A DNA stretch of 64,000 bases from the NCBI RefSeq assembly GCF_001429185.1, contig NZ_LMIW01000008.1:1132519-1196518 (forward strand), given 5' to 3'. Below the pieces are notes generated by a model. The model saw nothing but the letters and a program-made list of their open reading frames with translations, made no database searches and had not been told where the DNA came from. Made by a program: the position numbers and the translations under genes. This DNA is from Terrabacter sp. Root85 (lineage in GTDB: Bacteria; Actinomycetota; Actinomycetes; Actinomycetales; Dermatophilaceae). Positions 1 through 64,000 of this stretch are shown here, one piece after another. Position 1 is the first letter of the stretch, and every line of letters starts with the position of its first letter.

Positions 1-120
1 TGACGGTGACGGCTCCGGCGGAGCCGGCAGGGCTGGTGGCCTTGACCTGTGTCGAGCTGACGACCGTGAGGTTGGTGCCGGCGATCGTGCCGAACCTCAC
101 GGCGGTTGCGCCGGTGAGGT

Positions 121-270
121 TGCTGCCGGTGATGGTGACGACAGTGCCACCGGTTGTGGGTCCGGTCGTTGGCGAGATCGAGCTGGCAACCGGCTTGCTG
201 CCGGTGATGGTGACGACAGTGCCACCGGTTGTGGGTCCGGTCGTTGGCGAGATCGAGCTGGCAACCGGTG
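121..270. repeat. 75-bp in-frame tandem duplication inside the TIG domain
   Basis: Two nearly identical 75-bp units (121-195 and 196-270) encode the start of the IPT/TIG domain twice (motif SPTTGPTVGGT). Being 25 codons long, the duplication keeps the minus-strand frame. Confidence 0.85.
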
Positions 271-283
271 CCGCGACGGATGT

Positions 284-789
284 GACCGTGCGGGTGGGGG
301 TGTAGAGCCCGGCGGCCGTAGTGGTGGGAGCGACGTAGAGGCGGTAGTACCAGGTGCCGGCGGCGGGCAGGGTGTAGCTGATCTTCGCGATGCCGGTCGT
401 GCTGGTCGCAGTGGTCGACAGGAGCGTCCACGACGTGGAGGTCGAGGGCCGGCGCTGAAGCTGGACGCTGCGGGTGGTCGTGGTCGTCCCGGTCTTCACG
501 GTGATGGTGTTGCTGACGGGGTATCCGACTGCCGCGGTCAGCGCGGTGCTGGTCCACCCAGACACGGTGGTCGCTGTTCCGGTGATGCTCTTGACCGTGC
601 GGGTGGGGGTGTAGAGCCCGGCGGCCGTAGTGGTGGGAGCGACGTAGAGGCGGTAGTACCAGGTGCCGGCGGCGGGCAGGGTGTAGCTGAGCTGCGGGTG
701 GTCGTGGTCGTCCCGGTCTTCACGGTGATGGTGTTGCTGACGGGGTATCCGACTGCCGCGGTCAGCGCGGTGCTGGTCCACCCAGACAC
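284..789. repeat. Two 309-bp coding repeats, one with an 85-bp deletion
   Basis: Bases 284-381 are repeated at 593-690 (offset 309), and 467-565 are repeated at 691-789 (offset 224). The copies therefore have a 309-bp period (103 codons), and the copy from 593 has lost 85 bp. Since 85 is not a multiple of three, the deletion breaks the minus-strand gene. Confidence 0.85.
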
Positions 790-1076
790 CGTCGTGGTTG
801 AGAGCGACGCGGCCACGTTCGCGTGCGGCCCAACCAGGGCCGCGACCGCGGCCAGGAGTGCTGCCAGCCACCGTCGATGTCTAATTGGGCCTCTATTCGC
901 GGTCCGGCCCGGTGCTGCCAACGGCGCGTCTGTGAACTTAAGGCGCATGAGTCGCTCTCCCCTGTACCCCTGTAGCGGCCGTTGCCGCGAATGAGCCGAA
1001 CTTATGGCACTGGTCATGGGCGGGTCAGCGTTTCGTCGCAAGAAAGCCCACTCGTCTTAAGAAGCACACAATGCGT

Positions 1077-1367
1077 TCAAGGACGCTCGTGTATGGCTGA
1101 AGTCTTTTGGGTCACCGAGTTGCCGACTCTCAGGTTCCGACGGAGTTCCCTTTCGTCGAGGTCCAAGAGGAGTGACGCCCTTGCGACGCCCGAGACCTCC
1201 ACAAGAACACGCTGCGCCTCGAGGACCTCCGATTCAGCCTTCGCGGCCCTGAGTGCCATGCGTGCACGAGTCCGCTCCGCTTGCTCGACCAAGCGCAACG
1301 CGTCGGACTCTGCGCGCTGAGCTGCGAGGAGTCGCTGCCGTGCCGTGCCGTCTACGGGGTAGCTCAT
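1077..1367 (-). CDS. Small Ala/Arg-rich helical hypothetical protein
   Basis: This 96-residue protein is not recognised. The chosen ATG at 1367 follows a GGAAGGGA ribosome site with good spacing; a longer frame upstream lacks such a signal. The sequence is strongly helical, with heptad-like runs of Ala, Leu, Glu and Arg between about residues 10 and 65, so it may form a coiled coil. There is no signal peptide or membrane segment. It lies between the exported-repeat gene and the relaxase region on the same strand as the former, so it is probably cargo of the mobile element. Confidence 0.5.
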   Translation of the reverse strand: MSYPVDGTARQRLLAAQRAESDALRLVEQAERTRARMALRAAKAESEVLEAQRVLVEVSGVARASLLLDLDERELRRNLRVGNSVTQKTSAIHERP

Positions 1368-1474
1368 AAGTTCATCCCTTCCGCTGTGCACGGCACACCG
1401 ATGCGCTGGGTCACCACTGGCTCGGCCTCGCTGTCGCTGTGACACACGTAAGCCATTCGGGCGAGGTGTCGCCG

Positions 1475-1666
1475 TCAAACGACGCGGGTCAGCAGCTGCG
1501 AAGACAACCATTGCTGGACGAGGGCGCCGTCGTCCTCGATCACGTAGGTGACAAGTGCCCACCAACCGTCATCGCGCTTGGCCCACTCCACGATGAGGCC
1601 TGGGTGTGGCCCTGGAGATCCCTGCGGCCCGCTGACCCAGCAGTGCCGGCGCGCTGGTGGCGGCAT
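1475..1666 (-). CDS. Small conserved-type protein beside the relaxase gene
   Basis: A 63-residue protein beginning MPPPARRHCWV with the motif GLIVEWAKRDDGWWALVTYV and a C-terminal QQWLSSQLL helix. The Trp-rich beta-strand pattern and the opening RHCWV resemble short hypothetical proteins that I associate with actinobacterial integrative elements; that is from memory and no function is known. An upstream extension to 1876 has poor coding character, so the internal ATG at 1666 was chosen. It is transcribed away from the relaxase gene across a 390-bp gap. Confidence 0.5.
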   Translation of the reverse strand: MPPPARRHCWVSGPQGSPGPHPGLIVEWAKRDDGWWALVTYVIEDDGALVQQWLSSQLLTRVV

Positions 1667-2057
1667 AGGAATGGGATGTTTATGTCCCCTTCCAGATCCG
1701 CCCGCCATGCGTCTAGTGTGTCGCATGATCGAACATGTGTTCGCATGCCAGCAAAATGTGGGCCCGCCGCCCGCAGAGGGGTACGAGCGCCGGCACGGCC
1801 ACAGTCCGGCCCCGGCCTGTTCCCGACGCGCCCGCGTTTCCTCGAGGTCACCGCGCCAGTCCACTCGCTGAGGCAACCCCAGACACGACTCTGGCCGGAA
1901 CGTCCAGCCAGGCCCCGTCCTCCCTTGAACTACGACGAGCCGTTCCCGCCCGCCTAGCCCACGGCTGTCCTTAAGCAGTCGATCCTTCGCGCCACACGTC
2001 TGGCACCAAGGTGGAACCCGGGTCCGGCGGGTGCCCCGCGCGCGGTGTTGGCTCGGG
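1667..2057. other. Gap between divergent genes; possible oriT region
   Basis: No convincing gene lies in this 391-bp stretch upstream of the relaxase. It contains a short hairpin, CCAGA-N6-TCTGG at 1879-1894, and several GC-rich partial repeats. MobF relaxases usually have their nicking site close by, so this is the obvious place for oriT, but no nic consensus was recognised. Confidence 0.25.
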
Positions 2058-5015
2058 GTGACGATGTCGATCCGCCGGATGACGCTGGGCTCGGGCTACC
2101 GCTACCTGATGTCGTCGGTCGCTCGCGGCGATGCCGCTGGCCGGACGGGGTCACCGCTGTCGTCGTACTACGCCGAGCCCGGCACACCGCCAGGGCAATT
2201 CCTCGGTTCTGGGCTCGCCGGTCTTGACGACGGCCGAGGCATGGATCTGGGTTCCATCGTGAGCGAGGAGCACCTGTGGCGGATGCTCGGCATGCTGCAG
2301 GACCCGGCCACCGGGCACCCGTTGGGCCGAGCTCCGGGGGCTGAGCGGACGGCATACCTCGACGCTCTGAACCGCCCGCGGAAGGCGCCGAAGATGGTTG
2401 CTGGGTTCGACCTCACCTTCAGTGCGCCGAAGTCGGTGTCCGTGGCCTGGGGCTTGGCCGATGAGGTCACGAGGCAGCGGATCTACGCCGCTCATGTGGC
2501 CGCGACGGAGTTCGTCATCGGCTACGCGGAGCGGACGGTTTTTGCGACGAGGACGGGCCGCGGGGGAGTGGTGTCTGAGGATGTGCGTGGGGTGGTCGCC
2601 GCGGCGTTCGATCATTGGGACTCACGGTCGGGGGATCCGCAGCTCCACACCCACATCGTCGTCGTGAACCGTGCTCAAGCGGTGTCGGACGGCGGCTGGC
2701 GGACGCTCGACAGCAAGACGCTCTTCCGGGCGGCGGTGGGCTTGTCGGAGCTCTATAACGGCGTCCTGGCCGACCTGGTGACGGCGGATCTGGGTTACGG
2801 CTGGGAGCCTGAGCAGCGTCGGCACTCTCCGGCGGAGAAGTGGGAGGTCGCGGGCGTGGGCGAGGCGCTTCGTGCCGAGTTCTCGCAGCGCACCACCGAG
2901 ATCGACGCTGCCAAGGACGCCCTGGTCGCCCATTTCGTCGCCGCTCATGGACGTGAGCCGACGGCGCGTGAGGTCTTGCAGATGCGTCAGCGGGCGACAT
3001 TGGAGACGCGCCCGGACAAGGAGCTGCGCCCGCTCGGACAGCTCATCGCCGGCTGGCGAGGGCGCGCCGAATCGTTCATCGAGGGTGAGCCGGTCGCGTG
3101 GGTGGCGGGCTTGGCGGGACGAAACGATCTGCCGTTGCTGCGGGCCGATGACTTGGCGCCGGGGATGCTCGACGAGGCGGCCAGGGTCTCGCTCGAGGTG
3201 GTCTCGGGCAAGCGCTCGACGTTCACTCGCGCGAACGTTTTCGCGGAAGCGCTCCGTCAGATCCAAGGCGTCCGCTTCGCGTCGCCGCAGGATCGAGCGG
3301 TTGTCGCTGAGGGGATCGCGGCTCTCGGGCTCGATAGAGCAGTGGCGCTCACTCCTCCGGAGGTCGGCTACGTCCCTGACGAGCTGCGGCGGGCGGACGG
3401 CACGTCGCGGTTCCGCCCACGTGACTCGGAGCAGTACACGACTCAGGCGCTGCTCGATGCCGAGGAGCGTCTGCTGGCGGCCGGTCGCGCGGCGGATGCT
3501 CCGGTCGTCGATGAGGCCCGCGCCGCGGACGTCTGTGCCAAGGACCTGCCAGGCCGTGGCCACCCTCTCTCGGCTGAACAGTCCACTGCCGTATGCCGTG
3601 TCGCCTCGTCTGGTCGGGCGCTCGACGTGCTTGTGGGTCCGGCAGGAGCGGGAAAGTCGACCGCCATGGCCGGTGTGCGCGCCGTGTGGGAGTCGCGTTT
3701 TGGACCGCGGTCGGTGGTCGGGTTGGCGCCCTCGGCTGCGGCCGCAGACGTGCTCGCCGAAGCGGTCGGAGTGCCGACGGAGAACACTGCCAAGTGGCTC
3801 GCCGAAGCGGCACGGCAACCGACTCGCTTGGCGGAGCTGGAGGGCGTGAAGGTCGCCTTGGATCGGGCAAGTCCGTCCCTGCGGACCCGGTCCCTGGCCC
3901 GGCGAGCACGACAGCTCTCAGCCGAAGTGGACAGGTGGGGACTGCGCGCAGGACAGCTCGTTATCGTCGACGAAGCCTCCATGGTGGGCACCCACGAGCT
4001 TGACTCGCTCACCGCATACGCACGCTCCGCCGGAGCCAAGGTGCTGCTCGTCGGGGACTGGGCGCAGCTCTCAGCCGTAGCCGCCGGCGGCGCCTTCAAA
4101 CTACTGGCCACCGACCGCACCGACCCGCCTTCGCTGCTTGACGTGCGACGGTTCCGGCACGAGTGGGAGCGTGACGCCTCCCTTCGGTTGCGGACTGGTG
4201 CGAAGGGGGCAGCGGCGGAGTACGCCCGCCGAGGTCGGGTCCGCGGCGGGGACCGGGACACGATGCTCGACGAGCTGTTTGCCAACTGGACGGACGACAT
4301 CACGGCAGGCCGGCGGTCTCTGATGGTGGCCGCTGACACCGCAACCGTGGCCGATCTGAACCGTCGCGCCCGCGCGCAGCGAGTAGCTGAGGGGGCGGTC
4401 ACAGGGGCCGGCATCACCCTCGCGGATGGGACCGTCATTGGTATCGGCGACGTCGTCGTGACGCGCCAGAACCAGCGGGACCTCGGCTCGTCAACGACGT
4501 GGGTGAAGAACGGTGACCAGTGGGTCGTCGACGCCGTCGCGGATGATGGAGCGCTGACCGTCAGACGTCAGACAGGTGGGGGAGTCGCGTGTCTCCCCGC
4601 TGAATACGTCTCTGCTCACGTTGAACTCGGATACGCCACCACGGCGCACCGCGCTCAAGGGCGGACGGTCGACACGGCGCATGCTTTCGTCACATCGAAC
4701 ACGATGCGTGAACCCCTGTACGTCATGGCAACTCGTGGCCGTGAGAGCAACATCCTCTACGTCGATACGATGTACGACCCTGATGCAGGTACCTCTCACC
4801 AAGACCCCGACGTGCTCGATCCGGTGGTCGTTCTCGACCGGGTTCTCGAGCAGTCTGGCGCCGACCTGAGCGCCACTGAAGTTCGCGCGAAGGAGGCGGC
4901 CGCTGTCTCCAGCCCGGCACGATTGGCCGCAGAGGGTGCCGCGGTTTCTGCCGCGCACCGTGCCCGCCGCTACCCGCAGGTTCACGGGATGCGGGCACCC
5001 AACCGCGAGCTTTGA
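2058..5015 (+). CDS. MobF-family conjugative relaxase-helicase (TraA/TrwC-like)
   Basis: Predicted to nick the transferred strand at oriT, stay attached to the 5' end, and unwind the DNA during conjugation. The N-terminal TrwC domain begins MSIRRMTLGSGYRYL, includes YYAEPGTPPGQFLG, and has the metal-binding histidines in DPQLHTHIVV (about residues 195-200). The C-terminal RecD/TraI helicase half carries Walker A GPAGAGKST (about 526), Walker B VIVDEASM (about 637), LVGDWAQLSAV and the late motif TTAHRAQGRT (about 861). GTG 2058 puts TMSIRR next to the start as in relatives; ATG 2064 is also possible. At about 985 residues it is a compact family member. No coupling protein or type IV secretion genes are visible, so the element may be mobilisable only, or those genes may lie to the left. 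Confidence 0.93.
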   Translation: MTMSIRRMTLGSGYRYLMSSVARGDAAGRTGSPLSSYYAEPGTPPGQFLGSGLAGLDDGRGMDLGSIVSEEHLWRMLGMLQDPATGHPLGRAPGAERTAYLDALNRPRKAPKMVAGFDLTFSAPKSVSVAWGLADEVTRQRIYAAHVAATEFVIGYAERTVFATRTGRGGVVSEDVRGVVAAAFDHWDSRSGDPQLHTHIVVVNRAQAVSDGGWRTLDSKTLFRAAVGLSELYNGVLADLVTADLGYGWEPEQRRHSPAEKWEVAGVGEALRAEFSQRTTEIDAAKDALVAHFVAAHGREPTAREVLQMRQRATLETRPDKELRPLGQLIAGWRGRAESFIEGEPVAWVAGLAGRNDLPLLRADDLAPGMLDEAARVSLEVVSGKRSTFTRANVFAEALRQIQGVRFASPQDRAVVAEGIAALGLDRAVALTPPEVGYVPDELRRADGTSRFRPRDSEQYTTQALLDAEERLLAAGRAADAPVVDEARAADVCAKDLPGRGHPLSAEQSTAVCRVASSGRALDVLVGPAGAGKSTAMAGVRAVWESRFGPRSVVGLAPSAAAADVLAEAVGVPTENTAKWLAEAARQPTRLAELEGVKVALDRASPSLRTRSLARRARQLSAEVDRWGLRAGQLVIVDEASMVGTHELDSLTAYARSAGAKVLLVGDWAQLSAVAAGGAFKLLATDRTDPPSLLDVRRFRHEWERDASLRLRTGAKGAAAEYARRGRVRGGDRDTMLDELFANWTDDITAGRRSLMVAADTATVADLNRRARAQRVAEGAVTGAGITLADGTVIGIGDVVVTRQNQRDLGSSTTWVKNGDQWVVDAVADDGALTVRRQTGGGVACLPAEYVSAHVELGYATTAHRAQGRTVDTAHAFVTSNTMREPLYVMATRGRESNILYVDTMYDPDAGTSHQDPDVLDPVVVLDRVLEQSGADLSATEVRAKEAAAVSSPARLAAEGAAVSAAHRARRYPQVHGMRAPNREL

Positions 5016-5173
5016 CGGTCGGACGAGCGTTCCGGGACACGCGCCGCGTGACGCAGGTCCAGCTCAGTTCTGAGTTGCACTAACTGGACGGGAGGCTGAC
5101 GTCAGCCCCCGTCGACGCGCATCCGGCTGGCCGCGCATGCGTGCGGGTCGGGGACCGGCACGCAGATCGCGCC

Positions 5174-5356
5174 TCAGGCGGTCTGGTCGTCCAGTGGGGC
5201 CTCTCCGGCGTTCTTGCGGACAGACTCGATGCCGTTCAGGGCACTGGCCTTGCTCTCGTACGCCTCGCCGGTCGCGATGACCTGACCGTTGCTGGCCTTG
5301 AGTCGGAACCGGTACTTCCCCGCAGCGTCCTTGTACAACTCGAACTTGCCCGCCAT
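5174..5356 (-). CDS. DUF1508 / YegP-family protein
   Basis: A 60-residue protein starting MAGKFELYKDAAGKYRFRL, with the typical NGQVIATGEAY strand and a helix containing ASALNGIESV. This is a single YegP/DUF1508 unit; many relatives have two. Function is unknown, although the fold is small and beta-rich. ATG 5356 has a strong AAGGGAG ribosome site, which decides the start over a longer upstream frame. It sits alone on the minus strand just after the relaxase and is convergent with it. Confidence 0.88.
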   Translation of the reverse strand: MAGKFELYKDAAGKYRFRLKASNGQVIATGEAYESKASALNGIESVRKNAGEAPLDDQTA

Positions 5357-5795
5357 CGGATGCTCCCTTGCCTGGGCGACGTTGACTGACTGAACGGTAC
5401 TTGCTCCAGAGTGGCGATCGTCGCGACTCGCCGTCCAGCTGTGGGACTTGGGCACAGCACGAGAGAGGCCAGGGAAGAGCCGGTGTCGTGAGTCAGCCGT
5501 GCGTGCCTAGCCGGCTTGACGCGCTACGGGGTGACCAGGGGAGGCGATGCTCGGCCTGAGCTACGGTCTGGCCAAATGGACCCAGAGCACCGAGGTCACG
5601 GTCCTCGGCGGGCCGACCTCCTTTGAGGGGTGTGGCCGGCGGCGTGGGGCGGCTCTCCCAAGGCATTACGGCGGCGCAACTTGCCGGAACCATCGGCGAA
5701 ATGCCCACGGGGATGTGGCTTCTGCGGCGTCCTTACGCGTGCGGACGCCCCAGGACGTGTTCATGCGCTGAACGGTCACTGGCGCGATCGAAGGT
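5357..5795. other. Non-coding gap, nothing recognised
   Basis: Several open frames cross this stretch on both strands, but none shows protein-like composition, a family resemblance or a ribosome site. It may hold decayed element DNA. Confidence 0.4.
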
Positions 5796-6569
5796 TCAAG
5801 CCGGGCCTGCTGCCCTCGAAGCCGCTGCGGCTTCGGAGAAGTAGGAGAATCCGAGGCGTTGTAGGCACAGCACGCCAAACAGCGTCACCTCATAGGTCGT
5901 TCCGGGGTCCCATGGCCTAATTTCAGGGTTTCGCACTCTGGTGAGGAACGACTTGACTGTTAACCGGGGCGGGTCTTTCTCTTGGATGAGTCCCTCTCGT
6001 TCAAGGACCGAAAGTACGGGGCGCGATACATCAGGACTCAGATCCTCGTCGCGGGTCTTGGTTCCAAACAGCAGCCTGGTTACCTTGCGCACGGTTACAT
6101 CACCCGACGGATTCGCGTGGGCCGTGGCGAGAACTCGGACGTGGACGGGATCGAGGCTGGCAAGTGCCTTGACGATGAGCAACTCGTAGTCCGCCTTTGT
6201 GCCGTCGTCGAACCCGTTCGCGAGACAAGTCGCCAAGGCCCTAATCTTCTCCTCGTCGCCCGCGTTTGCCCCGGCCTGAACGGCGTTCTTGAAGAGAGCT
6301 CTCTGGGATGGGTTGTTGAGGACTTCCTGCACGAACAACTCGAGGTCAACCCCACTTTGATCGGAGGCGATCTGCACAACGGCCGCCCCGTTGGCCTGCT
6401 GCCGCCCGACAATCTCGTCCCACGCCCGACCGACTAATTCAATCGTGCCAGGCGTGATGGCGGCACCGATGATGCCTCCTACTGGCCCACCAAGCAGGGC
6501 GCCGACGGCGGCTCCCGCCGCGGTGCCAGCAACCTCCACTCCCTTGGACCGCCCCTTGCTCTCAGGCAT
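5796..6569 (-). CDS. Hypothetical protein with glycine-zipper segment and winged-helix-like C-terminal part
   Basis: Not assigned to a family. After a short charged N-terminus, residues about 12-42 form a Gly/Ala-rich hydrophobic hairpin (GAAVGALLGGPVGGIIGAA) of the glycine-zipper kind, suggesting membrane association. A helical region follows, then a part that could be a winged helix (RPVLSVLEREGLIQ followed by a strand pair), ending in an aromatic segment, LGFSYFSEAA. Start 6569 is conservative: it has no clear ribosome site, and the same frame stays protein-like upstream to about 6,780. A well-placed ATG with GAAGGGAG at 6873 would enter this frame only through a one-base shift near 6807, so the gene may be longer and broken. 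Confidence 0.5.
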   Translation of the reverse strand: MPESKGRSKGVEVAGTAAGAAVGALLGGPVGGIIGAAITPGTIELVGRAWDEIVGRQQANGAAVVQIASDQSGVDLELFVQEVLNNPSQRALFKNAVQAGANAGDEEKIRALATCLANGFDDGTKADYELLIVKALASLDPVHVRVLATAHANPSGDVTVRKVTRLLFGTKTRDEDLSPDVSRPVLSVLEREGLIQEKDPPRLTVKSFLTRVRNPEIRPWDPGTTYEVTLFGVLCLQRLGFSYFSEAAAASRAAGPA

Positions 6570-7211
6570 GTTCAGAAGGGTGGCATAGATTAGCCCGGCG
6601 CGCTGCAGCGGCCGCGTGCGTACTACCGTGGGGTGCTCGCCCCGAACGTAGGCGGTGTTGACGTCGGCGAGGTCTAGCCGCTTCAGGAGCACCGAGCCGC
6701 GCAGCTGCTCAACGAACGCGAGGACGCCCTGATGGATGTCGACCTCGTCGCTGAGTGTGCCCACGTGACAGGCGAAGGCGTCGGCCGAACACTGCCAACG
6801 CAGGCTACGGTGAGAACGCGAGCAGCGGTGCAGTGGCACCGGGGGCAGGAACGGTGAAACTGGCCACGAACATGACGACTCCCTTCTCGATGAAGAAGGA
6901 CCGTGCAGGGCCGTGGAGCCACGAACGAGTCCGACCCACCTGCCCGAGACGACGAGCCCTGCCGATGCCCGCGTCCGGCGGCGCATGGCTGAACCCGCTG
7001 ACTCGCGGTGGCACGGTGAGCCGGCAGGTGTGCGCCGATGGGCCGGGTCGAACTGCTGCCTGGCCCGATAGGCCCTCGCTACAGAGAGGGTTCTGGCAAC
7101 CCTGCAGCGAGGTTCCTGGTGAGGGTTTCAGCCCTGTCCCGGTCCGGCAGCCCCACCCACGCACACAGTGACGTGCTGCCCGCACGTTCGCTGGCCGTCG
7201 CCTCGGCTGAC
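6570..7211. other. Gap with possible remnant of the 5' end of the preceding gene
   Basis: ATG 6873 (minus) has a good GAAGGGAG site and opens a 22-codon frame ending at a TAG at 6805-6807. The next frame then runs on without a stop into the gene at 5796-6569. The rest, about 6,880-7,211, shows no gene. Confidence 0.35.
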
Positions 7212-8240
7212 TTACTGCTTCGGGCCGTGAGCGAGCGGGACCTCGAAGGTGTCGTTGCCGTGGACGAGATCTTCCAACGCCGCATTGCGCTTACGTTCAT
7301 CGTCCGCGGTCTCCGCCGGCACCAGTCGTAGCTGGTCGTACATCCGGAAGCGGTTCAGGTGCAACCACGCTGAGAACGCGCGGCCATACGCGTCCGCGGC
7401 GACAACGGATCCACGGTAGGAAAGCCATCCTCCAGCAAGTGGGACCAAAGCCAGAAGCAGCCACAAGCCGTGGGGCCAGAAGGCGATGAAGGACAGGCCC
7501 GTGCAGACCACGCCGACGAACGACATCCGGACTGCCAAGTCTAGGTCGCTTCTCTGGTCCACGACGTAGGCGTTGTGCGCTGGGTCCGCGGAAAGCCCGA
7601 TGTGCGTCGCCCACTGCAGAATCGGGAGGTTGACCGCTCGTCCCGCCAAGGTCTCGTGACGTCGAAGCACGTTGCCCAGTCGTGTCGGCATCATGTCGAC
7701 CAGGTCCGACGGGTAGATCAAGAGAGCTTTCCGAGCCGTGTCGACCTTCAACTGCAGCTCGACGACGGAGCGTGCGACGGAGTCGTTGTCCGGCAGTGCG
7801 GGATAGGTCAAATGGTCAAGAAGCTCATCGCCCAGCGCGTCGTGCCTCTCCTTGAGCCGGTGGACGGCCCAATCGGCGGTCCCCGTCATCGTCGCCCGGG
7901 ACTTCAGATGCGCCAGGACGCGGGCAGCCGCCAGGCGACGGCCGAGATGGCCGAAACCCCAGTAGCCCTCAAAGGCCTGGACGATTGCCGTCTGAAGAGG
8001 ATGGGTCACGACGGCCGTGATCCACGCCGCGACCGCGATCGCGATTGCATGAGACGGATGTGTGATCGGGTTGACCGATCCCAGATGTGACAGCTGAGGA
8101 GGTCCGTGAAACGGGTCAAGAACCAGGATCAGGTAGACCCACAGGACGAGTACCAGGCTGGGGATCGTCGACACGATGCCGAAGTACCGCCCGATCGACG
8201 AGGACGTACCGAGGGTCGGTTCCGTATCGAGCGCGCCCAC
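7212..8240 (-). CDS. Uncharacterised membrane protein
   Basis: A 342-residue protein, not recognised. A hydrophobic N-terminal segment (IPSLVLVLWVYLILVL) and a second at about residues 68-80 are followed by a soluble helical middle region. Two further membrane segments lie near residues 240-275 (MSFVGVVCTGLSFIAF and LWLLLALVPLAGGWL), then a charged cytosolic tail. The start is GTG, five bases after the stop of the small upstream gene, so the two are probably one transcript. The topology, with paired hydrophobic segments around a soluble core, is reminiscent of membrane-anchored defence or signalling effectors, but no catalytic motif was seen. Confidence 0.65.
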   Translation of the reverse strand: MGALDTEPTLGTSSSIGRYFGIVSTIPSLVLVLWVYLILVLDPFHGPPQLSHLGSVNPITHPSHAIAIAVAAWITAVVTHPLQTAIVQAFEGYWGFGHLGRRLAAARVLAHLKSRATMTGTADWAVHRLKERHDALGDELLDHLTYPALPDNDSVARSVVELQLKVDTARKALLIYPSDLVDMMPTRLGNVLRRHETLAGRAVNLPILQWATHIGLSADPAHNAYVVDQRSDLDLAVRMSFVGVVCTGLSFIAFWPHGLWLLLALVPLAGGWLSYRGSVVAADAYGRAFSAWLHLNRFRMYDQLRLVPAETADDERKRNAALEDLVHGNDTFEVPLAHGPKQ

Positions 8241-8245
8241 AGCAC

Positions 8246-8449
8246 CTACGCTTCAGCGACGGGCGGACGTACATCATGGCCACCAGAACAGCGGTACATG
8301 GTTCCACGCCGTTCGAGCGTCTTCGTCTCGTGACCCGCACGGGGACAGCGAAGCGTCCCGTCGGATAGCTGCTGAGCCGGCGGCGGTGCAGACGTGGCCG
8401 ATCGATACGGAGAATGTCCGTATGGCTTGTGATCCGGCGTCTCGACCAT
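8246..8449 (-). CDS. Small putative zinc-ribbon protein
   Basis: A 67-residue protein whose C-terminal half contains CPRAGHETKTLERRGTMYRC followed by SGGH. This gives a C-x4-H and C-x3-H pair that could bind zinc. ATG 8449 has an AAGGGG ribosome site nine bases upstream. The stop lies five bases before the membrane-protein gene at 8240, so the two look co-transcribed from a promoter near the palindrome at 8468-8484. No function is known. Confidence 0.5.
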   Translation of the reverse strand: MVETPDHKPYGHSPYRSATSAPPPAQQLSDGTLRCPRAGHETKTLERRGTMYRCSGGHDVRPPVAEA

Positions 8450-8467
8450 TGTGGCAACCCCTTAGGC

Positions 8468-8484
8468 CCGTAATCAGATTACGG
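8468..8484. promoter_or_regulatory. Perfect palindrome CCGTAATC-A-GATTACGG, putative operator
   Basis: An uninterrupted 17-base symmetric site lies just upstream of the ribosome site of the minus-strand operon (8449 down to 7212) and between it and the divergent gene at 8558. Its position suits a repressor binding site that could control both. No cognate regulator is identified. Confidence 0.45.
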
Positions 8485-8557
8485 ACTGCACCTCGGCGCG
8501 TCGATAGCCGCGGCGCGCCAGTCCCCCGCACCCCAAGTTCGCTGCGACGATGAGCTC

Positions 8558-9112
8558 ATGACGGACCCGGCGGCCACGAGCGGGCACAGCGCCTCCCCGG
8601 CACCCGCCGAGGCTGCGCCAGCGAGTTCAGCCCCGCCCGCAGGTTCACCAGACCCCTCGACAGCCCAGCCCGCAACCGCACCGGATGTCGGGTCAGCCGA
8701 CCCGAGATCCGCGCCACCAACCCCACCACCAGCGGCCCCACCACCGGAGCCGGACCAACCCGCGTCACCACGGTCCCTGTGGTTGTGGCCGGCAATGGTC
8801 ACGGCAGCCATCGCGCTCATAGGGCAGTTCCTAAACGCCAGGAGTGCAGCAGGCGCCATTGCCGTCGCGGGCGCCGGAGCCTCCGGGGTCCTGATAGCCA
8901 CGGCAGCCCCGCGCAAGAGTCGACCGTTCGCCGCCGCCGCCGGAGTCATCGTCGGCATTATCGTCCTCCTCGTGCTGTGGGCCCAGCTACACAAAGTCCT
9001 GCCCGACACAGCTCCCACGGACCAGTCGACATCCGGATCCACAGCCACCCCGCCACCAGCGACCTCGACACCACCCACGTCGTCCACGACGAGCGGCTCG
9101 CCGAGCCCGTGA
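8558..9112 (+). CDS. Proline/alanine-rich membrane protein
   Basis: 184 residues. The first 70 are low-complexity Pro, Ala and Ser, followed by two or three hydrophobic segments between about residues 75 and 145 (LWPAMVTAAIALIG, AAGAIAVAGAGASGVLIA, AAGVIVGIIVLLVLW) and a Thr/Ser/Pro-rich tail. No signal peptide is evident. It is divergent from the zinc-ribbon/membrane operon and upstream of two overlapping genes in the same direction. Not recognised; codon use fits a real gene but the start is uncertain. Confidence 0.55.
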   Translation: MTDPAATSGHSASPAPAEAAPASSAPPAGSPDPSTAQPATAPDVGSADPRSAPPTPPPAAPPPEPDQPASPRSLWLWPAMVTAAIALIGQFLNARSAAGAIAVAGAGASGVLIATAAPRKSRPFAAAAGVIVGIIVLLVLWAQLHKVLPDTAPTDQSTSGSTATPPPATSTPPTSSTTSGSPSP

Positions 9113-9200
9113 CCTCGAACGCGACACGCATCCAGCACCTCGTCCCTACCTGTGGCCACGTCAACGAACGGCTGTCGGCGGTGAGTGAGAACCTCCATCC

Positions 9201-9413
9201 ATGGATTTCGCAGATCTCGTCGAGGTGGGTGCGCGGCGGACGCCACGCCGCACTTTGCGCTGGTTGGCGATGCTGACCATCCTCGTCCTCGGGCTGGCCC
9301 CCGCCGTGCGTGAGAAGGCCATCGCCGCGTGGACCGGTCATGAGTCCCGGCAGCTCATGGAGCGGATAGGGCCGGTCCTGCCAACGCCTTCAGAAGGCAT
9401 CGAGCGGCCGTGA
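9201..9413 (+). CDS. Small single-pass membrane protein
   Basis: A 70-residue protein with a basic stretch (RRTPRRTLRW) followed by one hydrophobic helix (LAMLTILVLGLAPAV) and a polar tail. Its stop overlaps the GTG start of the next gene (GTGA), which indicates translational coupling with the HEPN-like protein. The positive-inside rule suggests an N-in orientation. No family recognised. Confidence 0.5.
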   Translation: MDFADLVEVGARRTPRRTLRWLAMLTILVLGLAPAVREKAIAAWTGHESRQLMERIGPVLPTPSEGIERP

Positions 9414-9991
9414 CGAGCGCACAGCCACTTCCACCGCCAGACGCGCCGGGCATTCCCTCGCCGCCAAGAGCTGAGCGCGACCGTTGCGGCGTCCCCGTCA
9501 ACCTCCTCGGACAGCACCACGAGGACTTCTACAGCATCATCGGCAGGATCATAACGCTGTGCTCCCTGCTAGACGAGCGCCTGCACATACTCGATGCACG
9601 CCTGAAGACCGTCGATGCCCCGCGCGCAGCCCCAAACCTGAACGCCGTGATCAAGTCCTGCTGGGAACAGCTGCCGACCGTAGCCGACGAGAACTTGCGC
9701 GCCGCACTGGAACTGCTCCTGGACGAGTCAGACCGATACCGGCACACCCGCAACGACGCCGCCCACAGCCTCTTCCCCGCGCAAGCCGACGGAACCGTCG
9801 TCTGGTGGCGCCAGGACGGCAACCGGCTCCAGACATTCGCCCCTGGTGCGGCAGCCGGCCCTGCCGACATCGCGACTGAGGACCCATACCGGCCGACCAC
9901 GCTCGACGGGTGGCGGAATCTCGTTCGCCAGCTCGCAGACCTCGTCGTCGCAGCCGACTCCCTGACGTGGCGCCTATCAGCGAGCACTTGA
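9410..9991 (+). CDS. Hypothetical protein with HEPN-like RX4H motif
   Basis: 193 residues, soluble and helical. About residue 114 lies the sequence YRHTRNDAAHS, giving R-N-D-A-A-H. This matches the RX4-6H signature of HEPN-type RNases in which the residue after Arg is polar, and it is preceded and followed by long helices as in HEPN folds. HEPN proteins are often toxins or anti-phage effectors. Its start overlaps the small membrane-protein gene upstream by four bases, so the pair may work together at the membrane. The assignment rests on the short motif and helix pattern only. Confidence 0.5.
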   Translation: MTSAQPLPPPDAPGIPSPPRAERDRCGVPVNLLGQHHEDFYSIIGRIITLCSLLDERLHILDARLKTVDAPRAAPNLNAVIKSCWEQLPTVADENLRAALELLLDESDRYRHTRNDAAHSLFPAQADGTVVWWRQDGNRLQTFAPGAAAGPADIATEDPYRPTTLDGWRNLVRQLADLVVAADSLTWRLSAST

Positions 9992-10254
9992 GGTGCCACG
10001 CAGACCAACCCGACCGAGCCGGCACTTGCCTCGACACCTCCACAGCTCGAGGCCCTCGCTATGTGGCGACATCCTGCGAGACGCACTGAAGGGTGCGTCA
10101 AACGGCCGCAAACTGAGCACGCTCCGCGCCACTGACTCGCGCCCGACCCGCTCACAACCTCAATGTCGACAGCCCACCCCAGGGCGCACCTCTTCCAGCC
10201 CGGACCGGGGCCAGCACAGGCCGACTGACGCGACCAACCATCGACGTCAGCGAG

Positions 10255-10300
10255 CCCCGCCGGCCGCTAAGCGCGCGCCCCGCCGGCCGCTAAGCGCGCG
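10255..10300. repeat. 23-bp tandem duplication at the end of the XRE gene
   Basis: The unit at 10255-10277 is repeated exactly at 10278-10300. The duplication is out of frame but falls at the 3' end of the regulator gene. Without it the protein would end GGAR at a TGA; with it, GGARA at a TAG. Confidence 0.85.
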
Positions 10301-11070
10301 CCCCGCTGATCGATGATCGCCTCCACGTAGCCGCGCACTCGCTCTCGCTCAAGCCCGGACAGAGACCGGAGCAGCTCATCCAACTCAGGCGCCGTCACCG
10401 CCGCGCCCCGACGCCGCACGACCGGTTGAAGCCTCTCAATCATGGGGACACGCACCTCGAACCGGTGCCTGAACCCGGCTGAGCGCCGACCGTTCGTGTG
10501 ACCCCAATAGCATTCGATCACCGGCACCGGGACGAACTCCCGCCAGTGCCGTGACTCCTCCGCTTCCTCGTGCGCGGTGAGCGTCAGGCCCTCCTCCATC
10601 TCTTCGACATGCAAGGGTTCGTAGTAGAGCGGGTCCACCCCGATCCCGGCGTTTGGAAGGGCCCTCCGAAGGACCGTCGTCATCAACTCCGCGAGCCGAT
10701 AGATCGGCTCCAGGTCTGGCCGCGTTACAAGCTCCTTCGCGATGCTCGCGCTCAGCGCGTCGGTACCCAACCGCTCACCCGCGACGGCATAGAAGACGCG
10801 GCGGTCACCGACGAGGACCTCGCCCTGCGACAGCCACCACAGCTCGAGAAGATCGCCCGGCTCGACCTCAAGGGCGTGGGACCACGCCTTGATCTTTGGC
10901 TCCTTGAGAGCTCTCTGGCCCTTCTCCACCTGCGAAATGGTTGCCACCGGCGCTCCGATCCGGTCCCCCACCTCACGCATGGAGACCCCCGTCCGCACCT
11001 GTCGGATCATCGCCAGGAGCTGCCCGAACAGCACTGCCGATGGCGTCCCCCGCCTCATATCACTGTCCAT
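10267..11070 (-). CDS. XRE-family transcriptional regulator with large C-terminal domain
   Basis: 267 residues. An N-terminal helix-turn-helix of the Cro/CI type (LLAMIRQVRTGVSMREVGDRIG, then APVATISQVEKGQRAL) covers about residues 12-70. The C-terminal region of about 180 residues is not recognised. Start 11070 (MDSDMRRG) is chosen because the frame upstream is not protein-like; 11058 is an alternative, and neither has a strong ribosome site. A GTTAA-N6-TTAAC inverted repeat lies 37 bases upstream and is a likely self-operator. The gene is divergent from a small membrane protein (11180), which it may control. Confidence 0.8.
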   Translation of the reverse strand: MDSDMRRGTPSAVLFGQLLAMIRQVRTGVSMREVGDRIGAPVATISQVEKGQRALKEPKIKAWSHALEVEPGDLLELWWLSQGEVLVGDRRVFYAVAGERLGTDALSASIAKELVTRPDLEPIYRLAELMTTVLRRALPNAGIGVDPLYYEPLHVEEMEEGLTLTAHEEAEESRHWREFVPVPVIECYWGHTNGRRSAGFRHRFEVRVPMIERLQPVVRRRGAAVTAPELDELLRSLSGLERERVRGYVEAIIDQRGARLAAGGARA

Positions 11071-11106
11071 CCACTCATCATAGCCGCACGCAGGTTGTGG
11101 AAGTGA

Positions 11107-11122
11107 GTTAACCTGGCTTAAC
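11107..11122. promoter_or_regulatory. Inverted repeat GTTAACCTGGCTTAAC, putative XRE operator
   Basis: Perfect arms GTTAA/TTAAC separated by six bases lie between the divergent XRE gene (start 11070) and the small membrane-protein gene (start 11180). AT-rich symmetric sites in such a position are typical of autoregulation. Confidence 0.5.
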
Positions 11123-11179
11123 GCAATGTGCCTTGACGCATCAGCCTGATTCATATGCTTCACCAGAGATTGGAACCAC

Positions 11180-11380
11180 ATGGACAGCTCAGCTTCCGCC
11201 CCCCAGCCCCCCGCGACGCAAGTCAGCGCGGTCACCCCGTTATCGCAGGGACAGGCGATGACCCTGTGCGTCGTCGCCGGTCTGCTCGGGCTTGCGGCGG
11301 TCGGCGCGCTCGCCTGCAAGGGCGGCTCCCTTAACGTCAGCCCTAGCCAGGTCACGTTGACGGTGAACTCTCGCGCCTAG
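11180..11380 (+). CDS. Small single-pass membrane protein, divergent from the XRE regulator
   Basis: 66 residues: a polar N-terminus, one hydrophobic helix (MTLCVVAGLLGLAAVGALAC) and a short polar tail. A TTGGAA sequence gives a moderate ribosome site. Its TAG stop is part of the CCTAGG that borders the IS481 remnant, so the original C-terminus may have been changed by that insertion. Its position opposite an XRE regulator suits a regulated small-membrane-protein module, but a toxin role is only a guess. Confidence 0.4.
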   Translation: MDSSASAPQPPATQVSAVTPLSQGQAMTLCVVAGLLGLAAVGALACKGGSLNVSPSQVTLTVNSRA

Positions 11381-11840
11381 GTGTACCCGGTCATGACGTT
11401 GGTGACAGGCGGCTGACGGGTGGGAGCCCTTTCAGGGCGGTGTGGCGTCGTCGAGTGTTGTAGTGCTCGAGCCAGGGTGCAGGGGCGGCGGCTCGTTCGG
11501 CGTTGGTGGTGAACACCTGTCGGTAGGCCCATTCGGTGGCTGGCGTGCGGTTGTACCTCTCGACCTTCCCGTTCTGCCACGGGCAGTCTGGCTTGATGAA
11601 CTTCTGCCTCGCGCCGGCCGCGGACACGCACGGAAAGCGCGGCCGTGGCGGTATGCGAAGGCGTTGTCGGTCATGACCCGTTCGATGCTGGGAATGCCGT
11701 GTTCAGCGAAGTAAGCCATGGCTCGGGCCAGGAACGTGGCGCAGGTTATGGCGGTCTCGTCCGGGTGGATCTCGCTGTAGGCCAGGCGGCAGTGGTCATC
11801 GACCATCGAGTGGACGTAGAGACAGAGATGGACCAGTGCA
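11376..11840 (-). mobile_element. IS481-family transposase remnant (truncated, frameshifted)
   Basis: Minus-strand frames together spell the C-terminal half of an IS481 transposase: MVDDHCRLAYSEIHPDE, then RVMTDNAFAYR, then (after a frameshift) FIKPDCPWQNGKVERYNRT with the catalytic Glu and HYNTRRRHTALKG, and (after a second shift) TNVMTGYT. The 5' half, including the helix-turn-helix and the first catalytic Asp, is missing beyond about 11840. The preserved terminus TGTACCCGG starts at 11382 and abuts CCTAGG, matching the NCTAGN target typical of the family. No second terminus remains. Confidence 0.85.
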
Positions 11841-12554
11841 ATCGCACAGGGATCGCACGACTCGCCGAAGCGCGCGCCGTGAGTCCAAGACGTTTCCGCA
11901 GGTCAGCGGCCTTTGCGAACGCTCCTCCGCCCGACGTCTTGTAAACAGGTGGCGCCGGGGCGGGTGCCCGCCTCGGCTCCGTGCACGGCCGTGGTCCCGA
12001 TCGCCGCTCGACTGCCCACCGGACACTCGGAAGCGCCGGGACACGACTGGACGCGCATGGCCACCGATGTACGTCGGGATCGCAGGGGCATCGCAAGTCG
12101 AGACAGGAGCCGCTAACTGGGGCGCCTGCAGTAGATGTCGGCCCAGGCATCCAGTCGGAGCCGAGGGCGTGACTCATGGCCCAACCCTGGTAGAGCAACT
12201 CGGCGGCTTCGTCCTCACGGCCCCAAGGAGTTCGCAGATCGTCCGTCACGCTGCGTTGGTCGGACACGCACGGTGGGGGTTGGCATGCCTTCCCGATCGT
12301 CCCGCAGGTGCGCGCAGTGACTTCTCGTGCGCAGGACGACGGGGCGTGAACCGCCGGGTGACCCACCCGTAGGTAACAGGTCGACATGACCGAAGTCAGC
12401 ATGCATCGGCCCGTAGCCGGGCAAGAGGTGTCTCGACGTCAAGACGTCGTGCGATGAGTCGTGCGATAACTCGCGGCGATCACCGGCGTGTCGCGGTCAA
12501 TGACGGGCACTCGGCCGGGGGCTGGGCGAAGCACGCAGCGTCGCAAGGAATGAC
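11841..12554. other. About 700 bp without a recognisable gene
   Basis: Open frames exist on both strands, but none has a ribosome site, a consistent codon pattern or a family resemblance. Given the decayed IS on one side and tRNA fragments on the other, this is probably degenerate element DNA. Confidence 0.45.
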
Positions 12555-12590
12555 GAAACCGCAGGTCAGAGGCTTCTGACCTGCGGTTTC
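12555..12590 (-). terminator. Perfect 16-bp hairpin downstream of the tRNA-Phe fragment
   Basis: Arms 12555-12570 and 12575-12590 pair perfectly around a four-base loop (GGCT). Read on the minus strand it directly follows the tRNA-Phe 3' fragment, as a tRNA terminator would. Confidence 0.75.
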
Positions 12591-12596
12591 GGGTTG

Positions 12597-12643
12597 TGGC
12601 CAGGGGCGGGGTCGAACCGCCGACCTTCCGATTTTCAGTCGGA
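12597..12643 (-). other. 3' fragment of a tRNA-Phe gene (att-like)
   Basis: On the minus strand the sequence contains a complete anticodon arm (TCCGA-CTGAAAA-TCGGA, anticodon GAA), the T-arm (GGCGGTTCGACCCCGCC) and the acceptor 3' strand. The acceptor 5' strand and D-arm are absent, so it is not a functional tRNA. A tRNA 3' end followed by its own terminator is the usual mark of integration at that gene. Confidence 0.75.
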
Positions 12644-12864
12644 CAGCGGCGCCAAACACCCTGCCGAGTTCAACGGTTGCGGCACGACTGGCAGACCCCA
12701 GCCGAAGAGCTCTCGTGAGTAAGGGGCCGGGGGAGGGTCCGTCCCGGACCCCCTCAATCGTGGGCCCAACTTGGGCCCAACGGCCTGCACGCGGTGCCCA
12801 CATCCACCTTCAAGAGGGTCTCGCTGCTCGCCAGCGCGAGCTCGCGAGGTGACCTCAACCGATC

Positions 12865-12907
12865 TGGGGGTCAAGGGGTCGCAGGTTCAAATCCTGTCAG
12901 CCCGACC
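12865..12907 (+). other. 3' fragment of tRNA-Pro(GGG): probable attR of the mobile element
   Basis: Starting in the anticodon loop (TGGGGG), the plus strand continues with TCAAG, the T-arm GCAGGTTCAAATCCTGT and the acceptor strand AGCCCGAC; the 5' half is missing. A strong terminator follows at 12910. Integrases that use tRNA genes copy the 3' part, leaving an intact tRNA at one end and the displaced native 3' end plus terminator at the other. Here the native side is to the right, so the element lies to the left and the intact tRNA-Pro should be beyond position 1. Confidence 0.75.
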
Positions 12908-12909
12908 GA

Positions 12910-12955
12910 ACGACGAAGGGCCGCACTCTCCACGGAGAGGGCGGCCCTTCGTCGT
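12910..12955 (+). terminator. Strong terminator hairpin after the tRNA-Pro fragment
   Basis: The long stem ACGACGAAGGGCCGC...GCGGCCCTTCGTCGT, with an inner CTCTCC/GGAGAG pairing, is the expected downstream terminator of the original tRNA gene. Confidence 0.8.
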
Positions 12956-13174
12956 GCCCTCGCTCGCGTGCTGGTCGCGCGTGCCGTCGACGGGGTCTGA
13001 ATCCGCTTGTTGTGCAAGGTGTCCCGGCCGTCACTGCAAGGTCTCCGCCGTGGCCACAAGCAACCCGCAAGGTATGCGCAACGTTGTCCGAGGTGCCCCT
13101 GAATCGGCCGAAACGCGTGTCACTGTTCCCTCAGCAGCACACCAAGAACCGGTAAAGCCACTCGAGGGAAGGTC

Positions 13175-13690
13175 ATGGGGATCACCATGCGCACTCAGAA
13201 GAAGTCCAGCTCCAAGAAGAAGAAGTCCGCAGCCTTCCTCGCAGCCGGGGTCATCGGCCTCGCGACCGCCGGCGGCGCCTACGCCTACTGGACGAGCCTC
13301 GGTGGCGGAAGCGGCACGGCCTCCACGCGGGCCGGCGCCGACAACGTCTTCCTCGTCACCGGCGGCAGCGCGACGGCGATGTTCCCCGGCGACTCGGCGC
13401 AGACGATCACGGCGACGGTCAAGAACACCGGCACCGAGAACTACAAGATCCAGGCGGTCAAGGCCTACGTCACGACGAACAAGTCGAACTGCGACGGCAG
13501 CGACTACAAGCTGAACGGCGCCGTGGCCCCGCTCACCGAGGCCACGGCCGTGTCGCTCTCCGTCGTTCCCGTCGACCTCGCGCCGGCCGCGACGACGACC
13601 GTCGACTACACCCTGCAGTTCAACAACAAGGCGACGAGCCAGGACGCCTGCAAGGGCGCCACGGTGACCATCAACTACGTCGCCAGCTGA
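13175..13690 (+). CDS. TasA/camelysin-like (SipW-dependent type) exported protein
   Basis: 171 residues. A Lys-rich N-terminus (KKSSSKKKKS) leads into a hydrophobic core (AAFLAAGVIGLATAGGA) and the motif YAYWTSLGGGSGTA, characteristic of SipW-processed proteins such as TasA and CalY. The mature part is a single beta-rich domain with Thr/Val-rich strands and two Cys that may pair (SNCDGSD and DACKGA). Start 13175 has a GAGGGAAGG site close by; ATG 13187 is an alternative. It opens a three-gene run of exported proteins just right of attR. No SipW-type signal peptidase is seen nearby. A surface fibre or matrix role is inferred. Confidence 0.75.
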   Translation: MGITMRTQKKSSSKKKKSAAFLAAGVIGLATAGGAYAYWTSLGGGSGTASTRAGADNVFLVTGGSATAMFPGDSAQTITATVKNTGTENYKIQAVKAYVTTNKSNCDGSDYKLNGAVAPLTEATAVSLSVVPVDLAPAATTTVDYTLQFNNKATSQDACKGATVTINYVAS

Positions 13691-13799
13691 GACCCCGAAG
13701 GGGTGGGACGCCGCATCGACCCCGGCGCCCCGCCCTTCCGCGGCCCTCGCAGGACCGCACGAAGCGCTGGCCCGCACCGACCACGACCGGGGGAGTCCC

Positions 13800-14783
13800 A
13801 TGAAGACGCCGACGAACGCCAGGCACACCGCCCTGGCGCTGCTCGGCGTCTTCGTCGCGCTCCTCGTCACGGTCCACGGGATGCCCCGTGCGGCCTCGGG
13901 TCAGTCTGTCGTCAGCCCTGTCATCACCTCGCGTCCGGCCGACCCGTCAGCCACCACGACGGCGACGTTCGCCTTCGCGACCCTGTCGGGTGCCGCCTTC
14001 CGGTGCGCCCGCGACGGGTCCACCTTCACGGCGTGCGCGAGCCCGGTCACCTACACCGGCCTCACGCAGGGCAGGCACACCTTCAGCATCGTGACGGTCG
14101 TTGCCGGCACGGAGAGCATCCCCACGGCCTACGACTGGGTCGTCGACACCGTGGCACCGCCTGCTCCCGTGCTGACCACGGTGCCGGCGAACCCCACGAG
14201 CAACGCGACGAACACCGCGAGCTGGACCAGCGCCGAGGCGGGGGCCACGTTCCGCTGCTCCCTCGAGAACGGGCCCTGGACCACGTGCACGTCGCCGCTG
14301 ACGTGGGTCATCGACACCTCGAACAACGGACAGCACCAGCTCGCCGTCCAGGCCGTCGATGCAGCGGGCAACGTCTCCGCGACGACGGCCTACGCGTTCA
14401 AGTACCAGAAGGGTCTGCCCGAGAGCGGCCTGCCCTTCACCGTCGCGGGGAGCGTCGGTGACCTCGTGCCGGGCGTGTGGCGTCCCCTCTCGGTGACGGT
14501 CACGAACCCGAACCCCGTCACCATCAGGGTCTCGGCGCTGACGGTCGCCGTCGCGGCCGACAGCACCCCGCCCGGCTGCACCTCGGCAGCGAACCTCGAG
14601 CTGCGCCAGCCCTCGGTCACGACGAGCTCCGTGCTGCTCGTCCCGTCCCGCGGCTCGGTCACCCTTCCCGACCAGGGAGTGGCGACCGCGGAGATCCGCC
14701 TGCGCAACCTGCCGACCGTCAACCAGGACGTCTGCAAGAACAAGGGCTTCGCGCTCACGTGGTCGGGCACGGCGAGCAACTGA
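13800..14783 (+). CDS. Secreted protein with Ig-like repeats
   Basis: 327 residues with a clear signal peptide (ALALLGVFVALLVTVHGMPRAAS). The mature part has two Ig-like modules with the recurrent pattern of a paired Cys and W or F (ATFRCSLENGPWTTCTSPLTW, and earlier FRCARDGSTFTACASPVTY), each ending in VDTVAPPAP- or VDAAGNVS-type strands. A C-terminal beta domain follows with CTSAANLELRQPS and DVCKNKGF. GGGGGAG precedes the ATG. The stop overlaps the next start by one base, so they are translated together. Probably cell-surface or matrix-associated. Confidence 0.8.
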   Translation: MKTPTNARHTALALLGVFVALLVTVHGMPRAASGQSVVSPVITSRPADPSATTTATFAFATLSGAAFRCARDGSTFTACASPVTYTGLTQGRHTFSIVTVVAGTESIPTAYDWVVDTVAPPAPVLTTVPANPTSNATNTASWTSAEAGATFRCSLENGPWTTCTSPLTWVIDTSNNGQHQLAVQAVDAAGNVSATTAYAFKYQKGLPESGLPFTVAGSVGDLVPGVWRPLSVTVTNPNPVTIRVSALTVAVAADSTPPGCTSAANLELRQPSVTTSSVLLVPSRGSVTLPDQGVATAEIRLRNLPTVNQDVCKNKGFALTWSGTASN

Positions 14784-16525
14784 TGCCTGCCCCGACACCC
14801 CCGAAGACGCGCGCACGCCGTGCAGCCCCGAGCCGCGGCGTGCGCGCCCTCCACGTCACCGTCCTGCTGGCGGTGCTCATGACGGTGTCCGGCACTGCCT
14901 GGGCGTCCTGGACCGTGACCGGACGCGGCACCGGCACGGCCCCGACGGCAACCCTCACGGCCCCGACGTCGGTCACGGCCACGGCAGCCGCCGGGGCCAC
15001 GACCGTGTCCGTCGCATGGTCCGCGCCGACGACGGGGGTGGCCCCCACGGGCTACCGCATCGACCGCACCGACGTCGGCAGCGCTGCCACCGTCGCCGCC
15101 TGCGGCACGTCGCCCTCCTCGCTCCTCGCCACGACGTCCTGCAACGACGCGTCGGTACCGGACGGGAGCTACCGCTACACCGTCGTCGCCGTGCGCTCCG
15201 GGTGGACGGCGACGAGCGCATCGAGCGCCTCCGTGACCGTCCTGGCCTCGGTTGGCACGAGCACCTCGGTGACGTCGTCGGCCAACCCGTCGGTGGTGGG
15301 CCAGTCCGTGACCTACACCGCCACCGTCAGCGCGGCCACCGGGACACCGACCGGGGCGGTCGCGTTCCGCGACGGCGGCTCCGCGATCACGTGCGCCGGC
15401 GGCTCCCAGACGCTCAGCTCCGGCACCGCGACGTGCACGGTGCCCCAGGCGTCCGCCGGCACCCGGTCGATCACGGCGGCGTATGCCGGGTCGGCACCGT
15501 ACGCGGCATCGTCGTCGTCTTCGCTGTCGCAGGTCGTCGCCCCGGCATCGACGACGACGTCACTCACGTCGTCGGCGAACCCTTCGGCCGTCGGTCAGCC
15601 CGTGACCTACACGGCCAGCGTGTCGGTGTCCGCGCCCGGAGGCGGCGCCCCGAGCGGGACGGTCACCTTCAAGGACGGCTCGACGCCCCTGGCCTGCGCG
15701 GGCGGCACGCAGACCCTCGGCTCCGGATCGGCGACCTGCGTGGTGACCCACACCGCTGCCCTGACGCGCAGCGTCACCGCCGTCTACTCCGGCTCGGCCG
15801 ACCACCTCACGTCCACCTCGCCGACCGTCAACCAGGTCGTCGGGCCGGCGGCCACGACGACCACCCTGACGACCTCGGCGCAGACGGTCCGGAGCGGCCA
15901 GAGCGTCACCTACACCGCGACCGTGGCGGCCACGGTTCCCGGCGGGGGAGTGCCGACCGGCACCGTGACCTTCAAGGACGGCTCGACCGTGATCAGCTGC
16001 TCGTCCGGCACACAGACACTCAGCGCGTCGGGTGTCGCCACCTGCACGACGACCTTCACGACGACCGGCACCCGGTCGGTCACGGCGGCGTATGCCGGCA
16101 CGACGAACCACTCGGCGTCGACGTCCGCATCGCTGAGCCAGGGGGTCGTCAACGGCCAGGCGGCTGGGCTCGTCTTCTCGAACGTCACCGTGGGTGGCAC
16201 CCCGGTGACTCCGAGCTGCACCGGCACGGCCGGCTCCTCGTACAGCTGCACGGTCCCCGGCGGCAACAACGCGGTCGTCATGGCGAACGTCGGGTTCGCG
16301 AGCAGCACGCAGGCGCCGGTGCCCTACAGCGGCGCGACCGAGAGCATCGGCTGGACCTCGTCGGGCAAGACCGCCGGCGCGGGGACCGTCACCGTGGCCC
16401 CGAACGCCACGACCTCGTCCGCCACGGTGACGGCAACGAAGAACGGCGTGAACCCCGCCTCCGTCACGGTGACGTTCACAGAGGCCGGTGGGTCGACGTG
16501 GACCGCGGTGCTGACGGTCTCCTGA
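14783..16525 (+). CDS. Secreted multi-domain bacterial Ig-like (Ig-like_3/5) repeat protein
   Basis: 580 residues. The signal region (LHVTVLLAVLMTVSGTAWA) is followed by SWTVTGRGTGTA, which shares the W-T-x2-G-x-G-x-G-T-A pattern of the TasA-like protein two genes upstream. A fibronectin-III-like domain follows (about 50-155), then three tandem Ig-like repeats of about 95 residues, each with SVTYTATV, GTPTGAVAF or GTVTFKDGS, a Cys pair, and RSVTAAYAGT. A C-terminal domain with CTGTAGSSYSCTVPGGN ends the protein. The start overlaps the stop of the upstream gene. Likely a long extracellular adhesin or matrix partner of the first gene. Confidence 0.85.
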   Translation: MPAPTPPKTRARRAAPSRGVRALHVTVLLAVLMTVSGTAWASWTVTGRGTGTAPTATLTAPTSVTATAAAGATTVSVAWSAPTTGVAPTGYRIDRTDVGSAATVAACGTSPSSLLATTSCNDASVPDGSYRYTVVAVRSGWTATSASSASVTVLASVGTSTSVTSSANPSVVGQSVTYTATVSAATGTPTGAVAFRDGGSAITCAGGSQTLSSGTATCTVPQASAGTRSITAAYAGSAPYAASSSSSLSQVVAPASTTTSLTSSANPSAVGQPVTYTASVSVSAPGGGAPSGTVTFKDGSTPLACAGGTQTLGSGSATCVVTHTAALTRSVTAVYSGSADHLTSTSPTVNQVVGPAATTTTLTTSAQTVRSGQSVTYTATVAATVPGGGVPTGTVTFKDGSTVISCSSGTQTLSASGVATCTTTFTTTGTRSVTAAYAGTTNHSASTSASLSQGVVNGQAAGLVFSNVTVGGTPVTPSCTGTAGSSYSCTVPGGNNAVVMANVGFASSTQAPVPYSGATESIGWTSSGKTAGAGTVTVAPNATTSSATVTATKNGVNPASVTVTFTEAGGSTWTAVLTVS

Positions 16526-16535
16526 GCGTCAGCCT

Positions 16536-16571
16536 CCCCGGAGTCCCCGGAGTCCCCGGAGTCCCCGGAGT
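16536..16571. repeat. Four tandem copies of a 9-bp unit (CCCCGGAGT)
   Basis: A short microsatellite-like array lies in the 65-bp gap between the Ig-repeat gene and the convergent acyltransferase gene. It has no coding role and slippage is possible. Confidence 0.9.
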
Positions 16572-16590
16572 AGTCCGAGTCCCCGAGGGC

Positions 16591-17394
16591 TCAGGCGCGA
16601 CGGGTCAGCGCGTCGGCCCTGGCCCGGACGGCCTTGAGGCTCCGGCGCGTGCGTCGGCGGGCGCCGGCGTAGATCTCGCGGCTCCGTGACGGCCTGCTGC
16701 CGGGGTCGACGGTCAGGGTCCAGTAGTCGGTCGACTTCTTGACCGAGGCCACGGTCGGCTTCCGGTAGGGCGGGTCGAGGGTGAGGTGCGGGCGCTCCCA
16801 GGCCACGTTCCGCTTGACGACCTTCGCCGGTGAGCCCGCGCCGACGACGTTGTTGGGCAGGGACCGCGTCACGACCGAGCGCATGCCGACGACGGTGCCG
16901 TCGCCGATGGTCACGCCACCGAGGACGCAGGCGCCGAGGCCGAGCCACACGTGGTTGCCGATGACGATCGACCTGGCCGCGTTGACGCGCTTGCCGGTGC
17001 GGACGTCGAAGATGGGGTGGCCGTCGTCGGCGCGGATCTGGATGTCGGACGCGATCATGACGTCGTCGCCGATCGTGATCGACGTGCCCTCCGCCGTCGA
17101 CATCGCCACCGTCGTCGTCGACGACACGTTCTTGCCGATGCGCACCTGGCAGCCGTCCCCGACGCGGATCGCCGCGCGCAGACCCGGCACGCCGCGGCTG
17201 CTGCCGATCTCCACGAGGCCGTCGTCGCAGTCGAAGTCGACGAAGAGCTGGGCGATGTTCTGCTGGCTCGCGACACGCAGGACGTTGTTACGTCCCTTGA
17301 ACTTCACCCGGATGTTCTTGTCGACGCTCCCGCTGAACTCGATGCGGTTCCCCCGGTCGTCGTCGTACGCCTCGAGGGTCGTCACATGGTTCAT
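16591..17394 (-). CDS. Left-handed beta-helix acyltransferase (CatB/WbbJ-like)
   Basis: 267 residues. Hexapeptide repeats run through most of the middle (ITIGDDVMIASDIQIRADD, IVIGNHVWLGLGACVLGG, VTIGDGTVVGMRSVVT), ending in the usual SLPNNVVGAGSPAKVVKRN cap, which defines the CatB-related O-acetyltransferase group. The catalytic His is in the ADDGHPIFD segment. The C-terminal 60 residues are basic. It probably acetylates a sugar of a surface glycan. MNHV at 17394 is the first plausible ATG but has only a weak ribosome site. Convergent with the exported-protein run. Confidence 0.85.
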   Translation of the reverse strand: MNHVTTLEAYDDDRGNRIEFSGSVDKNIRVKFKGRNNVLRVASQQNIAQLFVDFDCDDGLVEIGSSRGVPGLRAAIRVGDGCQVRIGKNVSSTTTVAMSTAEGTSITIGDDVMIASDIQIRADDGHPIFDVRTGKRVNAARSIVIGNHVWLGLGACVLGGVTIGDGTVVGMRSVVTRSLPNNVVGAGSPAKVVKRNVAWERPHLTLDPPYRKPTVASVKKSTDYWTLTVDPGSRPSRSREIYAGARRRTRRSLKAVRARADALTRRA

Positions 17395-17524
17395 GGCGGC
17401 GAGCCTAGTGGTTGCTGAGAACTGGTTGAAAGCCCGACGAGCGCGGGCAGACTCGAGCTGCGAGGTGACCTGCGCAGATGCCCGTCGCGGCTGGTGCCGG
17501 TCCCTCGGTGACGGCACGAACCGG

Positions 17525-18949
17525 TCAGGAGGAGGACATTCTCGAGCGTGCCTCGGCCCGCGTCGTGGGTGCCGGCGGCCCGCTCGCAGCCCGGACGAGG
17601 TCACCCGCGGTGGGGCCCTGGTGCTCCGACTCGTCGACCGTGCGCGGCTCACCCCGGCCGCGTCCGTCGCCGTCCACCGGCGCACGCGTCCGCGCTGCAC
17701 CGACGGTGAGGGCCGCGACCGCCGTCGTGACGGGTACGGCGAGCACGAGGCCGATGGCGCTGGCGAGCGTGCGCACGATCTCCTCCGAGAGCGACTCCGT
17801 CTGGAGCATCTCGAGCACAGGCCGCTCGTAGAGGAAGAGGAGGAGCAGCACGGGTAGCGCCGCACCGGCATACGCGAAGACGATCGTGTAGATCGTCGAG
17901 GCGATGTGGTCGCGCCCGATGCGCATGCCCGACTGGAAGAGCGCCCGTCGCCCCATCGAGGGGGCCGCCGCACGCAGCTCCCACACGGCCGAGGACTGCG
18001 TGATCGTCACGTCGTTGAGGACGCCCAGACCGGCCACGATGATCGCGCACGTCAGCAGCTCGCGCGGGTTCATCGTCGTGACGAAGGAGGCCAGGGTGGC
18101 GCCCTCGTCGTTGGCGACCCCGCTGAGGCGTGCCAGGTCGACGGCGAGCAGACCCAGACCGGCCGTGACCGCGACGCCGAAGAGCGTGCCGGCGAGGGCC
18201 GTGCTCGTCCGCACCGAGAGCCCGTGGGCGAGGTAGAGCACGACGAACATGATCGCCGAGGAGCCGATGAGGGCCACGAGCAGCCCCGGCTGGCCCTCGA
18301 GCAGGGCCGGCAGCATGAACTTGACGACGACGAAGCCGCCGAAGACGAGACCGGCGAGAGCCAGGATCCCGCGCCACCGCGCGACCACCGCCACGACGAC
18401 GAGGAAGAGCGCGAGCATGAGCGACAGGGGAGCCCCGCGCTGCACCTGGAGGAAGGAGTACGTCTCGGGCTGGGTGTCCTGTGGCGGGGTCCGCAGCAGC
18501 ATGACGGTGTCGCCCTCGCGCAGGCCCGACGTGGAGACCGTGGGAGGCACCGAGACGGACACGACCGGACGCACGTCGCCGGACGTCGCGGTGGGTTGCT
18601 CGAGCTGCACCGTGATCGCGCCGCAGGTCGGGTTGCCATCGACGGCGTCACCGCCCTGACCGCCGGCGGGGCCGGCCGCCGTGCTGCCCTCGGCACCCTC
18701 GCAGACCGGGAGGACCCGCTGGACCTCGGCGACGGGAAAGGTCACCCCGGGAGCCGCGAAGTCGGACGTGCCCACCCGGACGGCCGCCTGCGACTCCGCC
18801 GGCCAGTAGCGCACGAGACCGAAGATCGTGGCCGCGGCAGCGAGCGTGATCAGGAGGGTGAGGCCGACCCGGGCCAGCGTGCTGACGGCGACGGTGCCGG
18901 ACGCTGCACGGGCTCCGTGGGCATGGCTGTGCGAGTGTCCGCCGGGCAT
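17525..18949 (-). CDS. YibE/F family multi-pass membrane protein
   Basis: 474 residues. A His-rich N-terminus (MPGGHSHSHAHG) is followed by one membrane helix, an extracytoplasmic beta domain with two Cys (about 60-160), and then seven or so hydrophobic helices. The family signature lies in LLTCAIIVAGLGVLNDVTITQSSAVWEL. YibE/F proteins are of uncertain function, possibly transport. The His-rich N-terminus could bind metal. The tail is polar and disordered. ATG 18949 is preferred over a longer upstream frame of poor composition. Divergent from the phosphatidyltransferase gene. Confidence 0.88.
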   Translation of the reverse strand: MPGGHSHSHAHGARAASGTVAVSTLARVGLTLLITLAAAATIFGLVRYWPAESQAAVRVGTSDFAAPGVTFPVAEVQRVLPVCEGAEGSTAAGPAGGQGGDAVDGNPTCGAITVQLEQPTATSGDVRPVVSVSVPPTVSTSGLREGDTVMLLRTPPQDTQPETYSFLQVQRGAPLSLMLALFLVVVAVVARWRGILALAGLVFGGFVVVKFMLPALLEGQPGLLVALIGSSAIMFVVLYLAHGLSVRTSTALAGTLFGVAVTAGLGLLAVDLARLSGVANDEGATLASFVTTMNPRELLTCAIIVAGLGVLNDVTITQSSAVWELRAAAPSMGRRALFQSGMRIGRDHIASTIYTIVFAYAGAALPVLLLLFLYERPVLEMLQTESLSEEIVRTLASAIGLVLAVPVTTAVAALTVGAARTRAPVDGDGRGRGEPRTVDESEHQGPTAGDLVRAASGPPAPTTRAEARSRMSSS

Positions 18950-19107
18950 GGTGCCGAGTGTGCCAGAGCAGACCGGCGGGGACGCACCCGCGGCACCGCC
19001 CCTCGCACGTTCCGCGCGGACTCCGTCCTCGCTCGACGAGGGGTCGTGTCCGGATCGATGCCGGGCACGCATCTCGGCCCCTCCGGACGCCCGTTAGGCT
19101 TGCCGCC

Positions 19108-19716
19108 GTGGAGGTCGAGAGAGCGGGGGAGCGCGAGCACGTCGTGACGGAGCGCCTGATGACGATCCCCAACGTGCTGTCGGTGCTTCGGCTTCTCGGC
19201 GTGCCCGTCTTCCTCTGGGCGATCGTCTCGGAGCGCGACGGGCTGGCCTTCTTGCTGCTGTTGTTCTCGGGCGTCACCGACTACCTCGACGGCAAGATCG
19301 CCCGTCGGTTCAACATGGAGAGTCGCCTGGGCCAGTTCCTCGACCCCATCGCCGACCGGCTCTACATCCTCACGACCCTCGTCGGGCTCATGTGGCGCGA
19401 GATCATCCCGGTCTGGCTCGTCGTCGTGCTCCTCGCCCGCGAGGTCGTCATGGCGCTGATGCTGCTCTACCTGCGCAGCAAGGGACAGCTCGGCCTGCCC
19501 GTTCACTTCGTCGGCAAGGCCGCGACGTTCAACCTGCTCTACGCCTTCCCCCTGCTGCTCCTCGCGCACCGTGACGACTGGCTCGGCGACCTCGTCCGCC
19601 CCATCGGCTGGGGCTTCGCGTGGTGGGGCGTCGTCCTCTACTGGCTCGCCGCCGTGCTGTATGCCGTCCACGCCCGCCTCGTGCTGGCGCAGCGCCCCCG
19701 GGTGGTGACCCCGTGA
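19108..19716 (+). CDS. CDP-alcohol phosphatidyltransferase (PgsA-like)
   Basis: 202 residues with the full catalytic motif D-x2-D-G-x2-A-R-x8-G-x3-D-x3-D in TDYLDGKIARRF and RLGQFLDPIADR (about residues 57-83), followed by four to five membrane helices. It transfers a phosphatidyl group from CDP-diacylglycerol to an alcohol, probably glycerol-3-phosphate or a relative, at the membrane. GTG 19108 sits eight bases after TAGGCT, the pattern of a leaderless actinobacterial transcript; GTG 19144 is an alternative. Its stop overlaps the DUF881 start (GTGA), beginning a conserved four-gene run. Confidence 0.88.
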   Translation: MEVERAGEREHVVTERLMTIPNVLSVLRLLGVPVFLWAIVSERDGLAFLLLLFSGVTDYLDGKIARRFNMESRLGQFLDPIADRLYILTTLVGLMWREIIPVWLVVVLLAREVVMALMLLYLRSKGQLGLPVHFVGKAATFNLLYAFPLLLLAHRDDWLGDLVRPIGWGFAWWGVVLYWLAAVLYAVHARLVLAQRPRVVTP

Positions 19717-20762
19717 GCCCCGAGAGACGTCCGGACGAGTCGATGACGCTGCTGACCACGATGATGGAGCGGCCCCTCGACGCGGGCTACCAGGAGGCCG
19801 CCGACCGACGGGTCGCGGCCGGGCTGCCCGGAGCCACCTCTACGCGCACCGTCCTCGTCGTCGTCCTGGCGATCCTCACCGGCTTCCTCTTCGCCGTGGC
19901 GGCGCAGTCGCTGCGTCCGAAGCCGACCGCTGCCGCGGCCGTGAAGAAGGAGCTCGTCACGCGCATCGAGGCGCTGCAGAAGCATGGGACCGACCAGGAG
20001 GCCAAGGTGGCCGCCCTCGGCAAGCAGGTGCGTGACTACGAGGCCCTCGCCCTCCAGCAGTCGGGCGGCACCGACCTCACGAGCACCATCAAGGACCTCG
20101 AGGTCCAGGCCGGAGCCGTGCCCCTCACCGGGCCCGGGCTGACGCTGACCCTCGACGACGCCGCCTCGACCGACGCCGGCGCCGACGCGGGGAGCCGCCC
20201 GAGCAGCGGGTTCCAGGAGGGACGGGTGACCTCCGGCGACCTCCAGATCATCGTCAACGGCCTCTGGGGGGCCGGAGCCGAGGCCATCTCCATCAATGGG
20301 CACCGGCTCAGCTCCACGGCCGCCATCCGGTTCGCCGGACAGGCGATCATCGTCGACTTCCGACCGCTGTCACGGCCCTACGTCATCACCGCCCTCGGCG
20401 ACTCCCAGGGCATGCAGCAGCTCTTCGAGCCCTCGTTCGCGGGGCTCTACCTCTCGCAGCTGACCGACGAGTACAAGATCCGGTCGATCATGGCCGGGAG
20501 CGACTCCCTGACCGTGCCCGGAGACTCGGCCGTGCGGCTCGAGGTCGCAGAACCCGTCGGTCCGCCCGTAGGCTCGACCGCGCCGGGCGCCACGACGCTG
20601 CAGCAGGGCACGACTGCCCCGAAGCGGAGCGCGGGTGCGGGTGTGGCCCCGACCGGCACGGGCACGTCGACGACGCGCTCACCCTCGGACACCCCGAGCG
20701 GCACCACCGACTCCGGCACCGGCAGCCCGGCGTCACCGACCAGTCAGGAGAACCCTTCGTGA
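19713..20762 (+). CDS. DUF881 family membrane-anchored protein
   Basis: 349 residues: a cytosolic N-terminus, one membrane helix (TVLVVVLAILTGFLFAVAAQ, about 46-65), a coiled-coil segment (RIEALQKHGTDQEAKVAALGKQVRDYEAL) and the DUF881 domain with GPGLTLTLDD, INGLWGAGAEAISINGHRL-type and PYVITALGD motifs. A disordered Thr/Ser/Gly/Pro tail ends the protein. DUF881 proteins occur next to small basic protein and phosphatidyltransferase genes across actinobacteria; the role is unknown but the setting suggests the division or envelope machinery. GTG start overlaps the preceding stop, and its own stop overlaps the next GTG. Confidence 0.9.
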   Translation: MSPERRPDESMTLLTTMMERPLDAGYQEAADRRVAAGLPGATSTRTVLVVVLAILTGFLFAVAAQSLRPKPTAAAAVKKELVTRIEALQKHGTDQEAKVAALGKQVRDYEALALQQSGGTDLTSTIKDLEVQAGAVPLTGPGLTLTLDDAASTDAGADAGSRPSSGFQEGRVTSGDLQIIVNGLWGAGAEAISINGHRLSSTAAIRFAGQAIIVDFRPLSRPYVITALGDSQGMQQLFEPSFAGLYLSQLTDEYKIRSIMAGSDSLTVPGDSAVRLEVAEPVGPPVGSTAPGATTLQQGTTAPKRSAGAGVAPTGTGTSTTRSPSDTPSGTTDSGTGSPASPTSQENPS

Positions 20763-21091
20763 TCCCAGTTCTCGGCCTTCTGGCCGGACTCGCGGTGGGG
20801 CTCTTCCTCGATCCCTCGGTGCCTGTGTGGCTCCAGCCCTACCTGCCGATCGCGGTCATCGCCGCTCTCGACGCCGTCTTCGGTGCCATCCGCGCGATCC
20901 TCGACGGCATCTTCAACGACAAGGTCTTCGTCGTCTCCTTCCTGTCCAACGTCGTCGTCGCCGCGTTCATCGTCTTCCTCGGCGACCAGCTCGGCGTCGG
21001 GTCGCAGCTCTCCACCGGTGTCGTCGTCGTCCTCGGCGTGCGGATCTTCTCCAACGTGGCCTCGATCCGCCGGCACCTGTTCAAGGCCTGA
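20759..21091 (+). CDS. sbp: Small basic protein (DUF1290, Sbp)
   Basis: 110 residues and three hydrophobic segments, opening IPVLGLLAGLAVGLFLDPSVP, with the conserved LPIAVIAALDAVFGAIRA helix and NDKVFVVSFLSNVVVAAF, ending IFSNVASIRRHLFKA. This matches the small basic protein family first described in Bacillus and found here between two DUF881 genes as in other actinobacteria. GTG overlaps the upstream stop by four bases. Function unknown; the gene neighbourhood suggests a membrane complex with the DUF881 proteins. Confidence 0.9.
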   Translation: MIPVLGLLAGLAVGLFLDPSVPVWLQPYLPIAVIAALDAVFGAIRAILDGIFNDKVFVVSFLSNVVVAAFIVFLGDQLGVGSQLSTGVVVVLGVRIFSNVASIRRHLFKA

Positions 21092-21093
21092 AC

Positions 21094-22164
21094 ATGGGCA
21101 AGCGCAAGAAGGGTCGTCCCGCTCCCACTCCTGTCGACCGGCCGGAGCCGCTCGTCGACGCCGCAGAGGGGAAGGCCACCGACAGCGCCCCGGCTCCGGA
21201 GACGCCGACCGAGCCGGTTCGTGAGTCGCTTCGTGAGTCGACTCCCGAGGCCACTCCCGAGCCGCCGACCGAGCCCGCGCTCGAGTCGCCCTTGGAGCCG
21301 TCAGCGCAACCAGCCGTGGTTCCGGCTCCCGTGCTCGACGCCGGTGCCGGCGATTCACGGTCGCCCGACGCACCGTCGTCCGAGGCGCCCTCGCTCGAGA
21401 TCACGTCATCCGGCGCGCCCGAGACCGGGACGAGCCGGGTGCCCGTCGAGGGGCAGGCCGCGTGGACGCGCCTGCTCAAGATGAGCAGCCCGCGCGCCAC
21501 CCGGGCCAACCTGCTGGCGGCCCTGCTGGCCGTGCTCCTCGGTGCCGGCATCGCGGCCCAGGTGCAGCTGACCAACCAGCGCGGGCTCGACGAGCTGAGC
21601 CAGACCGACCTCGTCCGGGTGCTCGACGACATCTCGCTGCGCTCCTCCCGCCTCGACCAGCAGGTGCGCGAGCTCGAGTCCACCCGCGACCGGCTCAAGA
21701 ACGGCACGGGCACCGCGGCCGAGGCCCTAGAGCAGGCACAGAAACGCGTCGACACCCTCGGTATCCTGGCCGGCACCCTCGCGGCCAAGGGTCCCGGCAT
21801 CACGCTGCGCATCACGGACCCGACCAACGCCGTGACCGGTCCGATCGTCCTCGACATCATCCAGGAGCTCCGGGACGCGGGCGCCGAGTCGATCGACGTC
21901 GGCGGTGTCCGCGTCGTGGCCTCGTCGTTCGTCGGCGACCGGGACGGCGAGATCCTCGTCGACGGGGTGCAGGTGACCCGGCCCCTCGTGATCAAGGTGA
22001 TCGGTGACTCGAAGACGCTCTCGTCGGCGATGACGATCCCCGGCGGCATCGTCGAGTCCGTGCGGCAGAAGGGCGCCGAGGCCAGCGTCACCGAGTCGAG
22101 CCTCGTCGAGATCACCTCGCTGCACCGACCGGCCGAGATGACCCACGCGAAGCCCGTCGAGTGA
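21094..22164 (+). CDS. Second DUF881 family membrane-anchored protein
   Basis: 356 residues. About 130 N-terminal residues are low-complexity Pro, Glu, Ser and Thr. One membrane helix follows (NLLAALLAVLLGAGIAAQV), then a coiled coil (LDDISLRSSRLDQQVRELE), then the DUF881 domain (KGPGITLRITDP, LRDAGAESIDVGGVRVVAS, PLVIKVIGDSKTL). It starts two bases after the small basic protein stop. The paralogue at 19713 shares the layout but lacks the long acidic N-terminus. Probably the two DUF881 proteins pair at the membrane. Confidence 0.9.
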   Translation: MGKRKKGRPAPTPVDRPEPLVDAAEGKATDSAPAPETPTEPVRESLRESTPEATPEPPTEPALESPLEPSAQPAVVPAPVLDAGAGDSRSPDAPSSEAPSLEITSSGAPETGTSRVPVEGQAAWTRLLKMSSPRATRANLLAALLAVLLGAGIAAQVQLTNQRGLDELSQTDLVRVLDDISLRSSRLDQQVRELESTRDRLKNGTGTAAEALEQAQKRVDTLGILAGTLAAKGPGITLRITDPTNAVTGPIVLDIIQELRDAGAESIDVGGVRVVASSFVGDRDGEILVDGVQVTRPLVIKVIGDSKTLSSAMTIPGGIVESVRQKGAEASVTESSLVEITSLHRPAEMTHAKPVE

Positions 22165-22351
22165 CGGCACCGGGGCGCCGGCGACGACGCGCGACCAACC
22201 GCTGCGGCACTCAGTGGGGCCCACTTCCTGCGCTCGTCGCGCGGGCATGGCATCCTCTCAGGTGCCACCGCATCGCCGGCGACACCAGCGCCCAGCAGCA
22301 CGCGCATCCACCGCGACCCCGACCGGGGCCGTCCACTGACGAAGGAGCGAC

Positions 22352-22741
22352 ATGAGCGACCTGGACTACCCCTCCGACCTGCGCTACACCAGCGACCACG
22401 AGTGGGTCCGCGTCGGCGACGACGGAGTGGTCCGCATCGGCATCACGTCCTTCGCCCAGGACGCGCTGGGCGACGTCGTCTACGTGTCCCTGCCGGCCGT
22501 CGGCGACACCGTGACGCCCGGGGACTCGTGTGGCGAGGTCGAGTCGACGAAGTCGGTCAGCGACGTCTACGCCCCCCTCGAGGGCGAGGTGACGGCCACC
22601 AACGCCGCCCTGGACTCCTCACCCGAGCTGATCAACTCCGACCCCTACGGTGAGGGCTGGATGTTCGAGCTACGCCTGGCCGACCCCTCGGCCGTCGAGG
22701 GGCTCATGGACGCCTCGACGTACACCGCGTCGCTGTCCTGA
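22352..22741 (+). CDS. gcvH: Glycine cleavage system H protein
   Basis: 129 residues, full family length. The lipoyl-accepting lysine is in VESTKSVSDVYAP (about residue 66). Other conserved parts are YTSDHEWVRVGDDG, GITSFAQDALGDVVYV and NSDPYGEGWM. It shuttles the aminomethyl intermediate between the P, T and L proteins in the cytosol. A GAAGGAG ribosome site precedes the ATG. It starts the conserved gcvH-FHA-MerR block and is separated from gcvP by five genes; no gcvT is in the window. Confidence 0.97.
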   Translation: MSDLDYPSDLRYTSDHEWVRVGDDGVVRIGITSFAQDALGDVVYVSLPAVGDTVTPGDSCGEVESTKSVSDVYAPLEGEVTATNAALDSSPELINSDPYGEGWMFELRLADPSAVEGLMDASTYTASLS

Positions 22742-22847
22742 CGCCCGACAGCAGCCTGTCCGCCGCCGTGCTGGGGCAGGCTCCGACCCGTCCGGGTCAA
22801 CTAGAGTGGATGGACCCGAATCCGCCCGCACCACAGAGGAGGACCGC

Positions 22848-23318
22848 ATGTCGAGCGACCTGCCCGACCCCGACGACATGAACGTCGAACCCCGCACCAT
22901 GCGGTTCCAAGGCGTGCCGTCGCTGGACAGCGACCACGTCGACACCGTCGACGCCCGGGGCCTCACGGCCGAGGACCAGGCCACCATCGAGGCCCTGCGA
23001 CCCGGGACCGCCCTGCTCGTCGTGCTCCGCGGTCCCAACACGGGCGCCCGCTTCCTGCTCGACGACCAGGAGGTGGCCGCCGGCCGACACCCGGACTCCG
23101 ACATCTTCCTCGACGACGTCACCGTGTCGCGCAAGCACGCGGCGTTCGTCGCGCAGGGTGGCGGCTACGTCGTCCGCGACGCCGGCTCCCTCAACGGCAC
23201 CTACGTCAACCGCGAGCGGATCGACGAGGCGCCCCTGCACCAGGGTGACGAGGTCCAGATCGGCAAGTTCCGCCTCGTCTACTACTCGTCCGGAGCGCCC
23301 CAGCAATCACCCGCATGA
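22848..23318 (+). CDS. FHA-domain protein (GarA/OdhI-type)
   Basis: 156 residues. An acidic N-terminal tail with a phosphorylatable region (EPRTMRFQ) precedes an FHA domain with the phosphothreonine-binding motifs GRHPDSDIFL, VSRKHA and SLNGTYVN. In mycobacteria and corynebacteria this family (GarA/OdhI) is switched by a Ser/Thr kinase and regulates 2-oxoglutarate dehydrogenase and glutamate metabolism. The classic ETTS tail motif is not evident, so regulation may differ. AGAGGAGG gives a strong start at 22848. ATGA overlap with the following MerR gene. Confidence 0.88.
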   Translation: MSSDLPDPDDMNVEPRTMRFQGVPSLDSDHVDTVDARGLTAEDQATIEALRPGTALLVVLRGPNTGARFLLDDQEVAAGRHPDSDIFLDDVTVSRKHAAFVAQGGGYVVRDAGSLNGTYVNRERIDEAPLHQGDEVQIGKFRLVYYSSGAPQQSPA

Positions 23319-24040
23319 CCGCAGCCACGGTGGCCGGCGACGGGGGAGCGCCGACACCCCGCCGTCTGACGATCGGCAAGGTGCTGGCGGCCCTCTCCGA
23401 GGACTTCCCCGACGTCACCGCGTCGAAGATCCGCTTCCTCGAGGCCGAGGGTCTGGTGCTGCCGCACCGCACAGCATCGGGCTACCGCACCTACACCGAC
23501 GACGACGTGCGCCGGCTGCACTACATCCTGTCCGCGCAGCGCGACCGCTACTGGCCGCTCAAGGTCATCCGGGAGGCGCTCGACGCGCTCGACCGTGGTC
23601 TGTCGGATCCCGGCGGGGAGTCGGGTGGCCGGCCCCGGCCGCCCGCGCCCTCGGCCGACCCCGAGGTCCCGACACCGCACGACCTGGCGGCTCGAAGCGA
23701 CGTGTCGCTCACGGGCCCGGAGCTGCGCGAGGCGACCGGCATCGACCGCGACACGATGCTCGCCCTCGAGACGTACGGACTGCTCCAGCCCGACGAGAAA
23801 GGCCACTTCGGCCACGATGCGCTGGCGATCGCCGCCGCAGCCCGGACCCTCGCCGGACACGGCCTCGAGGCGCGTCACCTGCGTCCGTTCCGCACCGCCG
23901 CCGACCGCGAGATCGGCCTCGTCGACCAGGTCCTGGCCACGCGTTCCGGGAGCGGCACGCGGGAGGATCGAGCGGGCGAGATCGCTTCTGCCTGCATCGC
24001 GTTGCACGTCGCGCTGGTCCGCGCCGGCCTGTCCCGCTGA
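23315..24040 (+). CDS. MerR-family regulator, FtsR-like
   Basis: 241 residues. The N-terminal MerR winged helix (LTIGKVLAALSEDFPDVTASKIRFLEAEGLV, SGYRTYTDDDVRRLHYI) carries the SEDFPDVTASKIRFLE sequence typical of the actinobacterial FtsR group that activates ftsZ. An inserted Pro-rich linker leads to a C-terminal domain that repeats a second helix-turn-helix-like unit (LTGPELREATGIDRDTMLALETYGLL). It lacks the Cys residues of metal-sensing MerR proteins. It overlaps the FHA gene by four bases; this order is conserved in actinobacteria. Confidence 0.85.
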   Translation: MTAATVAGDGGAPTPRRLTIGKVLAALSEDFPDVTASKIRFLEAEGLVLPHRTASGYRTYTDDDVRRLHYILSAQRDRYWPLKVIREALDALDRGLSDPGGESGGRPRPPAPSADPEVPTPHDLAARSDVSLTGPELREATGIDRDTMLALETYGLLQPDEKGHFGHDALAIAAAARTLAGHGLEARHLRPFRTAADREIGLVDQVLATRSGSGTREDRAGEIASACIALHVALVRAGLSR

Positions 24041-24080
24041 GGCCGTCCCCACCGTCCACGTGCCGGGGTACGGTGGAGGA

Positions 24081-24599
24081 GTGAGAGAGGTCGATGTCCT
24101 GGGCGTACGCGTCGAGATGCCCACGAACCAGCCGATCGTCCTGCTGCGTGAGCGGGACGGCGGGCGCTACCTGCCGATCTGGATCGGTGCGGCCGAGGCC
24201 GCGGCGATCACCTATGCCCAGCAGGGTGTCGTGCCGCCGCGACCGCTGACCCACGACCTCATGCGCGACGTCCTGTCGGTGCTCGGTCACGAGCTGACCG
24301 AGGTGCGGATCGTGGCCCTCAAGGACTCCGTCTTCCACGCGGCGCTCATCATCGACGGCAAGGCCGAGGTCAGCTCGCGAGCCAGCGACGCCATCGCTCT
24401 CGCCCTGCGCACGGGCGCCAAGGTCCTCGTCGAACCGGGCATCCTCGACGAGGCGGCCATCGTCGTCTCCTCGGAGGAGGACGACGAGGTCGAGCGCTTC
24501 AAGGAGTTCCTCGACCACGTGTCCGCCGAGGACTTCGAGGGCCCCGCGCCCGAGGAGGAGCAGGGCGACCGTCCCGACCTGCCGGATCGGCCGGACTGA
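24081..24599 (+). CDS. Bifunctional nuclease family protein (DUF151)
   Basis: 172 residues. The BFN/DUF151 core includes MPTNQPIVLLRERDGGRYLPIWIGAAEA with the conserved IWIG-EA motif, then PLTHDLMRDVLSVLG and VSSRASDAIALALRTGA. An acidic tail follows. The family has been reported to have DNase and RNase activity in plants; its bacterial role is unclear. GTG 24081 follows TACGGT by six bases and has no ribosome site of normal spacing apart from GGAGGA, so leaderless translation is possible. Its place between two MerR genes is conserved. Confidence 0.88.
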   Translation: MREVDVLGVRVEMPTNQPIVLLRERDGGRYLPIWIGAAEAAAITYAQQGVVPPRPLTHDLMRDVLSVLGHELTEVRIVALKDSVFHAALIIDGKAEVSSRASDAIALALRTGAKVLVEPGILDEAAIVVSSEEDDEVERFKEFLDHVSAEDFEGPAPEEEQGDRPDLPDRPD

Positions 24600-24812
24600 C
24601 CGTCGACCCAGCACTCCGGTGAGACCTTCACCTTCACGTAGTACCTGAATGTTTCCGACGTCTTCTCGACACGCCGTCGGCTCGTGCCCGGGGTGATTGA
24701 CCGAACGGGGGTAGCGGCCTACCGTCAGGAGAACGACGTGACTGTAGTTATCCGGTTGTCGTCTGCGCGCACGCACCACCGCGGCTCGCAGCCTGAGCAG
24801 GAGGAGGACGGC

Positions 24813-25397
24813 ATGGCCGCCATCGAGGACGCGCACGACGCCGGTCGGGTCATGCCCGCCGGGTCCCAGGGCCTGCTGTTCACCGACGACCTGCCCGAGC
24901 TGTCCGAGGACACCGGCTACCGCGGTCCGACCGCCTGCAACGCCGCCGGCATCACCTACCGACAGCTCGACTACTGGGCCCGCACGGGTCTCGTCGAGCC
25001 GTCCGTCCGCAGCGCGACCGGCTCCGGCACCCAGCGCCTCTACGGCTTCCGCGACATCCTCGTGCTCAAGGTCGTCAAGCGACTGCTCGACACCGGGGTC
25101 TCGCTGCAGCAGATCCGTGTCGCCATCAGCCACCTGCGCGAGCGCGGCGTCGAGGACCTGGCGCAGATCACGCTGATGAGCGACGGCGCCTCGGTCTACG
25201 AGTGCACCTCGGCCGACGAGGTCATCGACCTCGTCCAGGGAGGCCAGGGAGTCTTCGGCATCGCCGTCGGTCGGGTGTGGCGCGAGGTCGAGGGCGAGCT
25301 CGCCCAGCTGCCGAGCGAGCGGGCCGACGACGACACGCCGGCTGACCACCCCGACGACGAGCTGAACGCACGCCGCCAGGCCCGGCGACTGGCCTGA
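24813..25397 (+). CDS. MerR-family transcriptional regulator
   Basis: 194 residues. A MerR winged helix with GITYRQLDYWARTGLVEPS and QRLYGFRDILVLKVVKRLLDTGVSLQQI is followed by a dimerisation helix (VAISHLRERG) and a C-terminal part with SDGASVYECTSADEVIDLV, typical of the second MerR protein (HspR/SoxR-like group) beside bifunctional nuclease genes in actinobacteria. No effector-binding Cys. GAGGAGGA precedes the ATG. Immediately upstream of the glycine riboswitch and gcvP, though separated by that riboswitch's own promoter. Confidence 0.88.
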   Translation: MAAIEDAHDAGRVMPAGSQGLLFTDDLPELSEDTGYRGPTACNAAGITYRQLDYWARTGLVEPSVRSATGSGTQRLYGFRDILVLKVVKRLLDTGVSLQQIRVAISHLRERGVEDLAQITLMSDGASVYECTSADEVIDLVQGGQGVFGIAVGRVWREVEGELAQLPSERADDDTPADHPDDELNARRQARRLA

Positions 25398-25508
25398 CCC
25401 GGGCACCTCGCCGACGACCGTTCGACACGGCCCGACCGGACACTCCGGTCGGGCCTCGTCCGTGCCGGACCCCGGCCACCTGCTGGTAGATTCGGGGGTG
25501 CCGATCGA

Positions 25509-25620
25509 CCCTGCGTGGGAGAGTCCTCGGGGTGCCCAGCACCTGCGAGGCGCCGAAGGGGCAACATCCCCGGAACCTCTCAGGCGCCAGGACCACGCGG
25601 GCGAGGCAACTCTGGAGGCA
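25509..25620 (+). promoter_or_regulatory. Glycine riboswitch (single aptamer with ghost second domain)
   Basis: The conserved aptamer pieces are in order: GGGAGAGTCC, the CGCCGAAGGGGCAA core, CCCCGGAACCTCTCAGGC, and a closing CCAGGACCACG that pairs with the 5' CGTGGGAG strand. The following GGGCGAGGCAACTCTGGAGGCA matches the short 'ghost' segment of singleton glycine riboswitches. A TAGATT (25486-25491) is a likely -10 box. It lies 63 bases upstream of gcvP and probably switches expression on when glycine is abundant. Confidence 0.9.
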
Positions 25621-25682
25621 CCCCCACGGTGCTCGACAGACGGGGAGCGTGTGTCGTCCGCTCGAACCCGCCAGGAGCCCGC

Positions 25683-28610
<2,928 letters not shown>

Positions 28611-28628
28611 GCGGCCCCGCACGACACC

Positions 28629-28665
28629 GGTCACCACGGGGCCGAGGACCGGCCCCGTGGTGACC
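28629..28665 (+). terminator. 15-bp perfect hairpin after gcvP
   Basis: Arms GGTCACCACGGGGCC and GGCCCCGTGGTGACC with a seven-base loop, 18 bases after the gcvP stop. Confidence 0.85.
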
Positions 28666-28716
28666 AGTCCGTGCGCGCCTCTCGCGCCGGGACCCCGAGT
28701 GTGGTTGTCTCGGCAC

Positions 28717-30204
28717 GTGGGAGCCGACGTCGAGCAGGCCAGGTACACACGCGAGCAGCGGCAGCAGTACCGGGAGAAGGTGCGCCGCGACCTCGACGTG
28801 TTCGAACGCATGCTCGGCAAGAGCGAGTTCGAGTTCGACCGGCCCATGACGGGTCTCGAGATCGAGCTCAACCTCGTCAACGAGGACCTCGGGCCCAAGC
28901 TCGACAACAAGACGGTGCTCGAGCAGATCGCCGACGAGGACTACCAGACCGAGCTCGCGCGCTACAACATCGAGCTCAACGTCCACCCGCGCCCCCTGCC
29001 GGGCGACTCGGCCATCGAGCTCGAGCAGCTGCTGCGCGAGTCCCTCAACCGGGCCTCCGCCAAGGCCGCCGAGGCCCACGCGGGCATCGTCGCCATCGGG
29101 ATCCTGCCGACGGTCATGCCCGAGCACTTCGAGGGCGACTGGATCAGCGAGAACATCCGCTACGCCGCCCTCAACAACGCCGTCCTCGACGCCCGCGGCG
29201 AGGACGTCTGGCTCGAGCTCGAGGGTCCGACGGGCGAGCGGATCGCCCGCTACTCCGACAGCCTCGCACCCGAGTCGGCGTGCACCTCGATCCAGCTGCA
29301 CCTGCAGGTCCAGCCGGAGCGCTTCGCAGACCACTGGAACGCCGCCCAGGTCCTCGCTGGACCGCAGCTCGCCCTCGGCGCCAACTCGCCCTTCTTCCTC
29401 GGGCAGCGGCTCTGGGCCGAGACGCGCATCCCGCTCTTCACCCAGGCCACCGACACGCGGTCGGTCGAGCTCAAGAACCAGGGCGTGCGGCCCCGGGTCT
29501 GGTTCGGCGAACGGTGGATCACCTCGATCTTCGACCTCTTCGAGGAGAACGTCCGCTACTTCCCGGCCCTGCTGCCCGAGCTCTACGACGAGGAGCCCGA
29601 GGAGGTCTTCGAGCGGGGCGAGGTGCCCGAGCTCCGCGAGCTGCGCCTGCACAACGGCACGGTCTACCGCTGGAACCGCCCGATCTACGACATCGTCAGC
29701 GGCCGCCCGCACCTGCGCGTCGAGAACCGCGTCCTGCCGGCGGGTCCGAGCATCGCCGACGTCATGGCCAACGCCGCGTTCTACTACGGCACGATGCGGG
29801 TGCTCGCGGAGGAGGACCGTCCGGTGTGGACCCGGATGAGTTTCTCCGCCGCCGAGTCGAACTTCGAGGAGGGCGCCCGGCTCGGCATCGACGCCCGCAC
29901 CTACTGGCCCGGCCTCGGCGACGTGCCCGCCACCGAGCTCGTCCTGCGGCGCCTGCTCCCGATGGCCCACGAGGGCCTCGAGCGGTGGGGCGTCTCGGCG
30001 GCCGTGCGGGACCGCTTCCTCACGATCATCGAGCAGCGCTGCCTCACCGGTGTCAACGGCGCGTGGTGGCAGACCGAGTGCGTGGCCCGCCTCGAGGCAC
30101 GCGGCCTGACGCGTGACAAGGCCCTGCGCGAGATGCTGCGTCACTACATCGAGGGCATGATGGCCAACGAGCCCGTGCACACCTGGGAGCTCCCCCGGGA
30201 CTGA
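28717..30204 (+). CDS. Glutamate-cysteine ligase family 2-type protein (GCS2-like)
   Basis: 495 residues. The GCS2-type ATP-grasp-like ligase features include FEFDRPMTGLEIELNLV with the metal-binding acidic cluster, IELNVHPRPLPG, ACTSIQLHLQV and ALGANSPFFLG. Family members join glutamate to cysteine or another amine. Many actinobacteria carry this conserved form without a known substrate, so a gamma-glutamyl ligase of unspecified substrate is the safest call. GTG 28717 opens right after a CGGCAC spacer with no ribosome site, suggesting leaderless translation. Confidence 0.85.
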   Translation: MGADVEQARYTREQRQQYREKVRRDLDVFERMLGKSEFEFDRPMTGLEIELNLVNEDLGPKLDNKTVLEQIADEDYQTELARYNIELNVHPRPLPGDSAIELEQLLRESLNRASAKAAEAHAGIVAIGILPTVMPEHFEGDWISENIRYAALNNAVLDARGEDVWLELEGPTGERIARYSDSLAPESACTSIQLHLQVQPERFADHWNAAQVLAGPQLALGANSPFFLGQRLWAETRIPLFTQATDTRSVELKNQGVRPRVWFGERWITSIFDLFEENVRYFPALLPELYDEEPEEVFERGEVPELRELRLHNGTVYRWNRPIYDIVSGRPHLRVENRVLPAGPSIADVMANAAFYYGTMRVLAEEDRPVWTRMSFSAAESNFEEGARLGIDARTYWPGLGDVPATELVLRRLLPMAHEGLERWGVSAAVRDRFLTIIEQRCLTGVNGAWWQTECVARLEARGLTRDKALREMLRHYIEGMMANEPVHTWELPRD

Positions 30205-30241
30205 CCGCAGCGGCGGGTCCCACTGCGCCACGGCGCAACCC

Positions 30242-30275
30242 GCGTATGCCGTGTGCCCGGGGACACGGCATACGC
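30242..30275. terminator. Bidirectional terminator built from an inverted pair of the recurrent word
   Basis: Arms GCGTATGCCGTGT and ACACGGCATACGC pair perfectly around eight bases, between convergent genes ending at 30204 and 30292. Each arm contains one copy of the over-represented CGGCATAC word. Confidence 0.85.
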
Positions 30276-30291
30276 CCTCCTCGTGCGGGGT

Positions 30292-30918
30292 TCAGTCGGA
30301 GAGCAGGCGCCAGGGGGAGAGGTTGTACATCCCGAGGCACCGGGTGGACCGGTGGTGCGTCAGCACGCTCATCGAGCCCGCGTCGAGGATGAGCTGCTGG
30401 CCGAACCGCGGGTCGAGCCCGAGGTAGGTCGCGGTGAGGACGCGCAGCGCGTGGCCGTGCCCGAAGAGCGCGACGTCGCCGTGCTCGAGGTCGGGCCAGA
30501 CCTTGTCGATGACCTGCTGGGCCCGCGCCGACACCTGCTCGACCGTCTCACCGGGGGTGACTCCGGGCTGCACGCCGTCGACGAACACCTCCCACGGGTG
30601 GCCGATCTCGGCGCTGATCTGCTTCGTCGTGATGCCCTCGTAGGCGCCGTAGTCCCACTCGCGCAGCAGCGGCTCGACCTCGAAGTCCCCGAGGCCGGCG
30701 AGCTCGGCCGTGCGCTTGGCGCGCTGGAGGGGGGAGACGAGGACGCGCTCGAACCGGTGCTTGCGCAGCACGTCGGCGAGCTCACGTGCTGCGGCCTCGC
30801 CCTCGGGCAGGAGCGGGAGGTCGGTCGTGCCGGTGTGCTGTCCGCTCAGCGACCACTCGGTCTCGCCGTGCCGGAAGAGGTAGATGTTGCCGGGGACGAC
30901 ACCGTCGGGAGAGGCCAT
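30292..30918 (-). CDS. Histidine phosphatase family protein (phosphoglycerate mutase-like)
   Basis: 208 residues with the catalytic phosphohistidine motif LFRHGETEWSLSGQHTG at the N-terminus, SPLQRAKRTAEL, the second catalytic His in FGHGHALRVL, and DYGAYEG. The substrate could be a sugar phosphate or a small phospho-ester; the motifs do not tell. ATG 30918 begins MASPDGVVPGN. Convergent with the GCS2-type gene and divergent from the PhzF gene. Confidence 0.9.
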   Translation of the reverse strand: MASPDGVVPGNIYLFRHGETEWSLSGQHTGTTDLPLLPEGEAAARELADVLRKHRFERVLVSPLQRAKRTAELAGLGDFEVEPLLREWDYGAYEGITTKQISAEIGHPWEVFVDGVQPGVTPGETVEQVSARAQQVIDKVWPDLEHGDVALFGHGHALRVLTATYLGLDPRFGQQLILDAGSMSVLTHHRSTRCLGMYNLSPWRLLSD

Positions 30919-30990
30919 GCCGCCACAGTATCGGCGTGGCAGGCCCTTCGACCCTGCCGTCCGGGCCGGCGCTCGGGCACACTCGGGTGC

Positions 30991-31863
30991 ATGGACCTGC
31001 CCTTCCACCTGCTCAACGTCTTCTCCATCGAGGGGGAGCCCTTCTCGGGCAACCCGCTGTGCGTCTTCCCCGAGGCGGGTGGACTCTCCGACGACGAGAT
31101 GCTCGCGTGGGCGCGACAGTTCAACCTCAGCGAGTCGACCTTCGTGACGTCGCTCGGCGAGGGATCCACGACGGGTGACGCGGCCGTGCGCATCTTCACT
31201 CCCGGTCACGAGATGCCCTTCGCGGGGCACCCCACCCTCGGCACCGCGGAGGTTGTCGCGACGTTGGGCGGCGGCCTCGACAGCGTGCACCTCAGCATGC
31301 CGGCGGGACGCATCCCCGTGGGGCGGGTCGACGGCGGCTGGCGCCTCGCAGCCCGGCCGGCAACGGTGCGCGAGGTGACCTCGAGCGGCGCCGAGCTGGC
31401 CGAGGCGCTCGGCATCGACCGCATGCTCGTCGTGCGCTCGGACGCGTCCTGGGTCGACGCCGGGGTCGAGCAGCTGCTCGTGCGCCTCGACTCCGTCGAC
31501 GCCGTGCGGGCCTGCGACCCCGACGCACACCTCATGGCCGTGCACATGACGTCCCCGCCGCGGGCACCGCACGTGTACGCGTGGGCGTGGACCGGGCCCA
31601 AGAGCATCGAGGCGAGGCTCTTCTACACCCAGGGTCAGGCGGTCCTCGAGGACCCAGCGACCGGGTCGGCGTGCGCCAACCTCGGTGGCTGGCTCGTCTC
31701 CCAGGGCGCCCGCGACGTCTCGGTGGTCGTCAGCCAGGGCACGGCCGTCGGACGCCCCTCGCGCCTGCTGCTCGACATCGACTCCGACGGGGCCGTCCAC
31801 GTGGGAGGACGCGTCGAGACCGTCGGCCGCGGCACCTGCTCGCTCGGCGCGGTGGGGGCCTGA
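30991..31863 (+). CDS. PhzF-family isomerase/epimerase-like protein
   Basis: 290 residues, two mirrored diaminopimelate-epimerase-like halves. Characteristic parts: VFSIEGEPFSGNPLCVF, the catalytic Glu in NLSESTFV, PGHEMPFAGHPTLGTAEV, and in the second half RLFYTQGQAVLEDPATGSACANLG. In phenazine producers PhzF isomerises a dihydroanthranilate; here there are no phenazine genes, so another small-molecule isomerase is likely. Followed one base later by the DUF1697 gene, so probably co-transcribed. Confidence 0.9.
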   Translation: MDLPFHLLNVFSIEGEPFSGNPLCVFPEAGGLSDDEMLAWARQFNLSESTFVTSLGEGSTTGDAAVRIFTPGHEMPFAGHPTLGTAEVVATLGGGLDSVHLSMPAGRIPVGRVDGGWRLAARPATVREVTSSGAELAEALGIDRMLVVRSDASWVDAGVEQLLVRLDSVDAVRACDPDAHLMAVHMTSPPRAPHVYAWAWTGPKSIEARLFYTQGQAVLEDPATGSACANLGGWLVSQGARDVSVVVSQGTAVGRPSRLLLDIDSDGAVHVGGRVETVGRGTCSLGAVGA

Positions 31864-31864
31864 C

Positions 31865-32404
31865 GTGCCGGTGTGGATCGGGTTCCTCCGCGCCGTCAAC
31901 GTCGGCAAGCGGCAGGTGCGCATGGCGTCGCTGCGCACACTGCTCGAGGCGGACGGCTACGAGGACGTCGAGACGCACATCCAGAGCGGCAACCTCAAGG
32001 TCCGCTCGTCCACGCGGAGTGCCGCCAAGGTCGAGGCCGACCTGCGACGGGCCATCAGCGCCGAGTTCGGTTTCGACGTGCCCGTCGTCGTGCGCACGCC
32101 GGCGCAGCTGCGGACGCTGGCCGACGAGGCCGAGGCCCTCGACTCGCCCATCGCCGCGGACGCGAAGCGCTACGTGACGTTCATGACGGGCGACCTCGAC
32201 CCCGAGGGCGTCGCCGCCCTGCACGAGTGGGACGTCGCCACCGAGGGCGCACGCGTCGTCGGCAACGACGTCGTGCTCTTCCTCTCCGACGGCGTGCAGG
32301 CGGCCAAGCTGTCCAACACCCGCATCGAGAAGCTGACGGGCGCGGTCGGGACGGCGCGCAACATCACCGTCGTCCGGGCCCTCGCCGAGAAGTGGGGCGG
32401 CTGA
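31865..32404 (+). CDS. DUF1697 domain-containing protein
   Basis: 179 residues. Diagnostic parts are WIGFLRAVNVGKRQVRMASLRTLLEADGYEDVETHIQSGN (given in pieces: LRAVNVG, VETHIQSGNL), then KRYVTFM and a C-terminal KLSNTRIEKLTG. The family fold is ferredoxin-like; function unknown. GTG 31865 begins one base after the PhzF stop, indicating an operon. Convergent with the rRNA methyltransferase gene, eleven bases away. Confidence 0.9.
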   Translation: MPVWIGFLRAVNVGKRQVRMASLRTLLEADGYEDVETHIQSGNLKVRSSTRSAAKVEADLRRAISAEFGFDVPVVVRTPAQLRTLADEAEALDSPIAADAKRYVTFMTGDLDPEGVAALHEWDVATEGARVVGNDVVLFLSDGVQAAKLSNTRIEKLTGAVGTARNITVVRALAEKWGG

Positions 32405-32414
32405 CGCGGTCGCG

Positions 32415-33176
32415 TCAGAGGCGCGCGCGGCGGACGAGCTCGAAGCAGACGACCGCAGCCGCGGCCGAGACGTTGAGCGACTCGACGCCGGCGGCCATCG
32501 GGATCGACACCCACGTGTCGACGAGCTCGGCCACCTCGGGCGTCAGCCCGGCCGTCTCGCTGCCGAGTACGAACGCGACGGGCTCGGGCAGGTGGGCGGC
32601 GAAGAGGTCGTCGTCGCCGCCGGCATCGAGCCCGACGACGTGGAAGCCGGAGCGCTTGAGGTCGCTCACGGCCTCCGCCGCGGTGAACGCCTTGAGGATG
32701 GGCGCCCGGAACGCGACGCCGGCCGAGGCCTTGACGACGAGCGGGTCGAGGGAGGCGACTCCCTTGCGGGGGACGACGATGCCGTCGACGCCGGCTGCCG
32801 TGGCCGAACGCAGGATCATGCCGACGTTGGCAGGTGTCGTCACGCCGTCGAGCACGAGCACGGCGCGCAGCGAGCCGGCGTCCTCGGTGAGCGCCGACTC
32901 GAGAGGACGCATCCGGGGCGCGACGACGTCGGCGAAGACGCCCTGGTCCTGCCGTCCGTTGCCGGCGAGCTTCTTGACGCGCTCGGCGCTCGCGTACTGC
33001 ACCTCGACGCCCCGGCGGCGAGCCGCCTGCTGGATCTCGCGCAGGCCGCTGCCACGGGCACCGTCGGCGATGACGACCTTGTCGACGAGGAGGTCACCGT
33101 CGAGGAGCACCTCGTGGACCGGGTTGCGGCCGTAGACCGTGATGAAGCGGTCCTTGGGGGAGATCTCAGCGCTCAC
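32415..33176 (-). CDS. SpoU/TrmH-family RNA 2'-O-methyltransferase
   Basis: 253 residues. The N-terminal substrate-binding domain (FITVYGRNPVHEVLLDG, QGVFADVVAPR) is followed by the SPOUT knot with motif 1 LDGVTTPANVGMILRSA, motif 2 FVLGSETAGLTPEV and motif 3 VSIPMAAGVESLNVSAAAAV. It uses S-adenosylmethionine to methylate ribose 2'-OH in rRNA or tRNA. The group resembles RlmB, but the exact target base cannot be told. GTG 33176 is chosen because the protein aligns from MSAEISPKDRF; the frame upstream reads across the opposite gene. Confidence 0.9.
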   Translation of the reverse strand: MSAEISPKDRFITVYGRNPVHEVLLDGDLLVDKVVIADGARGSGLREIQQAARRRGVEVQYASAERVKKLAGNGRQDQGVFADVVAPRMRPLESALTEDAGSLRAVLVLDGVTTPANVGMILRSATAAGVDGIVVPRKGVASLDPLVVKASAGVAFRAPILKAFTAAEAVSDLKRSGFHVVGLDAGGDDDLFAAHLPEPVAFVLGSETAGLTPEVAELVDTWVSIPMAAGVESLNVSAAAAVVCFELVRRARL

Positions 33177-33250
33177 CGCGACAGGATCCCACAGCACCGG
33201 CGGCGCGCCGGACCGCCCGGGAATGGGGGAGCCCCCCTCGATGTTCAGTA

Positions 33251-33268
33251 TGATTGAATCGTCAATCA
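33251..33268. promoter_or_regulatory. Operator-like inverted repeat TGATTGAATCGTCAATCA
   Basis: Perfect seven-base arms TGATTGA/TCAATCA around ATCG, overlapping a TATGAT-type -10 box (33249-33254) and ending just before the AAAAGGAG ribosome site of the luciferase-like gene. This is the size and shape of a MarR-family operator; no such regulator gene is adjacent. Confidence 0.6.
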
Positions 33269-33284
33269 AAAGGAGCTGGGACAC

Positions 33285-34379
33285 ATGCAGTTCGGGATCT
33301 TCACCGTCGGCGACGTGACCACCGACCCCACGACGGGCCGTACGCCGACCGAGCACGAGCGGATCGAGGCCACCGTCGCCATCGCCAAGAAGGCGGAGGA
33401 GGTCGGGCTCGACGTCTTCGCGACCGGACAGCACCACAACCCGCCGTTCATCCCGTCGGCCCCGACGACGACGCTCGCGTACATCGCCGCCCAGACGGAG
33501 CGGATCATCCTGTCCACGTCGACGACCCTCATCACGACGACGGACCCCGTGCGGATCGCGGAGGACTACGCCACCCTGCAGCACCTGAGCAACGGGCGCA
33601 TGGACCTCATGATGGGCCGCGGCAACACCGGCCCGGTCTACCCGTGGTTCGGCAAGGACATCCGCGACGGGATCCCGCTCGCCATCGAGAACTACGCGCT
33701 GCTCCACCGGCTGTGGCGCGAGGACGTCGTCGACTGGCAGGGGAAGTACCGCACCCCGCTCCAGGGCTTCACCTCGACGCCGCGCCCGCTCGACGGCATA
33801 CCGCCGTTCGTCTGGCACGGCTCGATCCGCAGCCCCGAGATCGCCGAGCAGGCGGCCTACTACGGCGACGGCTTCTTCTCCAACCACATCTTCTGGCCGG
33901 CCAGCCACACGAAGCAGATGGTCCAGCTCTACCGCCGCCGCTTCGAGCACTACGGCCACGGCAGCGCCGACCAGGCGATCGTCGGGCTCGGCGGGCAGGT
34001 CTTCATGCGGAAGAACAGCCAGGACGCGGTGCGCGAGTTCCGTCCGTACTTCGACAACGCCCCCGTCTACGGCCACGGTCCGTCACTCGAGGAGTTCACG
34101 AGCCAGACCCCGCTCACCGTCGGCAGCCCGCAGGAGGTCATCGAGAGGACGCTCGGCTTCCGCGAGTACGCCGGCGACTACCAGCGACAGCTGTGGCTGC
34201 TCGACCACGCCGGCCTGCCGCTCAAGACCGTCCTCGAGCAGCTCGACATCCTCGGCGAGGAGGTCGTGCCGGTCCTGCGCAAGGAGTTCGCCGCCCTCAG
34301 GCCCGCCCACGTCCCGGACGCCCCGACCCACGCGAGCCAGCTCGCCGCCGCAACCCCCGAGAAGGAGCTCATCCCGTGA
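33285..34379 (+). CDS. Luciferase-like FMN-dependent monooxygenase (CE1758-type)
   Basis: 364 residues of the LLM class: MQFGIFTVGDVTTDPTTGRTPTEHER, FATGQHHNPPF, ILSTSTTLITTTDPVRIAEDYATL and LMMGRGNTGPVYPWFG. It should use reduced FMN from the partner reductase to oxygenate an unidentified substrate. Strong AAAAGGAG site. Its stop overlaps the next start (GTGA), making a two-component monooxygenase operon controlled by the operator at 33251. Confidence 0.9.
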   Translation: MQFGIFTVGDVTTDPTTGRTPTEHERIEATVAIAKKAEEVGLDVFATGQHHNPPFIPSAPTTTLAYIAAQTERIILSTSTTLITTTDPVRIAEDYATLQHLSNGRMDLMMGRGNTGPVYPWFGKDIRDGIPLAIENYALLHRLWREDVVDWQGKYRTPLQGFTSTPRPLDGIPPFVWHGSIRSPEIAEQAAYYGDGFFSNHIFWPASHTKQMVQLYRRRFEHYGHGSADQAIVGLGGQVFMRKNSQDAVREFRPYFDNAPVYGHGPSLEEFTSQTPLTVGSPQEVIERTLGFREYAGDYQRQLWLLDHAGLPLKTVLEQLDILGEEVVPVLRKEFAALRPAHVPDAPTHASQLAAATPEKELIP

Positions 34380-34999
34380 CCACCTTCCACCTCGCCGTCA
34401 TCACGGCCGGCATCACGCAGCCGTCGTCGACGCGCCTGCTCGCCGACCGCCTCACCGAGGCCACCGTCCGGGCGCTCGCCCGGCACGACGTCGGCGAGGT
34501 CGTCGTCGAGGTCGTCGACGTGCGCGAGGTCGCGCACGACCTGACGAACCACGTCCTGACCGGCTTCGCCTCGCCCGACCTGCAGGTACGTCTCGACGCG
34601 ATCACCGAGGCGGACGCGGTCGTCGTCGCCACCCCGGTGTATGCCGCGTCGTACAGCGGGCTGTTCAAGATGCTCATCGACGTGCTCCCCAAGGACGCGC
34701 TGCGCGACACCCCGGTGCTGCTCGGCGCGACCGGTGGCACGGCCCGCCACTCCCTCGCGATCGACCACGCCCTCCGCCCGCTCTTCGCCCACCTCGGCGC
34801 GCTCGTCGCGCCGGTGGCGGTCTTCGCGGCCAGCGAGGACTGGGGGAGCGTCGACGCCGGCCGGCTGGGCGAGCGGATCGAACGCGCAGGTGCCGCCTTC
34901 GCGGCCCTCGTGAGCGGTTCGCCGCGGGCCGATCGGGTCGACCCGTTCGAGCAGGTCACGCCCTTCGAGTCGATGCTCACCGACCTCCGCGCACGATGA
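34376..34999 (+). CDS. NADPH-dependent FMN reductase (CE1759-type)
   Basis: 207 residues with a flavodoxin-like fold: FHLAVITAGITQPSSTRLLADRL, then TPVYAASYSGLFKMLIDVLPKDAL, which forms the FMN phosphate and NADPH-contact loop, and LLGATGGTARHSLA. It supplies reduced FMN to the monooxygenase encoded by the overlapping upstream gene. A GC-rich hairpin terminator follows at 35006. Confidence 0.9.
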   Translation: MTTFHLAVITAGITQPSSTRLLADRLTEATVRALARHDVGEVVVEVVDVREVAHDLTNHVLTGFASPDLQVRLDAITEADAVVVATPVYAASYSGLFKMLIDVLPKDALRDTPVLLGATGGTARHSLAIDHALRPLFAHLGALVAPVAVFAASEDWGSVDAGRLGERIERAGAAFAALVSGSPRADRVDPFEQVTPFESMLTDLRAR

Positions 35000-35005
35000 C
35001 GCGAG

Positions 35006-35038
35006 CACCCGGTCGGCCCCCCGGGGCCTGACCGGGTG
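35006..35038 (+). terminator. Terminator after the monooxygenase-reductase operon
   Basis: CACCCGGTC pairs with GACCGGGTG, with an inner GGCCCC/GGGGCC stem. Confidence 0.8.
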
Positions 35039-35139
35039 TCGTCACGTCCGCAGCGACGCGACACGCTGGGGAGTCCTCCCCATGGCCCCGCCGGGCGGCT
35101 CCCACCTACCGTGGGGCCCACCGTCGACAGGAGGCCGCC

Positions 35140-36324
35140 GTGCTCTACCGCAAGGGTGCAGACCCCGAAGTCCTGGACCGCGCCGCTCGCGAGCTCACGG
35201 CGTGCGCCACCGAGGTGGACGGCATCCGTGCGACCGGGACCCGGGCGCTCGCGGTCATCGGCCGCTCGTGGGGTGGCGACGACGCCCAGTCGGCCCAGGA
35301 GAGCTGGCGCTCCACCTCGGCGGCCCTGGCGGACCTCGGCTCGACACTCGAGACGATGTCGCGGCGCCTCACCGACAACGCGCGGGCGCAGCGAGGCACG
35401 AGCGGCGCCGACGGGGTGCTGCCCGGCCCGATCGGCTTCCCGCCCCCGTCCCCGGGCCTGGGCGGGTCGGGCTCCGTCGGAGCCGACGCCACCGCCGAGC
35501 CGACCCCGCTCGGTGAGCAGGTGCGCGGGACGTCACCACAGGCCATCGACCTCGAGCTCGCCCACGTGGCCGACAACGTCTACCACCCGAGCGCGGTCGA
35601 CGGCTGGACCCCGCTCGACGCCGACGCCCTCGAGGGGCTCGGCATCGACCCGGACACCCTCCACCGCCGCGACGGCCTCGACGCGGCCGTCTATCGCAAC
35701 GACGAGGGCCAGTACGTCCTCGCCTTCGCCGGCACGTCCTCCCTCGCCGACTGGGGCACGAACCTCCAGCAAGGGGTCGGGGCGCTCAGCGGTCAGCACC
35801 TCGCGGCGATCGCGCTCGCCCGGGGCCTCGCCGGGGCGGTGGGCAGCGAGAACCTGGTGATCACCGGTCACTCCCTCGGTGGCGGTCTCGCGAGCACCGC
35901 CTCCGTCGCCACCGACATCCCCGCCGTGACGTTCAACGCCGCGGGCGTGCACCCCAACACCGTGCTGGCCGCGGGCGCCCTCGACACGGGGGACGCCGGC
36001 TACTCCCCGGGCCAGATCCGCAACTACCACGTGCGCGGGGAGCTGCTCACGACGCTCCAGAACCCGCTCGGCTCCTTCGTCGACCACGTGCCCTTCGTCG
36101 GCGACGACCCGCTCCCGAACGCCCTGGGCACCCAGATCGCGGTCGACCCCACCCACGGGCCCGAGATCACGGTCTCGAAGTGGGCGGGGCTCGCCGGCAC
36201 CTTCGCGCCGGCCGTCGTCGGCATCGATGCCGGCCTCGACGTCATCGGTTGGTCCAAGGACGCCCATGGAGGCGACTCCGTCGTCGACGCCATGGAGGCG
36301 AGCACCTACTTCGGCAAGCAGTGA
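35140..36324 (+). CDS. WXG100-like N-terminal domain fused to a lipase/esterase-fold domain
   Basis: 394 residues. The first 90 form two helices with a central SWGGDDAQSAQESW turn (a W-x-G motif) and resemble the ESAT-6/WXG100 fold exported by type VII secretion. A Gly/Pro linker (about 95-125) leads to an alpha/beta-hydrolase with the nucleophile elbow VITGHSLGGGLAS (Ser about 243), preceded by LAFAGTSSLADWGTNLQQ. This arrangement suggests a secreted phospholipase or lipase effector. GACAGGAGG precedes GTG 35140. No type VII genes or immunity gene are in the window; convergent with the LhgO gene. Confidence 0.8.
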   Translation: MLYRKGADPEVLDRAARELTACATEVDGIRATGTRALAVIGRSWGGDDAQSAQESWRSTSAALADLGSTLETMSRRLTDNARAQRGTSGADGVLPGPIGFPPPSPGLGGSGSVGADATAEPTPLGEQVRGTSPQAIDLELAHVADNVYHPSAVDGWTPLDADALEGLGIDPDTLHRRDGLDAAVYRNDEGQYVLAFAGTSSLADWGTNLQQGVGALSGQHLAAIALARGLAGAVGSENLVITGHSLGGGLASTASVATDIPAVTFNAAGVHPNTVLAAGALDTGDAGYSPGQIRNYHVRGELLTTLQNPLGSFVDHVPFVGDDPLPNALGTQIAVDPTHGPEITVSKWAGLAGTFAPAVVGIDAGLDVIGWSKDAHGGDSVVDAMEASTYFGKQ

Positions 36325-36355
36325 CCGACCACCACCGAGGCGGGACGGCGGCCCT

Positions 36356-37554
36356 TCAGCCGAGGTCGAGCCGGTCGACGACGAGGTCCGCGATGGCGAG
36401 CGATGCGGTCGCTGCCGGCGACGGCGCGTTGCGGATGCACAGGACGGAGCCGACGCGACTGAAACGGAAGTCTCGACGAGCGCACCGTCCCGATCCATCG
36501 CCTGGGCCCGGACGCCGGCAGCAGCCGGCACGACATCTGCGTCGCCGATCGCAGGGACGTAGCGCCTGACCCGCTCGACGAACGCGTGACGGCTCAGCGA
36601 CCCCAGGACCTCGTGCACGCCTGTCCGCAGGTTGGCGCGGGCGAACCGCAGGAACCCGCGGGACGAGACGAGCTCCCGGACGACGTCCAGGTCGACGTCG
36701 CGACGGCGGTAGCCCTCGCGAGCGGTCGCAAGCACGGCGTTCGGACCGAGCAGCACGCTGCCGTCGACGCGCTTCGTCAGATGGACCCCGAGGAACGGGT
36801 AGCGGGGGTCGGGTACCGGGTAGACGAGCCCGCGCACGAGGTGCTCGGCTGACGGCACGAGCCGGTGGTACTCGCCGCGGAACGGCACGATCGACGGGCT
36901 GGGGCCGTCGCCGGCCAGTCTCGCGAGACGGTCGGCGTGCAGCCCACCCGCGAGGACGACGCGGTCGGCGACGATGCGCCGCCCGTCGGCGGCACGCACG
37001 TCGACGCGAGTGCCGCGGTGGTCGAGTCCCGTGACCTCGAAGCCGGTGACGACCACGGCGCCGGCGGACGCCGCGTCCGCGAGCAGGGCCGCGGCGACGA
37101 GGGCGAAGTCGGTGATCGCCGTCGTGGGGGAGTGCAGCGCCGCGAGCCCCACGACGTGCGGCTCGACCTCACGCAGCTCACCCGGCCGGAGCCGACGCAG
37201 ACCCGGCACACCATTGGTCCGGGAGCGTGCCTCGATGGTGCGGAGACCCTCGTCCTCGGCCTCGTCGAGTGCGACGACGAGCTTGCCCACCTCGTCGTAC
37301 GGCAGACCCCGGTCGGCGCAGTAGCGGCGCAGACGCCGGACGCCCTCACGCGAGAGCGCCGCCTTGGCGGAGCCGGGCGCGTAGTAGAGACCGGCATGGA
37401 CGACACCGCTGTTGCGGGACGTCTGGTGCCGACCCGTCGCCATCTCCTTCTCGACGACGGTCACCTCGGGGCGCGGCGTCGACAGGGTGAGCCTCCGGGC
37501 CACTGCCGACCCGACGATGCCGCCACCCACGACGACGACGTGGGGGCGGGTCAC
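36356..37554 (-). CDS. lhgO: L-2-hydroxyglutarate oxidase, frameshifted near its 3' end
   Basis: A FAD-dependent oxidoreductase: the nucleotide-binding VVVVGGGIVGSAVARRL, HQTSRNSGVVHAGLYY, FRGEYHRL and FLGVHLTKRVDGSVLLGPNAV are typical of LhgO, which oxidises L-2-hydroxyglutarate to 2-oxoglutarate. After MDRDGALVE the frame is lost at about 36466. Restoring one base gives DFRFSRVGSVLCIRNAPSP and a normal end at TGA 36356-36358. As written, translation runs on into antisense sequence of the lipase gene. Either a real mutation or a sequencing error. GTG 37554 lies eight bases after the GNAT stop, so they form an operon. Confidence 0.85.
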
Positions 37555-37561
37555 CCGTCGC

Positions 37562-37969
37562 TCACCCTGCGGCCGCCGCCGCCCGCTCGGCCGCGTCGAC
37601 GTCTGCCCGCGTCGGCGCGAGCACGTGGGCGGCATACGGCTCCGGGTGACGGCGGAGGTAGACCTTGATGTACGGACACAGCGCGACGATGGATCGGCCC
37701 GACGCGAGCGTGGCGTCGAGGGCGTACGCGGCGAGGCGCCCGGCGAGGCCCTGGCCTTCGTACGCCGGACCGACCTCGGTGTGGAAGAAGACGACGCGTG
37801 CGGGCACCTCTGGTGTGGCACCGGGGACGACGGCGTAGCTCGCCACCCCGATGACACGGTCCCCGTCGCGCAGCTCGAAGCGCCCGCGGTCGGGGTTGTC
37901 GGAGACCTCGATGCCGTCGTGCGCGCCGTCGCCGGCGACGATCCGGCCCTCACCCGTCTGCTCGCTCAT
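37562..37969 (-). CDS. GNAT-like N-acetyltransferase (NATD1/YjdJ type)
   Basis: 135 residues. The short acetyl-CoA site is in FHTEVGPAYEGQGLAGRLAAYAL, and the family end motif is CPYIKVYLRRHPEPYAAHV, characteristic of the Acetyltransf_CG group. Substrate unknown. It precedes lhgO in the same direction and is divergent from the YrdC-type gene by 25 bases, so the promoters overlap. Confidence 0.88.
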   Translation of the reverse strand: MSEQTGEGRIVAGDGAHDGIEVSDNPDRGRFELRDGDRVIGVASYAVVPGATPEVPARVVFFHTEVGPAYEGQGLAGRLAAYALDATLASGRSIVALCPYIKVYLRRHPEPYAAHVLAPTRADVDAAERAAAAAG

Positions 37970-37994
37970 GGCCCCAGCATGGCAGGGTGGCCCC

Positions 37995-38615
37995 ATGGCG
38001 AAGTACTTCGACGTGCACCCGGTGGACCCCCAGCCACGGGCGATCGGACAGGCGGTCGACATCCTGCGGTCCGGTGGGCTCATCGCCTACCCCACCGACT
38101 CCTGCTTCGCGCTCGGCTGCTCCCTCGACAACCCGGAGGGCAAGGAGCGCATCCTGCGGATCCGGCACCTCGACGACAAGCACCACTTCACGCTCGTCTG
38201 CTCGGACTTCGCCCAGCTGGGCCAGTTCGTGCACCTCGACAACTCGGTGTTCCGTGCCATCAAGGCCGTGACCCCCGGCCCGTACACCTTCATCCTGCCC
38301 GCGACGAAGGAGGTGCCGCGACGCCTGCTGCACGCGAAGAAGAAGACCGTGGGTGTGCGCATCCCCGAGCACCCCGTCGTCCGCGAGCTGCTCAGGGAGA
38401 TGGGTGAGCCGATCCTCTCGAGCACGCTGCTCATGCCCGACGACGACGAGCCGATGACCGAGGGCTGGGAGATCAAGGACCGTCTCGACCACGTCATCGA
38501 CGCCGTCATCGACTCGGGGGAGTGCGGCCTGGAGCCGACGACCGTCGTCGACTACTCCGATGGCTTCCCCGTCGTGACCCGCGTCGGGGCCGGGGACCCG
38601 AGCCCGTTCGAGTGA
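37995..38615 (+). CDS. L-threonylcarbamoyladenylate synthase-like protein (Sua5/YciO/YrdC)
   Basis: 206 residues of the YrdC fold: GGLIAYPTDSCFALGCSLDN, KHHFTLVCSDFAQLGQF, PGPYTFILPATKEVPRRLLHAKKKTVGVRIPEHP. The sequence resembles YciO more than TsaC; YciO-type members lack a settled role, and TsaC-type ones make the carbamoyl donor for tRNA t6A. The second call should be kept open. Divergent from the GNAT gene. Confidence 0.85.
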   Translation: MAKYFDVHPVDPQPRAIGQAVDILRSGGLIAYPTDSCFALGCSLDNPEGKERILRIRHLDDKHHFTLVCSDFAQLGQFVHLDNSVFRAIKAVTPGPYTFILPATKEVPRRLLHAKKKTVGVRIPEHPVVRELLREMGEPILSSTLLMPDDDEPMTEGWEIKDRLDHVIDAVIDSGECGLEPTTVVDYSDGFPVVTRVGAGDPSPFE

Positions 38616-38678
38616 CCTGCCCGCGATGACGCCAGCGTGCCCCTGTCGCGCAGACGCCGGGTGCTGTTCAATCGGGCC

Positions 38679-40640
38679 ATGAGCGACGCTGCGCACGACG
38701 TCCGACCGACGACGGAGTCGGTGAACTCGCTGCTCGCGGGGCTCGACGACCACGACCGCGAGACCATCGAGCTGAGGCTCGAGCGCTGGTCCGACGACCT
38801 CGTCGCGGCACTCATGGTCCTCTACCCCGAGCACGACGTCTCGGCGCTCGCGCTGCGCCTCGTCGAGAGCGCCGTGGCCGGCTACCGGCAGCGGTCACCC
38901 GAGCTGCGACGCCTGGACCAGCGCCGGCTGCTGCGGCCCGACTGGCTCCAGCAGCCGGACATGTTCGGCTACGCGTGCTACACCGACCGGTTCGCCGGCG
39001 ACCTCGACGGCCTGCGGGGCCGAGTGGGCTACCTCCGCGACCTCGGTGTCAGCTACCTGCACCTCATGCCGCTGCTCCAGCCCCGAGAGGGAGACAACGA
39101 CGGCGGCTACGCCGTCCAGGACTACCGCACCGTCCGGCCTGATCTCGGAGATGTCGAGGACCTGCGCCGGCTCGCGAGCGACCTTCGGGGGCAAGGCATC
39201 TCGCTGGTGCTGGACCTCGTGCTCAACCACGTGGCGCGCGAGCACGAGTGGGCCCGGCGTGCCCGGGCGGGGGAGTCGCACTACCGGGACTACTTCCACG
39301 TCTACCCCGACCGCGTCATGCCGGACGCGTACGAGCGCACACTGCCCGAGGTGTTCCCGGACTTCGCCCCCGGCAACTTCACGTGGGACGAGAAGCTTCG
39401 CGGCTGGGCGTGGACGACCTTCAACGAGTGGCAGTGGGACGTCAACTGGGCCAACCCCGACGTCCTCGTCGAGTACGCCGACATCGTCCTGTACCTGGCC
39501 AACCTCGGCGTCGAGGTGCTCCGGCTCGACGCCATCGCCTTCACGTGGAAGCGGCTCGGCACGAGCTGCCAGAACCAGCCGGAGGTCCACGCCGTCACGC
39601 AGGCGCTGCGTGCGGTGGCGCGCATCGGGTGCCCGGCGCTCGCGTTCAAGGCCGAGGCGATCGTCGGACCGCGTGACCTCGTGCAGTACCTCGGGCAGGG
39701 CGAGCACGCCGGCCGGGTCAGTGATCTCGCCTACCACAACAGCCTCATGGTGCAGGTCTGGTCGATGCTCGCGACGGGCAGCACCGGACTCACCAAGCAG
39801 GCCCTCTCGGCGCTCCCGACGACCCCACCGAGCGGCACGTGGATCTGCTACGTCCGGTGCCACGACGACATCGGGTGGGCCATCGACGACGGGGACGCGG
39901 CGTCAGCGGGTCTCGACGGCTATGCGCACCGCCGGTTCCTGTCCAACTGGTACTCGGGCGACCACCCCGGGTCCTGGGCGCACGGTCTGGTCTTCCAGCA
40001 CAACGCTGCGACCGGCGACAAGCGGATCAGCGGCACGGCGGCATCGCTGACGGGGCTGGCCGACGCGGAGGCACGCGACGACGGGGACGGGATCGGTCAG
40101 GGACTGGCCCGCCTCTTCCTGGCCCACGCGGTCGTCGCCGGCTGGGGAGGTGTCCCCGTCGTGTGGAGCGGCGACGAGCTCGGCCTGCCGAACGACCCCG
40201 ACTGGGCGCGCGAGCCCGGTCACGAGGACGACAACCGGTGGGCGCACCGGGAGCGGCTGGACTGGGCCGTCGCAGCGCGGCGCGGCGACCTCGACACCGT
40301 CTCCGGGAAGGTCTTCCAGGGCCTGCGCCATCTGGCGGGCGTGCGCGCGGGGCTGCCGCAGCTGCACGCCTCCGCGCAGACGAGGGTGATCCTCGAGACC
40401 GACGACGGGGTGCTGGCGGTCGTCCGCACGCACCCGAACGGCTCGATGGTCTGCGTCTACAACGTCACGACGTCGTGGCAGACGGTCGAGGTCCGCCACT
40501 TCGCCGACGTCGGCATCGCGCACCCCTTCGACGCGCTCGGCGGCTACCCGGTCTTCGGTGGGGCGGACGGGCTGGCGTCCTTGAGCCCGTATGCCGCGTG
40601 GTGGATCGTCGAGGCCCCCGTGGACGTCGTGCACACCTGA
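38679..40640 (+). CDS. Amylosucrase (GH13 family)
   Basis: 653 residues, close to amylosucrase length. It builds alpha-1,4-glucan from sucrose or hydrolyses sucrose. An N-terminal helical region (1-95) precedes the (beta/alpha)8 barrel with FGYACYTDRFAGDLDGL, LDLVLNHVAREHEWA, the nucleophile in VLRLDAIAF (Asp about 282), the acid in AFKAEAIVG (Glu about 325) and YVRCHDDIGWAI (Asp about 394). A short C-terminal beta domain ends the protein. Start MSDAAHD at 38679; a ribosome site is not obvious. It stands alone between the YrdC gene and the fic gene. Confidence 0.93.
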   Translation: MSDAAHDVRPTTESVNSLLAGLDDHDRETIELRLERWSDDLVAALMVLYPEHDVSALALRLVESAVAGYRQRSPELRRLDQRRLLRPDWLQQPDMFGYACYTDRFAGDLDGLRGRVGYLRDLGVSYLHLMPLLQPREGDNDGGYAVQDYRTVRPDLGDVEDLRRLASDLRGQGISLVLDLVLNHVAREHEWARRARAGESHYRDYFHVYPDRVMPDAYERTLPEVFPDFAPGNFTWDEKLRGWAWTTFNEWQWDVNWANPDVLVEYADIVLYLANLGVEVLRLDAIAFTWKRLGTSCQNQPEVHAVTQALRAVARIGCPALAFKAEAIVGPRDLVQYLGQGEHAGRVSDLAYHNSLMVQVWSMLATGSTGLTKQALSALPTTPPSGTWICYVRCHDDIGWAIDDGDAASAGLDGYAHRRFLSNWYSGDHPGSWAHGLVFQHNAATGDKRISGTAASLTGLADAEARDDGDGIGQGLARLFLAHAVVAGWGGVPVVWSGDELGLPNDPDWAREPGHEDDNRWAHRERLDWAVAARRGDLDTVSGKVFQGLRHLAGVRAGLPQLHASAQTRVILETDDGVLAVVRTHPNGSMVCVYNVTTSWQTVEVRHFADVGIAHPFDALGGYPVFGGADGLASLSPYAAWWIVEAPVDVVHT

Positions 40641-40657
40641 CGACCGAGCGCTCTTGA

Positions 40658-40680
40658 TAAAGGTTGTGCGTTAACCTTTA
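40658..40680. promoter_or_regulatory. Inverted repeat TAAAGGTT-N7-AACCTTTA upstream of fic
   Basis: Perfect eight-base arms separated by GTGCGTT, overlapping a TTGATA -35-like box (40655-40660), and followed directly by the AAGGAGG ribosome site of fic. As the Fic protein ends in a winged helix, autoregulation is the simple reading. Confidence 0.65.
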
Positions 40681-40699
40681 CCAAGGAGGTGTCATCGAC

Positions 40700-41896
40700 A
40701 TGGACACGACGTGGCCCGCGCTCGGCTCGACGACGGTCCGTTGGCAGCCCGTCGAGGGCCTGCTCGACCTCTCGCGACGCGCCCAGCGGTCCACACCGGC
40801 CACGTTCGAGGCGGCCGTCGTGCCCCCGATCGCCGGGGCCGGGCTCGTGCTGCCCGGAGACCTCGCCGCCGACCTCGACGAGGCCACCCGGCTGCTCGCC
40901 ACCTTCGACGCCGGGGGAGCGGGGGAGATCGCCCCGTTCGCCTCGGTGCTGCTGCGGTCCGAGAGCGCGGCCAGCTCGCAGATCGAGAACCTCACCTCGT
41001 CCGCACGGGCCCTCGCCGAGGCCGAGATCGGCGAGGGCAACCGTGCCAACGCCGCCGTCATCCTCGGCAACGTCCGCACCATGCAGGCCGCGCTCGACCT
41101 CGCCGGGCGACTCGACGAGGAGGCTGTGCTCGCGATGCACCGGGCTCTCATGGCGCAGCAGTCGCTGCACCCGGCCGGCCGCTGGCGTGAGCAGCAGGTC
41201 TGGGTGGGTGGGTCTCCCCTCCACCCGGGGGAGGCGCAGTACGTACCGCCCGTGGCCTCCGACGTGCCGGCCCTGATGGCCGACCTCGTGACCTTCATGG
41301 ACCGTGACGACCTGCCGCCGCTCGCGCACGCCGCCCTCGCGCACGCCCAGTTCGAGACGATCCACCCGTTCACCGACGGCAACGGCCGCACGGGTCGGGC
41401 GCTGCTCCACTCGGTCCTGCTCCACACGGGGGCGATCCGACGGGTCACCGTCCCGATCTCGGCCGGCCTCCTCGCCATCCGCGACGACTACTTCGACGCA
41501 CTCACGGCCTACCGTGGGGGAGAGGTGGAGCCCATCCTGCGATGCGTGGCCGAGGCCGCGCGCAACGGCACCCACATCGGCGAGGGACTCGTCGTGACAC
41601 TCCGACAGGTGCGCGCCGACTGGGCGTCGAAGGTCACGGCGAGAGCCGGCTCCGCGGCCTGGTCGATGCTCGACCTGCTGCTGCGCCAGCCCGTCGTCAC
41701 GGCGCGGGTCGTCGTGCGCGAGCTCGGGGTCTCGGCCCCCACGGCACAGGCCGCCCTGCAGCGGCTCGTCGACGACGGCATCCTGCTCGAGTCGACCGGG
41801 CACCGACGCAACCGTGTCTACCGCGCCCCGACGGTGCTCCGCGCGCTTGATGCGTACGCCGCGGGTCTAGGTGTACTGACCCGACAGGTTGGTTAA
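40700..41896 (+). CDS. Fic-family protein with C-terminal winged helix; C-terminus replaced by IS insertion
   Basis: 398 residues as it stands. An N-terminal helical domain has an inhibitory-type SESAASSQIENLTSSA segment (S-x-x-S-S-x-I-E/N). The Fic core has the AMPylation motif HPFTDGNGRTGR (His about 222). A C-terminal winged helix (ARVVVRELGVSAPTAQAALQRLVDDGIL) suggests DNA binding. The IS481 element at 41872 cuts the last codons. Removing it and one TCTAGG copy restores GLGRRMR and a TGA at 42995-42997; now the reading ends GLGVLTRQVG within the IS terminus. Activity is probably little affected. Confidence 0.92.
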   Translation: MDTTWPALGSTTVRWQPVEGLLDLSRRAQRSTPATFEAAVVPPIAGAGLVLPGDLAADLDEATRLLATFDAGGAGEIAPFASVLLRSESAASSQIENLTSSARALAEAEIGEGNRANAAVILGNVRTMQAALDLAGRLDEEAVLAMHRALMAQQSLHPAGRWREQQVWVGGSPLHPGEAQYVPPVASDVPALMADLVTFMDRDDLPPLAHAALAHAQFETIHPFTDGNGRTGRALLHSVLLHTGAIRRVTVPISAGLLAIRDDYFDALTAYRGGEVEPILRCVAEAARNGTHIGEGLVVTLRQVRADWASKVTARAGSAAWSMLDLLLRQPVVTARVVVRELGVSAPTAQAALQRLVDDGILLESTGHRRNRVYRAPTVLRALDAYAAGLGVLTRQVG

Positions 41897-42895
41897 GCGG
41901 GTGATGGGTGGCTTGTTCCCGCAGGCGGTGTGGGGTCGGTGGTGGTTGTACTCGTGGAGCCATGCTGGCAGGGCCGCCCGTCGCTCGTCCTCTGAGGTGT
42001 AGCAGTGGGCGTATCCCCAGCCGTCGGCGAGGGTGCGGTGGAAGCGTTCGATCTTGCCGTTGGTCTGGGGCCGGTAGGGCCGGGTGCGTGAATGCTTGAT
42101 GGCCAGTTCGGCGCAGGTGTCGCGCCACAGGTGGGAGCGGTAGGCGGAGCCGTTGTCGGACAGCACCCGCTCGGTCCTGATCCCGCGGAGGGCGAACCAG
42201 TTCACCGCGCGGCGTAGGACCGCGACAGCGGTGGTGGCGGTCTCGTCGTCGTGGACCTCGGCGTAGGCCACTCGGGAGTGGTCGTCGATGACGGTGTGCA
42301 CGAATGCGTGGCCCATTTTCGGGTTGCGGTGGTCGTTCCTGGGTTTGCCCGGCGTTGCGGCGCGGTTGCGCTTTCCCTGGGTGCGCCCGACGTAACGCCA
42401 GCCGCCGCCGTCGGGGATGTTGCCCAGCTTCTTGACGTCCACGTGCAGCATCGCCCCCGGGTGCTCGTGCTCGTAGCGGCGCACCGGCTCACCGGTGGCC
42501 CGGTCGACATGCGAGAGCCGGTTCAGGCGGCAACGGGTCAACACGCGGTGTGCCGTCGAGGGCGCGACGCCGGTCAGGGCGGCGAGCTGGACCGGGCCCA
42601 GGCGTTTACGCAGCCGCAACGCCACGATCCGCTTGGTCGTCGCCGGGAGGGTCTTGGCCGGCATCGACCGGGGTCGGCTGGACCGGTCGGTCATCGTCTC
42701 CCCGGCGGCGTACCGCTCGGCCCAGCGTTTGACCGTGGGCCACGAGCACTGGAACCGGGCCGCAACCTCCGCGATCGGCACGTGCTGGTCGACGACGAGC
42801 TGGGCCACCCGGAGCCGGGCGCGTGGGGTGAGGGCAGCGTTAGCGTGGGACACGAGGGCCTCCTGTTTGGCGAAGTGAACCTTGAGCAGTTCCAC
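41867..42895 (-). CDS. IS481-family transposase
   Basis: 342 residues, intact. An N-terminal helix-turn-helix (RLRVAQLVVDQHVPIAEVAARFQCSWPTVKRW, shown by PIAEVAARFQCS) is followed by the DDE integrase core: Asp in LHVDVKKLG, Asp in RVLSDNGSAYR and Glu in QTNGKIERFHRTL. It ends LSGQYT. The TAG stop lies in the duplicated target TCTAGG (41867-41869 on the plus strand), so the element itself has no stop codon and borrows it from its target. Transcribed opposite to fic. Confidence 0.95.
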   Translation of the reverse strand: MELLKVHFAKQEALVSHANAALTPRARLRVAQLVVDQHVPIAEVAARFQCSWPTVKRWAERYAAGETMTDRSSRPRSMPAKTLPATTKRIVALRLRKRLGPVQLAALTGVAPSTAHRVLTRCRLNRLSHVDRATGEPVRRYEHEHPGAMLHVDVKKLGNIPDGGGWRYVGRTQGKRNRAATPGKPRNDHRNPKMGHAFVHTVIDDHSRVAYAEVHDDETATTAVAVLRRAVNWFALRGIRTERVLSDNGSAYRSHLWRDTCAELAIKHSRTRPYRPQTNGKIERFHRTLADGWGYAHCYTSEDERRAALPAWLHEYNHHRPHTACGNKPPITRLTNLSGQYT

Positions 42896-42975
42896 TCCAC
42901 CGCGGGAGGCCCTCCCACGTCAGCAGCTCAGAGCGATGAGTCGCATTCCCTCAACCAACGTGCCCGGTCAGTACA
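41872..42975 (-). mobile_element. Intact IS481-family insertion sequence, 1,104 bp
   Basis: Termini are 21-bp inverted repeats (41872-41892 and 42955-42975) matching at 18 positions, both starting TGTACTGACC. They are flanked by the six-base direct repeat TCTAGG (41866-41871 and 42976-42981), the NCTAGN type of target duplication known for this family. Matching flanks and an unbroken transposase indicate a recent insertion. Confidence 0.95.
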
Positions 42976-43022
42976 TCTAGGCCGCCGCATGCGTTGATGA
43001 ATTCCGTTGCAGCACAATGCAA

Positions 43023-43050
43023 TTCGCCCATAATCGACATTATGCAAACC
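43023..43050 (+). other. dif-like XerC/XerD recombination site (site A)
   Basis: A 28-base site read on the plus strand. TTCGCCCATAAT matches the XerC half of the actinobacterial dif consensus that I recall (TTSRCCGATAAT, with one difference). The spacer and ACATTATG fit the rest, while the last bases (CAAACC instead of TCAAGT) deviate. By eye about 23 of 28 positions agree. It shares 20 of 21 core bases with site B at 46015 but in the opposite direction. Confidence 0.55.
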
Positions 43051-43059
43051 AGTCGTGAG

Positions 43060-43098
43060 GTGCGTCCCGGCGTCGAGCAGGTCGACGCCGGGACGCAC
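43060..43098. terminator. Perfect 17-bp hairpin
   Basis: GTGCGTCCCGGCGTCGA pairs with TCGACGCCGGGACGCAC around GCAGG. It lies just past the ChW fragment's stop (minus strand) and after the original end of fic, so it probably terminates both. Confidence 0.8.
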
Positions 43099-43103
43099 TC
43101 GGC

Positions 43104-43310
43104 TCAGAAGGCCTTCGGGACGAGCGGGATCTTGACCGCCTCGACGCGCTTGACCTGTCCCACCGTGCCCGCGGTGGCCCCGTCCCTGACCGACAGCTGC
43201 CAGCCGACGTCCTGCACGTTCGCGCGGTACTCGACGTGACCGGCGAAGGGCAGGCGAGCCGTGGACATCCGCAGGGCCTCGAGAGGCAGGGTCAGCTGGG
43301 GGATGGTGGC
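43104..43310 (-). pseudogene. C-terminal fragment of a ChW-repeat surface protein
   Basis: The minus strand encodes VEYRANVQDVGWQLSV, RDGATAGTVGQVKRVEAVKIPLV, which matches one 'clostridial hydrophobic W' (ChW) repeat, and ends properly KAF-stop at 43104. It is preceded by LEALRMSTARLPFAG, the end of another repeat. The upstream part overlaps the 3' end of the DUF2332 gene in a different frame, and no signal peptide or further repeats exist. It is therefore the last 60 or so codons of a longer gene, the rest being lost. ATG 43268 could still give a 54-residue product. Confidence 0.65.
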
Positions 43311-44461
43311 AGCGAGGCGTCGATCCACGCACCATGCGGGTGACAGGTCCCGAGGACCGTGGGAGGGAGCGCGTGTCCGTGGCGCCAGCGCTGCAGGCCG
43401 AGCACGGTGTTCCCTTCCACGGGAAACTCGGGCCCGTCGAGGCCCGGGACGCACCCGCCCGGCTCGGCGGTGAGCCACGACAGGTGGGAGACGGTCCCGG
43501 CCAGCTCGTCGAGGACCGCGGCCAGGTCGCGACGACGCGGTGCGGGGAGGTAGGTCATCGCCCACGAGCTGAGGACCACGACGTGCGCGCCGTCGCCGGC
43601 GTCAGTGCGCGCGAGCGTCACCGCGTCGGTCAGTCGGTCGACCATGTCGCCACGGAGCACCGTGGGAGGGTCGGGGCGGAGCAGGTCGGCAGCCGCGCGG
43701 AAGCGCTCGATGCGGCCCGGGACCTCCGGCCAGAGGCACGCCTCGAGCCAGCGCACCTCGTCGACGGACGCGAGGTCGACGGGCTCGAGATCCACGCCGA
43801 CGCGGCCACGCACGGCGGGCAGCGCAGCCCCGGCCGCCGTGAGCAGCGCCCCGACGCCGGAACGGTCCTCACCCGAGCACCGGACCGCAGAGGCGCCGTC
43901 GCCCAGGAGTGCCGACCCGGTGGGCGAGGACAGCTCGACGGCGTACTGGTCGACGCCGAGCAGCAGGCCGGCGCTCGCACCGAGCTCGACGATGGCGAGC
44001 GGGACGTCGCCGGAGTCAACTGTCGCCGCAGCGAGCCCTACGGCGACGTAGACGGCTCGGTTCACCTCGTTGGTCTGGGTGCCGTGCGTCGCAATGAGCC
44101 GGGTCAGCTCGTCGACGTGGTCGAGGACCGTCCGCCGCACGTCGGGCCACGGATCGCCCGTCGCAACGCTCGCCGCCCTGGTGACACTCGGATACCACCG
44201 GGCCGCAGGCAGATCCGGGTTGCACAGGACGAGGTGGTGCATGGCGGCGAGCCAGAGAACGGGCCGAGCCTGCCCGGGCCTGGCCGCGAGCAGCAACGAC
44301 GCGGCCTCGTCGTCGTGGGCGACGTGTCGGCAGACGGTCGAGTAGAGCGGAAGAGCGGCATACTCCGTCGCGAACTCGGTGAAGCGCCGCTGGATCCTCG
44401 CCAGCCGAACGGGGTCCGGTGACGATCGCACCGGGTCAGGCACCGGTGGCACCGTCGACAC
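43292..44461 (-). CDS. DUF2332 domain-containing protein
   Basis: 389 residues. The family pattern includes [74 protein letters not shown] and a C-terminal HPHGAWID. The middle region resembles a methyltransferase-like fold, but no substrate is known. The start is uncertain: GTG 44461 lies 26 bases inside the end of the DUF664 gene, with GTG 44467 and 44443 as alternatives. It is the last gene of an rlmC-DUF664-DUF2332 run, and its 3' end meets the ChW fragment. Confidence 0.8.
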
Positions 44462-44735
44462 GCTCACGCACGAGGTCGGCGTGGCCGTTGTGCCGGGCGT
44501 ACTCACCCATGAGGTGGAGGTAGACGAAGCGCAGCGAGAAGGGGTCGCCCCCGGACTCGACGACGACCGACCGCTCGACCAGCTGCTCGCCCGTCAGGCC
44601 CGAGCACTTGGACAGCAGCGTCGAGCGGTGCCAGGCGAGCATCTCGGGCAACATCTGCGCCTCGGGCGCGACGAGGGAGCCACCCGGCCGCTCGACGTCC
44701 GGCGCCGTCCAGGGAGTCTCGGGTTCACCGGTCAC
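44436..44735 (-). CDS. DUF664/DinB-type protein with internal deletion
   Basis: 99 residues, whereas relatives have about 165. The N-terminal part ([30 protein letters not shown]) and the C-terminal part ([32 protein letters not shown], with key [12 protein letters not shown]) are typical, but about 65 residues between them are missing, in frame. The metal-binding His triad of DinB folds is thus incomplete and activity is doubtful. The GTG start overlaps the rlmC stop by four bases, so it is translated with rlmC. Confidence 0.75.
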
Positions 44736-45934
44736 GTCGACACGCCTCCTGACGCGGAATCGACTGACTGAGAACGTGATTCACGCTCGAGCAGGACGAT
44801 GACCTCATGGTGCGACGTCTGGGGGAACATGTCGAAGAGACGCGCCTCGCGAGCCCGGTAGGACGGCATGCGAGCCAGGTCACGGGCCAGGCTGTCGACG
44901 TTGCAGCTCGAGTAGGTCACGTGCGTGGCGCCGGAGCCCTCGAGCCATCGGGTCAGGTCCGGGCCGATCCCGCGACGCGGCGGGTTGACGACGACCATCG
45001 TCCGGTCGGATCCCGGCAGGTCCCGGTCGAGCGCCTCGACGTCCGTGGCGTCGCCGGCACGGAACTCCAGCCGGCCGAGGTCAGGGTGTTCGGCGCGCAA
45101 CCGGGACGCACTGGTCTCGGCACTGCGCACGGCCTCGGCCGAGACCTCGACGCCGATGACGTGGGAAGCGCCTGCTCGCGCGCAGTGCAGCGCGAATCCG
45201 CCCACGCCGCAGTAGAGGTCGAGGACCGTGGTGGGGTCGACGGTGCGCGTCCAGGCCTGCGCCTGGTGGTAGAGGCCGGCGGCGACCGTGGTGTTGGTCT
45301 GGAAGAAGCTGTTGGGGCGCAGGTGGAGGACCACGTCGCCGACGGGCATCGCGAGGTCATCGCTCTCGGTCAGGACGATCTCGGTGTCACCTTCGAGGAC
45401 GGCCTTGTGCTCCGGCTGGAGGTTCACCGTGACGACCGACACCTCAGGCAGCCGGGTCCGGAGCGACGACAGACGAGACTCGAGCAGGGCCAGGTGACGG
45501 CGGGACCGCAGGACGAGCCGGAGCATGACGTCCCCGGTGGGGGAGAGGGTGAGGATGAGGTGCTTCAGCTCGCCGCGGCGGGCGGCCACGTCGTACGGCT
45601 CCAGGCCGATCTCGTCGACGGCGGACGCGAGCCGGGGGATGAGGCGCTGAAGCGGCGGCTCGTACAGACCGCAGCCACGCAGGTCGACGCCGTTCGCGTC
45701 GGCGTCGAGGATCCCGACGGTCACCGCGCCGGTGACGCCACCGACGACGAGCTTGGCCTTGTTGCGGAAGGCCGACTCGGCGCTGGGGAAGGGGTCGAGC
45801 CAGGCGACGTCCGGGGCCACGTCGGCGAGGGCGCGTCGGCAGCGCTCGTCCTTGTCGGCGAGCTGGACGGCATACGGCACACCCATGAGGGCACAGGAGC
45901 GGCAGCGGCCGGCGTCGAAGTAGTCGCACTGCAT
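44732..45934 (-). CDS. rlmC: 23S rRNA (uracil-5-)-methyltransferase, RlmC/RumB-type
   Basis: 400 residues. N-terminal cysteines [18 protein letters not shown] could hold the iron-sulfur cluster of this group. The methyltransferase core has [18 protein letters not shown] (SAM site), [11 protein letters not shown] and the catalytic Cys in [17 protein letters not shown]. It methylates carbon 5 of a uracil in 23S rRNA (U747 in Escherichia coli). ATG 45934 follows TAGCCT by eight bases and lacks a ribosome site, which suggests leaderless translation. First gene of the run with DUF664 and DUF2332. Confidence 0.92.
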
Positions 45935-46014
45935 CACGAGCAAGGCTACGGCGCAGCAGCATGGTCCAGGACCACGGGTGGAGCGCGGTCTCCGGGGAGG
46001 GCCTTCTCCAGCCA

Positions 46015-46042
46015 AAGTGACATAATGTCGATTATCGGCGTT
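46015..46042 (-). other. dif-like XerC/XerD recombination site (site B)
   Basis: Read on the minus strand the core is CGCCGATAATCGACATTATG followed by TCA, which matches CCGATAAT-N2-ACATTATGTCA, the central part of the actinobacterial dif consensus as I recall it (about 24 of 28 positions by eye; only the outer bases differ). This is the better of the two sites and a candidate for the chromosomal dif, where XerC and XerD resolve dimers. It lies between the divergent rlmC and helicase genes. Confidence 0.6.
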
Positions 46043-46139
46043 ATGGGAGAAGCAGCGAGAACGCTTCGCCTTGGACCGGCACACCAAAAAGGAAGGAGCG
46101 TCGCGCGCTTCCTTCCACTTCCAACGTATAGCGCACCCG

Positions 46140-46158
46140 GGGTCTTGCGGCAAGACCC
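46140..46158. promoter_or_regulatory. Rifampin-associated element (RAE)-like palindrome GGGTCTTGCGGCAAGACCC
   Basis: A 19-base inverted repeat 57 bases before the helicase start, differing only slightly from the RAE (GGGGCTTGCGGCAAGGCCC) reported upstream of rifampin-inducible genes in actinomycetes, including helR. The central CTTGCGGCAAG is identical. A TATAGC -10-like box lies at 46128. Confidence 0.8.
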
Positions 46159-46215
46159 CCGTCGTCACCGAGAATCACTGGCCGACACCAGAAACCTCGG
46201 GACGGAGCCCACTGC

Positions 46216-48396
46216 GTGAACCCGCTGACGACCAGCGCCTTCGACCTTCGCGACCACCTGGCACCCAAGGCCGACCCGGCCCTCATCGCCCACGACGACC
46301 TCCACTTCGCCGCGATCGCCGAGACCCTCGACGCGACGGTCGCCGAGCTGTCCGACCGTCTCGACGCAGCCCGTCGGGCACCGGCACGCACCGGCCAGGC
46401 CGCGCTCGACCGTGACCAGGAGGTCCACCGCCTCACGGCCCGCCTGCGGACGCTGCGCCGCTACGGCATCGACCTCTGCCTCGGTCACATCGTCCCCGAG
46501 AACGATTCTCACCCTGTGTACATCGGCCGTCTCGGGCTCTCCGACACCGCCGGACGCCGGCTGCTCCTGGACTGGCGCTCCCCTGCAGCCGAACCGTTCT
46601 TCGGCGCCACCCACGGCAACCCCATGGGTCTCGCGAGCCGCCGCCGCTACCGCTGGACCCGGGGACGCGTCAGCGACTACTGGGACGAGGTGTTCACCAC
46701 CGATGGTCTGCACGGACGCGTGGCCCTCGACGACGAGTCCGCCTTCATCGCCTCGCTCGGCGCGAGCCGCTCGCCGCGCATGCGGGACGTCCTGAGCACC
46801 ATCGCGGCCGACCAGGACGCCATCATCCGCGCGGGCTCCCGAGGCGCGCACGTCGTCGACGGAGGCCCGGGCACGGGCAAGACGGTCGTCGCGCTCCACC
46901 GGACGGCATACCTGCTCTACTCCGACCCGCGCCTCGGCCACCGCCGGGGCGGCGTGCTCTTCGTCGGCCCGCACGAGCCCTACCTCGCCTACGTCTCCGA
47001 CGTGCTGCCCAGTCTCGGCGAGGAAGGTGTGCAGACGTGCACGCTGCGCGACCTCGTTCCCGAGGGTGACGCGGCGGCCCCCGAGACCGACCCGGAGGTG
47101 GCCCGGCTCAAGGCGTCCATGGACCTCGTCCGGGCCATCGAGCCGGCCGTGGCGCTCTACGAGGAGCCGCCGACCCGCGGCATGGAGGTCGTGACGCCGT
47201 GGGCGGACGTGTGGCTCTCCCCTGCCGACTGGGCCGAGGCCTGCACCGCCGCTCTCGGCACGCCGCACAACGAGGCCCGCGACGACGTGTGGGAGGCGTT
47301 GCTGACGATCCTCGTCGAGCGGCATGACCTCGAGGACCGGATCGACGACGACGGCGCCGACGTCGAGCTCGAGGCCACCCCCGCCATGGTGCGGCGCTCG
47401 CTCGAGCAGAACCGGGAGCTGCGCACGCTGTTCGACCGGACGTGGCCGCTCCTCGATGCCGCGGACCTCGTCGGCGACCTCTGGACCGTCCCCGCCTACC
47501 TGCGTCGGTGCGCCCCCACCCTGACGGTCGAGCAGGTGCGCCGGCTGCAGCGCGCCGAGCCGGACGCGTGGACGGTGTCGGACCTCCCCCTGCTCGACGC
47601 GGCCCGGATGCGGCTCGGCGACCCGGAGGTCTCGAGACGCCGACGACAGCGTGAGGCGGCCCTCGCGGCGGTGCGCGCCGAACGCGCCACGGTCGTCGAG
47701 CACCTCATCGCCTCGGACGACTCCGACATGCACGTCATGTCGATGCTGCGAGGTGACGACCTCCGCAGCGCCCTCGACGACAACGACGGGACGACCGTCG
47801 ACCCCGACCTGCTGGCCGGCCCGTTCGCCCACGTCGTCGTGGACGAGGCCCAGGAGCTGACCGACGCGGAATGGCAGATGCTCCTGTCCCGCTGCCCGTC
47901 GCGGAGTCTCACCATCGTCGGCGACCGCGCCCAGGCCCGGCACGGGTTCACGGAGACGTGGCAGGAGCGACTGAGTCGCGTGGGTCTCGACCGGGTCACG
48001 CTGTCGTCACTCACCATCAACTACCGCACTCCGGAAGAGGTCATGCTCGAGGCCGAGCCCGTCATCCGTGCCGCGCTCCCGGACGCGAACGTGCCCACCT
48101 CGATCCGCGAGAGCGGCCTGCCCGTTCAGCACGGCCTGGCCGCCGACCTCGAGGCGGTGCTCGGGACGTGGCTCGACGCGCACCCCGACGGAACGGCTTG
48201 CGTCATCGGCGCCCCCGGCCTCGAGGAGCAGCCTCGGGTCCGGTCGCTCAGCCCGACGCTGTCCAAGGGGCTCGAGTTCGACCTCGTCGTACTGGTCGAT
48301 CCGGACGCCTTCGGTGACGGCATCGAAGGTGCCGTCGACCGCTACGTCGCCATGACACGCGCCACCCAGCAGCTCGTCGTCCTCACTCAGGGGTGA
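46216..48396 (+). CDS. helR: HelD-family RNA-polymerase-associated helicase, HelR-like
   Basis: 726 residues. UvrD-like superfamily 1 motifs: Walker A GGPGTGKTVVALHR (about residue 216), Walker B HVVVDEAQELTDAEWQML, INYRTPEEV, SKGLEFDLVVLVDP and VAMTRATQQLVV. The N-terminal arm (about 1-70) is helical, as in HelD proteins that push into RNA polymerase and release stalled enzyme or rifampin. The RAE upstream supports the HelR sub-type, which protects against rifamycins in Streptomyces. GTG 46216 is the probable start, without a strong ribosome site. Its 3' end overlaps the convergent MarR gene by 14 bases. Confidence 0.9.
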   Translation: MNPLTTSAFDLRDHLAPKADPALIAHDDLHFAAIAETLDATVAELSDRLDAARRAPARTGQAALDRDQEVHRLTARLRTLRRYGIDLCLGHIVPENDSHPVYIGRLGLSDTAGRRLLLDWRSPAAEPFFGATHGNPMGLASRRRYRWTRGRVSDYWDEVFTTDGLHGRVALDDESAFIASLGASRSPRMRDVLSTIAADQDAIIRAGSRGAHVVDGGPGTGKTVVALHRTAYLLYSDPRLGHRRGGVLFVGPHEPYLAYVSDVLPSLGEEGVQTCTLRDLVPEGDAAAPETDPEVARLKASMDLVRAIEPAVALYEEPPTRGMEVVTPWADVWLSPADWAEACTAALGTPHNEARDDVWEALLTILVERHDLEDRIDDDGADVELEATPAMVRRSLEQNRELRTLFDRTWPLLDAADLVGDLWTVPAYLRRCAPTLTVEQVRRLQRAEPDAWTVSDLPLLDAARMRLGDPEVSRRRRQREAALAAVRAERATVVEHLIASDDSDMHVMSMLRGDDLRSALDDNDGTTVDPDLLAGPFAHVVVDEAQELTDAEWQMLLSRCPSRSLTIVGDRAQARHGFTETWQERLSRVGLDRVTLSSLTINYRTPEEVMLEAEPVIRAALPDANVPTSIRESGLPVQHGLAADLEAVLGTWLDAHPDGTACVIGAPGLEEQPRVRSLSPTLSKGLEFDLVVLVDPDAFGDGIEGAVDRYVAMTRATQQLVVLTQG

Positions 48397-48919
48397 CCTC
48401 GCCCGGGTCGGCCCGGCCGCCCGGCTCGAGCACGGCGAGCCACGCGCGCAGCAGCTCCTCCAACCCGGCGCGCTGCCGAGGTTCGAGACCGGCCAGCAGG
48501 GACTCGTCGCCGGCCATGACGTCCGCGAAGATGCCGTCGAGCCGGGCGAGTCCCTCCGGGGTGAGCTGCACGTGCACGGTGCGCCGGTCCGGCTCCTCCC
48601 GGACGCGCTCGACGAAGCCGAGCACCTCCATGGCCTGGACGCGCTGCGTCGTCGCGCCGGCCGTGACGCGGCAGCGCCGGGACAGCTCGCCCGCGGTGAG
48701 CCGGAACGGCGCGCCGCTGCGTCTCAACGTCGCGAGGACGTCGAGGTGGCTCTGCTCGAGGCCGTGGGTGGCCAGCACGTGGGCCCGGTGGTCCATGACG
48801 ATCGCGGCGAGCCGCACGACCGGCGTGATGATCCCGATCGACGACACGTCCACGTCGGGCCTCTCCCGCTGCCAGGCCTGGATGATCCGCCCCACCTGGT
48901 CACCCGACGCGCTTCCCAT
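48383..48919 (-). CDS. MarR-family transcriptional regulator
   Basis: 178 residues with the winged-helix part LDVLATLRRSGAPFRLTAGELSRRCRVTAGATTQRVQAME (key GELSRRCRVT) and the wing EPDRRTVHVQLT. It begins at ATG 48919. A TTTAG-N2-CTAAA site overlaps its promoter, nine bases upstream of the start, which points to self-repression; the divergent membrane-protein gene at 48996 may share that control. The 3' end overlaps the helicase gene. Confidence 0.9.
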   Translation of the reverse strand: MGSASGDQVGRIIQAWQRERPDVDVSSIGIITPVVRLAAIVMDHRAHVLATHGLEQSHLDVLATLRRSGAPFRLTAGELSRRCRVTAGATTQRVQAMEVLGFVERVREEPDRRTVHVQLTPEGLARLDGIFADVMAGDESLLAGLEPRQRAGLEELLRAWLAVLEPGGRADPGEVTPE

Positions 48920-48927
48920 CCCAATAC

Positions 48928-48939
48928 TTTAGGGCTAAA
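48928..48939. promoter_or_regulatory. MarR-type operator TTTAGGGCTAAA
   Basis: Arms TTTAG/CTAAA separated by two bases (plus strand TTTAGGGCTAAA), just upstream of the marR start and within the divergent promoter region. Confidence 0.6.
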
Positions 48940-48995
48940 CGAGAGGCCCCGCTCCGATCGACGGTGGGACGATTCCGTGAGGGAAAGGAAGCCGC

Positions 48996-49526
48996 ATGGA
49001 CCTCTCCACGTTCTATGCCGTCGTCTCGGCCACGTGCTTCACGCTCGTCGGGCTCTGGTGGTCCGCCCTGGACCGCCGGCGTGAGCTGCTCGCCGGGGAG
49101 GAGACCCGTCGGCTCGTGGGCGGCGTCTACCTCACCTTCCTGCTCCCCGGCCTCATGGGCCTCTTCGCTCAAGTCGCACCCACCCAGCCCTGGCTCTGGC
49201 GCTCGACCTTCGGGCTCGTCGCCCTCGTCGGTGCCTGGTCGACCCTGCGGCTCGTCCGCGCCGACCGCGGCCCCCTCGGGTCGGACGGCTCGGGACTCCG
49301 GGGCCCCTTCCGGCGGCACCGCTGGCTGGTCGCAGTGCTCTACGCCGTCATCGTCCTGGTCGCCGCTGCGCCCGAGCTGGGCGGCGCCGTCGGTCTCAGT
49401 GGGCTGCAGACGGCCGCCCTCGCCGTCGTCTGCCTCGTCGTGCTCGCCCACGGTCTGGCGTGGGAGCTGCTGACGACGACACCCGACGTCCAGCAGCACC
49501 CCCTCCCCTCCCCTGCCACGGACTGA
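48996..49526 (+). CDS. Uncharacterised four-to-five-pass membrane protein
   Basis: 176 residues with hydrophobic helices at about 8-22, 45-60, 70-85, 113-130 and 137-155 and short charged loops. No signal peptide; the N-terminus begins MDLSTFYAVVSATCFTLVGLWW. GAGGGAAAGGAAG precedes the ATG. It is divergent from the MarR gene across 76 bases that contain the operator, so it is the probable target of that regulator. The family is not recognised. Confidence 0.75.
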   Translation: MDLSTFYAVVSATCFTLVGLWWSALDRRRELLAGEETRRLVGGVYLTFLLPGLMGLFAQVAPTQPWLWRSTFGLVALVGAWSTLRLVRADRGPLGSDGSGLRGPFRRHRWLVAVLYAVIVLVAAAPELGGAVGLSGLQTAALAVVCLVVLAHGLAWELLTTTPDVQQHPLPSPATD

Positions 49527-49742
49527 GCAGGGGAGGCGGAAGAGCGGGGGGCTCAGGTGGTCGCCTAGGCCGTGTCGTCGATGACGAAGGACGTCTGGGC
49601 CAGCGGGTGACGACCTCCTGACGCCCGCGAGGTCGACCGCCGAGAGGGCGTATGCCGTCCGCTGACCCCGGGCGCCCGACGCTGCGGCGTGTTTCGGCCT
49701 CTCCCCCTGCCCGCGTGCCGCCCCGTGTGGGACAGTCCTCGC

Positions 49743-51119
49743 ATGTCCAACGCCGTCGTCAACGCCGCGCGACCGGAGACTCGGGAGCAGCGGGTCTGGT
49801 ACTGGTACGACTGGGCCAACTCGGCCTACGTCACGACCACTGCGACGGTGCTCATGAGCCCGTACCTCACGTCCGTGGCGGAGCAGGCGGCCTGCCCCGG
49901 GCTGCCGGACGGCCAGGACTGCACGACCAACCTCTCGGTGCTCGGCATCCCGGTGGCGCCGGGCTCGCTGTGGTTCTTCACCGTGACCTTCACGACGATC
50001 CTGTCGGCGATCGTCCTCATCTTCATCGGCGCCATCGCCGACCGCAGTCCCCGACCGACTCGGCTCTTCGCCGGCTTCGCGTGGGCGGGCGCCCTGGCGG
50101 CGAGCCTCATGTTCTTCGTCGCCGGCACGAACTGGCAGCTGGGCGCCGTCCTCGTCGTCGTGGCCGGCATCTGCCTCGGGTCCTCGCTCGTGATCTACGA
50201 CTCGATCCTGTGCCGCATCGCCAACGAGAACGAGCGCGACCGGGTCTCCTCGAAGGGCTGGGCGTTCGGCTACCTCGGCGGCGGCATCCTGCTCGCGCTC
50301 AACTTCGCCCTCGACTTCTTCCACGAGGACCTCGGGCTCGACCGAGCCCTGTCCACACGCATCAGCATCCTGTCCGCGGGTCTCTGGTGGGCCGGCTTCA
50401 CGATCATCCCGTACCTCGGACTGCGCCACCTGACCGGCACGGTCGAGACCCCCGTCGAGCGTTCGGCCGGCATCGTCCGCGGCAGCATCGCGCAGCTGCG
50501 CAGCACCTTCCGCGACCTCGCCAACTACCCGCAGACGAAGCTGTTCCTCGTCGCCTACCTCTTCTTCAACGACGGCATCCAGACGGTCATCGGCAGCTCG
50601 AGCGTCTACGGGTCCAAGGAGCTCGGCTTCTCCGAGACGACCGTGCTCGGCGTGTTCCTCTTCGTGCAGTTCGTCGCGTTCCTCGGTGCGCGGCTCTTCG
50701 GCCGGGTGGCCGCCTCGATCGGGGCCTGGCGCACGATCCTCTACGGCATCGGCCTCTGGACGGTCGTCGTCGTCTTCGCCTTCCTCCTGCCGTCGAAGTC
50801 GCTCGTCATCTTCCTCGCGCTCGCCCTGCTCATCGGCCTCGTGCTCGGCGGCACGCAGGCCCTGTCGCGGTCGCTCTACAGCCAGCTCATCCCCCGCGGC
50901 CGCGAGGCGGAGTACTTCAGCCTCTACCAGGCCATGGAGCGCGGCACGAGCTGGTTCGGGACGCTCATCTTCGGCCTCGTCTACCAGTTCACCCTCAGCT
51001 ACCGCTGGGCGATCATCGCGCTCATCGTCTTCTTCGCGATCGGCGGCGTGCTCCTGTCGAAGGTGCGGATGCGCGAAGGCATCGTGCAGGCCGGCAACCC
51101 GGTTCCCGCCGTCATCTGA
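49743..51119 (+). CDS. MFS transporter, UMF1/Atg22-like
   Basis: 458 residues and about twelve membrane helices. The opening REQRVWYWYDWANSAYVTT and GAIADRS are characteristic of the UMF1 (Atg22-related) branch; further parts are YDSILCRIANENERDRVSSKGWAFGYLGGG and GGTQALSRSLYSQLIPRGREAEYFSLY. The fungal relative exports amino acids from the vacuole; here export or uptake of small molecules is likely but unknown. ATG 49743 follows a GACAGT box by seven bases, so a leaderless start is possible. Directly upstream of rbpA. Confidence 0.9.
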   Translation: MSNAVVNAARPETREQRVWYWYDWANSAYVTTTATVLMSPYLTSVAEQAACPGLPDGQDCTTNLSVLGIPVAPGSLWFFTVTFTTILSAIVLIFIGAIADRSPRPTRLFAGFAWAGALAASLMFFVAGTNWQLGAVLVVVAGICLGSSLVIYDSILCRIANENERDRVSSKGWAFGYLGGGILLALNFALDFFHEDLGLDRALSTRISILSAGLWWAGFTIIPYLGLRHLTGTVETPVERSAGIVRGSIAQLRSTFRDLANYPQTKLFLVAYLFFNDGIQTVIGSSSVYGSKELGFSETTVLGVFLFVQFVAFLGARLFGRVAASIGAWRTILYGIGLWTVVVVFAFLLPSKSLVIFLALALLIGLVLGGTQALSRSLYSQLIPRGREAEYFSLYQAMERGTSWFGTLIFGLVYQFTLSYRWAIIALIVFFAIGGVLLSKVRMREGIVQAGNPVPAVI

Positions 51120-51147
51120 GAAACGCCTACAATTCGCCGCCCGCCGG

Positions 51148-51173
51148 GGAACAAGTCAACCGTTCCGCTCGTT
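51148..51173 (+). promoter_or_regulatory. SigR-like promoter upstream of rbpA
   Basis: GGAAC (51148-51152) and GTT (51171-51173) are separated by exactly 18 bases, fitting the GGAAT-N18-GTT pattern of SigR/SigH thiol-stress sigma factors. In Streptomyces rbpA belongs to the SigR regulon, so this agrees with known biology. Confidence 0.6.
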
Positions 51174-51238
51174 CAAGCGTCTGTGAGGGTAAGACACCAG
51201 CGAGGTGTCACAAGGGCATACGTCTTGGAGGGGTCCAC

Positions 51239-51601
51239 ATGGCCGATCGAGCACTACGCGGTTCCAACCTCGGCGCGAGGAGCATGGAGTCCGACGAGAA
51301 CGTCGTCCCGAGTGAGCGTCAGCTCACCGTCTACGTCTGCGCCGACGGTCACCGCACCGAGCTCCCGTTCTCGATCGAGGCCGACGTGCCTCCCACGTGG
51401 GAGTGCCGCTGCGGACTCGACGCGAAGCTGCAGGGCGGCGGACCCGAGCCGGAGGCCAAGCCGGTCAAGCACCAGCGCACGCACTGGGACATGCTCCTCG
51501 AGCGTCGTTCCATCCCCGAGCTGGAGGAGCTCCTCGAGGAGCGCCTGACGCTCCTGCGTGAGTCGCGTGGCGAGAAGCCGCGACGCCGCAAGACCGCCTG
51601 A
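51239..51601 (+). CDS. rbpA: RNA polymerase-binding protein RbpA
   Basis: 120 residues. The N-terminal tail (MADRALRGSNLGARSMESDENV), the zinc-binding core (YVCADGHRTELPFS, WECRCG) and the C-terminal sigma-interaction helix (HWDMLLERRSIPELEELLEERL) match RbpA, the actinobacterial activator that binds RNA polymerase and the group-1 sigma factor. One Cys pair is present with the His of ADGH, as in Streptomyces proteins. TTGGAGGGG precedes the ATG. A SigR-like promoter lies upstream. Confidence 0.96.
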   Translation: MADRALRGSNLGARSMESDENVVPSERQLTVYVCADGHRTELPFSIEADVPPTWECRCGLDAKLQGGGPEPEAKPVKHQRTHWDMLLERRSIPELEELLEERLTLLRESRGEKPRRRKTA

Positions 51602-51638
51602 CCTCCCCAGAGCGCACCACCGAGGAGCCCGCCCCGTT

Positions 51639-51752
51639 CGTGGAGGCGGGCTTCTCGCATGCCGCAGGCTCTGAGCCCGGCCACCACGATCGTGGAGGCG
51701 GGCTTTTCGCATGCCCGCAGGCTCTGAGCCCGGCTTCTCGCGTGCCGCAGGC
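51639..51752. repeat. Two-and-a-half direct repeats of about 43 bp downstream of rbpA
   Basis: Bases 51639-51681 and 51691-51734 are nearly identical (GTGGAGGCGGGCTT, then TCGCATGC, then GCAGGCTCTGAGCCCGGC), and a third partial copy covers 51735-51752. Each unit includes GGCTCTGAGCC-type hairpin potential. They lie between rbpA and the convergent fxsA gene and may act as terminators or be a repeat array. Confidence 0.8.
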
Positions 51753-51846
51753 CGTATGCCGTCGTCCCCGGTTCGAGATCGTGCCAGCGAGGTGCGTGGC
51801 GGGATCACCTCGAACCCGGCGACGCAGAGGGACGAGCGCGCGGGGC

Positions 51847-52419
51847 TCAGTCCTCGTCGTCGATGATCTCGCCCTCGACGACCTCGTCGCTCGTCGACGA
51901 GCGCTGCGGGCCATGGGGTGTCTGCTCCTGCTCCCAGGCGGGCGTCGCGGGCTGTCCGGACACCGTGGGCCCGGCGAACCGCTCGGTCTGGGCGAGCAGG
52001 CGGCGTGAGATGACCGCAGCGAGCATGCTGCGCGCGACCGGCCGCGTGAACGGGAGCACGAGGACGAGGCCGAGCACGTCGGTGACGAAACCCGGCAGGA
52101 CGAGCAGGCTGCCGCCGACGAGCACGACGACGCCGTCGGCGATCTCGCGGGCCGGCATCCGGCCACTGCGCACAGCCTGCTCGAGCGCGCGCCAGGCCCG
52201 GCCGCCCTCGCGACGGATCAGCCACGCCCCGAGGAGCGAGGTCGCGACGAGCAGCAGGAACGTCGGCCAGCCGCCGATGGCCTGGCCGACGGCGACGATG
52301 ACGACGATCTCGATGACCGGCAGGAGCAGCAGCGCGACGACCGCCAGACGTGTCAGGCGCACCCGCCTGACCCGTGACGGTCCGCGAGACGAGCCAGTAG
52401 GGCCGGTGGGGCCGCTCAC
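51847..52419 (-). CDS. FxsA family membrane protein
   Basis: 190 residues with three membrane helices and the family motifs [37 protein letters not shown] and [42 protein letters not shown]. FxsA of Escherichia coli suppresses phage T7 exclusion by the F plasmid; the usual role is unknown. The tail is acidic. GTG 52419 overlaps the stop of the mannosyltransferase gene by four bases, making it the last gene of the lnt-ppm-fxsA operon. Confidence 0.9.
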
Positions 52420-53207
52420 GACCGGTCCCCGACCGGCTCGCGCCCACGCACCCGACCGGCGACGGAGCGCAGCTGGCCCACGCGGTGCTCGATGCCCCAC
52501 CTCGTGACGCTGGTCAGCGCCTCGCGCACGATGTCCTGGCCCATCTTCGACACGCCGACCTCGCGCTCGACGAACGTGATCGGCACCTCGACGACGGTGA
52601 GCCCGGCGCGCACGGCACGCAGCGTCAGGTCGATCTGGAAGCAGTAGCCCTGCGACTCGACGCCCTGAAGCCCCATGGCCCGCAGCGCACTCGCGCGGTA
52701 GACGCGGTAGCCCGCCGTCGCGTCGTTGACCGTCATCCCGAGCAGCACCTTGGTGTACAGGTTCGCACCGACCGAGAGCACCTTGCGGCGAGCCGGCCAG
52801 TTGCGCACCTCTCCGCCCTTGACCCAGCGGGCACCGATGACGAGGTCTGCCTCGCCGAGCGCGGCCAGCAGCGACGGCAGCTGCTCGGGGAGGTGCGAGC
52901 CGTCGGCGTCCATCTCGACGGCGGCGTCGTAGCCGCGCTCGAGGACGATGGCGAAGCCGGCGAGGTAGGCCTTGCCGAGGCCCTCCTTGGCGGCGCGGTG
53001 CACGACGTGGACCTGCGGGTCCGCGGACGCGAGGTCGTCGGCGACCTGTCCGGTGCCGTCGGGAGATCCGTCGTCGAGCACGAAGACGTCGGCGGCGGGC
53101 ACGTTCGCGCGCACCCGCGCGACGATGCCGGGCAGGTTGTCCCGCTCGTTGTACGTCGGGATGAGCACGGCCACTCGGGTCACCGGCTCACGCTGCGTCG
53201 TCGTCAT
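52416..53207 (-). CDS. ppm1: Polyprenol monophosphomannose synthase
   Basis: 263 residues, GT2 family. Motifs: [52 protein letters not shown] (DxD-type metal site), [21 protein letters not shown] and [14 protein letters not shown]. It transfers mannose from GDP-mannose to polyprenol phosphate at the membrane, feeding lipoglycan and protein O-mannosylation. In mycobacteria it is fused to the N-acyltransferase; here the two genes are separate but overlap by 20 bases. Confidence 0.93.
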
Positions 53208-54783
53208 CCTCTTCCTTCGTTGTCTCCGGCGCTGCCGGGCGGCCGCTGCGAAGACCCAGGGCGAGCATCGTCAGCAGTGCGGCGGCGGCGACCCACTCGG
53301 GGGCCTCCCCCACCCGGGTCGCCAGCGTCGTGGCGTCCCGCAAGGGTAGTGCTCCTCTGACCACCGCCTGTGTGAACAACGACGTCACCTGGTGGGCGGT
53401 TCCGTCGGGCGTGATCAGGGCGCTCTGGCCGACCGTCGACACGTGCACGACGGAGCGGCCGAACTCCATGGCTCGCAGTCGGCTGATGGCGAGCTGCTGG
53501 GGCGACTCGGCGGTGTAGCCGAAGGTCGCGTTGTTCGTCTGGACCACGAGGACGTTGGCGCCGGTCTGCACGGCGTCGCGCATGATGTCGTCGTAGGCCA
53601 CCTCGAAGCAGATGGCGAGGCCGGCCCGGATCTGCCGGCCCGAGGCCGTCGTGACGTGGAAGACGCCGGGCGCGGGGCCCTGGACGAAGTCGCGCGTGAC
53701 GAGGTCGACCTCCGTGCTGAAGTTCCGCCAGAAGGACCGGTTCGGGATGTACTCGGCGAACGGCACCGGGTGGCGCTTGACGTAGCGGTCGGTGTTGCCC
53801 TTGCCGGGCTCGAAGAGCAGGGCCACGTTGGAGACGAACCCGACGGGCTCCTCGAGCAGGCCCCCGACGATGAGGGGTCGCTTCAGCGCGTCGACGGTCT
53901 CCAGGATGAGGTCCTTGGCGTCGGCGTTGCGCAGGGGGTCGATGTCCGAGGCGTTCTCGGGCCAGACGACGAGGTCCGGGGCCGGGGCGCGCCCGGCGTC
54001 GACGTCGTCCTGGGCCTTGAGCGTCGCCGCGACGTGGTTGTCGAGGACCTGGCGGCGCTCGGCGTTGAAGTCGAGACCGGGCCGCGCCACGTTGCCCTGG
54101 ACGCCGAGGAACTGGGCGGTCGGGCCGTCGGTCGGTAACGGGACCGCCAGCCCCACGAGGCCGAGCGCGAGCGCTCCCACGGCGGGCAGCACGAGGCGAC
54201 GGGACGGCATACGCGATCGCGGCGTGGTGGTGGCGCCGCTCCCCCGGCGCTCGGCAGCGGCTGACAGCGCGTGCTGGGCGGCGAGCGCGAGGAGGCCACC
54301 GCTGAGCGCGATGACGAAACCGACGAACGGCGCGCCCCCGAGTGCCACGAGCCGGCCGAACGGCGAGTCGGCCTGTCCGAAGGCCAGCTTGAGCCAGGGA
54401 AAGCCACCGTAGGGGGCGCGGGCCCGGAAGCCCTCGGCCACGACCCACACGAGCGCGAACGCCAACGGGCGGACGCTCCCCCGGCGGCTCAGCCAGCCGT
54501 AGAGCCCGCCCGCCACGCCGACGAAGAGGGCCTGCAGCGTCGCGAGGGCGAGCCACGGCAGCGCGCCGACGTAGATGCCCGACCAGCTGAGCGTCGGCAC
54601 GAAGAAGACGAGCCCTCCGGCGAGACCGAGCAGGAAGCCTCGACGGCCCCCGGAGCCGGCCCAGGCCCACGCCCACAACGCGAGGGCCACCGGTGCGGTC
54701 ACCCAGACGTCGAAGGTCGGGAACGCGAGGCAGAGCAGTCCGCCGCCGAGCAGGGACACGAGGAGACGCCGCACGGGGTTCAC
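53188..54783 (-). CDS. lnt: Apolipoprotein N-acyltransferase
   Basis: 531 residues. Six or so N-terminal membrane helices are followed by a nitrilase-like extracytoplasmic domain with the catalytic triad: Glu in [11 protein letters not shown], Lys in [14 protein letters not shown] and Cys in [12 protein letters not shown] last membrane helix precedes an acidic tail (KEEDDDDAA). It adds the third acyl chain to lipoprotein N-termini. The downstream ppm gene overlaps it, matching the Lnt-Ppm1 pairing known from mycobacteria and corynebacteria. Confidence 0.93.
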
Positions 54784-54812
54784 CGTATGCCGTGCGGCCG
54801 GGACGTCAGCGC

Positions 54813-55289
54813 TCAGGGCACGACGACGACGCCACGAGCGGTCGTGGCGACGATCGGCGGGTCGAGCATCTCGGCCGCCGACTCCCCGCGCTCCTGGTTG
54901 CCGCGCCCGACGACGCGCACCTCGAAGTCCATCTCCCGGGAGCGGGTGCCGACGCGGACGATCTCGGCCGAGATCTCGATGACGTCGCCGGCCGTGATCC
55001 GCGAACGGAACTGGACGTCGCTGTAGGAGGCGAAGAGGCCCTCGTCACCGTCGGTGACGATGCACATCTCGGTGGCCACGTCGCCGAAGGCGGCCATCGA
55101 GTAGGCGCCGTCGACGAGGTTGCCGGCGTAGTGGGCGTGACCGTAGGGCACGTAACGGCGGTGCGTGATGCGCAGCCCGACCTTGGCCTTGGTCAGCGTG
55201 GCCGGCGTGGTCGTCGCAGTGGCCGGCGTCGTGGGCGCGGTGGCCGAGAGGGGCTCGGGCGCCGTGGGGTCGGTGGTGGTCTCGCTCAT
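54813..55289 (-). CDS. kal: Hotdog-fold protein of the lysine cluster (3-aminobutyryl-CoA ammonia-lyase-like)
   Basis: 158 residues. A Thr/Ala-rich N-terminus of about 35 residues precedes a hotdog domain with KVGLRITHRRYVPYGHAHYAGNLVDGAY, in which YGHAHYAGNLVDGAY carries the likely active-site residues. Hotdog proteins here in lysine fermentation clusters are 3-aminobutyryl-CoA deaminases (Kal), removing ammonia to give crotonyl-CoA. The assignment rests on fold and position. Overlaps kamE by four bases. Confidence 0.75.
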   Translation of the reverse strand: MSETTTDPTAPEPLSATAPTTPATATTTPATLTKAKVGLRITHRRYVPYGHAHYAGNLVDGAYSMAAFGDVATEMCIVTDGDEGLFASYSDVQFRSRITAGDVIEISAEIVRVGTRSREMDFEVRVVGRGNQERGESAAEMLDPPIVATTARGVVVVP

Positions 55290-56083
55290 GGCTTCTTCCC
55301 CTTCCGGAGGCTGATCTCGTGGACCAGGTAGCTGGCGACCTCGCCCGGGGTCGTGCCCCGGCCGAAGATCCGGTCGACGCCCAGGGCCTTCTCGGAGCCG
55401 TCCTCGAAGCGCGGGCCGCCGGCGATGAGGATCGGCACCTGCCCCGCCGGGTAGGCCTCGCGGAAGGCCGCGGACATCTGGGTCGTGTTGTGGATGTGGG
55501 CGTCCTTCTGGGTGACGACCTGGCTGACGAGGACGGCGTCGGCCTTCTCGGCGCGGGCCCGGGCCACGAGCTCGGGCACGAGCACCTGGGCGCCGAGGTT
55601 GACGACCTTGATCTCGCGGTAGTACTCGAGGCCCTTCTCGCCCGCGAAGCCCTTGATGTTGAGGATCGCGTCGATGCCGACGGTGTGGGCGTCGGTGCCG
55701 ATGCAGGCACCGACGACGACGAGCTTGCGGCGCAGCTGCTTCTTGATCGTCAGGTTGGCGTCCTTGGCGGACAGCAGGGGGTACTCGCGCTCGACGACGT
55801 GGACGTCGTCGAGGTTGACGAGGTGCGTCGAGCTGCCGTAGACGACGAAGAAGGTGAAGTCGGGACCCATCGCCTTCGCGTGCACGAGCAGGGCCGGGTC
55901 GAGGCCCATCTTCCGGGCGAGCTGGAGCGCGGCGCCCTCGGCCTTCTTGTCGTGCGGCAGCGGCAGGGTGAACGACATCTGCACCATGCCGTCGCCGGTC
56001 GTGTCGCCGTAGGGCCGGATGATGTTTCCCTGCGCGGCCGCGGACGCGGCTGCCTGCTCGGGCTGCTGCTTCGCGGCGCTCAT
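55286..56083 (-). CDS. kamE: Lysine 5,6-aminomutase beta subunit (cobalamin-binding)
   Basis: 265 residues. The B12-binding fold has the signature GACIGTDAHTVGIDAIL (D-x-H-x-x-G, about residue 127), where His would ligate cobalt, and ILIAGGPRFED. N-terminal half: HDKKAEGAALQLARKMGLDP. With KamD it moves the amino group of beta-lysine or lysine between carbons 5 and 6 using adenosylcobalamin and pyridoxal phosphate. Start overlaps the kamD stop (ATGA) and the stop overlaps the hotdog gene. Confidence 0.93.
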   Translation of the reverse strand: MSAAKQQPEQAAASAAAQGNIIRPYGDTTGDGMVQMSFTLPLPHDKKAEGAALQLARKMGLDPALLVHAKAMGPDFTFFVVYGSSTHLVNLDDVHVVEREYPLLSAKDANLTIKKQLRRKLVVVGACIGTDAHTVGIDAILNIKGFAGEKGLEYYREIKVVNLGAQVLVPELVARARAEKADAVLVSQVVTQKDAHIHNTTQMSAAFREAYPAGQVPILIAGGPRFEDGSEKALGVDRIFGRGTTPGEVASYLVHEISLRKGKKP

Positions 56084-57693
56084 CGGCCGGTCTCCTTCGC
56101 CGGCGGGGTCCACGCGTCGAGGGCGGTGGTCGCCGGGTTGTCGTAGTCGTCGGCGCGCTCGCTGACCCCGTCGAGCCCCTTGCCCCCCGTCGCCGGTCGC
56201 TTCATGAGTCCGAAGGTGCCGTCGGCGATGGCCGCGAGGAGCGGCGCGTCGCCGGCGGCGTCGGTGTCGCTGACGATGCGGTCGAGCAGGTCGACGGCCT
56301 CGGAGAGCACCTGGCGCGCGCGGGTCTGGATGTAGCCGTCGCGCGGCGGGTGGAAGTCCTCGGTCAGTCCGCTCGCGGCGTTCATGACGTAGCGGACGTT
56401 CTGCAGCGCGAGGTCGCGGTCGGAGAGGAACGGCGTCACGACGGCCTCGGTCATCATGCCGACGAGCAGGATGCCCTGACCGGTCATGGCGCCGACGAGG
56501 TTGAAGAAGCCGTCGAGCAGGTAGCCGCGGAAGACGTCGCCCGTCATGTGCTTCGTCGGCGGCATCCACTTCAGCGGTGCGTCGGGGAAGAGCTGTCGGG
56601 CGAGCATCGCGTGGGCGAGCTCCATCCGGAAGCTGTCGGGGATCTCGGGGTTGATCTCGAAGGCGTGGCCCAGGCCCAGCTGCCAGTCCTCGAGGCCGGC
56701 CTCCTTGGCGAAGCGCTCGTTGAGCAGCTGGCTCACCGTGACCGTGTGGGCGGCCTCGACCGCGTCGGCGGTCGTGAGGTAGTTGTCCTCACCGGTGTTG
56801 ATGATGATCCCGGCACGGGCGTGGACCTGACGCGAGAAGCGCTGGTCGACGAAGGTGCGGATCGGGTTGATGTCGCGGAAGAGGATGCCGTACATCGAGT
56901 CGTTGAGCATCATGTCGAGACGTTCCATGCCGGCGAGGGCCGCGATCTCGGGCATGCACAGGCCCGAGGCGTAGTTCGTCAGCCGGACGTAGCGACCGAG
57001 CTCCTTGCTCACGTCGTCGAGCGCAGCACGCATGAGGCGGAAGTTCTCCTGCGTCGCGTACGTCCCGGCGAAACCTTCGCGCGTAGCACCCTCGGGCACG
57101 TAGTCGAGCAGCGACTGACCCGTGGAGCGGATGACGGCGATGATGTCGGCGCCCTCACGCGCGGCCGCCTGGGCCTGCGGGATGTCCTCGTAGATGTCGC
57201 CGGTCGCGACGATGAGGTAGATCCACGGCTTGGTCTTCGGGTCACCGTGACGCGTGATGAGACGGTCGCGCGTGGCGCGCGAGCGGTCGATGGTGCGCAG
57301 ACCTGCACCGACCCCCTTCGCGGCGGCGCGGCGGGCCGCCGTGGCCTCGCGCCCGGAGGGCAGGCGGAAGGAGACGTTGCCGCTCGCCGCCTTCTGGGCG
57401 AGCGTGGTCAGGTCGGGCGCCTCGCCGCGGAGCAGGGCGTCGTAGACCGGCGTCGTGACGCCGTGCTCGAGGCCGACCTCGTCGCGGACCGCCGTCACGA
57501 GGTGGTTGACCCACGGCACGCGCTCGTGGTCCGCGCCGGCCAGACCGGCCAGGCGCAGGGTCGCGCGCTCCACCGACACCGTGGTGTGGCTGCGCGCGAT
57601 CTTCACGACGGGAGCGGCGGCCTTGCGGGCGAGCGAGCGGGCCCGACGCACGACGGCCGGGTCGAGCTCGAGCATGGCGTTGGGGCGGGTCAT
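56080..57693 (-). CDS. kamD: Lysine 5,6-aminomutase alpha subunit
   Basis: 537 residues, full family length, TIM-barrel fold with KTKPWIYLIVATGDIYEDIPQAQAAAREGADIIAVIRSTGQSLLDYVPEG (pieces: VATGDIYEDIPQAQ, IRSTGQSLLDY), TNYASGLCMPEIAAL and LMHDSMYGILFRDIN-type LNDSMYGILFRDIN. It holds substrate and pyridoxal phosphate, with adenosylcobalamin provided by KamE. Overlaps kdd upstream and kamE downstream by four bases each. Confidence 0.93.
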   Translation of the reverse strand: MTRPNAMLELDPAVVRRARSLARKAAAPVVKIARSHTTVSVERATLRLAGLAGADHERVPWVNHLVTAVRDEVGLEHGVTTPVYDALLRGEAPDLTTLAQKAASGNVSFRLPSGREATAARRAAAKGVGAGLRTIDRSRATRDRLITRHGDPKTKPWIYLIVATGDIYEDIPQAQAAAREGADIIAVIRSTGQSLLDYVPEGATREGFAGTYATQENFRLMRAALDDVSKELGRYVRLTNYASGLCMPEIAALAGMERLDMMLNDSMYGILFRDINPIRTFVDQRFSRQVHARAGIIINTGEDNYLTTADAVEAAHTVTVSQLLNERFAKEAGLEDWQLGLGHAFEINPEIPDSFRMELAHAMLARQLFPDAPLKWMPPTKHMTGDVFRGYLLDGFFNLVGAMTGQGILLVGMMTEAVVTPFLSDRDLALQNVRYVMNAASGLTEDFHPPRDGYIQTRARQVLSEAVDLLDRIVSDTDAAGDAPLLAAIADGTFGLMKRPATGGKGLDGVSERADDYDNPATTALDAWTPPAKETGR

Positions 57694-58817
57694 GCGTCAG
57701 ATCCTGCCTTCTCGGTGGCGAGGCGGTCCTCGAAGAGCGCCCGCACGGCCGGGACGTCCCGGAGGAGGCGCAGCGCCGTCTCGGCGTGGCCGGGGACATA
57801 GCCGTTGCCGACGAGCATCCGCACGTCGGCGGCGAGGCCCTCGGCCCCGAGGGCGGCCGCGGCGAAGTTCGTGGCCATGCTGAAGAAGATGATGGTGCCG
57901 CCCTGCGCGGTCGCGAGGATCGCGGGCTGCTCGCAGCCGGGCACGTCGACGCAGACCACGGTGACGTCGGCCGGTCCCCCGGCGGACTCGACGGCTGCCG
58001 CCAGGCCGAGAGGCGACCGCGCGTCGGCGAGGACGACGGCGTCGGCGAGGCCGCTCCCCTCGAGAACCGTGCGCTCGCGCTCGACCGGGACGACGCCGAT
58101 GGTCCGGGCGGCGCCGGCGGCGCGAGCGGCCGCCAGCGACAGCGAGCCGGACTTGCCGGCCCCGCCGAGGACGGCCACCGTCGGCGCGACGCCGCGGGCG
58201 GCATACTCCCCCACGACGCGCTCGACGAGCGCCGGCGCGCCGCACACGTCCATGACCATGAGCGCCAGGTGCGGGTCGAGGTCGGTGGGGAGGGTGGCAG
58301 CGATGCTGCGGCCGAAGAGGATCGCGTGGCCTTCGGCAGGCACCTGCTCGGAGAGGCCGTCCCAGCGGGCCAGGCCGTCGGTGATGGCGAGCGGGGTCAG
58401 GGACAGCGACACGAGGGTGGCGACGCGGTCGCCGACCGCGAGACCGAGCGTGCTGTCCGGTCCGACCTCCTCGACCGTGCCGATGAGCATCCCGCCCGAG
58501 CCGGTCACGGGGTTCTGCATCTTGCCGCGCGTCGCGACGATGTCGAGGACCTCGGCGCGCACGGCTCCCCCGTCGACGGTGCCGTCGGTGCCGTGCTTCT
58601 CGGCGAGCTGCCGGTAGGACGCCGCATCGAGGTTGAGCGTCTCGACCGCGATGCGGACCTCGTCGGGCCACAGCTGCGGGCTGGCGTCGAGTCGGCGGGC
58701 CGCCTGCGGGAGGGTGATGGCGTCGCCGGTGGGCTCGAGCACACGGTGCAGGCCGACGGGCGACGACACGCGGGCGGCGTCCGTGCGATCCGGGGTGGCC
58801 GACGTCGGGTCTGACAC
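57690..58817 (-). CDS. kdd: L-erythro-3,5-diaminohexanoate dehydrogenase
   Basis: 375 residues of the zinc-lacking medium-chain-like Kdd type: RGKMQNPVTGSGGMLIGTVEEVGP, a Rossmann motif VAVLGGAGKSGSLSLAAAR, and FFSMATNFAAAALGAEG. It oxidises 3,5-diaminohexanoate with NAD to a keto acid in the lysine route. GTG 58817 fits an AGAAGGA site at nine bases; GTG 58823 is too close to it. First gene of the operon and divergent from kamA. Confidence 0.9.
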   Translation of the reverse strand: MSDPTSATPDRTDAARVSSPVGLHRVLEPTGDAITLPQAARRLDASPQLWPDEVRIAVETLNLDAASYRQLAEKHGTDGTVDGGAVRAEVLDIVATRGKMQNPVTGSGGMLIGTVEEVGPDSTLGLAVGDRVATLVSLSLTPLAITDGLARWDGLSEQVPAEGHAILFGRSIAATLPTDLDPHLALMVMDVCGAPALVERVVGEYAARGVAPTVAVLGGAGKSGSLSLAAARAAGAARTIGVVPVERERTVLEGSGLADAVVLADARSPLGLAAAVESAGGPADVTVVCVDVPGCEQPAILATAQGGTIIFFSMATNFAAAALGAEGLAADVRMLVGNGYVPGHAETALRLLRDVPAVRALFEDRLATEKAGSDA

Positions 58818-58892
58818 GTTCACAAATCCTTCTGTATGTACGGACGGAAACCGAAGATCTTGCGTCAGCATAGGGGCACGTCGGCGGTATCT

Positions 58893-58953
58893 TCACAATT
58901 TCGTGAGCCGGACGTGTTTGAGCGAGACGGCCCCTGACGTTACTGTTCTCGGC
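58893..58953 (+). promoter_or_regulatory. kamA promoter and partial palindrome in the divergent region
   Basis: TACTGT (58941-58946) lies seven bases before the kamA ATG and fits a -10 box of a leaderless message. TCAC-N6-GTGA (58893-58906) lies between the two divergent starts and may be an operator. Confidence 0.4.
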
Positions 58954-60399
58954 ATGAGCAAGGTTGAGCAGCCCTACGCGTACCGCCGACGAGAGCTCGT
59001 CGAGCCCGACTGGACGCGTTTCCCGGGCTGGGCGAGCATTACCCAGGCCGACTGGGACAGCGCACAGTGGCAGCGGGTCAACTGTGTCAGGAACATCAAG
59101 CAGTTGCGAGCCCTCATGGGTGACCTGCTCGACGACCGCTTCTACGACGACCTCGCCGCGGACCAGAGCGAGCGGGCGACGATGTCGATGCTCGTCCCGC
59201 CGCAGATGCTCAACACGATGGTCCCGTCGACGGACTCGCCGATGCCGTCGGCCGGGCACGACTTCACCGAGGCCTTCTACGCCGACCCGATCCGCAACTA
59301 CATGCTGCCGGTCTTCTCCGACCGCCGCACCGACTGGCCGTCGCACCCGCACGCGTCGCGCGACTCGCTGCACGAGCACGACATGTGGGTCGCCGAGGGG
59401 CTGACGCACCGCTACCCCACCAAGGTTCTCGCCGAGCTGCTGCCCACGTGCCCGCAGTACTGCGGCCACTGCACCCGCATGGACCTCGTCGGCAACTCGA
59501 CACCACAGGTCGCCAAGCTGAAGTTCGACCTCAAGCCGGTCGACCGCTACGCCGCGATGCTCGACTACCTCCGCACGTCGCCCGTCGTGCGTGACGTCGT
59601 CGTCTCCGGTGGCGACGTCGCCAACATGCCGTGGAAGAACCTCGAGGCGTTCATCGACCAGCTCCTCGACATCGAGAACATCCGCGACATCCGACTCGCG
59701 ACGAAGGCCCTCATGGGTCTGCCGCAGCACTGGTTCGCCGAGGACGTCGTCGAGGGCGTGGCCCGCGTCTCGGCCAAGGCCCGCTCGCGCGGCGTCTCGC
59801 TCGCGATCCACACGCACGTCAACAACGCCCAGTCGCTGACCCCGTCCGTCGCCCGCGCCTCGAAGGCCATGCTCGACGCCGGCGTCCGCGACGTGCGCAA
59901 CCAGGGTGTGCTGATGCGCGGCGTCAACGACACGACCGAGCAGCTGCTCGACCTGTGCTTCGGCCTCGCCGACGGCGCCCAGATCACGCCGTACTACTTC
60001 TACATGTGCGACATGATCCCCTTCGCCGAGCACTGGCGGCTCTCGCTCGCCGAGGCCCAGCACCTCCAGCACTCGATGATGGGCTACCTCCCCGGCTTCT
60101 CGACCCCGCGCATCGTCTGTGACGTGCCCTTCGTCGGCAAGCGCTGGGTGCACCAGGTCGAGGAGTACGACACCGAGCGCGGCATCTCCTACTGGCGCAA
60201 GAACTACCGCACGTCGATCGAGGGCGACGACACCGAGGCGATGTCGCGCGAGTACGTCTACTACGACCCGATCTACACGCTGCCCGAGGCCGGCCAGCAG
60301 TGGTGGCACCAGTCGGTCGACCACGAGTCGGTTCTCGCCGAGGCGACCGAACAGGCTGCGACGAGCCGCGCCGCCGCAGAGTCGCAGCTGCTCGTCTGA
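58954..60399 (+). CDS. kamA: Lysine 2,3-aminomutase (radical SAM)
   Basis: 481 residues. The radical-SAM cluster motif CPQYCGHCTR (Cys about 166, 170, 173) is followed by VVVSGGDVANM, KALMGLPQHWF, LAIHTHVNNAQSLTP and QGVLMRGVNDT, all family features; pyridoxal phosphate binding is expected through Lys in the C-terminal part. It converts L-lysine to L-beta-lysine, the first step of the pathway whose later enzymes are encoded divergently. A terminator hairpin follows at 60423. Confidence 0.93.
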   Translation: MSKVEQPYAYRRRELVEPDWTRFPGWASITQADWDSAQWQRVNCVRNIKQLRALMGDLLDDRFYDDLAADQSERATMSMLVPPQMLNTMVPSTDSPMPSAGHDFTEAFYADPIRNYMLPVFSDRRTDWPSHPHASRDSLHEHDMWVAEGLTHRYPTKVLAELLPTCPQYCGHCTRMDLVGNSTPQVAKLKFDLKPVDRYAAMLDYLRTSPVVRDVVVSGGDVANMPWKNLEAFIDQLLDIENIRDIRLATKALMGLPQHWFAEDVVEGVARVSAKARSRGVSLAIHTHVNNAQSLTPSVARASKAMLDAGVRDVRNQGVLMRGVNDTTEQLLDLCFGLADGAQITPYYFYMCDMIPFAEHWRLSLAEAQHLQHSMMGYLPGFSTPRIVCDVPFVGKRWVHQVEEYDTERGISYWRKNYRTSIEGDDTEAMSREYVYYDPIYTLPEAGQQWWHQSVDHESVLAEATEQAATSRAAAESQLLV

Positions 60400-60422
60400 C
60401 ACCGCGCACGAGCACGTATGCC

Positions 60423-60457
60423 GTGTGGCTCGGGACCGTCGCGGTCCCGGGCCACAC
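60423..60457 (+). terminator. Terminator after kamA
   Basis: GTGTGGC-T-CGGGACC pairs with GGTCCCG-G-GCCACAC around GTCGC; a copy of the recurrent GTATGCCG word overlaps its left side. Confidence 0.8.
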
Positions 60458-60565
60458 GTCGTCCCGGGCCCGGGTCCGGACGTAGAACTGCGTTGTCAGC
60501 CTGACCCATCGCCACCTAGCGTGGCTCCCGTCCACGTGCATCGACCGAGCGGAGACGAGCGCCCG

Positions 60566-61300
60566 ATGACCAGCAACCTCATCGAGCTCTGCATCGACGC
60601 GGACGACCCGGTGCGCCTCGCGGCCTTCTGGGCAGGGCTAGTGGGCCGGGAGACCGATGCCCACGACGTCGTGCTCGCGGGTGAGGAACCGGAAATCACG
60701 ATCCGGTTCCTGTCGGGGCGTGAGCGCAGGACCGGGCCCAACCAGATCCATCTGCACCTGACCAGCACCACGCCCGAGCAGCAGCAGTCGACGGTCGACC
60801 GGGCCCTGCGGCTCGGGGCCCGACACCTCGACGTCGGCCAGACACCGGAGGAAGGGCACATCGTGCTCGCTGACCCGGAGGGCAACGAGCTCTGCGTCAT
60901 CGAGGCGGGCAACACCTTCCTCGCCGACACCGCGTTCCTCGGGGAGCTCGCCTGCGACGGGACCCGCGAGGTCGGCCTCTTCTGGAGCCTGGCCCTGGAC
61001 TGGCCGCTCGTCTGGGACCACGACGCGGAGACGGCCATCCAGTCGCCCCGCGGCGGCGCGAAGATCGCCTGGGGAGGGCCGCCCGTGCGTCCGAGGTCGG
61101 GGCGCAACGTCATGCACCTCCATGTGAGCCCGACGACACGCGACGACCTCGACGCCGAGGTCGAGCGCCTCCTCTCGCTCGGGGCCACGCGGCTCGACGC
61201 CGGCCACGGGGACGCCTGCGGGGTCCCCCTCGCCGACCCCGACGGCAACGAGTTCTGTGTCATGGAGCCCCGCGAGGGCACCCGTAGACTGCGCCGGTGA
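60566..61300 (+). CDS. VOC-superfamily (glyoxalase-like) tandem-domain protein
   Basis: 244 residues made of two similar VOC (vicinal oxygen chelate) halves. The first has CIDADDPVRLAAFWAGLVGRE and ADPEGNELCVIEAG; the second has LFWSLALDWPLVW, HLHVSPTT and ADPDGNEFCVMEPRE. Such proteins bind metal or small ligands and may act in antibiotic or metabolite handling. GCGGAGACGAG precedes ATG 60566. The stop overlaps the TetR start, beginning a four-gene overlapping operon. Confidence 0.88.
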   Translation: MTSNLIELCIDADDPVRLAAFWAGLVGRETDAHDVVLAGEEPEITIRFLSGRERRTGPNQIHLHLTSTTPEQQQSTVDRALRLGARHLDVGQTPEEGHIVLADPEGNELCVIEAGNTFLADTAFLGELACDGTREVGLFWSLALDWPLVWDHDAETAIQSPRGGAKIAWGGPPVRPRSGRNVMHLHVSPTTRDDLDAEVERLLSLGATRLDAGHGDACGVPLADPDGNEFCVMEPREGTRRLRR

Positions 61301-61917
61301 CTTCCCGCTCCCCCGGCACCCGCGTCCGCATGCCTCGCGCCGAGCGGGAGGCGCAGATGCTGGCGGTGGCCGAGCAGGTCTTCTCGGCCCGCGGCATCCA
61401 GGCCGCCACGATGGACGAGATCGCCGAGCTCGTCGGCGTCACCAAGCCCCTCATCTACGACTACTTCGGGTCGAAGGAGGGCCTGTTGGCGGCGACGATC
61501 GAGCGGGCCCGCGGGCAGCTGCTCGCTGCCCTCATCGACTCGTGGGTGGCCCAGCCGGCCGCACCGGCCCGCGACCGGGTGCGCGGTGTCGTGCACGCGT
61601 TCTTCTCCTTCATCGACGAGCACGACCAGGCGTTCGCGCTGCTGCGCACCGAGGGAGCCCTCATCGGCGAGGCCTCGGCGTCCGTCGAACGCATCCGCCA
61701 GCAGACCGCCAAGGCGTTCGCCGAGGGCCTGCGGACGCTGCCGGCGTTCGAGGCCCTCGAGTCGCGCCGGGTCACCGTCATGGCCGAGATCCTCATCGGC
61801 GGGTGCGAGCGCCTCGCGGTCTGGCGCAGCACCCACCCGGGCACGACGGCCGACGAGGCCACCGACCTCGTCGTCACGACGATCTGGGACGGGCTCGCGT
61901 CCGTCGGCGACGCCTGA
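61297..61917 (+). CDS. TetR-family transcriptional regulator
   Basis: 206 residues with the helix-turn-helix ILAVAEQVFSARGIQAATMDEIAELVGVTKPLIYDYFGSKEGLL in its usual place (key VGVTKPLIYDYFGSKEGLL, about 25-70). The C-terminal ligand domain is helical and not assigned. GTG start overlaps the VOC stop by four bases, and its stop overlaps the next ATG by one, so it probably regulates this operon or the nearby transporter. Confidence 0.9.
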   Translation: MTSRSPGTRVRMPRAEREAQMLAVAEQVFSARGIQAATMDEIAELVGVTKPLIYDYFGSKEGLLAATIERARGQLLAALIDSWVAQPAAPARDRVRGVVHAFFSFIDEHDQAFALLRTEGALIGEASASVERIRQQTAKAFAEGLRTLPAFEALESRRVTVMAEILIGGCERLAVWRSTHPGTTADEATDLVVTTIWDGLASVGDA

Positions 61918-62414
61918 TGGCCAAGCAGCGCGCAGCCGACGGTCCCTCGACCCCGGCCACCGTCGCCCTCGACCGCGCAGGCGTCCCGTACACCCGCCAC
62001 CCCTACGAGCACGACCCCGCGGCGGCGAGCTACGGCCTCGAGGCGGCGGCCGCGCTCGGCGTCGAGCCCTCTCGCGTCTTCAAGACCCTGCTCGTCGACA
62101 CCGGCGCGACGCTGGCGGTGGGCATCGTGCCGGTGGACGGCCAGCTCGACCTCAAGGCCGTGGCCGCGGCCATCGGCGTCAAGAGCGTGACGATGGCCGA
62201 TGCCGCAGCGGCCGAGCGCAGCACCGGCTACGTCGTCGGCGGCATCTCCCCCGTCGGGCAGAGGCGCGCGCTGCCCACGGTCCTCGACGAGACGGCATAC
62301 GGCTTCGGGACGGTCTACGTCTCCGGCGGCCGACGCGGCTTCGACATCGGCCTGGCGCCCGAGGACCTTGCGTCGGTCACCCGAGCCCGTCGTGCCCGTA
62401 TCGGTCGCGCATGA
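61917..62414 (+). CDS. ybaK: YbaK/EbsC-type aminoacyl-tRNA deacylase (Cys-tRNA(Pro) deacylase)
   Basis: 165 residues with ALDRAGVPYTRHPYEHDP, PSRVFKTLLVDTGATLAVGIVPVDGQLDLKAVA (the catalytic Lys in VFKTLL) and GYVVGGISPVGQRRALPTVLDE. It removes cysteine from mischarged tRNA-Pro. It is the third gene of the operon, overlapping both neighbours. Confidence 0.93.
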   Translation: MAKQRAADGPSTPATVALDRAGVPYTRHPYEHDPAAASYGLEAAAALGVEPSRVFKTLLVDTGATLAVGIVPVDGQLDLKAVAAAIGVKSVTMADAAAAERSTGYVVGGISPVGQRRALPTVLDETAYGFGTVYVSGGRRGFDIGLAPEDLASVTRARRARIGRA

Positions 62415-63712
62415 CGCTGACCCACGTGGCGTCCCGCGACGCGCCGGCGCGAGCGCGCGTGCCGCAGCTGCAGCTCGTCCTCGTCCTCGCGGCGCTGACG
62501 ATGGTCGGGCCGTTCACGATCGACGCGATCTTCCCGGCGTTCGAGGTGATGACCCACGACCTCGGCGTCGACAAGGTCGCGATGCAGCAGACCGTCAGCG
62601 TCTACCTCGTCGCCTTCGCGGTCGCGAGCCTCTTCCACGGGTCACTGTCCGATGCCCTCGGTCGTCGTCCCGTCATCCTCGCGGGCTGCGCGCTGTATGC
62701 CGTCACCAGCGCCTTGTGCGCGCTGGCACCGAGCATGCCGCTCCTGCTGGGCGCCCGCGGCGCCCAGGGCCTCGTCGCCGGCGCCGGGATGATCGTCGGG
62801 CGCACGGTGGTGCGCGACCTCTTCGACGGCGCGCACGCCCAGCGGTTCATGAGCCACATCTCGATGATCTTCGCCATCGCCCCGGCGCTCGCGCCGATCG
62901 TCGGCGGCGCCATCCTCGGCTGGGGGTCGTGGCGCACGATCTTCTGGGTGCTCGCGGCCTACGGAGTGCTCCTCGTCGTGGTGACGCTGACGTCGCTGCC
63001 CGAGACGCACCCGGCCGCTGAGCGGGTCCCGTTCCGGCCGCGGCCGTTGCTCACGTCGTTCACGTCCGCCGCGGGCGACGGCGCGGTGCTGCGCCTCAGC
63101 GCCGCCATCGCCCTCAACTTCGGCGCCCTCTTCCTCTACATCTCCTCGGCGCCCGCGATCGTCGTCGACCACCTGGGGCTCGGCGAGCGCGACTTCGGCG
63201 TGCTCTTCGTCCCGCTCGTCGTCACCATGATGATCGGCTCGTTCCTCACGGGGCGCCTGGCCGGTCGCGTGCGACAGGGGGCCTTCGTCCTCGCCGGCTT
63301 CCTCGTTGCCCTCGCCGGCGGCGTGTTCGCGGTCGCCTACCAGGCGCTCGTCGACGTGCCCACGCTGCCGTGGACCGTCGTTCCCGTGGCCGCCGCCTCG
63401 CTCGGCGTGTCCCTCGTCTTCCCCATCCTCACGATCGCGCTGCTCGACCTGCGGCCGCGGGAGCGTGGCGCCGTCTCCTCGTTCCAGTCCTTCCTCAGCA
63501 CGTGCGTCAACGCGCTCGTGGCCGGGGCGGTCTCACCGCTCGTGAGCGGCTCGCTGACGACCCTCGCCGTCGTGGCGGGGTCGATGACGCTCTCCGCGCT
63601 CCTGCTCTGGGCCTGGCACCGACGGCGTATGCGTGCCCGAGCCGGCGCTGCCCACGCACCGGTCGACGTCGTGGTGCCGTCACCCGCTCCCGAGCCGATC
63701 GAGCAGCTCTGA
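62411..63712 (+). CDS. MFS drug transporter, Bcr/CflA (DHA1) type
   Basis: 433 residues with twelve membrane helices. Characteristic parts: LAALTMVGPFTIDAIFPAFEVM, GSLSDALGRRPVIL (loop 2-3), GLVAGAGMIVGRTVVRDLFDG and ISMIFAIAPALAPIVGG. The Bcr/CflA branch exports bicyclomycin, chloramphenicol or other drugs. ATG overlaps the ybaK stop by four bases (ATGA). Co-transcription with a TetR gene suggests inducible efflux. The C-terminal 40 residues are cytosolic and polar. Confidence 0.92.
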   Translation: MTLTHVASRDAPARARVPQLQLVLVLAALTMVGPFTIDAIFPAFEVMTHDLGVDKVAMQQTVSVYLVAFAVASLFHGSLSDALGRRPVILAGCALYAVTSALCALAPSMPLLLGARGAQGLVAGAGMIVGRTVVRDLFDGAHAQRFMSHISMIFAIAPALAPIVGGAILGWGSWRTIFWVLAAYGVLLVVVTLTSLPETHPAAERVPFRPRPLLTSFTSAAGDGAVLRLSAAIALNFGALFLYISSAPAIVVDHLGLGERDFGVLFVPLVVTMMIGSFLTGRLAGRVRQGAFVLAGFLVALAGGVFAVAYQALVDVPTLPWTVVPVAAASLGVSLVFPILTIALLDLRPRERGAVSSFQSFLSTCVNALVAGAVSPLVSGSLTTLAVVAGSMTLSALLLWAWHRRRMRARAGAAHAPVDVVVPSPAPEPIEQL

Positions 63713-63763
63713 GGGGTCCCGGCCGACTCGTCGGGCGAGGGCCGGCGCTCGTCGAGGCAGTCG

Positions 63764-64000
63764 TCAGGGGGTCTCGCGCGGCATGGCCGACGCGCTGCGG
63801 GCCTCCCAGGGCGTCGACAGCACGACGGTGGTGCGCGTCGCGACGTTGGCCGCCGAGCGGATGCGCGCGAGGAGGTCCTCGAGGTTGCCCGGCGTGGCGA
63901 CCCGCACCTTGAGGATGTAGCTCTCGATGCCGGCGACCGAGTGGCAGTCCTCGATCTCGGTGATGTGCCGCAGCCGCTCGGGCACGTCGTCAGGCGCGCT
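63764..64000 (-). CDS. Lrp/AsnC-family regulator, C-terminal part (cut by window edge)
   Basis: The last 78 codons lie in the window: ERLRHITEIEDCHSVAGIESYILKVRV, then NLEDLLARIRSAANVATRTTVVLSTPWEAR, which is the RAM (AsnC-type) ligand domain. The N-terminal helix-turn-helix is beyond position 64000. Convergent with the MFS gene. Confidence 0.88.
   Translation of the reverse strand, partial: SAPDDVPERLRHITEIEDCHSVAGIESYILKVRVATPGNLEDLLARIRSAANVATRTTVVLSTPWEARSASAMPRETP

Follow-up and report, generated by a model that had tools for sequence, protein, structure and literature searches.

The neisserial DUS (ATGCCGTCTGAA) is a word of 10-12 nt that occurs in thousands of copies (up to 3,770, according to the part of PMC3630211 available), in both orientations and with inverted repeats. 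It comes in eight dialects within one family, arranged round a short fixed core, and two dialects can be found in one genome. The Pasteurellacean USS (AAGTGCGGT; Apl type ACAAGCGGT) is a word of 8-10 nt present about once per kb in both orientations, with close inverted pairs at gene ends; one strain has 69 -/+ and 40 +/- pairs (PMC7811141, in excerpt). Sequence-tagged uptake has been credited to species of these two families, Pasteurellaceae and Neisseriaceae (PMC5031613, in the text at hand). The actinobacterium Micrococcus luteus is transformed by means of ComEA/ComEC and Flp/Tad pili, a gene set that matches the one in the present genomes, and the accessible portion of the account (PMC6370729) mentions no sequence preference.

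The word CGGCATAC shares with DUS and with USS the traits listed for each. DUS, however, belongs to a Gram-negative family and has the type IV minor pilin ComP as its receptor; no pilin of that class turned up in the genus studied here, and the DUS core, CTG, is absent from CGGCATAC. Strand-specific exclusion, described below, is to our knowledge not a known property of DUS. A further likeness is to Chi, also a short, asymmetric, enriched word that is read on one strand. The literature on uptake sequences, competence and these genera (with bioRxiv and most subscription journals outside the scope of the search) yielded, among the papers listed, nothing on an uptake sequence in Actinobacteria. 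The dialects, the words of a second family, the strand-specific spacing and the gene-end hairpins are new in this analysis.

Abundance and placement of the word

An exact search of both strands of the window, the whole 64,000-nt stretch analysed, found 25 copies of CGGCATAC (12 plus, 13 minus; Table 1), where 100 dinucleotide shuffles gave 1.01 (sd 0.99, maximum 4). Twenty-three copies lie at 15-63 kb and two in the first 13 kb (2350 and 3591), matching the count made by eye in a sequence-only reading (about 23, plus two in the mobile element), whose coordinates were correct to within 2 nt. That reading also held that most copies extend further, and indeed 17 of the 25 reach ACGGCATAC; the extended form is RCGGCATACG. 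Among 8-mers of the window, CGGCATAC ranks second to ACGGCATA, the same word shifted by one base.

Table 1. Copies of CGGCATAC and the hairpin in the window
Feature	Position	Strand	Remark
CGGCATAC within TrwC relaxase gene of mobile element	2350..2357	+	
CGGCATAC within TrwC relaxase gene of mobile element	3591..3598	-	
CGGCATAC	15481..15488	-	
CGGCATAC	16090..16097	-	
CGGCATAC	17866..17873	+	
CGGCATAC	19659..19666	-	
CGGCATAC within glycine dehydrogenase gene	26774..26781	-	
CGGCATAC within glycine dehydrogenase gene	27110..27117	+	
Hairpin from inverted word pair, between two convergent genes	30242..30275	.	
CGGCATAC, hairpin arm 1	30244..30251	-	
CGGCATAC, hairpin arm 2	30266..30273	+	
CGGCATAC	33794..33801	+	
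CGGCATAC	34639..34646	-	
CGGCATAC	37630..37637	+	
CGGCATAC	40589..40596	-	
CGGCATAC	44356..44363	+	
CGGCATAC	45868..45875	+	
CGGCATAC	46904..46911	+	
CGGCATAC	49650..49657	-	
CGGCATAC in spacer	51754..51761	-	Absent from four aligned congeners, of which two carry a new - copy within that spacer
CGGCATAC	54205..54212	+	
CGGCATAC	54785..54792	-	
CGGCATAC	58199..58206	+	Three congeners read CGGCGTAC
CGGCATAC	60416..60423	-	
CGGCATAC	62293..62300	+	
CGGCATAC	62695..62702	-	

The enrichment is genuine and extends across the whole genome. The 4.87 Mb hold 2,300 copies (1132 plus, 1168 minus) against 237 of the reversed-word control (125 plus, 112 minus), so the over-representation first claimed for the window holds genome-wide. 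The excess also stands against a Markov-3 model (observed/expected ratio of 19.5x in 464 kb) and against other words of the same composition, eight permutations of which occur 1 to 29 times each in 884 kb, versus 400 copies of CGGCATAC; a ninth, GGCATACC, which is CGGCATAC shifted by one base, occurs 84 times. Single-mismatch forms number 660 versus 563, or 1.17x overall, with some up to 2.9x and others depleted, whereas those of the Apl-type USS in A. pleuropneumoniae are enriched tenfold (PMC1939737, in the part seen).

In gene models from a simple in-house gene caller, there are 281 coding copies compared with 27.8 after synonymous-codon shuffling, an excess of about tenfold that survives the codon-shuffled check. 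The earlier remark that the word forces unusual codons is broadly correct, 236 of the 281 copies sitting in two frames that encode Tyr-Ala or Ala-Tyr. Density is 1.13/kb between genes versus 0.36/kb within them. Selection acts at the level of DNA, in coding and non-coding sequence alike; codon-usage or composition bias as the source is ruled out by the Markov-3 ratio together with the codon-shuffled null.

Inverted pairs of CGGCATAC form hairpins at gene ends. The -/+ hairpin arrangement accounts for 15 of 18 close intergenic word pairs, and when five inverted pairs were folded, four fell well outside their shuffles. The pair in the window folds at -26.0 kcal/mol, equalled by none of 200 shuffles. 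It had been read as a terminator: pair and hairpin are real, but no T-run follows, and the term therefore applies only putatively, by virtue of the position between two convergent genes. Word sites were retained in 31 of 44 comparisons with congeners, which left out a second syntenic region as too diverged.

There is only a hint that the word is depleted in foreign DNA. The genome rate would predict about 6 copies in the relaxase-bearing first 13 kb, which have two, and about 9.5 in another stretch (L020), which also has two; L020 was chosen afterwards for having the lowest count among 21 separate 20-kb stretches. Genes of atypical codon usage, taken together, show no depletion: the least typical quintile has 0.36/kb and the most typical 0.25/kb.

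Strand-specific spacing

Over 22 stretches we counted 97 plus and 107 minus copies, with skew in none of them. The absence of strand skew noted earlier is therefore correct but incomplete, for each strand is spaced separately. Only 20 of 104 pairs at 100-1,000 nt were on the same strand, versus 51.9 expected, and 0 of 10,000 permutations were as low, while opposite-strand pairs occurred at the expected number. Avoidance between copies of the same orientation operates within about 1 kb, and weakly to 2-3 kb. Spacing is regular when each strand is taken alone; even spacing of the combined copies was rejected for this genome with both strands pooled, and in G030 combined spacing is mildly even (28/3,000). 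Five genomes showed same-strand exclusion, in each case for the dialect of that genome and not for control words. For G011 the same-strand permutation result is significant (15/10,000) and the per-strand interval CV is not.

This spacing is newly described here and sets a new quantitative limit that whatever mechanism is proposed has to satisfy. A plain double-stranded, orientation-blind uptake sequence would not predict it. USS differs in this respect, uptake by H. influenzae being reported as independent of USS orientation (PMC1939737, as excerpted).

Dialects in related genomes

In a draw of 396 genomes from the order, the suggested search for the word in relatives found CGGCATAC enriched in 22 of 34 genomes of its own family and in 0 of 362 others. 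Named neighbours indicate that the family is Dermatophilaceae/Intrasporangiaceae. The soil strain Humibacillus xanthopallidus DSM 21776 has the word itself, with 13 copies in 22 kb. Relatives use the dialects CGNCATAC, CGGCATTC, CGGCATCC or CGKCGTAC, which differ between genera. In a second family, words of the GGCATCC type occur in three sampled genomes. G020 has 3,135 copies of CGGCATTC, where none of the other 30 genomes exceeds 352; it was judged by raw count because the reversed-word controls, rough in general, are low everywhere for CGGCATTC (96 versus 5 in this genome). Loss of the word from word-negative genera proved the wrong description for G034, G032 and G031, which carry other words. 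No sharp word of this kind was seen in 20-66 kb each of G009, G010, G014, G016, G017, G018 and G027, nor in pieces of the same size range from Intrasporangium flavum, one Phycicoccus and Dermacoccus abyssi, in a survey that sampled G021, G022 and G028 too little or not at all.

Candidate readers and competing explanations

ComEC is present in 57 of 58 relatives and TadE in 34 of 36, and in this genome a ComEA-like ORF lies immediately upstream of ComEC. The proposed co-occurrence with competence genes holds to that extent, but not as tracking, since ComEC, ComEA and TadE are found alike in word-positive and word-negative genomes. For type IVa pilins (PF07963), none of the nine genomes of the genus had a match and 2 of 36 family genomes had some; pilins or receptors of other kinds may serve instead. 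None of these four discriminates as a marker of the word. RecC (PF04257) has 0 matches in this genome and occurs in 4 of 22 word-enriched versus 7 of 13 non-enriched family genomes. No gene among the five was found to track the word.

Judged from sequence, the word is best explained by an uptake-sequence system of monoderm bacteria in which the strands are read singly, and on balance CGGCATAC probably serves this bacterium, and many of its relatives through their dialects, as a DNA-uptake sequence. Competent cells would prefer incoming DNA that carries CGGCATAC, and each biased transfer would spread the word further. The reader may be the competence machinery, in which ComEA/ComEC would act together with a Tad-type filament or a receptor of another kind; it would sense one strand, either as single-stranded DNA or in one fixed orientation. 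Points in favour are the genome-wide excess, lack of local skew, intergenic density, hairpins, family limit, dialects, exclusion, competence genes and site conservation. Points against are that no gene tracks the word, that the genus has no type IVa pilin, that near-misses reach just 1.17x, that codon-atypical genes are not depleted and that some genera are wordless in 20-66 kb. The first description, an 'uptake or architectural word', finds partial support, in its uptake-like half (density, both orientations, hairpins, family limit, dialects); the architectural half falls short because it leaves strand-specific exclusion and dialects unexplained.

More tentatively, and with some doubt, we raise a wider possibility: at least two families of one order of monoderm Actinobacteria may have their own self-DNA recognition, independent of that in Neisseriaceae/Pasteurellaceae; its words would be of the CGNCATNC and CGNGGCATCC types and would differ from one genus to the next by single bases. 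Reading of one strand (single-stranded DNA or a fixed direction) would mean that each chromosome strand is tagged and spaced independently, as a strand-resolved species barcode. If true, tagged uptake would have arisen once more, independently, among Gram-positive bacteria of high GC content, and an outer membrane would not be required for it. These bacteria would offer a natural replicate for the dispute on why uptake sequences exist (mate recognition versus molecular drive), with dialect boundaries as a testable map of gene-exchange partners. Were uptake confirmed, tagged DNA could ease their genetics.

We consider it unlikely that CGGCATAC is instead a Chi-like site, at which a helicase-nuclease, AdnAB or AddAB in place of RecBCD, would recognise one strand on its way in from a DNA end and then go over to recombination. 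Since each direction of travel would have its own orientation of the word, the strands would be spaced separately, and the predicted redundancy between same-strand but not opposite-strand copies is what was observed. RecBCD-Chi itself (E. coli GCTGGTGG) is excluded for this genome by the absence of RecC. The lack of skew in every stretch also tells against a Chi-like site, as do hairpin pairs and the single-base dialects, in which genera differ by the replacement of thousands of copies; we know of neither feature in Chi.

The regular per-strand spacing could suit packing of the DNA by a nucleoid or chromosome-organising protein that binds the word, yet nothing about a duplex-bound protein would call for independent spacing of the two orientations. 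Given also the combined spacing, not even here and mildly so in G030, the dialects and the absence from some genera, this seems very improbable. We give slightly less credence still to recognition of the word by a methyltransferase acting on one strand, or by a defence system using the mark as 'self'. Because an asymmetric word tags a single strand, separate upkeep of the two strands would be possible, but restriction sites are usually avoided in genomes, and this word is enriched. Although coding copies favour the Tyr-Ala/Ala-Tyr frames, an origin as a side effect of codon usage, base composition or mutation bias, or as an adapter artefact, can practically be dismissed, as the codon-shuffled null is tenfold lower, intergenic density is three times that in genes, near-misses are not enriched, 484 kb of genome contain no adapter stretch of at least 15 bases, genomes split cleanly within one family and same-strand copies exclude each other.

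As a separate observation, the Illumina P7 oligo includes CGGCATAC, according to published abstracts, and papers containing the word's letters, among the matches listed and in their available text, concern primers, adapters and unrelated work.

Abundance and placement of the word

In the window, CGGCATAC occurs 25 times (12 on the + strand, 13 on the -), against 1.0 expected from dinucleotide shuffles. The whole source genome, Terrabacter sp. Root85 (G000; 4,865,335 bases in 15 contigs), has 1132 + and 1168 - copies, with 125 and 112 for the word read backwards. A ranking of words of k = 6 to 12 over 464 kb of G000 is headed at every k by CGGCATAC, one of its parts or an extension of it. A third-order Markov model of the same 464 kb predicts 9.9 copies of CGGCATAC and 0.7 of ACGGCATACG, where 193 and 65 are found, and the flanking bases (A or G 5', G 3') contribute little. 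As a class, the 24 single-base changes are barely enriched (660 versus 563 in 884 kb).

Our own gene caller gave 822 genes in the 884 kb (89% coding). Within genes there are 281 copies (0.36 per kb), and in intergenic DNA 109 (1.13 per kb); 10 more straddle borders. The coding copies, 89 + 192, compare with 8.2 + 19.6 after synonymous-codon shuffling (30 shuffles, maxima 14 and 28), and their most frequent frames are Tyr-Ala (174) and Ala-Tyr (62). There are 11 inverted -/+ pairs at most 30 nt apart in the 884 kb, versus 1.4 expected, an arrangement shared by 15 of the 18 close intergenic pairs in G000. The inverted pair in the window has a predicted fold of -26.0 kcal/mol; four of five pairs folded lie far outside their shuffles (z -3.4 to -7.9) and one does not (z -1.25). 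Because the pairs are placed at gene ends they may serve as terminators, with no T-run seen in the flanks inspected in G000.

In a small sample, an alignment of window 44-64 kb with seven congeners, word sites are kept in 31 of 44 comparisons, where about 20 would be expected from per-genome rates for all 8-mers and about 25 from those for 8-mers with ATA or TAT. Six sites are present solely in congeners. Four congeners lack the - copy at 51754, and two of these have new - copies elsewhere in that spacer.

Exclusion on each strand

On contig C1, intervals between the first 100 + copies have a coefficient of variation of 0.63, where random placement gives 0.99 (sd 0.10) and matches this evenness in 0 of 20,000 cases. 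An uninterrupted 400 kb of G000 shows even spacing for the + copies (0.75, 2 of 5,000) and likewise for the - copies (0.79, 58 of 5,000), and none for both strands pooled (0.93, 802 of 5,000). In the 884 kb, 22 same-strand pairs lie less than 1 kb apart, versus 93.6 expected; the ratio to expectation is 0.70 at 1-2 kb, 0.83 at 2-3 kb and 0.99 at 3-4 kb. For opposite-strand pairs separated by 100-1,000 nt, the two arrangements give 43 and 41, versus 41.2 each.

The cleanest of the spacing tests leaves every position fixed and permutes strand labels, looking at pairs separated by 100-1,000 nt; in G000 the labels were permuted separately for coding and intergenic copies. There, 20 of 104 pairs share a strand, where 51.9 (sd 5.1) would be expected and 0 of 10,000 permutations are as low; coding copies alone give 16 of 69 (34.5 expected, 0 of 10,000), and intergenic copies alone form just 2 pairs. 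The exclusion recurs in four relatives, where the same-strand share is 35 of 119 in G030 (59.1 expected, 0 of 10,000), 221 of 507 for CGNCATAC in G011 (252.9, 15 of 10,000), 90 of 209 for CGNCATAC in G035 (104.2, 240 of 10,000) and 30 of 84 for CGGCATCC in G034 (41.7, 53 of 10,000). Three control words in G000 show no same-strand exclusion: CGGCATCC (29 of 42 pairs, 20.9 expected), CGGCGTAC (4 of 9, 4.5) and CGGCCTAC (7 of 7, 3.5). By interval statistics, G030 is even on each strand (0 of 3,000 each; pooled 28 of 3,000), and G011 shows no clear even spacing per strand.

Given same-strand exclusion without opposite-strand exclusion, the reader of the word would therefore handle each orientation separately, and another copy facing the same way less than about 1 kb away would be redundant for it. 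Spacing strand by strand would follow from a word that acts on a single strand: either the receptor or a later step would encounter single-stranded DNA, or entry from the word would be directional, so that the two directions are not redundant. In Haemophilus influenzae, according to the accessible text of PMC1939737, uptake of double-stranded fragments is indifferent to word orientation; such orientation-blind uptake would not predict the strand-specific exclusion seen here. The main rival, a Chi-like site read by some enzyme that is not RecBCD, would yield equal strand-specific exclusion. RecC was not found in G000; in the family it is present in 4 of 22 genomes enriched for the word and in 7 of 13 that are not.

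Variant words and distribution among relatives

Among 58 relatives, CGGCATAC is clearly enriched in 9 of 9 genomes of the genus; the 27 other family genomes comprise 13 with clear enrichment, 13 without and one, G024, in between (235 versus 47), and none of the 22 non-family genomes is enriched. A draw of 396 genomes of the order includes 34 family members, 22 with at least 600 copies and 12 with at most 71; the maximum among the 362 non-family genomes is 180 (control there 195).

Some CGGCATAC-negative genomes carry another word; in further ones no word was seen in the 20-66 kb read. Whole-genome counts are given over the reversed control unless a sample is named. CGGCATTC reaches 3,135/27 in G020, which additionally carries CGGCATAC (1,025/101), and at most 352 copies in the other 30 genomes searched. 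On G020 contig C7, 1-29 kb (L053, L099), CGGCATTC occurs throughout and all 8 CGGCATAC lie at 20.8-27 kb: either two neighbouring dialects or a segment that came from another lineage. CGHCATAC accompanies the standard word in G035 (4,011/617), G011 (3,747/884), G012 (2,147/765), G019 (1,641/638), G013 (909/342) and G026 (926/549), and falls below its control in strict genomes (G000 86/153, G025 34/115). CGGCATCC reaches 3,949/289 in G034 and 3,816/392 in G024, where CGGCATAC numbers just 40 and 235; copies in the other 36 genomes searched range from 260 to 1,548, with the top counts in G055, a member of another family (1,548/184), and G009 (1,336/310). Samples gave CGGCGTAC (30/5.0) with CGTCGTAC (20/4.4) in G031 (40 kb) and GRCGTACG forms in G032 (100 kb).

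A related word occurs in all three genomes sampled from a second family of the order, f19: CGAGGCATCC in G055 (18/0.5, 40 kb), and CGCGGCATCC (11/0.4) and CGGCATCC (31/4.9) in G088 and G073 (20 kb). This suggests a system wider than one family; 20-kb samples of four more families showed no such word.

Features located by domain or word content
Feature	Location	Strand	Genome	Basis
TrwC-type relaxase with helicase domains	window 2064-5015	+		Pfam
f19 pieces with enriched words	L240-L243		G055, G088, G073	word counts

Proposed uptake, competence genes and mobile DNA

The word is dense, stands in both orientations, is in excess between genes, forms hairpin pairs, varies by single-base dialects and is limited to the family in its occurrence; together these traits are the profile of the neisserial and pasteurellacean uptake sequences (DUS/USS), as these are described in the accessible parts of PMC3630211, PMC1939737, PMC7811141, PMC5031613 and PMC2346458. 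That thousands of copies differ in dialect from one genus to another, and so must have been replaced, argues for a process that propagates itself, biased transfer being an example. We infer uptake, a receptor and strand reading from these patterns. The reverse complement of the extended word, CGTATGCCGTCC, has ATGCCGTC in common with the neisserial DUS, ATGCCGTCTGAA in the accessible text of PMC5031613; the functional CTG core of the latter is absent from the extended word, and the overlap may be by chance.

ComEC is present in 57 of 58 genomes, preceded in G000 by a ComEA-like ORF. An alignment scan for ComEC placed Humibacillus xanthopallidus, Intrasporangium flavum, Phycicoccus, Ornithinimicrobium and Dermacoccus among its best 80 loci (mostly about 22 kb each), which points to Dermatophilaceae/Intrasporangiaceae as the family; we take these genera to belong there, in agreement with titles in the literature. 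The family word is enriched in 7 of these 80, H. xanthopallidus (13 versus 0.5) and six metagenome-assembled genomes; it is not enriched in the loci of I. flavum, one Phycicoccus and D. abyssi, and an Ornithinimicrobium locus has 3 copies in 13 kb. The ComEA helix-hairpin-helix occurs in 77 of the 80 regardless of word status, and the sole word-positive locus without it, L106, begins at ComEC. TadE is found in 34 of 36 family genomes; type IVa pilins are found in 2 of the 36 and in none of the genus. None of ComEC, ComEA, TadE, type IVa pilins and RecC tracks the word. The actinobacterium Micrococcus luteus is transformed via ComEA/ComEC and Flp/Tad pili, according to the accessible text of PMC6370729, and by analogy a Tad-based uptake route is plausible in the family.

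The relaxase marks the first 13 kb of the window as a conjugative or mobilisable element, and both CGGCATAC copies there sit inside its gene. Elsewhere in G000, L020 (C8:1100001-1120000) has just 2 copies in 20 kb, a GC of about 0.67 and codon-atypical genes, and is possibly an acquired island. Other words are likewise enriched: ACTCCCCC/CGGGGGAG in the window (10 versus 0.8), CGGGGGAG in 464 kb of G000 (90 versus 24.8) and ACTCCCCC in G032 (12 versus 0.9) and G011 (13 versus 1.4). The palindrome AAGCGCTT occurs 22 times versus 1.6 in G000 C1:420001-820000, and G018 (L031, L032) has a longer repeat around GGTTCAACGACGGCTGC, with about 13 copies in 40 kb.
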